33,019 nt of DNA from Lachnospiraceae bacterium (GTDB taxonomy: Bacteria; Bacillota; Clostridia; Lachnospirales; Lachnospiraceae): the NCBI GenBank assembly GCA_017482485.1, contig JAFUMV010000055.1, positions 1 through 33,019 of the forward strand, written 5' to 3'. Positions 1-33,019 of the stretch are shown one piece after another (position 1 is the stretch's first letter; the number at the start of each line of letters is the position of its first letter). The notes below the pieces were generated by a model. That model made no database searches, was not told where the DNA came from, and saw only the letters and a list, made by a program, of their open reading frames with translations. Position numbers and translations under genes: made by a program.

Positions 1-15
1 AGTATTTAAAAATAA

Positions 16-144
16 TGCGCGTTTTACGCGCACTTCGCGTCGAGCGCGGTCGCGTAAGCGACATATTTCGCCGCGCGCGAGTACGCATCCCCGCGGAGCG
101 GCTTTTTTATGCCATAGGAAGTCCGGAGGACTTTCCTATGGCAT
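16..144 (+). repeat. Compound structured intergenic element, copy 1
   Basis: Seen directly: a hairpin TGCGCG/CGCGCA at 16-32; a helix GCGCG at 44-48 with CGCGC at 72-76 that encloses an inner hairpin GTCGC-GTAA-GCGAC at 49-62; then a small terminator-like stem CCGC/GCGG at 91-101 followed by C and six T (103-108); then a long palindrome with arms 109-124 and 128-144 (ATGCCATAGGAA... ) with one bulged base. The same order of parts recurs at 25975-26123, and the segment 81-120 aligns closely with 26061-26100. The T-run after the 91-101 stem suggests that an RNA read on plus could end there. The element lies directly downstream of the serA terminator. I cannot name the family; it could be a non-coding RNA, a repeated palindromic element or a bidirectional terminator module. 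Confidence 0.7.
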
Positions 145-152
145 AAATAGAA

Positions 153-196
153 AGACGGTGCAGAATCTGATTATGAAATCAAATTCTGCACCGTCT
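153..196 (-). terminator. Rho-independent terminator of serC-serA
   Basis: Arms 153-172 and 177-196 pair over 20 positions with one mismatch, around a 4-nt loop. Read on minus the stem begins two bases after the serA stop codon and is followed by TTTCTATTTAT, which is U-rich. This ends the serine operon and abuts the structured element at 16-144. Confidence 0.85.
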
Positions 197-198
197 AT

Positions 199-1362
199 TT
201 ATTTTACTACTCTTACTCTGAATACACCGTCAATGGTCTTCAACTGATTGATGATGCTTTCACTCACTGTGGATTCCAGATCCAGCATGGTGATAGCAAC
301 TTCTCCTTTGGATTTATTCATCATGTTTGCAATGTTTAAGTTGCTCCAGCCCATCACAGAAGTGAATTTTGCGATCATGTTTGCGATGTTCTTATGGAAG
401 ATCATCACACGGCTTGCGGAAGTACAGATGCCCATATCACAGTCGGGATAGTACACACTGTGAGAAATATTGCCGTTTTCCAGATAATCTTTTAATTCCT
501 TTACTGCCATCACTGCACAGTTTTCTTCGGATTCCTCAGTGGAAGCTCCCAGATGAGGAATGACAATGCAGTGCTCCTGACCTGCAGTTACAGGGTTCGG
601 GAAATCAGAAACATATCTTCTGATCTTTCCGGCCGCAATTCCATCCAGCACTGCTGCTTCATCCACAAGAAGATCTCTTGCAAAGTTTAACAGGATTACG
701 CCCTCTTTCATGCGTGCGATTGCATCTGCATTGATCATGCCCTTTGTGGTATCCATTAAAGGCACATGCACAGTAATAAAGTCACACTGATCATAAATAT
801 CATTAACATCAAACACATGCTTTACATCGCGGCTTAAGTTCCATGCAGCATCTACAGAAACATAGGGATCATAGCCATATACTTCCATGCCCAGATGCTT
901 CGCAACATTGGCAACCTTAACGCCGATGGCACCCAGGCCGATGATACCCAGCTTCTTGCCCATCACTTCTGTGCCGGCAAATTTCTTCTTTTCCTTCTCA
1001 GCAGCCTTTGCAACATTAGGATCTTCTTTATTTTCTTTCACCCAGTTGATGCCGTCCACAACATCACGGCTTGCCAGCAACATGCCTGCGATAACCAGCT
1101 CTTTTACACCATTTGCATTGGCACCGGGCGTGTTGAATACAACAATACCTTTCTGTGCACATTTGTCCAGCGGAATGTTGTTGACTCCGGCACCTGCGCG
1201 GGCTACTGCCAGCAGGTTATCCGGCAGTTCCATTTCATGCATGGAAGCACTTCTTACTAAAATGCCGTCAGCAACTCCGATATCATCTGCTTTTTCATAT
1301 TCTTTTGTAAAATTATCCAGACCGATCTTGGCAATCGGATTCAGGCATAAATAACGGTACAT
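199..1362 (-). CDS. serA: D-3-phosphoglycerate dehydrogenase
   Basis: Catalyses NAD-dependent oxidation of 3-phosphoglycerate to 3-phosphohydroxypyruvate, the first step of serine synthesis, in the cytoplasm. The 387-residue protein has the D-2-hydroxyacid dehydrogenase fold with the Rossmann motif GLGAIG at 142-147, the active-site Arg at about 229 (NFARD), the catalytic His at about 270 (PHLGAST), and a C-terminal ACT domain from about 316 that probably senses serine. The open frame extends five codons further to a TTG at 1377, but a GAGGAG ribosome binding site sits just before the ATG at 1362, so that start is chosen. Oddity: where the family usually has the DVFxxEP motif with the catalytic Glu, this protein reads SDFPNP, so the usual Glu is absent. 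It lies 38 nt after serC, and a terminator follows the stop at once. Confidence 0.93.
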   Translation of the reverse strand: MYRYLCLNPIAKIGLDNFTKEYEKADDIGVADGILVRSASMHEMELPDNLLAVARAGAGVNNIPLDKCAQKGIVVFNTPGANANGVKELVIAGMLLASRDVVDGINWVKENKEDPNVAKAAEKEKKKFAGTEVMGKKLGIIGLGAIGVKVANVAKHLGMEVYGYDPYVSVDAAWNLSRDVKHVFDVNDIYDQCDFITVHVPLMDTTKGMINADAIARMKEGVILLNFARDLLVDEAAVLDGIAAGKIRRYVSDFPNPVTAGQEHCIVIPHLGASTEESEENCAVMAVKELKDYLENGNISHSVYYPDCDMGICTSASRVMIFHKNIANMIAKFTSVMGWSNLNIANMMNKSKGEVAITMLDLESTVSESIINQLKTIDGVFRVRVVK

Positions 1363-1400
1363 AACTTTACTCCTCAATTTTTACAATTCATTTCCAGATC

Positions 1401-2486
1401 TTACTGGCAATTCTCAGCTTCGAATTTCTTCATGAACTCAACCAGCTTCTCCACGCCTTCGATAGGCATTGCGTTGTAAATGCTTGCACGCATACCGCCT
1501 ACGCTGCGGTGGCCTTTCAGATTCTCAAAGCCTGCTGCTTTTGCTTCTTTTACAAATTTGGCATCCAGATCTGCATCACCGGTCACAAAAGGTACATTCA
1601 TCAAAGAACGATCTTCTTTTCTGACAGTTCCCTTAAACAGCTTGCTCTCATCCAGGAAATCATAGAGAATTTTGGCTTTCTTTTCATTATATTCTTTCAT
1701 TGCAGCAAGACCGCCCCTGGCTTTGAGCCATTTGAACACCTTGCCGCAGATATAAATACCGTATGCCGGAGGGGTATTGTACAGAGACTTGGCATCTGCA
1801 TGAATTTTGTAACGCAGCATGGTAGGTGTTCCGGGAAGGACGTCCTCTGTGATCAGGTCCTCTCTGATAATGACGATTACAACGCCCGCAGGACCCACAT
1901 TCTTCTGCACACCGCCATAAATTACGCCGTACTTTGTCACATCCACAGGTTCGGATAAAAAGCAGGAGGATACGTCAGAAACCAAAATCTTTCCCTTTGT
2001 GTTGGGCAGAGTCTTATATTTTGTACCATAAATGGTGTTATTTTCACAGATATAAACATAGTCCGCATCTTCGGAAATGGGAAGATCAGAACAGTCCGGA
2101 ATATAGGAAAATGTCTTATCCTCAGAAGAAGCAATGGCGTTGGCCTTACCATACATGCTGGCTTCCTTCCAGGCTTTCTTCGCCCACTGACCGGTGATGA
2201 TGTAGTCGGCTACGCCGTTCTTCATCAGGTTCATGGGAATCATGGCAAACTGCTGGCTTGCACCGCCCTGTAAGAATAAAACCTTATAATTATCAGGAAT
2301 GTTCATCAGTTCTCTGAGATCAGCCTCTGCCTCATTGATGATTGTCTCATACATCTTGGAACGATGGCTCATCTCCATAACGGACATGCCGCATCCCTTA
2401 TAATCCAGCATTTCTTCTGCTGCTTCTTTTAAAACTTCTTCCGGTAATACTGCCGGGCCTGCGGAAAAATTATACACTCTGGACAT
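1401..2486 (-). CDS. serC: Phosphoserine aminotransferase
   Basis: PLP-dependent conversion of 3-phosphohydroxypyruvate plus glutamate to O-phosphoserine and 2-oxoglutarate; it is the second step of serine synthesis and can also serve in pyridoxal phosphate synthesis. The 361-residue length fits the family. The N-terminus YNFSAGPAVLP is diagnostic, FLQGGASQQF is at 71-80, and the PLP-binding lysine is K195 in GGVQKNVGPAG. The start is supported by GAGGAGG five to six bases upstream. It is the first gene of the serC-serA operon, with a sigma-A type promoter about 100 nt upstream. No serB (phosphoserine phosphatase) is in the window. Confidence 0.95.
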   Translation of the reverse strand: MSRVYNFSAGPAVLPEEVLKEAAEEMLDYKGCGMSVMEMSHRSKMYETIINEAEADLRELMNIPDNYKVLFLQGGASQQFAMIPMNLMKNGVADYIITGQWAKKAWKEASMYGKANAIASSEDKTFSYIPDCSDLPISEDADYVYICENNTIYGTKYKTLPNTKGKILVSDVSSCFLSEPVDVTKYGVIYGGVQKNVGPAGVVIVIIREDLITEDVLPGTPTMLRYKIHADAKSLYNTPPAYGIYICGKVFKWLKARGGLAAMKEYNEKKAKILYDFLDESKLFKGTVRKEDRSLMNVPFVTGDADLDAKFVKEAKAAGFENLKGHRSVGGMRASIYNAMPIEGVEKLVEFMKKFEAENCQ

Positions 2487-2581
2487 TTTCTCTCCTCCTC
2501 AACCTGTATGCCAGGTATGCATCAGTTTATTCTTTGATGCCTCTGCAATCGACTTTTGTCGATATACAGTCGTTTCGGTCT

Positions 2582-2610
2582 ATTTTAAACTTTATTTTTG
2601 CTTTAGTCAA
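2582..2610 (-). promoter_or_regulatory. Promoter of serC-serA
   Basis: On minus, -35 TTGACT (2605-2610) and -10 TAAAAT (2582-2587) are separated by 17 nt. The transcript would have a leader of about 90 nt containing small hairpins such as TCGAC-AAAA-GTCGA and ACCTG-GCATA-CAGGT, ending in the serC ribosome binding site. No T-box sequence or known riboswitch motif was recognised in it. Confidence 0.7.
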
Positions 2611-2673
2611 CTGCTATAATAAAGTTTTTCAACATAATTGTAAGGGTTCGTTACTGTTCCTAACAAGCAGCTA

Positions 2674-2698
2674 GGTCTGCGCATTTACTGCGCAGACC
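2674..2698 (-). other. Perfect stem-loop after ilvB
   Basis: GGTCTGCGCA (2674-2683), loop TTTAC, TGCGCAGACC (2689-2698), a perfect 10-bp stem 46 nt beyond the ilvB stop. On minus it is not followed by a T-run (the next bases are TAGCTGCTTG), so it is not a canonical terminator. It may be a 3'-end stabilising hairpin or a weak or factor-dependent terminator for leuB-ilvD-ilvB. Confidence 0.55.
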
Positions 2699-2744
2699 GT
2701 AAAAAACATGCTGAAAGTACACATCCGGACACAAATTGTTTCAT

Positions 2745-4421
2745 TTATCTGTTGGCCAGATCGTCTCCATCGAACACTTCACTGATAGGCGCACCGGCAG
2801 GAACCATCGGGAATACTTTATCATCCTTTGGAATCACGCACTCGATCAGCACAGGCTTTTTCAAGGCAATCGCTTTTTCAATCGCAGGCGCAACCTCCTC
2901 TTTTGTTGTTACGCGGATGGCGGCACAGCCAAGTCCTTCCGCAACCTTACAGAAATCAACCGCATCTTCCAAAACGGTCTGGGAATATCGTTTGTCATAG
3001 AACAATGTCTGCCACTGGCGAACCATACCCAACACATGGTTGTTGATAACCACCTGAATGATCGGGATGTTGTAGCGACTTGCAGTTGCCATTTCGTTCA
3101 TATTCATGCGGAAGCAGCCATCTCCGGCGATATTGATACAGATTTTTTCCGGTCTGCCCATCTTCGCGCCGATGCATGCGCCAAGCCCGTATCCCATTGT
3201 TCCGAGACCGCCGGATGACAGGAATGTGCGGGGCTGTGTATAATGGAAATACTGTGACGCCCACATCTGATGCTGACCTACATCAGTGGTAATGACAGCC
3301 TCACCCTTTGTCACGCGGTCAATCTCTTCCATCACATAAGGGCAGCTTAACTGACTGTCATCGTATTTGAGCGGATATTTTTCTTTCAGCTCTATAATGT
3401 GGGCTGCCCATTCGGGATTGCTCTTCTGTTCCATCTTGGCAATCAGTTCTGACAAAACGACTTTCAAATCGCCCACCAGAGCCACGTCTGCCCTGATATT
3501 CTTGTTGATTTCCGCATTGTCAATATCAACGTGAATGACCTTTGCATTCTTTGCAAATTTGGAGGCATTGCCTGTTACACGGTCAGAGAAACGTGCTCCC
3601 AATGCAATCACCAGATCACTTTCGCTCAGTCCAAGGTTGGATGCTTTTGTTCCATGCATACCGATCATGCCGGTATAAAGCGCGTCATAACCATCATACA
3701 CACCTTTTCCCATCAGCGTATCACAAACAGGAGCGTTTAACTTCTTTGCAAAAGCTCTCACCTCTTCTGAAGCGCCGGAAGCCACCGCGCCGCCTCCAAC
3801 ATAGATGAAAGGTTTTCTGGCATTGGCAATCAGCTCCAGTGCTGCATCGATATCTTTGTCCGTGTATTTGTTGATTCTTTCCATCGCTGCAGGAGCCATG
3901 GGCGTAAACTCACACTTATTGGCCGTTACATCCTTTGTTACGTCCACCAGCACCGGTCCGGGACGGCCGGATTTTGCAATCTTGAACGCTTTGCGAAGTG
4001 TTTCTGCCAGAATGTTTACATCTTTTACGATATAACCATGCTTGGTAATGGGCATGGTCACACCTGCAATGTCCACCTCCTGGAAGGAGTCCTTTCCAAG
4101 CAGCGGCAGATTTACATTTGCAGTGATTGCCACCATGGGCACGCTGTCCATGTAAGCGGTTGCAATACCGGTTACCAGATTCGTTGCGCCCGGACCGCTG
4201 GTTGCCATACACACACCAACCTTGCCGGTTGCTCTTGCATAGCCGTCAGCGGCATGTGCCGCACCCTGCTCATGAGAAGTCAGTACATGAAAAATTTCAT
4301 CGCTGTGTTTGTACAGCGCATCGTATACATTTAAAATCGTTCCGCCCGGATAACCAAAAACCGTGTCCACGCCCTGTTCTTTTAAACATTCGATGATGAT
4401 TTCCGCACCTGTTAATAACAT
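2745..4421 (-). CDS. ilvB: Acetolactate synthase, large (catalytic) subunit
   Basis: ThDP-dependent condensation of two pyruvates to acetolactate, or pyruvate plus 2-ketobutyrate to acetohydroxybutyrate, committing carbon to valine, leucine and isoleucine. In 558 residues it shows the cofactor-activating Glu51 (TSHEQGAAHAADG), the central FAD/ThDP domain, and the ThDP-Mg motif GDG at 433-435 ending in NN at 460-461. VRQWQTLFYDKRYS after it is typical of anabolic IlvB rather than catabolic AlsS. The start is an ATG after a G-rich ribosome binding site (GGGGGAATATACAT). It is the last gene of leuB-ilvD-ilvB, 99 nt after ilvD. No ilvN regulatory subunit is adjacent, so feedback control must come from an unlinked subunit or be absent. 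Confidence 0.95.
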   Translation of the reverse strand: MLLTGAEIIIECLKEQGVDTVFGYPGGTILNVYDALYKHSDEIFHVLTSHEQGAAHAADGYARATGKVGVCMATSGPGATNLVTGIATAYMDSVPMVAITANVNLPLLGKDSFQEVDIAGVTMPITKHGYIVKDVNILAETLRKAFKIAKSGRPGPVLVDVTKDVTANKCEFTPMAPAAMERINKYTDKDIDAALELIANARKPFIYVGGGAVASGASEEVRAFAKKLNAPVCDTLMGKGVYDGYDALYTGMIGMHGTKASNLGLSESDLVIALGARFSDRVTGNASKFAKNAKVIHVDIDNAEINKNIRADVALVGDLKVVLSELIAKMEQKSNPEWAAHIIELKEKYPLKYDDSQLSCPYVMEEIDRVTKGEAVITTDVGQHQMWASQYFHYTQPRTFLSSGGLGTMGYGLGACIGAKMGRPEKICINIAGDGCFRMNMNEMATASRYNIPIIQVVINNHVLGMVRQWQTLFYDKRYSQTVLEDAVDFCKVAEGLGCAAIRVTTKEEVAPAIEKAIALKKPVLIECVIPKDDKVFPMVPAGAPISEVFDGDDLANR

Positions 4422-4449
4422 ATGTATATTCCCCCGATCGCTTTTTAAT

Positions 4450-4483
4450 GTTCCTTCTCAATTCGCCATGCGAACCAAGGAAC
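4450..4483 (-). other. ilvD-ilvB intercistronic hairpin
   Basis: GTTCCTT (4450-4456) pairs with AAGGAAC (4477-4483), with an inner TTCG/CGAA helix. It lies in the 99-nt gap between ilvD and ilvB. No T-run follows on minus, so a role in mRNA processing or stability is more likely than termination. Confidence 0.4.
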
Positions 4484-4520
4484 AGCAATAGTTGCCCGCC
4501 TTACGGCATTTGCAACCTTT

Positions 4521-6191
4521 TTATTTTTTTATCTCCAAGATAGCACCTCTGTTGCCGCTGGTTACCATTTCACGATACCTTGCCAGATATCCGGTGGTCA
4601 CCTTGGGTTCTCTGGGCTGCCATTTTGCTTTTCTCGCTGCCATTTCTTCATCAGAAATCTTAACATTCAGCTTGTTTTCCGGAATATTGATGCTGATGAT
4701 ATCTCCCTCTTCTACCAGTGCGATAGGACCGCCCACTGCCGCTTCCGGAGAAACATGGCCGATGGATGCGCCTCTGGATGCGCCGGAGAAACGTCCGTCC
4801 GTGATAAGCGCTACGGAAGAACCAAGTCCCATTCCCGCGATTGCAGAGGTGGGATTGAGCATTTCACGCATGCCCGGACCGCCTTTGGGGCCTTCGTAAC
4901 GAATGACCACAACATCGCCTGCAACGATCTTGCCGCCTTTGATGGCCGCAATAGCATCTTCCTCACAATCAAATACTCTTGCGGGTCCTTCATGTACCAT
5001 CATTTCGGGCACTACTGCGGAACGCTTTACAACACCGGTGTCAGGTGCCAGGTTACCCTTTAAAACTGCAATGCCGCCAGTCTGAGAGTAAGGATTTTCC
5101 ACAGGACGGATAACTTCGGGATTCTTATTGACACAGCCTGCGATATTTTCGCCCACCGTCTTACCGGTTACGGTGATCAGATCGGTGTATAACAGGCCTT
5201 TCTTATTCAGTTCATTCATAACCGCATAAACGCCGCCGGCCTCATTTAAGTCTTCCATATAGGTGGGACCTGCGGGTGCCAGATGGCACAGATTAGGGGT
5301 CTTTGCAGACAGTTCATTGGCAATTTCCATGTTCAGTTCCACGCCGGCTTCGTGCGCGATTGCGGGCAGATGCAGCATGGAGTTTGTGGAACAACCCAGT
5401 GCCATATCGATGGTCAGCGCATTCATAAATGCCTTTTCTGTCATAATGTCACGGGGACGGATATCTTTTTCCACCAGTTCCATGATTTTCATGCCGGCAT
5501 GTTTTGCCAGACGGATTCTTTCGGAATATACTGCCGGAATCGTTCCATTGCCCTTTAAGCCCATGCCCAGCGCCTCAGTCAGACAGTTCATGGAGTTTGC
5601 GGTGTACATGCCGGAACAGGAACCGCAGGTAGGACATACTTTCTCTTCAAATTCAGCCAGATCATCCAGCGTCATCGTACCTGCTGCCACGGAACCAACC
5701 GCTTCAAACATGGAAGAAAGGCTTCTCTTTTCTCCCTTTACGCGTCCGGCCAGCATGGGGCCGCCGGATACAAAAATCGTAGGAATGTTCACGCGGGCTG
5801 CTGCCATTAAAAGTCCCGGAACGTTCTTGTCACAGTTGGGAATGCAAACCAGTCCGTCAAACTGATGTGCCTGCGCCATACATTCTGTACTGTCACAAAT
5901 CAGATCACGGGTCACCAGGGAATATTTCATTCCCACATGGCCCATTGCGATGCCGTCACAGACAGCAATTGCAGGGAATACAACCGGAGTGCCGCCTGCC
6001 ATGGCAACTCCCAGCTTTACGGCCTCCGTGATTTTATCCAGATTCATATGACCGGGCACGATCTCATTATAAGAGCTGACAATACCGATCATCGGTCTGC
6101 GGCGCTCTTCTTCGGTGTACCCCAGCGCATTAAAAAGACTTCTGTGAGGCGCCTGCTGAACGCCCTGTGTTACATTGTCACTTTTTTTCAT
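4521..6191 (-). CDS. ilvD: Dihydroxy-acid dehydratase
   Basis: Dehydrates 2,3-dihydroxy-isovalerate and 2,3-dihydroxy-3-methylvalerate to the keto acids of valine/leucine and isoleucine, using an Fe-S cluster and Mg. The 556-residue protein has the conserved cluster cysteines C78 (AVCDG), C120 (PNCDKNVPG) and C192 ([17 protein letters not shown]), and the C-terminal [19 protein letters not shown] region that carries the catalytic serine. The open frame continues to 6242, but the GGAGG ribosome binding site lies just upstream of the internal ATG at 6191 (MKKSDN), which also matches the usual family N-terminus. It sits 54 nt after leuB and 99 nt before ilvB in one direction, so the three are probably one operon. 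Confidence 0.95.
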
Positions 6192-6245
6192 GTTATCCTC
6201 CATTCCAAAGCAGTAAAAAACTGCTCTGCCTTTTTCAACCATTCC

Positions 6246-7328
6246 TTAAATCCGCTCTGCCAGCAGATCGCCCATCTGCCTGCATCCGACTTTGACACAG
6301 CCTTCCGACATAATGTCTCCGGTTCTGTAGCCGTCTTTTAAAACCTGTTTAACAGCATTTTCAATGGCATCCGCCTCTTTGTCAAGATCAAAAGTATAAC
6401 GAAGCATCATCGCTGCGCTGAGCACTGTCGCGATGGGATTAGCGATGTCCTTGCCGGCAATGTCGGGCGCGCTGCCGTGGCTGGGCTCATACAGACCAAA
6501 TTTTGTATCATTGAGACTTGCAGAAGACAGCATTCCGATGGAACCGGTCACCATGCTCGCTTCATCGGATAAAATATCCCCGAACATATTCTCAGTCAGA
6601 ATTACATCAAACTGTGCGGGATCTTTGACAAGCTGCATCGCACAGTTGTCCACCAGCATGTGTTCCAGCTCTACATCGGGATAATCCTTTGCCACTTCAT
6701 TGACCACTGCTCTCCACAGACGGGAGGAATCCAGCACATTTGCCTTGTCCACACTGGTCACTTTATGTCTGCGCTTTCTTGCAATCTCAAAGCCCTTGAT
6801 CGCAATGCGGCGGATCTCATTTTCATCATAGGTAAGCGTATCGATCGCCTTACGCACGCCGTTTTCTTCCACAGTCTTTCTCTCTCCGAAATAAAGACCG
6901 CCGGTCAGCTCACGCATAATCAGCATATCAAAACCCGCTTTGCTGATCTCTTCCTTTAACGGGCAGGCTGCGGCGAGCTCTTCATACAGATAAGCGGGAC
7001 GCAGGTTGGCAAACAGGTTCAAAGCCTTACGAATCTTTAACAGCCCCGCCTCCGGACGATTCTGAGGCGGCAGTTTGTACCAGGGAGACGTGTTGGTATC
7101 TCCGCCGATGGAGCCCATCAGCACCGCATCGGCAGCCTTGGCCTGGGCAATCGCTTCATCGGTCAGCGGAACGCCATGCACATCAATGGATGCGCCTCCC
7201 ATCAGAATATCCTTAAAATTCATCACATGTCCATATTTTGAAGCAACTTTATTCAGCACTTTTTTAGCTTCGGCCACAATTTCAGGGCCAATTCCGTCAC
7301 CGGGAATGCATACAATATTTAATTCCAT
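6246..7328 (-). CDS. leuB: 3-isopropylmalate dehydrogenase
   Basis: NAD-dependent oxidative decarboxylation of 3-isopropylmalate to 2-oxoisocaproate, the third step of leucine synthesis. The 360-residue protein starts [15 protein letters not shown] and contains the substrate arginines in [22 protein letters not shown] (about 91-112) and [10 protein letters not shown] (about 139-148), then the metal-binding DNCAMQLVK and GDILSDEAS segments and the adenosine site [12 protein letters not shown], all typical of LeuB. The start at 7328 is chosen because GGAGG lies 8-9 nt upstream; an in-frame start at 7352 would precede that site. It is the first gene of leuB-ilvD-ilvB. Neither leuA nor leuCD is in the window. 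Confidence 0.95.
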
Positions 7329-7410
7329 ACTAAAACCTCCAAATTTATTCACCGCAGGGCGTTCGCAATGCGGGGACCGCTGCGATTTGCTCTGTAAATT
7401 GCACCGTATC

Positions 7411-7431
7411 GGATAATTGCTGCAATTATCC
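7411..7431 (-). promoter_or_regulatory. Palindromic operator-like site at the leuB transcription start
   Basis: Arms GGATAATTGC (7411-7420) and GCAATTATCC (7422-7431) form a perfect 10-bp inverted repeat around one base. On minus it begins three to four bases after the -10 box and so covers the predicted +1. It could be a repressor operator or, once transcribed, a 5'-end hairpin. No T-box or leader peptide rich in Leu/Ile/Val codons was seen, so this is the best candidate for pathway control. Confidence 0.55.
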
Positions 7432-7434
7432 TCT

Positions 7435-7463
7435 ATTTTATCGTATGAATGTCACTTTTTCAA
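7435..7463 (-). promoter_or_regulatory. Promoter of leuB-ilvD-ilvB
   Basis: On minus, -35 TTGAAA (7458-7463), a 17-nt spacer, and -10 TAAAAT (7435-7440). It starts immediately after the terminator of the preceding DUF4097 gene and is about 107 nt upstream of the leuB start codon. Confidence 0.7.
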
Positions 7464-7474
7464 CTGTTAGTAAC

Positions 7475-7505
7475 AAAAAGACCATGCCGAAAGGGCATGG
7501 TCTTT
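7475..7505 (-). terminator. Terminator of the membrane protein-DUF4097 operon
   Basis: A 12-bp stem, 7477-7488 with 7494-7505 (core ACCATGCC/GGCATGGT), loop GAAAG. Read on minus the stem runs into TTTTTG. It separates the DUF4097 operon from the leuB promoter. The mirror A/T symmetry could also let it act on plus. Confidence 0.85.
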
Positions 7506-7569
7506 ATAACTTCCCGGAATAGAAGATATTTTTTCTATTCTTTCCAGATATGGTTCTTTCCGTTTTCTG

Positions 7570-8544
7570 TCAATCCCGAATCATGATGTCGCCATTTTCG
7601 GAATAAACATGAATCGCCGCCCTTTCATCCTTGAGCTCGATGTAATCCTGATCAGCTTCTTCATCCTGATCTTTCACAATTCCCTGAGAGGTCCGAATTG
7701 TACCGTATTTTGTGTGGAGACTTACTCCATATTCGCTCATGGGCTTTTCCAGCTTCAGGTGCACTTCGCCATTTTGTGCTTCTACATCCAGGCTATGAAC
7801 AGCACCCACCCGGGTTTCCAGGTCACCATACTCCATGTCAATCACTGCATTTTCGGCATCCAGACCTGACATTTTGACATTCCCATTATAATTTTCGATC
7901 ATAATTTCTTCGCCGGAAAGCGCTCCGGCTACAAACGCACCATAGTCCATTTCACAGGTTAAAGAAGTTCCCACCCAGCCGTCCATGTGCATCTCTCCAC
8001 TTTCAGAGGTCACCTCAAGTTTTTCGGCCCTCAGCGCTTTTTCTATGGAGATATTGCCATACTGAACCGAAAGATCTGCCTTATCCAGAACAGCAAAATC
8101 CGGAACGGTAATTTTCACATATGGGCTGACCTGACGTTCATACGATGTGCTTCCCCAAAAACCATCAAAAACACACCAGTAACGGTCAGAGCGATAGTTT
8201 TCGTTTTCCTTTATGAGCAATGTTTCATTTTCCATAGAAAATTCCGGTTCATATCGCTCTCCGCTTAAGACATATTCCACTTCCCATCCTGTGCCGGATA
8301 CAAGCTCCAGGTTCGCGTCGTACAGACTGATCTCCAGATTTTTAATGCTGTCAGACACTGTCTTTTCAAGCACGTAATCGGAAGTTTCCAATTCCTTTGC
8401 ATTTTCCAGCACGTGAATTCCGTCTTTATCATAGTAAAACGAAGGCGATCCTCCCATGGCAATTCCGGCACCCAGACAGATGCCGCCCATAGCAAAAGCT
8501 GCCAGTGATACGATCAGAACTGTTTTTGTCGTCTTATGCTTCAT
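7570..8544 (-). CDS. DUF4097-type beta-strand repeat protein, membrane-anchored
   Basis: The 324-residue protein starts with a basic stretch and one hydrophobic helix (about residues 7-30, TVLIVSLAAFAMGGICLGAGIAMGG), then an extracellular region made of alternating short beta segments. Repeated turns such as VQYGNISIE, TSESGEMHMDG, EMDYGAF, NYNGNVKMSG, MEYGDLET, AQNGEVHLKLE, TKYGTIRTS and SENGDIMIRD are the hallmark of DUF4097 putative adhesin or bactofilin-like repeats. The start at 8544 is chosen for its GAGGTG ribosome binding site and because it overlaps the end of the upstream membrane-protein gene by 11 nt, implying translational coupling. In many Firmicutes such proteins sit with PadR regulators and DUF1700 membrane proteins in envelope-stress loci; no PadR gene is present here. 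Function is not known. Confidence 0.75.
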   Translation of the reverse strand: MKHKTTKTVLIVSLAAFAMGGICLGAGIAMGGSPSFYYDKDGIHVLENAKELETSDYVLEKTVSDSIKNLEISLYDANLELVSGTGWEVEYVLSGERYEPEFSMENETLLIKENENYRSDRYWCVFDGFWGSTSYERQVSPYVKITVPDFAVLDKADLSVQYGNISIEKALRAEKLEVTSESGEMHMDGWVGTSLTCEMDYGAFVAGALSGEEIMIENYNGNVKMSGLDAENAVIDMEYGDLETRVGAVHSLDVEAQNGEVHLKLEKPMSEYGVSLHTKYGTIRTSQGIVKDQDEEADQDYIELKDERAAIHVYSENGDIMIRD

Positions 8545-9040
8545 CTTCCTGCACCTCGCATTCTTCCCATTTTTCTGCTGCAGATTCAGCTTTTTCTTTG
8601 TTTCCTTTTGTAAAAAAATGACCGATCCATACAAACAGCTTCCCGGCTGCCCAGACACAAAGACGCCCGATCTGCCAGCAAAGATAACAGCCGATCACCC
8701 CTGCACCAATCAGCATCAGGCATAAGCCCAGAAGTGCAAGGCCGCTGGCCGGGGCTGACGATATAAGAACAATTGCAAAGCCGATCCCTACCACTCCGCA
8801 GAACAGAATCATCGCCAGACATACCAGAACCGCCAGAACACAAAAGCCGATTCCCGCCAATACCGCCAGACCGGCGCAGGCCAATGCGGCCAGTATCATT
8901 ACAATTGCCGCCAAAATGCAGACAGCCACCGGAACCACTATAGGCAAGCTTAAAATCAGCAATACGATCCCGGCAATTTTCAGGCCCCGTTTTTTCCTGC
9001 AGTCACAGTTTGCACCCTGTGCATTTTCCATCTCACTCAT
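8534..9040 (-). CDS. Hydrophobic membrane protein preceding the DUF4097 gene
   Basis: 168 residues. A polar Cys-containing N-terminus and a basic RKKRGLK patch (about 15-21) are followed by an almost unbroken hydrophobic, Ala/Leu/Ile/Val/Gly-rich region to about 125, enough for three to four membrane spans. A second amphipathic segment (WQIGRLCVWAAGKLFVWIGHFF) and a charged tail (about 144-168) follow. It is similar in style and position to DUF1700-family proteins encoded beside DUF4097 proteins, but I cannot assign the family with certainty. The start is supported by GGAGG seven bases upstream. It overlaps the DUF4097 gene and shares its terminator, so the two products probably act together in the envelope. 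Confidence 0.65.
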   Translation of the reverse strand: MSEMENAQGANCDCRKKRGLKIAGIVLLILSLPIVVPVAVCILAAIVMILAALACAGLAVLAGIGFCVLAVLVCLAMILFCGVVGIGFAIVLISSAPASGLALLGLCLMLIGAGVIGCYLCWQIGRLCVWAAGKLFVWIGHFFTKGNKEKAESAAEKWEECEVQEDEA

Positions 9041-9087
9041 AATTTTTCCTCCGTTTGTTATTTTGAAAAAATCATAACCTGTGAAAA

Positions 9088-9134
9088 TAAAAAGGCCCTT
9101 CAGAAATCTTGAAAAGATTCCCGAAGGGTTTCTT
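9088..9134 (-). terminator. Terminator of the first LacI gene
   Basis: AAGGGCCT-type arm at 9091-9110 pairs with 9115-9134 (AATCTT/AAGATT and CCCTTC/GAAGGG), with a GAAA-containing loop. On minus the stem ends in GGCCTTTTTATTTT, a good U-tract. It isolates the LacI gene from the membrane-protein operon. Confidence 0.8.
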
Positions 9135-9182
9135 AATAAATTCTAAAACATATTTTTATGAGCGCTGATATTCTCATGGGGT

Positions 9183-10172
9183 TCATTCTGACATCTGCCT
9201 GGTAGTTCCTCTGGGCGAAGTTCGATAGCCCATTCTCACCTCTTTGCCGGCCGGTTTGCCCTCCAGAAGCTCCAGAAGAATTTTGGCAGCTTCCTGACCG
9301 CTTGTCCGATAATAAAAATGCACGCTGCTGAGTGCCGGCCGCATCATCTTTCCGTTTCCGGTATCTCCCACGCTGACCAGTGCGAGATCTTCCGGAATTC
9401 GCAGTCCGGCCTCCATAGCCCAGGCCATCACACCCAAAGCCATTGTATCCGTTGCCACAAAAACAGTATCCATTTTGGGATAGCGCTTTCTGAGTTCCAC
9501 AATTCCGTTATAGCCTTCTTCAGGAGTGAAACCGCATTCCACATATCGGCTTTCCTCCCACTCGATTCCCTGTTCCTTTAAAACATCCAGAAAGCCCCGC
9601 TTTCTTTCGCTTCCTACAGCCCAGTCCTTTTGTGTCACACCGATATATCCAATACTTTTGGCATTCACAAGCAGCATTTTTGTCGCTTCCCTGGCAGCAT
9701 TATAATCATCCTGATAGACACAGGAATATCCTTCCAGCTTCTCTCCCAAAATAACAATCGGTACCTGCAATGCCCTCATTGCGCGTTTATGCTCCGCTGT
9801 AAAAACCGTTCCGATCAAAACTATGCCGTCCACATGATTTTCCGCGAAAAGCTTCAGATACTCCACTTCTTCGCTCTCATGTCCTTCAGCATTGGCCAAA
9901 AGCATCTGAAAGCCTGCTTCCTTCAAAACATTTCCCACACCGGAAACCATATTGCTGATCGATTCGGAATTGAGTCTGGAAATGATCACGCCCACCTGTC
10001 TGGTTTTCTTCGTCCGCAGCGTCTGGGCCTGCGCGGATGGTTTATAACCGGTCTGTTCAATAACCTGCTGGATCCGTTCTCTCTTCTCTGCGCTGACATA
10101 ACCATCATTTAAATAACGGGATACCGTTGCTCGGGAAACCTCTGCCAGCTTTGCAATTTCGTTAATATTCAT
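9183..10172 (-). CDS. LacI/GalR family transcriptional regulator
   Basis: 329 residues. The N-terminal DNA-binding domain has the LacI helix-turn-helix INEIAKLAEVSRATVSRYLN (residues 3-22) and hinge helix region through about 58. The rest is a periplasmic-binding-protein-like sensor domain (VGVIISRLNSESISNMVSGV... , GIVLIGTVF, ...VFVATDTMALGVMAWAMEAGLRIPEDLALVSVGD) typical of sugar-responsive repressors; the overall style is close to ScrR-like sucrose repressors. The effector cannot be deduced. No transport or sugar-enzyme gene adjoins it: the M19 dipeptidase gene lies upstream on the same strand and the DUF4097 pair downstream. It has its own promoter and a palindrome over the start site, suggesting autoregulation. 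Confidence 0.9.
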   Translation of the reverse strand: MNINEIAKLAEVSRATVSRYLNDGYVSAEKRERIQQVIEQTGYKPSAQAQTLRTKKTRQVGVIISRLNSESISNMVSGVGNVLKEAGFQMLLANAEGHESEEVEYLKLFAENHVDGIVLIGTVFTAEHKRAMRALQVPIVILGEKLEGYSCVYQDDYNAAREATKMLLVNAKSIGYIGVTQKDWAVGSERKRGFLDVLKEQGIEWEESRYVECGFTPEEGYNGIVELRKRYPKMDTVFVATDTMALGVMAWAMEAGLRIPEDLALVSVGDTGNGKMMRPALSSVHFYYRTSGQEAAKILLELLEGKPAGKEVRMGYRTSPRGTTRQMSE

Positions 10173-10214
10173 GTCGTAACTCCGTAGTCAGGGTTTTCGC
10201 ATTTCCCAGGAATG

Positions 10215-10228
10215 TGAGATTGATCTCA
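10215..10228. promoter_or_regulatory. Putative LacI-family operator (autoregulation)
   Basis: A 14-bp palindrome, arms TGAGAT and ATCTCA around TG, lies just downstream of the -10 box of the LacI gene. It fits the general TGnnA...TnnCA shape of LacI-family operators, except that the usual central CG is TG. A repressor bound here would block its own transcription. Confidence 0.5.
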
Positions 10229-10234
10229 GGATCA

Positions 10235-10263
10235 AGTATATCATCCCAAACTCAAATTAGCAA
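10235..10263 (-). promoter_or_regulatory. Promoter of the first LacI gene
   Basis: On minus, -35 TTGCTA (10258-10263), 17-nt spacer, -10 TATACT (10235-10240). It lies in the short gap after the dipeptidase stop codon, so the regulator is probably transcribed separately from the dipeptidase gene. Confidence 0.65.
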
Positions 10264-10291
10264 GTTTGTTCTTCTCAAACAGCAGCATGGG

Positions 10292-11284
10292 TCAAAGAAC
10301 CTCTTTATACAGTCTCAGCACATTGCCGGAAAAAATCTTCTCTCTCTGCGCGGCACTAAATCCGCCCTTTGCCAGCGCATCATCTAAAAGCGGTAATTTA
10401 TCGCCTCCGGTCAGTTCGGCATGCGTGGTAATTCCGTCAAAATCGCTGCCAAGCCCCAGGCATTCGATTCCGCCCACATTGACGATATGTTTTGCATGAT
10501 CCACCACGGAAGAAATCGTTCCGGCAGGTCTGATTCCATTCTGAAAATCTTCCAGAAATTCGGAGCAGAAATTCAATCCGGTGACACCGCCCTTTTCAGC
10601 CAGGGCCCGAATCATTTCATCTGTCAGATTCCGCACATTTTTACAGACGGCTCTGGCATTGGAATGACTGGCTACAAAAGGCTTTTTCGTATATTTTACA
10701 ACATCCCAGAATCCTGCATCAGAAAGATGGGACACATCCACGATCATGCCCATTTTCTGCATTTCTTCCACAAAATCAATCCCCAGCTCTGTCAATCCCT
10801 TTTTGACTTCCGGCGTGGAATAATCCGGATCTGCCTCTATATTGTCAGACATCGGCGCATTGGGATGACCGATTTCATTGGGATAATTCCATGTCAATGT
10901 CATCATGCGCACACCGCGGTCATAAAATTTTCTTAATTTTTCCAGACTTCCCTTGCAAACACCGCCTTCTTCAATGGTGAGCATAGCAGAAATTTTTCCT
11001 TCTGCCCGATTTTTTTCTATATCTGCAAAGCTTCTCACCTGACTGATTCTGTCACCAAACTGCTTCATCTGTTCGTCAAAGCAATCCGCCAAAATCATGG
11101 CCTGCTCATATGGATCTGTCGGTCTGCCCAGATTGACAAACAGTGCAAAGTTCTGCAGCAGATAATCACCTGCTTCCATCTTATCCAGGCGAAGATGCAT
11201 ATCATTGTCAGCCAGTGTCCATCCTATTTTTTTATGTTCCAACAGCTCACTGATGGTATCACAATGCATATCCACTACTTTCAT
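10292..11284 (-). CDS. Membrane dipeptidase, peptidase family M19 (renal-dipeptidase-like)
   Basis: Zinc-dependent dipeptidase that typically hydrolyses dipeptides, often with a D-residue at the C-terminal position. In 330 residues: metal ligands H7 and D9 (DMHCDT), the bridging Glu at about 106 (TIEEGG), H186 (DVSHLSD), H207 (ASHSNA) and the GSDFDG motif near 275-280. No signal peptide is seen, so it is cytoplasmic despite the family name. The start at 11284 has AGGAGG seven bases upstream; the longer frame to 11302 would begin in front of that site. It is a single gene between yajC and the LacI gene. Inference: it could finish dipeptides produced by the cell-wall peptide operon at 16-26 kb, but it is not linked to it. 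Confidence 0.88.
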   Translation of the reverse strand: MKVVDMHCDTISELLEHKKIGWTLADNDMHLRLDKMEAGDYLLQNFALFVNLGRPTDPYEQAMILADCFDEQMKQFGDRISQVRSFADIEKNRAEGKISAMLTIEEGGVCKGSLEKLRKFYDRGVRMMTLTWNYPNEIGHPNAPMSDNIEADPDYSTPEVKKGLTELGIDFVEEMQKMGMIVDVSHLSDAGFWDVVKYTKKPFVASHSNARAVCKNVRNLTDEMIRALAEKGGVTGLNFCSEFLEDFQNGIRPAGTISSVVDHAKHIVNVGGIECLGLGSDFDGITTHAELTGGDKLPLLDDALAKGGFSAAQREKIFSGNVLRLYKEVL

Positions 11285-11360
11285 GTCAAATCCTCCTGTC
11301 ACTTTCCGAAAATCAGCGCCACAGCCCTTTTCTTTGGGTCAGCGCATTTATTTTGTGGAG

Positions 11361-11388
11361 AAAAAGACCCGACACAAAGCCGGGTCTT
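11361..11388 (-). terminator. Terminator of the tgt-yajC operon
   Basis: AAGACCCG (11364-11371) pairs with CGGGTCTT (11381-11388) across a 9-nt loop. On minus the stem ends GGGTCTTTTTC, giving a U-tract. It begins 13 nt after the yajC stop, so secD/secF, which often follow yajC, are not co-transcribed here. Confidence 0.85.
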
Positions 11389-11401
11389 CTAAAAGTTCTC
11401 A

Positions 11402-11710
11402 TCAATCTTCTGCTTTTTCTACCTGTGCGATAGCGCTCTTCTGCATGGGGATACGGCAGTTCTTATTGTTGCCGAATTCCACGATTACAGTGTCTTCTGT
11501 GATATCGATTACGATACCGTAAAATCCGCTGTTTGTCAGAATGCAATCACCGATCTCAAGAGTGGAAAGCATTGCGTTCATCTTCTTCTGTTCCTTCTTC
11601 TGGGGACGGTACAATGCGAAGTAGAAAAACGCACCGAAAATCACTACATACATGATAATCATCGGCACCATGCTCACTGTTTCTGTCGCCTCTGTCAATA
11701 AAATGCTCAT
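11402..11710 (-). CDS. yajC: YajC-family accessory subunit of the Sec translocase
   Basis: A 102-residue membrane protein with one N-terminal helix (MVPMIIMYVVIFGAFFYFALYRPQKKEQKK, about 14-43) whose RPQKKEQKK end is the YajC signature, followed by a small cytoplasmic beta domain (MNAMLSTLEIGDCILTNSGFYGIVIDITEDTVIVEFG). YajC binds SecDF/YidC and assists protein export. The open frame extends to 11815, but that part does not look like YajC; AGGAGG lies ten bases before the ATG at 11710. It follows tgt by 164 nt in the common tgt-yajC order. A GTACGC/GCGTAC hairpin at 11743-11759 lies just upstream. Confidence 0.92.
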   Translation of the reverse strand: MSILLTEATETVSMVPMIIMYVVIFGAFFYFALYRPQKKEQKKMNAMLSTLEIGDCILTNSGFYGIVIDITEDTVIVEFGNNKNCRIPMQKSAIAQVEKAED

Positions 11711-11874
11711 GCGGTCTGTTCCTCCTAAACTCATCCTTTCAAGTACGCCGCAAGCGTACCTGATGCCAAACGCGCAGCCCTCCCGTTTAAGCAGCATCTG
11801 CGCACCTTCGGCCATCCGCCGGACGTCTACAGTTCATCATACACAATATTTTGCATTCCGTCAAGTATTTTACC

Positions 11875-13020
11875 TTACTGTTCTCCCTGCAGCATGCCAT
11901 CGAGTTTGCGCTTTTTGTAGGCAGCAAATTCTCCATTGTCCAGAGCATTGCGGATTTCGGTCATCATGGTGTTGTAGAAATACAGGTTGTGAAGCACACA
12001 CAGGCGCATGCCCAGCATTTCTTTTGCCTTCAGCAGATGGCGGATATAGGCTCTGGAATATCGTCTGCAGGCCGGACACTGACATCCGGGTTCGATCGGG
12101 CGGTCATCCAGTTCATATTTTGCATTGAAAAGATTGATCTTCCCAAAATTTGTATACAGATGTCCGTGACGGCCGTTTCTGGTGGGATATACGCAGTCAA
12201 AGAAGTCCACACCGCGGTCCACTGACTCCAGAATGTTGGCAGGGGTGCCTACCCCCATCAGATACGTGGGTTTATCAAGAGGCAGATAAGGCACGGTTTC
12301 ATCCAGAACATGATACATTTCTTCGTGGGTTTCACCTACTGCCAGTCCGCCAACCGCATATCCGTCCAGATTCATTTCGGAAATCCGTTTTGCATGTTCA
12401 ATACGAATGTCTGTATAAACTGCCCCCTGATTGATGCCAAACAGGAGCTGGTTTTTGTTGATGGTGTCCTCCAGGCCGTTTAACCGGTTCATTTCTTTCT
12501 GACAGCGCTCCAGCCAGCGCGTGGTACGGGCAACGGAATTAATCACATAATCTCTTTCCGCCTTTGCCGGCGCACATTCGTCAAAAGCCATCGCTATGGT
12601 AGAGGCCAGATTGGACTGAATCCGCATGCTTTCTTCCGGTCCCATGAAGATCTTGTGTCCGTCAATATGGCAGCGGAACGTTACGCCCTCTTCCTTAATC
12701 TTTCTAAGACCGGCCAGGGAAAAGACCTGAAAACCGCCCGAATCAGTCAGAATCGGTTTGTTCCAGGACATAAACTTATGAAGGCCGCCGAACTGTTTGA
12801 TTTTATCATCGCCGGGACGCACATGCAGATGATAGGTGTTGGACAGTTCCACCTGCGTGCCGATCTGCTCCAGATCTTCTGTGGATACCGCGCCTTTGAT
12901 CGCCGCTACAGTTCCCACATTCATGAATACAGGGGTCTGAATTGTGCCGTGCACCGTCTCCACCACCGCGCGTTTGGCTCTGCCTTCCTGCTTTAATACC
13001 TGATATTTCATTTTTTCCAT
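11875..13020 (-). CDS. tgt: tRNA-guanine transglycosylase (queuine tRNA-ribosyltransferase)
   Basis: Exchanges guanine-34 in the anticodon of GUN tRNAs for preQ1 during queuosine synthesis. The 381-residue protein has the general acid/base D93 (LTDSGGFQVFS), the substrate pocket around MAFDECAP and GGLAVGE, the nucleophile D275 (FFDCVYPTRNGRHG) and the zinc site C313, C315, C318 and H344 (CQCPACRRYSRAYIRHL...LHNLYFY). The start at 13020 (MEKMKYQV) is chosen because GGAGG lies five to six bases upstream; the longer frame to 13065 would begin before that site. It is 32 nt downstream of an acyltransferase gene and upstream of yajC. queA, usually adjacent, is absent. Confidence 0.95.
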   Translation of the reverse strand: MEKMKYQVLKQEGRAKRAVVETVHGTIQTPVFMNVGTVAAIKGAVSTEDLEQIGTQVELSNTYHLHVRPGDDKIKQFGGLHKFMSWNKPILTDSGGFQVFSLAGLRKIKEEGVTFRCHIDGHKIFMGPEESMRIQSNLASTIAMAFDECAPAKAERDYVINSVARTTRWLERCQKEMNRLNGLEDTINKNQLLFGINQGAVYTDIRIEHAKRISEMNLDGYAVGGLAVGETHEEMYHVLDETVPYLPLDKPTYLMGVGTPANILESVDRGVDFFDCVYPTRNGRHGHLYTNFGKINLFNAKYELDDRPIEPGCQCPACRRYSRAYIRHLLKAKEMLGMRLCVLHNLYFYNTMMTEIRNALDNGEFAAYKKRKLDGMLQGEQ

Positions 13021-13052
13021 AAATTCCTCCATAGGGGCATACTGCTGCCCTC

Positions 13053-14168
13053 TTATCCTCTCCACATTTTTCTGAGCTTATCGTCAATTTTCAGAAAAAA
13101 GCCTCTCAGCTTTTCATTATTGTCAATCGGTGTAAACAGCTTCTGCCGCAACAGTTCCATCAACGTACAGACCGTATAAATCACGATAACCGTACCGATA
13201 CAGGCCGGCAGCAGATACCATTTGTCCAGCCAGTTATAAGCACAAACCTTATCCCATAAAGTTTCTCTGATATACAGATGATCATGGATCAGGTATACTC
13301 CAAATGCTGCTCCCGCAACCTTATTGATCATGTTTGCCGCTTTTCCCGGTTTAATTTCCAGATTCAGAAAAGCGATAAACCACAGGATAGCAGACAAACT
13401 CGACAGAATGGAACTGTAACTGAAAAATACGCTGTAGCCCCACATTAAATCATCCAGAATGCTGATTTTTCCAAGCGGTGTCTGCAAGAGAGCTTCGATC
13501 ACAAACCGGCTTAAAGGAATCAGCAAAGAAGCGCCGATTGCCCAAAGCAGCTTCTTTCCAAAATGACCATCGGGCTTGTAATACAGCTTCATATAAGCGC
13601 CGAACAGATATACCGTCAAAAACCAGCTGATGCTCACTCCCCCCGCCGTATTTAAGGCCGATGAATAATAAATGATGTTCGGCCAGACAGAAACCAGAAG
13701 AAAGCTCAGCGCCATGGCACATTCCAGCTGCCTTTTGGTCATGGCACGAATCAGCTTGTTTAAGATCGGAGAAAGCAGATACATCCCCACATACATGGAC
13801 ACAAACCAGTAAAAATCCGATGCGATTGGCAATACCGAAAACACCATGGTTTTCAATTCGTGCTCCACATCGGTAAAGGTCCAGAACAGTGCTGTAATTC
13901 CAAATGCATAAAAAAAGACCTGCCCGCCCATCTTCGCAATTTTCCACAAAGAAAACTTTGCATCGATCAGAAAGTAACTGCTGATCAGCAGATAAATTGT
14001 GATGCTGCCAAATCCCATGCCGAACAAAATCCACACGATATAATAGGAAACTGTTCCCTGCTTTGCAAAAGTGATCAGATCACCATGATTAGCCATGTGT
14101 ATTGTCACGATCATCAGCATCGTAATGATGCGCAAAAGTTCCAGATTAGCCTGTCTTACTTTTTTCAT
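13053..14168 (-). CDS. Acyltransferase family 3 membrane protein
   Basis: 371 residues with about ten predicted membrane helices. The N-terminal signature NLELLRIITMLMIVTIHMANHG carries the Arg (R13) and His (H23) expected of acyltransferase-3 proteins, which O-acetylate or O-acylate sugars of polysaccharides, peptidoglycan or teichoic acids at the membrane. The C-terminal part contains FGVYLIHDHLYIRETLW, another family landmark. The start is supported by CGGAGG upstream and by a strong extended -10 promoter. It is placed directly ahead of tgt (32-nt gap), so it may be the first gene of an acyltransferase-tgt-yajC transcript. Substrate unknown. Confidence 0.85.
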   Translation of the reverse strand: MKKVRQANLELLRIITMLMIVTIHMANHGDLITFAKQGTVSYYIVWILFGMGFGSITIYLLISSYFLIDAKFSLWKIAKMGGQVFFYAFGITALFWTFTDVEHELKTMVFSVLPIASDFYWFVSMYVGMYLLSPILNKLIRAMTKRQLECAMALSFLLVSVWPNIIYYSSALNTAGGVSISWFLTVYLFGAYMKLYYKPDGHFGKKLLWAIGASLLIPLSRFVIEALLQTPLGKISILDDLMWGYSVFFSYSSILSSLSAILWFIAFLNLEIKPGKAANMINKVAGAAFGVYLIHDHLYIRETLWDKVCAYNWLDKWYLLPACIGTVIVIYTVCTLMELLRQKLFTPIDNNEKLRGFFLKIDDKLRKMWRG

Positions 14169-14199
14169 GAAATCCTCCGATACTGCTGTAATTCATTTA

Positions 14200-14228
14200 A
14201 GTATAACAGATTCCCTTGTGTCCGTCAA
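14200..14228 (-). promoter_or_regulatory. Promoter of the acyltransferase(-tgt-yajC) operon
   Basis: On minus, -35 TTGACG (14223-14228), 17-nt spacer, -10 TATACT (14200-14205) preceded by TGT, giving an extended -10. The -35 overlaps the divergent plus-strand promoter at 14216-14244. Confidence 0.75.
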
Positions 14229-14244
14229 AAAAATGTTTTATACT
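14216..14244 (+). promoter_or_regulatory. Putative promoter for the aroC leader transcript
   Basis: -35 TTGTGT (14216-14221), 17-nt spacer, -10 TATACT (14239-14244). If used, the transcript begins near 14251 and has a 5' leader of about 400 nt before aroC. The leader includes a hairpin around 14284-14314 and the four-unit hairpin array at 14345-14573. A closer promoter cannot be excluded. Confidence 0.5.
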
Positions 14245-14344
14245 ATACAAAATGTGTGCAGCAGCTGTTTCTGCCCCTTGTCAGGCATTTCAGCCGCAGG
14301 GCACCTGAAAATGCAGCATAATATGGCTTACAGACTGCCGTTCC

Positions 14345-14573
14345 GGGGTATATACGGATATTTTCCTGCTAAATACCCCCAAAACAGCGTTTTGCGCCTG
14401 TTTCTTGCTTCCTTGGGGGCATATACGTTTGGAGTTTTCCACAATACCCTGCACTTACGCATTTTTCGGGGTATTTCAGGCAACTTCAGTGCCATATACC
14501 CCCAAAGCTGTGTTTATCGGCTCTTTTGCATGAAATTGGGGTATTTCTGACAATTCAAATTGTATATACCCCC
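14345..14573 (+). repeat. Four-copy hairpin array upstream of aroC
   Basis: Units at 14345-14380, 14415-14449, 14468-14503 and 14538-14573. Three read GGGGTAT...ATACCCCC with the two arms exactly 28 nt apart (start to start). The second unit keeps the 28-nt spacing but reads GGGGGCAT...AATACCCT and aligns better in the reverse orientation. Each encloses a different inner helix: GGA/TCC (14356-14366), TGGA/TCCA (14430-14441), GGCA/TGCC (14479-14493), ACAAT/ATTGT (14550-14563). Units 1-2 and 3-4 are about 70 nt apart and the pair repeats with a 123-nt period. The 481-nt gap between the acyltransferase gene and aroC contains no convincing gene, only this array, the two promoters and a hairpin near 14284-14314. 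Confidence 0.8.
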
Positions 14574-14649
14574 AGGAGCGCATTTCCTGTACGACTTATT
14601 CGGCTGGCATATTAACCTCTACATCACAAGCTGCAGAAAGGATACAATT

Positions 14650-15750
14650 ATGGCAGGCTCAACCTTTGGAAAATATTTTACAATCACCACCTGGGGAGAA
14701 TCCCACGGCAAGGCGCTGGGCGTCGTTGTGGATGGCTGTCCCGCAGGCCTTTCCCTCACCGAAAGTGACATCCAGGCCTATTTAAACAGAAGAAAACCCG
14801 GCTCCACTTCCATCTCAACCCCCAGAAAAGAATCCGATGAAGTGCAGATTCTTTCCGGCGTTTTTGAGGGTAAAACAACCGGCACACCCATCTCTTTGCT
14901 TGTGCCCAACACCTCCCAGCGCTCCGGTGATTATTCGGAAATCGCTTCCTACTACCGTCCCGGACACGCGGATTACACCTTTGATGAAAAATATGGATTT
15001 CGGGATTACAGAGGCGGCGGCCGCTCCTCCGGCAGAGAAACCATCGGCCGGGTTGCTTCCGGCGCAATTGCTGCAAAGATTTTAAAGGAACTTGGAATTG
15101 AAATCTGCGCTTATACCAAATCCATCGGCCCTGTTTCCATCGACATAAACCGCTTTGAAAAAGCTGCAATTCTGGAAACCCCCACTTCCATGCCCGACCG
15201 CACAGCCAGTCTGGAAGCGGAAGCATATTTAAAGGAATGCATGGCGAATAAGGATTCCTCCGGCGGCTGCATCGAATGTGTCATCACCGGCATGCCTGTA
15301 GGCATCGGAGAGCCGGTTTTTGACAAACTCAACGCACGTCTCTCCGCTGCGATCACGTCCATCGGCGCCGTAAAAGCTGTAGAATTCGGTGATGGTTTTA
15401 CTGTTGCGCAGGCAAAGGGTTCTCAGAACAATGATGCTTTTTACGCGGATGAAAGCGGTGTTCATAAAAAGACCAATCATGCCGGCGGTATTTTGGGCGG
15501 CATGAGCGACGGCGATCCGATCACGCTGCGGGCCTATGTAAAACCCACCCCTTCCATCTTCCAGGAACAGGAAACCATCGGCCGTGATCATGATAACAGA
15601 ACGGTACAGATCAAGGGCCGTCATGATCCCGTCATCGTTCCCAGAGCCGTTGTGGTGGTGGAATGTATGGCAGCGCTTGCTGTACTGGATCTGGTGATGG
15701 CAAATATGACATCCCGGTTGGATAAGATGATAGATTTTTACCGAAAATAA
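14650..15750 (+). CDS. aroC: Chorismate synthase
   Basis: Converts 5-enolpyruvylshikimate 3-phosphate to chorismate with reduced FMN, the last common step of aromatic amino acid synthesis. The 366-residue protein shows the family motifs TWGESHGKALGVVVDG (catalytic H19), the FRDYRGGGRSSGRETIGRVASGAIA signature, GGILGGMSDGDPI, and the C-terminal RHDPVIVPRAVVVVECMAA with the second active-site His. The frame is open back to 14560, but that extension is the translated hairpin repeat; AAAGGAT upstream of the ATG at 14650 and the MAGSTFGKYF N-terminus fix the start. It is monocistronic, with a long structured leader and a strong terminator. No other aro gene is in the window. Confidence 0.95.
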   Translation: MAGSTFGKYFTITTWGESHGKALGVVVDGCPAGLSLTESDIQAYLNRRKPGSTSISTPRKESDEVQILSGVFEGKTTGTPISLLVPNTSQRSGDYSEIASYYRPGHADYTFDEKYGFRDYRGGGRSSGRETIGRVASGAIAAKILKELGIEICAYTKSIGPVSIDINRFEKAAILETPTSMPDRTASLEAEAYLKECMANKDSSGGCIECVITGMPVGIGEPVFDKLNARLSAAITSIGAVKAVEFGDGFTVAQAKGSQNNDAFYADESGVHKKTNHAGGILGGMSDGDPITLRAYVKPTPSIFQEQETIGRDHDNRTVQIKGRHDPVIVPRAVVVVECMAALAVLDLVMANMTSRLDKMIDFYRK

Positions 15751-15765
15751 AGATGTCAGAGCGTT

Positions 15766-15810
15766 TGTCCGGGTCCCCGGACACAGTTGCTGTTTGCAGT
15801 AACCCGGATA
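15766..15810 (+). other. Alternative stem-loops in the aroC 3' region
   Basis: TGTCCGGG (15766-15773) pairs with CCCGGACA (15776-15783). The same strand can instead pair TCCGGGT with ACCCGGA near 15802-15808, enclosing GTTGCTG/CAGTAAC. These two foldings exclude each other. They lie between the aroC stop and its terminator. Confidence 0.4.
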
Positions 15811-15821
15811 CAACGTAAAAT

Positions 15822-15857
15822 CAGGGCAGTTTCCGCAAAGGAACTGCCCTGGTTTAT
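15822..15857 (+). terminator. Terminator of aroC
   Basis: CAGGGCAGTT...CC (15822-15834) pairs with GGAACTGCCCTG (15840-15851) with one bulged T and a GCAAA loop, followed by GTTTATT on plus. Confidence 0.8.
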
Positions 15858-15917
15858 TCATATTTAAAATATAATAACATCTGTTCCCTCACCCTCTCAG
15901 GAACATGATTGACAAGC

Positions 15918-16763
15918 TTACAGCACAAACCGTCCCTCAAGCGCAATAAACTGGTCAAACAGCATCCGGCTGACTCTTGCACCGAACACGGTAGCCGGAT
16001 GAGCCGGATAATACATGGCATCGGAAAATTCCTTATTTAACATCACCAGCACATAAGGTCCGTAAGGTGTGTAAATAATGCCTCCATCATTTCTGCAGGC
16101 ATCCATGCTTCCGCTCTTGCTGGCAACCTGAACCAGAATATCATCCGTCTTGTCGCTGTACATGTAAAAATGATGGAAATACTTGGTAATCATGCTGTTG
16201 TAATGCTGCTTTTTGAAAATTTCCAGCATTTTTTCATCGGAAGCAGGGCTGATCAGCTCATGCTTTGCCAGACGGGTAAACATGCTCGCATAATCTCTGG
16301 GCGTTGTGGTTCCCAGTTTTTCATATTGATCAAAATGAATGGGATTGTGTAAAACGGTATCTTTACAGCCCAGCTTCTGAATACATTCATTAATGGTATC
16401 CTGACCCAGATAGTCAATCATCATATTGGTGGCAATATTGTCGCTGACGATGATCATCAGGGTTGCCACGTCCTTCACACGAAGCACAGCACCAGGATCC
16501 AGAGCACAAAGCACACCGCTTCCGTCTACCACATGGGACTGCTTATAGGTCAGCATATCCTCCAGACTGGCATGTCCCTTTTCGATTTCGTCAAAAAGGC
16601 AGGCCAGAATGTAGGTTTTTACCGTGCTGGCTGTCTCGAATTTTTCATCTGCGCCGATGGCGATCACATTTCCTTTCAGATCATCCGCATAAATGCACAT
16701 TTTACCATCGTAGCTTTTTAATTCCGCTTCAATTCTTTTTTCCAAAGTAAGTCTTGTGTCCAT
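15918..16763 (-). CDS. Class-A beta-lactamase-fold serine hydrolase B (Beta-lactamase2 type)
   Basis: 281 residues with the three penicillin-recognition motifs: S46-T-V-K49, S107-D-N109 and K216-S-G218. No signal peptide or lipobox is visible, so it should be cytoplasmic. The omega-loop Glu motif (ExxLN, Glu166) of true class A beta-lactamases is not recognisable; the corresponding stretch reads PIHFDQYEKLGTTTP. It is therefore unlikely to give efficient beta-lactam resistance and may hydrolyse a D-amino-acid peptide or ester. The start at 16763 has AGGAG upstream; the longer frame to 16805 precedes it. It is the last gene of the cell-wall peptide operon, 132 nt after the NlpC/P60 gene, and is a paralogue of the protein at 25114-25890 (shared TLMII-SDN-ATN and INE-I-KLG segments). 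Confidence 0.82.
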   Translation of the reverse strand: MDTRLTLEKRIEAELKSYDGKMCIYADDLKGNVIAIGADEKFETASTVKTYILACLFDEIEKGHASLEDMLTYKQSHVVDGSGVLCALDPGAVLRVKDVATLMIIVSDNIATNMMIDYLGQDTINECIQKLGCKDTVLHNPIHFDQYEKLGTTTPRDYASMFTRLAKHELISPASDEKMLEIFKKQHYNSMITKYFHHFYMYSDKTDDILVQVASKSGSMDACRNDGGIIYTPYGPYVLVMLNKEFSDAMYYPAHPATVFGARVSRMLFDQFIALEGRFVL

Positions 16764-16810
16764 ATTTTTCTCCTGTCCGAATGTTATCCTATGCAATACG
16801 GCCACTATTG

Positions 16811-16860
16811 TTAGCGTCGGTGTACAGACGGCAATTTGCCCATCTGTGCACCGACGCTAA
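16811..16860. repeat. 50-bp inverted repeat in the peptide operon
   Basis: Arms 16811-16828 and 16843-16860 (TTAGCGTCGGTG... ) match at 17 of 18 positions, and the loop contains a further GGCAA/TTGCC pairing. It sits between the NlpC/P60 gene and serine hydrolase B. On minus it is followed by CAATAGTGG, not a T-run, so it is not a standard terminator. A smaller hairpin (ACGCA/TGCGT, 16866-16881) lies beside it. A role in mRNA processing or in setting the level of the last gene is possible. Confidence 0.6.
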
Positions 16861-16895
16861 TGAAAACGCAGACATATGCGTCATTTCATCAAATC

Positions 16896-17783
16896 TCAGA
16901 AAATACTTCCCACCGCATAAAGGCTGTCCAGCAGGTCCTGTCTGAAAACAGGGCTTTCGGGATTTAAGCTGTTGATGACAACACCTCCGCTTCCTGTCCT
17001 GCCGGTGGAATGAATATAGTCTCCGTCCCCAAGATACATACCGATATGGCCCGGGAAATATAAAAGATCGCCGGGTTTGATATCAGCTCTGGAAATCTCA
17101 TGTACCGGGAAACCTTCCTTAATCTTCGCATCCCTAAAGGTCAGAATTCCATTTAACAGATAGCTCTCTGAAGTCAGCCCGGAGCAGTCAATTCCTGCGC
17201 TGCTGCGGCCGCCCCAGCGGTACTGTACGCCCAGATATTTCTTAGCCGTTTCGGTCACATCCAGGCGAAACTGCTCTTCATCCTCGATGGTTCGCTGTAC
17301 AGGAACGCCGGTGAACACACCTTTCTGAGAAAACTTCTTTTCTGTCAGGAACTGATTTCTGATATAGCCCTGCTGCCCATCTGCCAGACGAATCATGGCC
17401 CATCCTGAGTCCTCCAAATCCCACTCTTCCACTGCAAGCAGCGCACCGCGAAACAGGCTGATCAGGCAGACGCCCTGTACTTTTGGTAGAGACATTACAT
17501 CCACACAGAAGCCGCTTACCACATGCAGATTATCCGCTTCCCAGCTTTCGGCTTCTTTTTGACTTAACAGGTCAGCATCTTCCACAGAGAGATAACCTGT
17601 ATATCCGTAAAATGTCCGTACCGGATAGAATCCGTTTTCTTCTTCCCCGGTAATGGCGATCAGCATCCCGTACAGGCCCTGATCGGCTATAGAAGACAGT
17701 GTCTGTCCTTCTTTGGACTGCATTGTATATGCCGGGCATTCATAAATCGTAACAATCGCTTTGTTTAAGACTGCGTAGTTCAT
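16896..17783 (-). CDS. SH3-NlpC/P60 murein-peptide endopeptidase (YkfC-like)
   Basis: The 295-residue protein has two N-terminal SH3-like domains (about 5-75 and 85-150) and a C-terminal NlpC/P60 cysteine peptidase with C200 (YRWGGRSSAGIDCSG), H246 (FPGHIGMYLGDG) and H258 (YIHSTG). The architecture and lack of a signal peptide match Bacillus YkfC, a cytoplasmic gamma-D-glutamyl-L-diamino-acid endopeptidase that cuts imported murein peptides with a free N-terminal L-Ala to release L-Ala-D-Glu. The neighbouring epimerase would use that product, which strengthens the assignment. The start at 17783 is downstream of GGAGGAGAGAGGG; the alternative at 17810 precedes it. It lies 51 nt after the second ATPase gene. 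Confidence 0.85.
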   Translation of the reverse strand: MNYAVLNKAIVTIYECPAYTMQSKEGQTLSSIADQGLYGMLIAITGEEENGFYPVRTFYGYTGYLSVEDADLLSQKEAESWEADNLHVVSGFCVDVMSLPKVQGVCLISLFRGALLAVEEWDLEDSGWAMIRLADGQQGYIRNQFLTEKKFSQKGVFTGVPVQRTIEDEEQFRLDVTETAKKYLGVQYRWGGRSSAGIDCSGLTSESYLLNGILTFRDAKIKEGFPVHEISRADIKPGDLLYFPGHIGMYLGDGDYIHSTGRTGSGGVVINSLNPESPVFRQDLLDSLYAVGSIF

Positions 17784-17834
17784 GCTTCCCTCTCTCCTCC
17801 GGGCTTTCACGCAAAAGACGCGTGAGCCGAACTC

Positions 17835-18755
17835 TTATTTCACCCATTCCTGTGCTTCTTTATCGTTTGCCAGCACGTAATGCTCCGGTGCCAGTTCCTT
17901 CCAGGAAGGCGGACTATTTTTATAATCATGCATGTCAGGATCGTAAACCAAAAGCTTTTTGCTGCGCTCGTGTCTGGGATCCGGCATGGGAATTGCAGAT
18001 AACAGTGCTCTTGTATAGGGATGAATCGGATTGGTCACCAGTTCTTCCGTCTCGGCCATCTCCACAATTTCTCCCTTGTGAATAACTGCGATTCTGTCGG
18101 TGATAAAACGCATTACAGACAGATCGTGCGCGATGAACAGATAAGTGATCTGATGCTTCTTCTGCATGTCTGACAGCAGATTCAACACCTGTGCACGGAC
18201 GGATACATCCAGCGCAGAAATCGGTTCATCCGCAATAATGAATTCCGGATTCATGATCAATGCCCGCGCAATACCGATACGCTGCCTTTGTCCGCCGGAA
18301 AACTCATGCGGGAAACGGCTTGCAAATTCAGGCAGAAGTCCCACTTCACTCAGTGCATGATCCACTCTTTTTAATCTTTCTTCTTCGGAAAGATTCTTTT
18401 CAAAGTTCATCAGGCCTTCGCTGATGATATAGTCCACCTTTGCACGCTCATTTAAGGATGCCTGGGGATCCTGAAAAATCATCTGGATTTCCCGGATCAC
18501 TTTATGGTCCAGCTCCTTTGAGATCTTTCCGTTGATCTTCTCCCCTTTATAAAGGATCTCACCGCCGGCGGTGGGGATGATTCGCATAATCGCACGACCG
18601 ATGGTTGTTTTGCCGGAACCGGATTCGCCTACCAGTCCGAAAGTTTCACCCTTATATATCTTAAAATTGACCTTTTTAACCGCATCGTAACGCTTTTTCT
18701 TTTCGCCGAAAGACACATCCAGGTCCTTTACTTCCAATAATACTTCTCTTTCCAT
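17835..18755 (-). CDS. Peptide ABC transporter ATPase (OppF/DppF type)
   Basis: 306 residues. Walker A GESGSGKT at 43-50, Q-loop FQDPQASL, signature FSGGQRQR around 152-159, Walker B FIIADEP at 172-178, switch His in IAHDLSV. The C-terminal oligopeptide-transporter extension ([19 protein letters not shown]...) is present. The usual cysteine cluster of that extension (CP...C...C) is missing; the segment ends [23 protein letters not shown]. Start and upstream stop overlap by one base (TGATG), which indicates translational coupling, and GGAGG precedes the start. It pairs with the ATPase at 18755-19804 to energise peptide import. Confidence 0.92.
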
Positions 18756-19804
18756 CAGATCAGGCCTCCGTTTCTGATTTTTTCAACCACTTCAGGCGGA
18801 TCCACCTTGGGCGCTCTGGGATCCAGAAGCCAGGTTCTTGCCTTGTGTGTGGGCGATACTTCAAAATAAGGCGGTCTTTCGATAAAATCGATTTTCAGAG
18901 CTTTCGGGTTACGGGGTGCAAAAGCATCTCCCTTCACCTCAGTAAACAGGTTGGGCGGCGTACCGGGAATTGAAAACAGGTTCTCACCCTTTACACCGAT
19001 CTGAGGCAGGGAAGAAAGCAAAGCCCAGGTATAAGGATGTCTGGGATCATAGAAAATATCCTCAGAGGTTCCGATTTCCACAATATCTCCCGCATACATA
19101 ACAGCAACTCTGTCCGCAATGTTTGCCACAACACCCAGGTCATGGGTGATGAGGATAACGGATAATTTATATTTATGACGCAGCTCCTTAATCAAATCCA
19201 GTATCTGTGCCTGAATGGTCACATCCAGAGCGGTGGTGGGCTCATCACAGATCAGAATCTGAGGATTACATGCAATTGCAATCGCAATTACCACACGCTG
19301 TCTCATACCGCCGGAAAATTCATGCGGATACTGCTCAAAACGTCTTTCAGGATCCTGTATGCCTACATCCTTTAAGTATTCCAGCGTTTTTGCCTTCGCC
19401 TCGGCCCGGTTTAAGTGCTGGTGCAGCAGCACCGCTTCCATGATCTGTGCCCCGATCGTTTTCAAAGGATTCAAACTCGTCATGGGATCCTGCATGATCA
19501 TTGCAATTTCATGCCCCCGGATTTTATACCACTCTTTTTCTTTTTTTAAAGAGGTCAGTTCCACCGGCACGCCATCGTCACAGCCATAGTACATGATCGT
19601 GCCATCGGTCACCTTTCCGTTCTGCTCCAAAAGTCCCATAAAGGATTTGGTAAATACGGATTTTCCGCTGCCTGACTCTCCTACGATAGCCAGAATCTCA
19701 CCTTTGTACAGATCCAGTGAAATACCGCGGATGGCATTTAATTTTTTTCCGCGCAGGTCAAACTTGATTTCCAGATTCTCAACTGTCAGCATTTTTTCAG
19801 CCAT
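18755..19804 (-). CDS. Peptide ABC transporter ATPase (OppD/DppD type)
   Basis: 349 residues. Walker A GESGSGKS at 42-49, [11 protein letters not shown]-loop, signature FSGGMRQR at about 163-170, Walker B ILICDEP at 183-189, [10 protein letters not shown] switch region, then the oligopeptide-transporter C-terminal domain ([13 protein letters not shown]... SIPGTPPNL). In the place where many family members have APRCPYAMDIC and a final Cys, this protein reads [11 protein letters not shown] and ARTW, so the Fe-S-type cysteines are lost. The start at 19804 (MAEKML) follows GGGGGGAG; the frame to 19819 would begin inside that site. It lies 18 nt after the permease gene. Confidence 0.92.
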
Positions 19805-19822
19805 TTTTACTCCCCCCATTTC

Positions 19823-20836
19823 TCAGACATGATTCTTCGGATCCGCCGCATCGGAGAAGGCATTACCAATAATATAAAATGAAATGGTCACAAAGGAAAG
19901 GATCAGGGTCGGGTATACCAGCTGATAACGCAGCGCAGGGCTGGTGATCAGCGCACGACCTTCATTGATCAGATTTCCAAGGCTGGGGGTATCAACGGGA
20001 AGTCCCAGTCCAATGTAAGTGATAAACACCTCGTTGCCGATCGCCGCAGGAATGGTCAGTGCCATACGCAGCATGATAACGGAAACCAGATAAGGAAGCA
20101 GGTTCTTGATCATGATTTTTGAGGTAGGAGTTCCCAGACAGCGGCTGGCAACATTATAATCCCGGTCTCTGATAATCAGGATCTGATTTCGGATAAAGCG
20201 GGCCATCTGAATCCATCCGGTCAGACACATGGCAAAGATCAGCGTCTTTACGCTGGGCTTTAAAATGTAGGAAATCAGGATCAGTATGATCGTGTTGGGG
20301 ATATTATCAATAATGTTATAAATTTCTGTCAGGATGAAATCCAGCTTTCTGACATAGCCCCAGAGCACACCGATGGTGATGCCGATCAGCGCCTCTGCCA
20401 GCGCAACGGAAAGACCGATAAACAGAGAAGTTCTGGTTCCTGACCAGATACGTGCCCACAGATCCTGTCCGATGGAGTTGGTACCCAGAATGAACTGATC
20501 CCCGGGCGGAATATTACGGTACTGCATGCCGTTTTCATCATTAATGATCATATTGGGATCATACTGATTGGGCAGATAGGGCTGAATAAAAGTGAACAAA
20601 AGCAACAGTCCAAGCAGAAATAAAAGTACCACAGCCATTTTATTTTTCAGAAAGGCCTGCAGCGTGCTTCTCCAGTAGGAGTAATTGCTGTAGCCTGTTT
20701 TTTCCACTTCTTTTTCATTGAATTCGGCAAAGGAAAACAGTTCTTCTTCGGACAGATTCGTCTGCTCTTTCACTGCTTCTTCCATGCTTTTCATCAATTC
20801 TGCCTCTTTGGCATGTCGGTAGGAAAATTGCTTCAT
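19823..20836 (-). CDS. Peptide ABC transporter permease (OppC/DppC type)
   Basis: 337 residues: a long acidic cytoplasmic N-terminus (about 1-55), first membrane helix around 68-88 (MAVVLLFLLGLLLLFTFIQPYLP), an extracytoplasmic loop with the DQFILGTNSIGQDLWARIWSGTRTS motif typical of DppC/OppC, then five more helices with the coupling (EAA) region near RDYNVASRCLGTPTSKIMIKNLLP. The C-terminal GLGLPVDTPSLGNLINEGR segment is also diagnostic. Its ATG overlaps the stop of the preceding permease gene by one base (TAATG), and AAGGTG lies upstream. It forms the membrane channel with the protein at 20836-21777. Confidence 0.92.
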   Translation of the reverse strand: MKQFSYRHAKEAELMKSMEEAVKEQTNLSEEELFSFAEFNEKEVEKTGYSNYSYWRSTLQAFLKNKMAVVLLFLLGLLLLFTFIQPYLPNQYDPNMIINDENGMQYRNIPPGDQFILGTNSIGQDLWARIWSGTRTSLFIGLSVALAEALIGITIGVLWGYVRKLDFILTEIYNIIDNIPNTIILILISYILKPSVKTLIFAMCLTGWIQMARFIRNQILIIRDRDYNVASRCLGTPTSKIMIKNLLPYLVSVIMLRMALTIPAAIGNEVFITYIGLGLPVDTPSLGNLINEGRALITSPALRYQLVYPTLILSFVTISFYIIGNAFSDAADPKNHV

Positions 20837-21777
20837 TATCTGTCACCTTCTTTCTTTCCAAGGCTGATTCTGGGATCCAGAATAACCATCAAAACATCTC
20901 CCAACATCAGGCCCAAAACACCAACGCAGGCATAAAGCAAAACAATTCCCTGGACCATGGTGTTGTCATGCTTTTTGATTACCGTTACCAACAGACCGCC
21001 CATTCCGGGGACACTGTAAAGAGATTCAATATAAATGGAACCGATTACCGTATTTAAAAACGCGGTAGGAATATACTGTGCCAGGGGCACGAAAGCATTG
21101 CGGAAAATATGTTTAAACATAACACCGCCTTCGGATACGCCTTTCGCCTTTGCCAGCTTCACATAGTCCTTATTGCTTTCATCCACCATATAACGGCGCA
21201 GCCACATTCCGTAAAACGCAATGTTATTTAAAGACATGGAAAGTACCGGTAAAATCCAGTATTTGGGATTGTTAATATCAAAAAGCAGTCCCACGTTCAG
21301 AATCTGTGTCCCGTAAAGCTGAATGTACAGGAAATAAACAGCTGCCGGTATCGCCTGTATGCACACGATGAACATGGTTCCCAGCTTATCAAAGAAACGA
21401 TATTTATACCGTGCCATCAACGCGCCCATCGGAATGCCGATCAAGAGGGAAACAATCATGGAAAACACACCCAGCTTGATGGAAACCGGCACCTTGTCCG
21501 CAAGAATTTCCGTTACCGCCACATTTGCGCGATAAATGCGGGATGTGCCCAGATCACCATGAAGCAGATCTTTAAAGAAACGCACGATCTGTACAGGAAG
21601 CGGATCTGTCAGCCCCATTTCTTCCAGACCTACCTGAATCTGCTGAGGGGTCATCTTTTCATAGTTGGGGAAATACCCTTCAATGGGCATCAGACGCAGC
21701 AGGCAGAAAACGATGGTCAGAATAATTACCAGCGTGATCAGCGAACGCCCGATTCGTTTTGCCAGATACTTTAACAT
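20836..21777 (-). CDS. Peptide ABC transporter permease (OppB/DppB type)
   Basis: 313 residues with six predicted membrane helices. The N-terminus MLKYLAKRIGRSLITLVIILTIVFCLLRLMP, the GLTDPLPVQIVRFFKDLLHGDLGTS loop, the EAA-like region KLAKAKGVSEGGVMFKHIFRNAFVPL, and the end SIYIESLYSVPGMGGLLVTVIKKHD...DPRI are all typical of DppB/OppB. GGAG upstream of the ATG supports the start. It is separated from the binding-protein gene by 192 nt that contain two strong hairpins, so it may be expressed at a lower level than that gene. Confidence 0.93.
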   Translation of the reverse strand: MLKYLAKRIGRSLITLVIILTIVFCLLRLMPIEGYFPNYEKMTPQQIQVGLEEMGLTDPLPVQIVRFFKDLLHGDLGTSRIYRANVAVTEILADKVPVSIKLGVFSMIVSLLIGIPMGALMARYKYRFFDKLGTMFIVCIQAIPAAVYFLYIQLYGTQILNVGLLFDINNPKYWILPVLSMSLNNIAFYGMWLRRYMVDESNKDYVKLAKAKGVSEGGVMFKHIFRNAFVPLAQYIPTAFLNTVIGSIYIESLYSVPGMGGLLVTVIKKHDNTMVQGIVLLYACVGVLGLMLGDVLMVILDPRISLGKKEGDR

Positions 21778-21868
21778 GTGAACTACTCCTTCATTTGATT
21801 ATGTATATGCGATCGCGCCACAACACAAAAAGCAATCCTGCTGCTTGTGCTCTGACGTTAAAAACGCA

Positions 21869-21903
21869 CTCGGAAACAGAGGAATTCATCCTCCGTTTCC
21901 GAG
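21869..21903 (-). other. Intercistronic hairpin 1 of the peptide operon (attenuator-like)
   Basis: CTCGGAAAC-GAGGA (21869-21883) pairs with TCCTC-GTTTCCGAG (21889-21903) with one internal mismatch and loop ATTCA. Read on minus the stem is followed by TGCGTTTTTAACG, an imperfect U-tract that could cause partial termination between the binding-protein gene and the permeases. Confidence 0.65.
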
Positions 21904-21914
21904 AACATTTTTAT

Positions 21915-21939
21915 GCTCCTCCCCGGAGCGGGGAGGAGC
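21915..21939 (-). other. Intercistronic hairpin 2 of the peptide operon
   Basis: GCTCCTCCCC (21915-21924), loop GGAGC, GGGGAGGAGC (21930-21939), a perfect GC-rich 10-bp stem 30 nt after the binding-protein stop codon. On minus it is followed by ATAAAAATG, without a U-tract. It probably protects the 3' end of the binding-protein mRNA. Confidence 0.65.
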
Positions 21940-21969
21940 GAAAATGTATGAACTATGCACTTTTGGGGC

Positions 21970-23889
21970 TTATTTTGCTTTGTTAGCCTCGTACTGTTCC
22001 ATGGATACATAAGTATCCTGCAAATGCTGACCTTTGAATCTTAACTTGGATACACCGAAAGGCGCATACTGCGCTTCAAATACATTCAGCTTGGTGGAAA
22101 TATAGGAGCTTACTGTGATGCTGAAAGGAATTACCAGTGCATGGTCCATCAGCACTGCTTCAGCTTCCGCAAATGCTTCATAACGCGCATTTGTATCAAC
22201 AGTGATTTCCTTAGCTGCATCAACCTTATCGAAATATTCCTGAACTGCTGCTGCAGCAGGAGTACCCTCTTCAATTGCCTTTGCAAGGAATGCATATTTG
22301 TAACCAGGATCATATCCGGATTCACCAGCTGCCTGATAGAAAGGATCTGTCCAGGTTTCGGGATCTGCATAGTCAGCGCCCCATCCGCACTTCATGAATG
22401 CGTACTTACCGGAACGACGAACTTCTGTCAGGAAGTTGTCAGTAGGGCCTGCTTCAATGATGATATCAATGAAATCGCTGCCCAGCAGTGCTTCCATCTG
22501 CTGTTCTACTACCTGACATTCCTTATCCCAGTCTGTCGTGCTGGGATTGTAACACATAAGCGCCTTCACGGGGAAGGTAACACCTTCTGCTGTCAGTTCT
22601 TCCACTGCAGCATCCCTGTATTCAATGGCCTTTGCTTCATCAAAGGTATCTCCCTTGTCTGCAAGTGCGCCAACTGTTGTGAAATCAGTGCCATCTGCAT
22701 TGTAAGCAAAATCAAAAGGTGTAACGGTAGCCAGTGTATAATCTTCAGGAGTGGAAGGCTCAAGCACCGCTACTTCCTTCACCTTATCAAGACCATAATA
22801 CAGAGCTTTACGGAAGTTTTCGTTATTTACTGCTTTTCTCCAGTTATCGGGTTCGTAAGCTTCATCGAACTGAGGATCAAAGTTAAAGCAGTAGAAGTAA
22901 GAATAACTGGTAGAAGGACGCTCCCGGCTTACCAGATTCTTTGTTTCTTCATTGCCCTGCCAGTCTTCCAGCAGATCAGCGCTGATGGTTGCATAGTCAA
23001 TTTCACCACGCTTGATCATTTCAGGGCCGATCGTATCTGCTTCTGCGTTGTAAATCTGCTGAACCTCATCGATGAACACATTAGCAACATCATAGTTGGA
23101 AGGATTCTTCTTTAATACACGTTTCTCCTGAGGGGAATACTCAGCCAGATAGTATGCACCGTTGTAGTACATCTTGTCAGCTGCTGTAGCGAATTCCTTG
23201 CCCAGTTCTTCCAGCTGAGGACCATATGCAGGCATGTAAACCACATATACCAGAGAGGAAATGAAGTAAGGCACTTCTTTTGCCAGAGTATAGGTCAGGG
23301 TGTGTTCATCCACAGCCTTTACACCAACTTCTGCAAAGTCAATTTCTTCCCATACATTGCCGTCTTCGTCAGCGCCGCCCTGGTAAACCAGACCATTGTA
23401 GTATTCTTCTGCGTTCGCAATAACGCCGAACAGGTTCTGTACGTTTGCGCTTTCGTACTCAGGGGTCAGCTCATATTTCAGCGCATCCACGAAGTCTTGG
23501 GCTGTCACATCAGCAACTTCTGCGCCGGTGTTGTCAACCCACTTTGCGTCTCTTAACTTGAATGTCCAGGTAAGAGTTGCTTCGTCATAAGTCCACTCGG
23601 TAGCCAGACCTTCCTTCAGCTGTCCGTTGGAATCATACTCAACCAGAGTATCTACGCAGTTTGCACCAATCGTCTGCTCGTTGATGGTAGAGGTTACCAG
23701 ATAGTTCAGAGTGGAAACTTCACTGGAGTAAAGCTCTCTGTAAACAGCAGGTTCGCCGCTTTCAGCGCCTGCGCTTTCGCCTGCTGCAGAACTACCACTG
23801 CCGGATGAAGCGGAACCGCAGCCGGTCAGAGCTGTGGAAACTGCCATAACGACACAGAGCATCATAGCGATCAGTTTCTTGTTTTTCAT
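21970..23889 (-). CDS. Peptide-binding lipoprotein of an ABC transporter (SBP family 5)
   Basis: 639 residues, an OppA/DppA-type extracellular solute-binding protein. The signal peptide and lipobox are clear: MKNKKLIAMMLCVVMAVSTA then LTGC with Cys24 as the lipidation site, followed by a Ser/Gly/Ala/Glu linker to about residue 50. Family landmarks include WTFKLRDAKWVDNTGAEVTAQDFVDALKYEL-like text around 125-155 and FRKALYYGLDK. The length is above the 500-550 usual for OppA. The start at 23889 is set by GGAGGAGAG upstream; the frame to 23997 overlaps the preceding gene. In this setting it probably captures murein-derived peptides, but the specificity is not visible from sequence. A GAAA-loop hairpin (CTAA.CCC/GGG.TTAG) lies in the gap upstream. 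Confidence 0.9.
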   Translation of the reverse strand: MKNKKLIAMMLCVVMAVSTALTGCGSASSGSGSSAAGESAGAESGEPAVYRELYSSEVSTLNYLVTSTINEQTIGANCVDTLVEYDSNGQLKEGLATEWTYDEATLTWTFKLRDAKWVDNTGAEVADVTAQDFVDALKYELTPEYESANVQNLFGVIANAEEYYNGLVYQGGADEDGNVWEEIDFAEVGVKAVDEHTLTYTLAKEVPYFISSLVYVVYMPAYGPQLEELGKEFATAADKMYYNGAYYLAEYSPQEKRVLKKNPSNYDVANVFIDEVQQIYNAEADTIGPEMIKRGEIDYATISADLLEDWQGNEETKNLVSRERPSTSYSYFYCFNFDPQFDEAYEPDNWRKAVNNENFRKALYYGLDKVKEVAVLEPSTPEDYTLATVTPFDFAYNADGTDFTTVGALADKGDTFDEAKAIEYRDAAVEELTAEGVTFPVKALMCYNPSTTDWDKECQVVEQQMEALLGSDFIDIIIEAGPTDNFLTEVRRSGKYAFMKCGWGADYADPETWTDPFYQAAGESGYDPGYKYAFLAKAIEEGTPAAAAVQEYFDKVDAAKEITVDTNARYEAFAEAEAVLMDHALVIPFSITVSSYISTKLNVFEAQYAPFGVSKLRFKGQHLQDTYVSMEQYEANKAK

Positions 23890-23996
23890 AATATCTCTCC
23901 TCCTTAATTCTTTATGGCTAAACCCTTTCGGGATTAGTTTCTTTTTCATATGCTGCCATCCCCCAAAAACATTCCTTCCGGCAGCGGCTGTCCTCA

Positions 23997-25085
23997 TTAC
24001 AGTTTTTCAAATCCCGGAACAGCTGAAACTCCAAGCCCTGCAGAATCCGTCATGATAATTTTGTTTCCCTGATAAAGAGGACCGCCTGTGTAAGGGTCAA
24101 TTTTACAAAGGGACGGACCGTCCAGATCTGCTCTGGTAATTACGCCCTTGGCCGCTGCCAGATGTGCTGCCGCACTGACAGCGATCTTGCTTTCAAGCAT
24201 ACAGCCGATCATGCATTCCACACCATAGCTTTCTGCAATACTGCAGATTTTTAAAGCTTCATAAATGCCTCCGGTTTTCATCAACTTGATATTAATCAGA
24301 TCAGCAGCCCTCTCCTGAATCAGATGGATTGCATCCTGGGGAGAAAACACGCTCTCATCTGCAAGAATCGGTGTTGAAACCTGACTGGTAACAAATTTCA
24401 TGCCTTCAAAATCATGGGCAGATACCGGCTGTTCCACCAGATCCATATCAATGCCCATATCTTCCAGCGTGCGAATGATCCGAACCGCATCCTTTGCTTT
24501 CCAGCCCTGATTTGCATCAATACGAAGCTTAACATCGGGGCCTACGGCCTGACGGATAGCTTTGATACGCTCAATGTCCTTTAAGCTTTCCTTGCCCACT
24601 TTGATCTTTAAAATATCAAAGCCCTGGGCTACAGCCTTTAAGCTGTCTGCAACCATTTCATCAATCTCATTGACACTGATGGTCAGATCGGTTTCCACCT
24701 CTTTTTTGCTGCCGCCCAGCACCTGGTACAGGGGCCTTCCGCAGGATTTGGCAAACAGATCATAAATTGCCATGTCAACAGCAGCCTTGGCGGAAGTATT
24801 TTTTAAAATGCATCCGTGAAGCTTATTCATGATGCCGTCCAGATTCTCAATTTCCATACCGATCAGATTCGGTGCGATGAAATCTTCGATTGCACAGCGG
24901 ATGGAGCCTAATGTATCTCCGGTGATAACCGCGGTGGGAGGTGCCTCACCAAAGCCCTCCTGTCCGTCATCTGTAATAACTCTCACTACAATATCATGTA
25001 CATTCTCCACAGTGCGCAGCGCTGTTTTAAAAGGTGTGACTAACGGAATCTTCACTTCCGCAGTTTCTATTTTTATGATTTTCAT
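23997..25085 (-). CDS. Dipeptide epimerase, L-Ala-D/L-Glu type (enolase superfamily)
   Basis: Interconverts L-Ala-D-Glu and L-Ala-L-Glu so that murein-derived dipeptides can be cleaved by ordinary peptidases. The 362-residue protein has the muconate-lactonizing-like barrel with the acid/base lysines K160 and K162 (LKIKVG) and K267 (INIK), metal ligands D190 (RIDANQGW), E218 (DLVEQP) and D243 (LADES), and the terminal DLDGP motif near 320. R24 in FKTALRTV and the residue numbering closely resemble Bacillus YkfB, which supports L-Ala-D/L-Glu specificity. The start has GAGGCG upstream. It lies 28 nt after serine hydrolase A and 107 nt before the binding-protein gene. A different dipeptide epimerase specificity is possible. 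Confidence 0.88.
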   Translation of the reverse strand: MKIIKIETAEVKIPLVTPFKTALRTVENVHDIVVRVITDDGQEGFGEAPPTAVITGDTLGSIRCAIEDFIAPNLIGMEIENLDGIMNKLHGCILKNTSAKAAVDMAIYDLFAKSCGRPLYQVLGGSKKEVETDLTISVNEIDEMVADSLKAVAQGFDILKIKVGKESLKDIERIKAIRQAVGPDVKLRIDANQGWKAKDAVRIIRTLEDMGIDMDLVEQPVSAHDFEGMKFVTSQVSTPILADESVFSPQDAIHLIQERAADLINIKLMKTGGIYEALKICSIAESYGVECMIGCMLESKIAVSAAAHLAAAKGVITRADLDGPSLCKIDPYTGGPLYQGNKIIMTDSAGLGVSAVPGFEKL

Positions 25086-25113
25086 CTCTGTCGCCTCAAC
25101 AAATAGATAGTTT

Positions 25114-25890
25114 TTATTTATTATTCTCCTGATAAAGCTGCAATGACATTTCAGCCATCACCCGCTCATAAGCCGGAGTATCCGTTTCGTTTCCGCAAAA
25201 ACAAACAATGAAAGGCTGCTTTGCGTAAATAATTCCCACATCGTGAGTGATTTTGCTGTCCTCTCCGGTCTTATGGGCGATTTCCGGTTCCGGATCCAGC
25301 GCATTTAAATAAAATGGAATCTTTCCGTTCACCTGCTGATTTTTCATGATGGAAATCATTTTCTCACTGCTCATGCTGTCAATCAGCGTCCCCTGATACA
25401 TCTGCTCCAGAAGCACTGCCGTCTGTTTTGCGGTTATCTGGTTCTGAATGCCTCTTTTGGACTTTTCTGTATCGTACATCTTGCGGCGAAGCCACACATC
25501 TTCATATCCAAGCTTTCTGATCTCTTCATTGATCTGTTCGATTCCCAGAAGATCAATCAGTATGTTCGTTGCAGTATTGTCACTGAATATAATCATCAGT
25601 GTGATCAAATCCATCACTGTGACTTCAAGCCCCTCATGCATGTAGGCAACCGCGCCGCAGGAGGGAACATAATATTCTTTCTTCATCACAATGATCTGAT
25701 CCGGGTCCAGCGCCCCGGTGCTGATTCTGTAAAAAGCATCCGCCATAATATAAAGCTTGATCACACTTGCTGCGAACATTTTCTCATTTTTCCGGTAGGA
25801 AAGCTCCTGGCCGGTGACAAGATTCTTATAGTAAAAGCTGATGGACCCCGGAAGTTTTTCCAGGTATGTATTCATTTCCTGCTGCGTCAT
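25114..25890 (-). CDS. Class-A beta-lactamase-fold serine hydrolase A (Beta-lactamase2 type)
   Basis: 258 residues with motifs S42-V-I-K45, S103-D-N105 and K207-T-G209. There is no signal peptide, so a cytoplasmic location is expected. The omega-loop Glu (ExxLN) is not recognisable; the region reads RRKMYDTEKSKRGIQNQITAKQ, which resembles other non-resistance members of the family. It is the first gene of the nine-gene cell-wall peptide operon, 28 nt before the epimerase. GGAGG lies upstream of the ATG, with ten bases between; a second ATG at residue 6 is possible. The co-location with epimerase, NlpC/P60 and peptide transporter suggests a peptidase or esterase acting on imported D-amino-acid peptides. 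No convincing promoter was identified in the gap upstream. Confidence 0.82.
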   Translation of the reverse strand: MTQQEMNTYLEKLPGSISFYYKNLVTGQELSYRKNEKMFAASVIKLYIMADAFYRISTGALDPDQIIVMKKEYYVPSCGAVAYMHEGLEVTVMDLITLMIIFSDNTATNILIDLLGIEQINEEIRKLGYEDVWLRRKMYDTEKSKRGIQNQITAKQTAVLLEQMYQGTLIDSMSSEKMISIMKNQQVNGKIPFYLNALDPEPEIAHKTGEDSKITHDVGIIYAKQPFIVCFCGNETDTPAYERVMAEMSLQLYQENNK

Positions 25891-25974
25891 GCGTTTTCCG
25901 CCTCCGATCAGTTAAATTCTGTCAGTAAATATGCATTCCACATACACTTTCCCAGAATCCATTACATTAAAAAC

Positions 25975-26123
25975 AGAATTTCGCTCTGCGAAATTCTTCC
26001 GGCAATCATAGATTGCCTGCGCGGCGGGTCCGCAAAGCGGACATCTTCCATTCCGCCGCAGTGCGATCCCCCGGTGGGGCTTTTTTATACGATAGGAAAC
26101 AAAGTTTCCTATCGTATAAAAAA
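25975..26123 (+). repeat. Compound structured intergenic element, copy 2
   Basis: Parts in order: perfect hairpin AGAATTTCGC-TCT-GCGAAATTCT (25975-25997); hairpin GGCAATC-ATA-GATTGCC (26001-26017); outer helix GCGGCGG (26021-26027) with CCGCCGC (26053-26059) around inner hairpin GTCCGC-AAA-GCGGAC (26028-26042); small stem CCCC/GGGG (26068-26079) then C and six T (26081-26086); and a perfect 20-bp palindrome, arms 26081-26100 and 26104-26123. The organisation and the 26061-26100 sequence match copy 1 at 16-144, with different but still paired stem sequences. It fills most of the 364-nt gap between serine hydrolase A and the lactonase-like gene; no gene was found in that gap. Confidence 0.75.
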
Positions 26124-26155
26124 GAGGTGCTGTACCCTCATACAGTCACCTCTTT
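26118..26155 (-). terminator. Terminator of the lactonase-like gene
   Basis: AAAGAGGTG (26121-26129) pairs with CACCTCTTT (26147-26155), with an inner CTGTA/TACAG helix. On minus it is followed by six T. Those T residues are also one arm of the 26081-26123 palindrome, so the terminator and the structured element overlap. Confidence 0.8.
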
Positions 26156-26254
26156 GCAACATTCCTCTTTTGATGATACGAACTTTACTTTATTTTTGTA
26201 AATCAGTATAGCGTATTTTCAGAAAAAATCAAGCCTTTTTTCATCATATTTATA

Positions 26255-27307
26255 TCAGATTCTATGGAAAATAACGCAATTTGGCTGATCAACCTTAATT
26301 TCTTTTCCGTTCATCACAATCAGTCCTTTATCCAGGTGTACATTGAAAAAGGTCATGGTATTGGATTCATGGTTTAAAGACACCAGATGACGGTTGTCCG
26401 GGAACAGCGCCGCATCCTTTGGATACTCTCCGCTGATGGGCAGGCAGAACAGCTTCGTCAGCAGTCCCGTGCCCTCATCAATGCTGTATACTACTACACT
26501 GTTGTCCCCCGCATTGGAGCTCACCAGATATTTAAAATCCTCCGAAAGATTCAGCGCGCTGGCCGCAGTACCGCTGGCGTGATAATTGTTTACCGTAGGG
26601 ACAGTCTGAATTTTTTCGAAGAAAGGAAGATTATTTTCTTCCCGGTAAGCATATACATCAATGATCTTTTTCAATTCATGGATGATATACAGATATTCTC
26701 CATCCCTGCTGAACTTGATATGGCTGGGAGAGGATTCGACTTCGCTGCGGACAACATCTGCCAGACTCAGCTTGCCGGTCTTGTGGTCCAGACGATATAC
26801 CTTGGTATGGTCCAGGCCCATGTCAGCAGCACACAGATACTTATTGTCTCTTGTCATCTTCACACAGCTCACATGGGGGCGGAAGTTACGCTCGGCAATA
26901 CTGCCCAGTCCTCTGTGGAAAACTTCATCCGTGATCTCCCCTACACTGCCGTCCTCATTGACCCGAAGCACCGTAATTTTTCCGTCATGCCATCCTGCCA
27001 CAAATAAATATTTATCTTCATAATCGGTGGACAAATGATGACCGCGCATCCCGTTGATGGATGCCACATTAATCGTTCTTAATCCTCCATCCGGAAGAAT
27101 CTCGTATGCTTCCACGCCAAAATCCGTAATGGAATAAAGCCACTTTCTGTTATGAGAAATCGTCAGATAAGACGAATTGGTAATCTCCACCCTGTCTTTT
27201 AAAGAAAACCTGCCGTTTTCCATATCCACATTATAAATGGAAAGACCATGATTATCTCCCATAGTATAGGTAGAAACATAGGCCACATATTTATTCTGCT
27301 GAGTCAT
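26255..27307 (-). CDS. Beta-propeller lactonase-family protein (YbhE/6-phosphogluconolactonase-like)
   Basis: 350 residues of seven-bladed propeller character. Repeated blade segments such as LTISHNRKWLYSI, LSTDYEDKYLFVAG, VKMTRDNKYLCAADMGLDHTKVY, IKFSRDGEYLYIIHE, LNLSEDFKYLVSSNAGDNSVVVYSID and AALFPDNRHLVSLNHESNTMTFF are typical of the lactonase family that includes E. coli YbhE/Pgl. That family hydrolyses 6-phosphogluconolactone or related lactones; the substrate here is unproven and no pentose phosphate genes adjoin. No signal peptide, so cytoplasmic. GGAG precedes the ATG, and a promoter with an 18-nt spacer lies about 60 nt upstream. Monocistronic. Confidence 0.8.
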   Translation of the reverse strand: MTQQNKYVAYVSTYTMGDNHGLSIYNVDMENGRFSLKDRVEITNSSYLTISHNRKWLYSITDFGVEAYEILPDGGLRTINVASINGMRGHHLSTDYEDKYLFVAGWHDGKITVLRVNEDGSVGEITDEVFHRGLGSIAERNFRPHVSCVKMTRDNKYLCAADMGLDHTKVYRLDHKTGKLSLADVVRSEVESSPSHIKFSRDGEYLYIIHELKKIIDVYAYREENNLPFFEKIQTVPTVNNYHASGTAASALNLSEDFKYLVSSNAGDNSVVVYSIDEGTGLLTKLFCLPISGEYPKDAALFPDNRHLVSLNHESNTMTFFNVHLDKGLIVMNGKEIKVDQPNCVIFHRI

Positions 27308-27367
27308 TGATTCCCTTCTCCTTTCAAAGACCGGTAATTCTAACTTTCTAAAAAATTTCCTTTCGCT

Positions 27368-27397
27368 ATTTTACCATACATTGCATCGGTTTGTTAA
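27368..27397 (-). promoter_or_regulatory. Promoter of the lactonase-like gene
   Basis: On minus, -35 TTAACA (27392-27397), 18-nt spacer, -10 TAAAAT (27368-27373). Confidence 0.6.
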
Positions 27398-27489
27398 TCC
27401 CTTTTTCGCCGCGTATTTATTTTTTATTTTGCCAAAGACGCAAGCAAAACTGTTACGGTAAGTATCATCATCCGCGAATAAAAGGTAAC

Positions 27490-27517
27490 TTGACAACCTT
27501 TTAAAATAACGTAAACT
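27490..27517 (+). promoter_or_regulatory. Promoter of the RluA-family gene
   Basis: Consensus -35 TTGACA (27490-27495), 16-nt spacer, -10 TAAACT (27512-27517), about 30 nt ahead of the start codon. Confidence 0.65.
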
Positions 27518-27552
27518 GTTTTACAGGAATAAAAAGCAGAAAGGCTCTTATC

Positions 27553-28446
27553 ATGGAACGCACTCTTATTTATCGAATTGATGACGATAACGCGGGAATT
27601 ACCGTGGCACAATATTTAAAGAAAAAAGGCTATTCCTCCGCTAACCTTACTGATCTGAAAAAAATGCCGGAAAGCATCCTGGTAAACGGGAAGTGGGAAT
27701 TTATGATTTTCAGGCTGTCAGCCGGGGATGTACTTACCGTACACATTCAGGAAAACACATCTTCCGAAAAAATCCCGCCCGTGTCTCTTCCTCTGGATAT
27801 TGTCTACGAAGATGAAGATCTGATGGTCATCAACAAACCCGCAGACCTTCCGATTCATCCTTCCATGGGCAATTATACCCATTCTCTGGGCAACGCTGTG
27901 GCCGGATATTTTGCGGAGCAGAACATTCCTTTTGTATTTCGATGCATCAACCGTCTGGATCACAACACCTCAGGCCTTACCATCGTTGCAAAACACATGT
28001 TAAGCGGCAGCATCCTCTCCACCATGGTCAAGCACCGGGAAATCCGCAGAGAATACCTCGGCATCGTCAGAGGCAGCGTCACGCCCCCTGCCGGTACCAT
28101 AACCGCGCCGCTGGGCCGCAAAAGCGGTTCCATCATCGAGCGCACCATCGATTTTGAAAACGGAGAATCCGCCATTACCCACTACCGGGTCCTGGAAGAA
28201 AAAAACGGGCACAGCCTGGTGCTCCTTCATCTGGAGACAAGCCGCACCCATCAGATACGGATTCATATGAAATATCTGGGGTTTCCCCTTATTGGAGATT
28301 CCCTCTACAATCCGGACATGGAATTCATCAGCCGCCAGGCCCTGCATTCCGCCCGCCTTGTATTTTTGCATCCCATTACAGGGCAGAGAATGGAATTCAC
28401 CGCTGCGCTGCCCGAGGATATGCGTCGGGTTATTTCGCTGTCCTGA
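27553..28446 (+). CDS. RluA-family pseudouridine synthase
   Basis: Isomerises specific uridines of rRNA or tRNA to pseudouridine. The 297-residue protein has an S4-like N-terminal region (about 10-66), the motif VINKPADLPIHPS (about 92-104), the catalytic Asp136 in CINRLDHNTSGL, and the RluA/RluD landmarks REYLGIVRG, ETSRTHQIRIHMKYLGFPLIGDSLY and HSARLVFLHP. It belongs to the RluA/C/D group; which uridine is modified cannot be told from sequence. AAAGG lies upstream, somewhat far from the ATG. Its last 17 nt overlap the 3' end of the convergent mannosidase gene, and no terminator is visible between them. Confidence 0.92.
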   Translation: MERTLIYRIDDDNAGITVAQYLKKKGYSSANLTDLKKMPESILVNGKWEFMIFRLSAGDVLTVHIQENTSSEKIPPVSLPLDIVYEDEDLMVINKPADLPIHPSMGNYTHSLGNAVAGYFAEQNIPFVFRCINRLDHNTSGLTIVAKHMLSGSILSTMVKHREIRREYLGIVRGSVTPPAGTITAPLGRKSGSIIERTIDFENGESAITHYRVLEEKNGHSLVLLHLETSRTHQIRIHMKYLGFPLIGDSLYNPDMEFISRQALHSARLVFLHPITGQRMEFTAALPEDMRRVISLS

Positions 28447-31400
28447 TGCGGAAGCTCTTAATCTCATAAGGTTTCATCACGAAGGACAGGCTGTTATCAT
28501 TCAGAATCACATCCTGTTCTTTTTCTTCGATCAGATTACACTCCTCTGCAGAGACAACATCCACGCCAAAGTTCAAAACAGTCTTTGTTCTGGCATTTTC
28601 AGATTCATATACGCGCACAATGACACCATCTCCGTCTTCTGCTGCTTTTATGGTTTCAATCACTACATTGGACTGATTGACAGATACAAAAGAATACTTT
28701 TCTTTGTCTGCCCCCTTCATCACAGCATAGGCAGGCTGATTCAGGAAATAGGCTTTCTTCACGGTCTGAGCAGCCTTCCAGGTCTCCCCGTGTGGATAAA
28801 TTGCATAGGTAAATACATGTTCTTCCTGATCTGTTGTGGGATTGGGCTCAATTCCGGATTTGATCAGTGTCAGGCCGATGTTGCCGTCCTTAATGGAATG
28901 ACCGTACTTGCAGTCATTCAGCAGGCTGACGCCATAGTGCCCCTCGGAAACATCGATCCACTTCTGACCGCAGCTTTCAAATCTGGCCATATCCCAACTG
29001 GTATTGGTATGCGTTTTTCTGGTGATGTTGCCGAACTGAATATCAAAGGTGGCCTCATCGGTATGCACGTCCACAGGGAAATGCACTTTTAACAGATGCT
29101 GGCTTTCCTTCCAGTCCACCCAGGTCTTAAACTCGATCTTTCTGTCATTCGCATAGAAGAAAATTTCCTGCTTTAACAGGGAGTTGGACATTTTACGTTC
29201 CACGTAAAGGCTATATCTTACCGGTCCTCTCTCTCGCCACTGCACGCACTCGGCATCGGTCATATCCCAGTATTTTTCGGTGTAAAAAATATCAATATCC
29301 CAGTTATCGTAATACATGGGCTTATCTTCATACATGCGAAGCAGATTGCCCTTTTGTCCTTCTTTCAGAACTTCTCTGTCGTATTCCTTATCATAGATAC
29401 GGTCAAACAGACCGTTCTCATCCACTTCCACAATATAATAAGGCGTTTCCAATGTATTTCCATCCAGGCGGAATGCATTGCAGGCTTCCGGAGCCGTTGC
29501 TGCTGCAAACGTTTTGTATCCCTTGGAAGGAATTCCGCGAAGCCACGCCACAGCGCCTTCAGCGGTCTGCTGCACCGGATAAAGATTTCCCTCTGCATCT
29601 GCCAGAGCGGCAGCACTGCATTCTCCAAGATGTATCACATCATCCCGTTCAAAACCGGTTGTATTAAATACAGTCACACCTTCCTGTTTTGCCGCCAGTA
29701 TGTCCAGACGCTTTTGAATCATTTCTTTTAACTGCGCTGCGATCTGCTCGTATTCAACCTTTGTCACATCGTATACTTCTCTGATGGAAGAACCGGGCAG
29801 AATATCATGAAACTGGTTTAAAAGCACATTCTTCCAGATTTTATCCAGTTCCTCTTTCGGATAATTCAATGCATCCAAGGTCAGTACGGACAAAAGCTCC
29901 AGATCCATCAGACCAAGCTCGGATTTTCTGTTGGAACGTTTGTTTCTTGCCATGGAAGTATAGGTTCCGCGATGATATTCAAAGTAAAACTCGCCTTCCC
30001 AGGTAGCCAGTCGTCTGTCGTTCTTCACACGTTCTTCCAGCTCTTTAAAGAAAGTTGCAGAGAACGCCTGTCTCACCTTCGGGATACCGCGAATTCCTTT
30101 TTCCATACGGATGGAAGTTTCCAGCATGTCTCTGGTGGGACCGCCGCCGCCGTCTCCATAACCATAGGAAATCAGAATGTCGTTATTAATATCCTTGTTC
30201 TGATAACGCTGCCATCCTCCCATGATCGCATCGGGATGCAGCATGCCGTTATAGGTGGTGAAGAAATTGCTTACCGGCTGTCCTACGCTCAGCGTTGTGA
30301 TCAGATGTGTCAGAATTTCTGTACCATCGATACCTCTCCACATCATTGTATCATTGGGAACTTTGTTAAACTGGTTCCACGCAAGCTTTGTGGTCATAAA
30401 ATAGTTAATGCCGGATTTTTTCATAATCTGAGGAAGTGCTCCGGAATAACCAAATACATCGGGCAGCCACAAAATTTCATTATCCACACCAAACTCTTCT
30501 TTAAAGAAACGCTTGCCGTGCATAAACTGACGCACCAGCGATTCTCCGGAAGTCAGATTACAGTCCGCTTCCACCCACATGCCGCCTTCGGGCTCCCAAC
30601 GTCCTTCTCTGATTCTCTCCTTAATCTTTTCATAAACTTCCGGATAGCGTTCCTTTAAAAACTCATACAGCTGAGGCTGGCTGGACATAAAGCGGTAGTT
30701 GGGATATTCCTCCATCAGCTTCAGGACCGTGGAAAAGCTTCTTGCCACCTTTTCTCTGGTCTGCGCCACAGTCCACCACCAGGCAACATCGATATGGGTA
30801 TGACCGATGCAGGTTGCAATCACATCCTCATAGCCTGCCATATCCTCATAAAGCGCCTTATTCAGATAGGCATCTGCTTTGCTTAACGATTCATAAAACG
30901 CTTCAGAATAAGGAACACGAAGATCCAGCAGATTAATGCAGTTATTCAGAACATGCTCAATATCACGGCGTACCTTATCATCTTTCTCCATTCGGCTAAA
31001 TGCCGTTACAGGAACCCAGAGATCATAATACAGCTTTTTAATCTTTGCATCCACTTCCTGAATGTCTACCATCAGGTTAAACTCTGCATGAAGAATCCCC
31101 GTATATGCCTGCAGTTCCAGACGGATCTTCTCTCCTGCTTTCGCACAGTCTGTCAGAAATACCTCCCGGTGATTCATGTCGATTCCCTGTGTCACTTCAC
31201 CGTTTACAAAAAGAAGAAACTGGGGATTTCTGCCGTCATCCCATTCATCAATCTGCGTGCGGACATTAATCCACATGCTTTTTTTGTCCATCTCTTCAGG
31301 AACAGTCAGTTCACCGCGAAACCAGTAATGCTCATCCGGGCCATACCAGTGCATGCTTTTGCTGTCAAACTTTTCCCAGTTTGCCTGATCCCGGTCCGCA

Positions 31401-31522
31401 TCTTCAGGTCGAACGAAATTTCCCTTTTTATACACCCAGTCACTGACAGGCAGCGTCTGCTTTACAGACATTTTCTTTAATTGGTCGCCAATTACATAAA
31501 CTCTTCTATCAAGAAATTCCAT
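28430..31522 (-). CDS. Alpha-mannosidase, glycoside hydrolase family 38
   Basis: Retaining, zinc-dependent exo-alpha-mannosidase of 1030 residues. An N-terminal beta domain (about 1-225; WFRGELTVPEEM, FLLFVNGEVTQG) is followed by the GH38 catalytic domain with metal ligands H243 and D245 (GHTHIDVAWWW), the nucleophile D355 (LWLPDVFGYSGALPQIMKKSG), and the later metal-binding His in NQFHDILPGSSI; C-terminal beta-sandwich domains follow. No signal peptide, so it probably acts on imported or phosphorolysed mannosides in the cytoplasm. AGGAAGG supports the start. It is divergent from a LacI-family gene whose promoter overlaps its own, making that regulator the likely controller. Host or yeast glycan degradation is a reasonable inference, helped by the possible fucosidase at the window end. 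Confidence 0.93.
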   Translation of the reverse strand: MEFLDRRVYVIGDQLKKMSVKQTLPVSDWVYKKGNFVRPEDADRDQANWEKFDSKSMHWYGPDEHYWFRGELTVPEEMDKKSMWINVRTQIDEWDDGRNPQFLLFVNGEVTQGIDMNHREVFLTDCAKAGEKIRLELQAYTGILHAEFNLMVDIQEVDAKIKKLYYDLWVPVTAFSRMEKDDKVRRDIEHVLNNCINLLDLRVPYSEAFYESLSKADAYLNKALYEDMAGYEDVIATCIGHTHIDVAWWWTVAQTREKVARSFSTVLKLMEEYPNYRFMSSQPQLYEFLKERYPEVYEKIKERIREGRWEPEGGMWVEADCNLTSGESLVRQFMHGKRFFKEEFGVDNEILWLPDVFGYSGALPQIMKKSGINYFMTTKLAWNQFNKVPNDTMMWRGIDGTEILTHLITTLSVGQPVSNFFTTYNGMLHPDAIMGGWQRYQNKDINNDILISYGYGDGGGGPTRDMLETSIRMEKGIRGIPKVRQAFSATFFKELEERVKNDRRLATWEGEFYFEYHRGTYTSMARNKRSNRKSELGLMDLELLSVLTLDALNYPKEELDKIWKNVLLNQFHDILPGSSIREVYDVTKVEYEQIAAQLKEMIQKRLDILAAKQEGVTVFNTTGFERDDVIHLGECSAAALADAEGNLYPVQQTAEGAVAWLRGIPSKGYKTFAAATAPEACNAFRLDGNTLETPYYIVEVDENGLFDRIYDKEYDREVLKEGQKGNLLRMYEDKPMYYDNWDIDIFYTEKYWDMTDAECVQWRERGPVRYSLYVERKMSNSLLKQEIFFYANDRKIEFKTWVDWKESQHLLKVHFPVDVHTDEATFDIQFGNITRKTHTNTSWDMARFESCGQKWIDVSEGHYGVSLLNDCKYGHSIKDGNIGLTLIKSGIEPNPTTDQEEHVFTYAIYPHGETWKAAQTVKKAYFLNQPAYAVMKGADKEKYSFVSVNQSNVVIETIKAAEDGDGVIVRVYESENARTKTVLNFGVDVVSAEECNLIEEKEQDVILNDNSLSFVMKPYEIKSFRIRTAK

Positions 31523-31562
31523 GCGCTTTCCTTCCTTTAGTTAACATTTTGTAACCTAATTC

Positions 31563-31591
31563 TTGTCTTCCACCCAAAATTGTGATACACT
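31563..31591 (+). promoter_or_regulatory. Promoter of the second LacI gene
   Basis: -35 TTGTCT (31563-31568), 17-nt spacer, -10 TACACT (31586-31591) on plus. It lies side by side with the divergent mannosidase promoter; the two -10 regions almost touch. Confidence 0.5.
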
Positions 31592-31592
31592 T

Positions 31593-31621
31593 TTTATAGA
31601 TTTTTTCAAATCCCAAACCAA
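31593..31621 (-). promoter_or_regulatory. Promoter of the alpha-mannosidase gene
   Basis: On minus, -35 TTGGTT (31616-31621), 17-nt spacer, -10 TATAAA (31593-31598), within the 122-nt divergent region shared with the LacI gene. An imperfect repeat TTAGTTA...TAACCTAA near 31536-31560 could be an operator, but the match is weak. Confidence 0.5.
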
Positions 31622-31644
31622 ATGATAATATCGGAGGTTCACAT

Positions 31645-32667
31645 ATGCCCAAAATTACCATGCAGGATATAGCGGATGCGCTAAACACATCCCGCGTCAC
31701 CGTCTGGAAGGCTTTTAATAACCGCAGCGGCGTTTCAGACACGCTTCGAGCTCAGATACTTCAGAAAGCAGATGAACTCGGCTATTCCAGATATATTCCG
31801 GATCCACCTTCCACTGCACCGACAAAGCATAAAACAGTTGCCCTCATTGTGTCAAGACCTGAATCTTCCATTTTCTGGACAAACATCATTCATCAAATTG
31901 CAAAAGAATTCTCAATGTGCAATATGGATCTGATCTACACTTATGTTCCCACCACCAGCAACGACGGATATACTCTTCCCGCCAGTTTAAGCGATGGCAC
32001 CATCAGTGGCTGTATCATCCTCAATGTATATGATATCCGGATTATCCGCCAAATCAATGAACTGGAAATTCCGAAAGTCTTTTTAGACACGGTAACCGAT
32101 CTTCCCCCGGAAGAGCTGCAGGGCGATCTGGTATTGCTGGAAGGCCGTTATACCATGTTTCAGTTGACAAACTATATCCTGGATCACGGTTATACTCGCC
32201 TTGGTTTCATCGGTGATGTTCATTACGCAAAAACCAATGCGCTGCGCTATGACGGTTTCAAGGATGCAATGCACAGCAGGAATCTCAAAATCAATCCCGA
32301 CTATTGCCTTGATGCGCCCTTGGAACTTTCAAACTATGATGAGCAGATTTTGGATTTTCTCCGCAAGCTTCCTGAAATGCCCCAGGGATTTATCTGTGCC
32401 AGCGATTACGTGGCTCATGTAGTGCAATCCTACCTGGTCACTCAGAACATTCGTATTCCGGAAGATATCATTCTAACCGGCTATGATGGCTGCACGGAAC
32501 ATCCCGCACTCTCCCAGCTGTCAGCAACTGTTGAAGTGGAAACTGCTACACTTGGAACGCGCCTGGCCAGACAGCTTTTGTTCCGAATGGACAATCCTGT
32601 GGATTCCCGGGAAATTATTTATGTCATCTCCGATATTGTGCATCCTTCGTTCTGTCCTACTGTATAA
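31645..32667 (+). CDS. LacI/GalR family transcriptional regulator
   Basis: 340 residues. The N-terminal helix-turn-helix KITMQDIADALNTSRVTVWKAFNNRSGVSDTLR (3-35) replaces the usual TVSRVLN by TVWKAFN. A sugar-binding-type sensor domain follows (VALIVSRPESSIFWTNIIHQIAKEF, DGTISGCIILNVYD, GYTRLGFIGDVHYAKTNALRYDGFKDAM, GFICASDYVAHVVQ, ILTGYDGC). CGGAGG lies seven bases before the ATG. It is divergent from the GH38 mannosidase and most likely represses or activates it in response to a mannose-related sugar; this is inferred from position only. Confidence 0.9.
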   Translation: MPKITMQDIADALNTSRVTVWKAFNNRSGVSDTLRAQILQKADELGYSRYIPDPPSTAPTKHKTVALIVSRPESSIFWTNIIHQIAKEFSMCNMDLIYTYVPTTSNDGYTLPASLSDGTISGCIILNVYDIRIIRQINELEIPKVFLDTVTDLPPEELQGDLVLLEGRYTMFQLTNYILDHGYTRLGFIGDVHYAKTNALRYDGFKDAMHSRNLKINPDYCLDAPLELSNYDEQILDFLRKLPEMPQGFICASDYVAHVVQSYLVTQNIRIPEDIILTGYDGCTEHPALSQLSATVEVETATLGTRLARQLLFRMDNPVDSREIIYVISDIVHPSFCPTV

Positions 32668-32714
32668 TTTTACTTTTCATTTCAAGAAGGAAACACGGTT
32701 TCTTTCTCAGCTTA

Positions 32715-32760
32715 TAAACGGAGTCTCGTTTCCGAGGCTCCGTTTATATAAATCCTTTTA
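32715..32760 (+). terminator. Terminator of the second LacI gene
   Basis: TATAAACGGAG-CTCG (32715-32730) pairs with CGAG-CTCCGTTTATA (32735-32750), a 16-bp stem with one G-T wobble and a TTTC loop, followed by TAAATCCTTTTATTG. The U-tract is imperfect. Confidence 0.65.
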
Positions 32761-32769
32761 TTGACTGAT

Positions 32770-33019
32770 TCAGTCGTTATTTGTCACAACTTCACCATGG
32801 CCCAGATTATAGGTAATCTCCCCTTCTAACTCCACCTTTAATACTGTGGTCAACGGATGCAGTTTCATTTGATCCGCACGAATCCATAATGTTCCCGGAA
32901 TTCCGCTCCAGGGAAGAGAGCCTGTATAACTAAAGGACAGTTCTTCTCCCGAATGCAGCACGCTCACACGCTTCACAGGAGTCTTAATCCCTTTCACGCA
33001 GATGTTCTCCAGCGGTTTA
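32770..33019 (-). CDS. C-terminal fragment of a glycoside hydrolase, possibly alpha-L-fucosidase (GH29)
   Basis: The frame is open to the window edge, so only about the last 82 residues are visible, ending with a TGA at 32770-32772. The text is a beta-rich tail: RVSVLHSGEELSFSYTG, GTLWIRADQMKLHP, then TVLKVELEGEI. A sugar-enzyme C-terminal beta domain in which a line like LWI..P....L.P..TVLKVELEG closes the protein is common in GH29 alpha-L-fucosidases, and the neighbours (mannosidase, LacI) fit. With so little sequence the family assignment is tentative. The start codon lies outside the window. Confidence 0.5.
   Translation of the reverse strand, partial: KPLENICVKGIKTPVKRVSVLHSGEELSFSYTGSLPWSGIPGTLWIRADQMKLHPLTTVLKVELEGEITYNLGHGEVVTNND

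Follow-up and report, generated by a model that had tools for sequence, protein, structure and literature searches.

Two compound hairpins in a 33,019-nt contig of a Lachnospiraceae bacterium (the whole stretch analysed, hereafter the window) are best read, with a probability of roughly 0.6, as short, non-autonomous, modular mobile repeats of Lachnospiraceae that enter "hairpin-T6" sites in a replication-strand-dependent manner and carry terminator-like hairpins at both ends. The element is present in many copies, its spread across the family is wide but patchy, and its fold is conserved while its stems are exchanged. Its P5 end lies at an opposite-strand terminator-like T-run in about two thirds of the copies, its presence or absence differs between closely related genomes, and its orientation relative to replication is near-absolute in six single-contig genomes. 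If this reading is correct, the element is a repeat family spanning a large bacterial family for which our searches of the open-access literature found no description, and it clearly illustrates how terminator and replication direction can together place a small DNA element. It also offers a direct route to the question of how repeats with no visible mover spread.

Anatomy and fold of the element

The element is a compound of four to five hairpins in the order H1, P2 enclosing P3, P4 with a T-run, and P5. The features of the window are as follows.

15-144, plus strand: copy 1, subfamily A, from H1 to the end of P5 (direct reading; match to covariance model R1, 119.3 bits)
16-21/27-32, plus strand: H1 hairpin of copy 1 (terminator-like site 34-14 on the minus strand)
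44-48/72-76, plus strand: P2 of copy 1, GCGCG/CGCGC, enclosing P3 (direct reading; pairs counted across 44 copies)
49-53/58-62, plus strand: P3 of copy 1, GTCGC/GCGAC, inside P2 (direct reading; pairs counted across 44 copies)
80-92, plus strand: near-identical stretch of copy 1, AGTACGCATCCCC (direct reading)
84-90/95-100, plus strand: P4 hairpin of copy 1, CGC-A-TCC..GGA-GCG, with T-run 103-108 (direct reading; alignment pairs)
109-124/128-144, no strand: P5 palindrome of copy 1 with the ATAGGAA core (inverted repeat 106-120/133-147, 100%)
153-196, minus strand: terminator-like hairpin of the 2-hydroxyacid dehydrogenase family gene, adjoining the right end of copy 1 (simple scan, 20-pair site)
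199-1377, minus strand: 2-hydroxyacid dehydrogenase family gene, neighbour of copy 1
25975-26117, plus strand: copy 2, subfamily C, carrying an additional hairpin module (direct reading; R1 match 26001-26117, 40.8 bits)
25975-25997, plus strand: H1 hairpin of copy 2 (a minus-strand terminator-like site)
26001-26007/26012-26018, plus strand: optional extra hairpin of copy 2, GGCAATC/GATTGCC (direct reading)
26021-26027/26053-26059, plus strand: P2 of copy 2, GCGGCGG/CCGCCGC, enclosing P3 (direct reading)
26028-26033/26037-26042, plus strand: P3 of copy 2, GTCCGC/GCGGAC, inside P2 (direct reading)
26060-26071, plus strand: near-identical stretch of copy 2, AGTGCGATCCCC (direct reading)
26069-26072/26076-26079, plus strand: P4 hairpin of copy 2, CCCC/GGGG, with T-run 26081-26086 (direct reading)
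26087-26099/26105-26117, no strand: P5 of copy 2, a 21-nt perfect inverted repeat (26080-26124 with the flanking T- and A-runs)
26124-26152, minus strand: hairpin of the neighbouring lactonase-family gene (by eye, abutting the A-run; not called by the simple scan)
26255-27307, minus strand: lactonase-family gene, neighbour of copy 2

R1 was built from 14 sequences, copy 1 (15-144) among them, and other contigs of the genome carry copies 98-100% identical to copy 1. In copy 1, H1 together with the A-rich stretch to its left reads on the minus strand as a hairpin followed by a T-run, and the P2/P3 unit has an asymmetric, pyrimidine-rich loop on its 3' side. The P5 palindromes are perfect over 15 nt in copy 1 and 21 nt in copy 2. 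Nearly the same module as the extra hairpin of copy 2 is found at another junction in some copies of subfamily B, and extra hairpins or modules were seen in copies from five genomes (G000, G010, G015, G227, and G268).

P5 was considered as a separate, free-standing unit, and this was rejected since 12 of 14 exact P5 cores in six single-contig genomes sit inside full-length model matches; one of the others is in a partial match and one in none, and exact cores are absent from two of the genomes, G301 and G268.

The initial annotation proposed that the two copies keep their fold while changing their stems. Stems are indeed exchanged between copies with pairing retained, and in an alignment of 44 copies, which leaves out the subfamily of copy 2, two-sided changes occur in 25 of 38 pairs as compared with 16.1 +/- 1.8 in shuffles, an excess that confirms the covariation. 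In the same alignment 94.5% of the cells are paired (at most 54.3% in slid controls). In long perfect palindromes, compensatory changes can also come from strand switching during replication, and covariation alone is therefore no proof of a working RNA. The counts of G-U and A-C pairs (63 vs 38 on alignment A5; 27 vs 16, p 0.13, in a symmetric count on more copies) mark no RNA strand clearly and are not decisive.

Copy number and distribution

The element is an interspersed repeat with 47 places in its own genome (element strand, E <= 1e-5), so that what had been described as two copies of one compound hairpin element turned out to be two members of a larger repeat. There are at least three sequence subfamilies in the genome, and the window copies fall in two of them. 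The length has a median of 127 nt and a range of 87-175 nt over 238 copies. This table holds 243 rows minus five duplicates: a first set of 92 rows takes in nearly all of 104 matches (duplicates, reverse-strand P5 echoes, and P5-only matches were left out) and includes one row from a separate search (L069 1625-1742); 45 were retained out of 46 matches in a second set; 76 were retained out of 87 in a third (seven truncated at the end of a record were dropped, as were four that were weak or echoes); and 30 of the 47 places in the own genome were delimited.

A covariance-model search had been suggested as the way to look for further copies, and it found them along with the excess covariation. The model was positive in 164 of 397 family genomes, in 18 of 61 genomes of a smaller panel, and in 8 of 391 genomes drawn from the class (seven in the same family and one outside it), the own genome being included in each count. 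The family is Lachnospiraceae, judged by the named hosts, and the named records include rumen, faecal, and other gut sources. Within one genus (g1), 7 of 13 genomes carry the element; the copy number per genome ranges from 0 to about 50, and many relatives have no match. Searches of plasmids with one copy as the query and of viral contigs with one pattern as the query gave no match. Among phages, there were nine unannotated faecal records named "Bacteriophage sp." of 4-11 kb, which we do not count as evidence in either direction.

Terminator-like hairpins and replication strand

In 148 of 227 copies, as compared with 13 in shuffled sequence, the P5 end abuts a hairpin resembling that of an opposite-strand terminator, the criterion being a score >= 15 for a hairpin that directly follows the A-run on the right. 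The same criterion gave 20 hairpins on the left side and 7 further out; 79 of the 227 copies, about a third, have no strong adjacent hairpin by the score used. In 153 of 185 cases (simple ORF calls) the gene to the right runs on the opposite strand, and 6 of 238 copies have a right-hand hairpin that resembles H1. Both window copies had been placed behind the terminator of a minus-strand gene: for copy 1 this holds with a scan-called hairpin (153-196), and for copy 2 the hairpin was recognized by eye while the scan made no call. A-runs are found at the left end of 180 and the right end of 212 of 231 copies. Such A-runs may represent either a T-run that was duplicated or a portion of the element, and no clean target-site duplication was found beyond them.

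The six single-contig genomes, chosen from about eleven single-contig positives before the polarity was noticed, hold 95 of their 97 copies on the lagging strand as determined from positions and GC skew; three echoes, one from G227 and two from G121, are left out of the count, and the exceptions are one copy each in G332 and G121. For the 78 copies of G301, G268, and G227 the strand was assigned by position between sampled skew regions, with three copies lying in the skew-switch interval, and for the other 19 from the skew around the copy. In those three genomes 92 of 120 terminator-like hairpins (77%) are on the leading strand, two of 40 regions having been dropped for low skew, and only 77% of the copies would thus be expected on the lagging strand (P = 3e-9 for 95/97; P = 6e-9 for the 92/94 that remain without the three copies where the skew switches). 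The copies of G301 change strand sharply in the interval 1.105-1.159 Mb, close to where the skew switches. Over the 238 copies the local skew sign is as expected at 201, including 29 of 30 in the own genome. Polarity is absent from G015 (15/26), and G001 has the opposite sign at both sampled copies. Copies with the unusual skew sign also adjoin hairpins (15/22 outside G015 and 6/10 in G015). The initial annotation contained no link to replication direction.

These placements are consistent with a model in which the element would insert into the single-stranded lagging-strand template, or at the growing leading-strand 3' end, at a point that exposes a terminator hairpin with T6 behind it. On the target strand the far end of the inserted element would be formed by H1, a hairpin with a T6 of its own, so that termination would be restored and a fresh target offered, which would explain the head-to-tail tandem copies. 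With H1 and its T-run on one strand and P4 and its T-run on the other, each copy would act as a two-way transcription stop, and this would limit harm to the host.

Mobility and alternative explanations

Of the readings in the initial annotation, that of a mobile palindromic repeat is well supported by the high copy number, by tandem copies (L060, L069, and L077), and by presence/absence between sister genomes, be it gain or loss. G243 lacks both elements of G606 at two sites within a stretch that is 89-95% identical. The element-free alleles of G243 (both sites) and of G840 begin with a few H1-like letters, and site 1 of G243 also ends like P5; these alleles look scar-like, so the differences may be losses instead of gains. 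For window copy 2, same-genus synteny showed no orthologous gap flanked by the same genes and hence no empty site.

The reading as an unnamed non-coding RNA with its own terminator was not borne out. A structured RNA or cis-regulator, be it a plus-strand RNA that stops at P4 or a leader of the left gene on the minus strand, would account for the strongly conserved fold, and three copies (L065, L058, and L076) lie by eye directly upstream of a minus-strand start codon. Against it, base frequencies reveal no conservation apart from the A-run over the 40 nt to the left of the element, the G-U pairs favour no strand clearly, and the genes beside ten own copies per side belong to different families with no evident shared function; a riboswitch or attenuator leader was rejected since the left neighbours of 10 of the 30 delimited own copies represent ten different families. 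Rfam gave 0 matches at the gathering score in the window and only sub-gathering matches at four loci with other copies, so that this check, like the covariance search, did not refute the initial annotation; the best match overlapping a copy, sok (30.4 of 59 bits, E 0.0016, L050 2388-2559), was not accepted. We regard such an RNA as improbable. The transcription-insulating module that had also been suggested fits the anatomy, and in shape only: H1 was called terminator-like on the minus strand in both window copies, P4 with its T-run appears so on the plus strand by eye (the scans of the window copies made no such call), and most copies stand behind a terminator-like hairpin. A two-way terminator selected by the host and spread mainly by recombination, not as a selfish mobile element, would be retained at leading-strand gene ends since it lessens read-through and replication conflicts, and the polarity could then be selection. 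The patchiness within g1, the identical copies in one genome, the tandem copies, and the terminators already present at most sites speak against this, and we consider it quite unlikely. Polar chromosome motifs such as KOPS and Ter sites offer another comparison, in which the element would serve replication or segregation and merely happen to use terminator sites. The 95/97 polarity and the strand switch of G301 would suit this logic, but with 0 to about 50 copies per genome, many relatives without a match, and a genome without polarity (G015), it is hardly credible.

The mobile-repeat reading calls for a mover. A Y1 transposase was rejected for this role, PF01797 having 0 matches in the own genome (a 90% complete draft) and matches in 5 of 14 control genomes. 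An unlikely rival is a bacterial SINE-like retroelement, for which terminator-targeting group II introns would supply the machinery that places its RNA at hairpin-T6 sites. Group II introns of the Bacterial-C (IIC) class are reported to lie directly behind Rho-independent terminators with a strong lagging-strand bias, although the strand naming may differ from the present usage (PMC8919778); the element shares both properties, with G015 as the exception. A group II intron end adjoins a broken P5 in the own genome (L030 31-107, RF00029, E 1.8e-6), beside the copy and not inside it, and the orientation would suit priming by a T-run on the A-run. On the other hand, the scarce G-U pairs do not point to RNA, and the reverse transcriptase domain RVT_1 shows no association with the element (10/18 element-bearing vs 18/43 element-free genomes), with none at threshold in element-rich G010, G012, and G020. 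None was found in the own genome despite its intron end, so drafts lose introns and the association test is weak. The element itself differs from IIC introns in that the window has no Rfam group II match (domain V/VI, RF00029) at the gathering score and that its 175 nt at most leave no room for a reverse transcriptase gene. A broader idea, tentative and somewhat improbable, is that the element is to bacteria what a SINE is to other hosts: a parasite, short, built of hairpins and protein-free, that would ride a terminator-targeting retroelement or other single-strand fork machinery, rebuilding the stop signal at its far end after entry behind hairpin-T6, and hence nearly harmless and chainable in tandem.

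Several known repeats resemble the element in part. BOX, RUP, and SPRITE of Streptococcus pneumoniae are described as small interspersed hairpin-forming repeats, BOX being modular, BOX and RUP having terminal inverted repeats, and SPRITE being terminator-like near gene 3' ends; all mirror the coding bias, with 60.8-63.3% on the leading strand (PMC3049150). Like BOX, the element occurs in high copy number with modules that are interchangeable or optional. It differs from all three in having 95/97 copies on one replication strand (six genomes) and its P5 end mostly at a terminator-like hairpin, and from BOX and RUP in that the two window copies have no end-to-end inverted repeat. MITEs likewise differ, since the window copies have no terminal inverted repeats joining their ends and only local hairpins and P2. 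REP/RAYT systems are also palindromic intergenic repeats in many copies, and the passages on GTAG/CGTC REPs give a size of 20-40 bp and list other phyla, with Firmicutes unmentioned there (PMC3733652); the element has four to five hairpins and a median of 127 nt instead of a single 20-40 bp stem, and its own genome has no Y1 transposase. Several copies in this genome sit at contig ends, and the element therefore bears on genome assembly.

Architecture of the element and its copies

Two copies of one compound hairpin element had been claimed in the initial annotation, with helices that differ in sequence and still pair, and direct reading of the sequence located the described features, including the swapped helices, at their places in both copies; an inverted-repeat search confirmed that both contain perfect palindromes. 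The pair extends to a wider repeat. Searches of the element's own genome with copy 1 and copy 2 returned 51 and 53 matches, respectively, palindrome echoes counted in. At E <= 1, a covariance model built from 14 copies of this genome (R1) produced 99 matches, a count that takes in echoes on the reverse strand; retaining the element strand alone at E <= 1e-5 leaves 47 places.

The printed copies from this genome and 92 copies from relatives share a plan that runs from an A-run through the hairpin H1, the helix P2 with P3 inside it and a pyrimidine-rich 3'-side loop, the hairpin P4 followed by a T-run, and the palindrome P5 to a second A-run. The P5 core is frequently ATAGGAAA..TTTCCTAT. A part is missing in some copies (e.g., loci L041 and L144), and P4 appears weak by eye in copies from genomes G004 and G010. 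The sequence types of H1 (GTGTGCGC.., GAATCCTGC.., GAGTTTCGC.., and GAATGTGC..) are unrelated to one another. The whole of P2 is swapped with pairing retained in L127, where it reads CCCATGTGG/CCACATGGG, and in two copies of genome G301 (L372 and L387); most printed G301 copies also have a different P4 hairpin and T-run, again with pairing retained. Optional hairpins use the same junctions repeatedly across copies. Copies from G268 and G227 (e.g., L391, L392, L402, and L403) carry a longer extra module between P2 and P3 that is nearly identical in these two genera.

Among 44 aligned copies, 94.5% of the cells are paired, versus 83.2% in shuffled and at most 54.3% in slid alignments, and both sides have changed at 25 of the 38 pairs. 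This covariation rests on H1, P3, and P5, because no pair in P4 and one pair in P2 changed on both sides. G-U pairs are scarce in the copies and indicate no RNA strand. The outer arms of P5 (alignment columns 111-118) are highly variable and still complementary, with few intermediates, a pattern that would fit correction of the palindrome during replication.

The kind of element is already known, namely the small interspersed hairpin repeats, which include BOX, RUP, and SPRITE (PMC3049150, in the sections cited) and the REPs (PMC3733652, in the sections cited). It is set apart from these repeats, as those sections present them, by its terminator-abutting end and its strong replication polarity. 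The element fails the REP/RAYT tests and the terminal-inverted-repeat test, as far as these were run, and no description of the family was found in the open-access papers searched.

Flanks and replication polarity

In 238 delimited copies, the left flank is an A-run followed by plain AT-rich sequence and the right flank is an A-run followed by GC-rich sequence. A strong hairpin starts at the right A-run in 148 of the 227 copies with enough flank; the corresponding counts are 13 in shuffled sequence, 20 at the left flank, and 7 at positions farther away. Of the 185 copies for which a simple ORF finder called both neighbours, 153 have an opposite-strand gene on their right and 129 have one on their left. 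From these hairpins and right neighbours, the element therefore appears mostly to follow the terminator of an opposite-strand gene. The neighbours of ten own-genome copies per side have no common function; one gene in the window (25114-25890, minus strand) encodes a beta-lactamase-like fold (PF13354) and scores 99.7 bits, below the NCBIfam class A enzyme cut-off of 200 bits.

The element strand flips where the GC skew flips in single-contig genomes. Judged by position and skew, the plus strand of the element lies on the lagging strand in 95 of the 97 copies in six such genomes (G301, 48/48; G268, 16/16; G227, 14/14; G332, 11/12; G121, 4/5; G358, 2/2). Gene strand bias alone does not suffice to account for this polarity, because in sampled regions of G301, G268, and G227 the leading-strand shares of genes (528/658), transcription-unit ends (255/359), and terminator-like hairpins (92/120) all lie below 95/97. 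Against a chance of 0.767, the probability of 95/97 is 3e-9, and that of 92/94, after removal of three copies in skew-switching intervals, is 6e-9.

The local skew, which is partly confounded with gene direction, has the expected sign at 201 of 238 copies and at 29 of 30 in the own genome; for copies whose right neighbour is on the plus strand, the sign is split 16 versus 7 with G015 excluded. All seven 5-kb steps of the window have negative skew, which agrees with the plus-strand position of its two copies. Among the contigs of the draft genome with more than one copy, 7 of 9 have all their copies on one strand. The exceptions on local skew are G001 (0/2) and G015 (L060, L078, L107-L126), a genome with 54 matches in which the element, unlike in most genomes, is without replication polarity (15/26 sampled copies).

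Probable mobility and a proposed route of insertion

We consider the element best explained, with a probability of about 0.6, as a non-autonomous modular mobile repeat that enters at hairpin-T6 sites in a replication-strand-dependent manner. The estimate is kept at this level because a third of the copies are without a strong adjacent hairpin and gain is not separated from loss. Genome G606 has two copies within 12.5 kb, neither of which is present in its sister G243 (89-95% identity by piece over this stretch). Site 1 in G243 may represent a loss of the element, since the nine letters left there resemble both of its ends. Site 2 holds different sequence in G243 and a copy in G851; its opening letters resemble H1 in G840 and G243, and by eye five further genomes (G814, G647, G857, G813, and G873) have hairpin-bearing sequence there with no trace of the element. 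Tandem copies also exist and are compatible with insertion behind an H1 terminator. The right-hand hairpin is H1-like in 6 of 238 copies, and more of a further copy is visible behind it in three of the six (L060, L069, and L114).

In the proposed mechanism, the strand that reads 5'-terminator hairpin-T6-element would be the lagging-strand template, which is single-stranded at the fork. Insertion into this template would yield the observed orientation, and the inserted element would then end in H1 and T6 on that same strand. The same kind of site is reported for group IIC introns in the cited section of PMC8919778. A group II intron end (RF00029; L030, 31-107, contig C63) adjoins a broken P5 at a contig end in the own genome. 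By eye, the start of L020 (contig C102) likewise places a group II intron end against a broken P5 at a contig end; Rfam gave no group II intron match there. No reverse transcriptase was found in the own draft genome, and reverse transcriptases are not enriched in element-bearing genomes.

Distribution

The family carrying the element is the Lachnospiraceae. R1 found it in 18 of 61 genomes, the own genome counted, and in 7 of 13 genomes of the same genus. R2, a second covariance model, was built from 44 diverse copies. At E <= 1e-5, with at most eight candidates scored per genome, it had matches in 164 of 397 genomes of the family, or in 144 of 334 when counted by genus, and absences in this survey are not firm because stricter filters lose weak matches. 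In a class-wide sample, 8 of 391 genomes matched; the sole match outside the family, G601, carries the element plan with the ATAGGAAA palindrome. A DNA pattern matched at least 117 stretches. The 80 matches listed are largely named Butyrivibrio or Lachnospiraceae bacterium, and also include Eisenbergiella, Herbinix, [Eubacterium] cellulosolvens, Clostridium fessum, Lachnoclostridium, two named Clostridiales bacterium, and one Anaerolineaceae MAG. The copy on the contig labelled Anaerolineaceae (L202, SHOH01000078.1) reflects either transfer or mis-binning.
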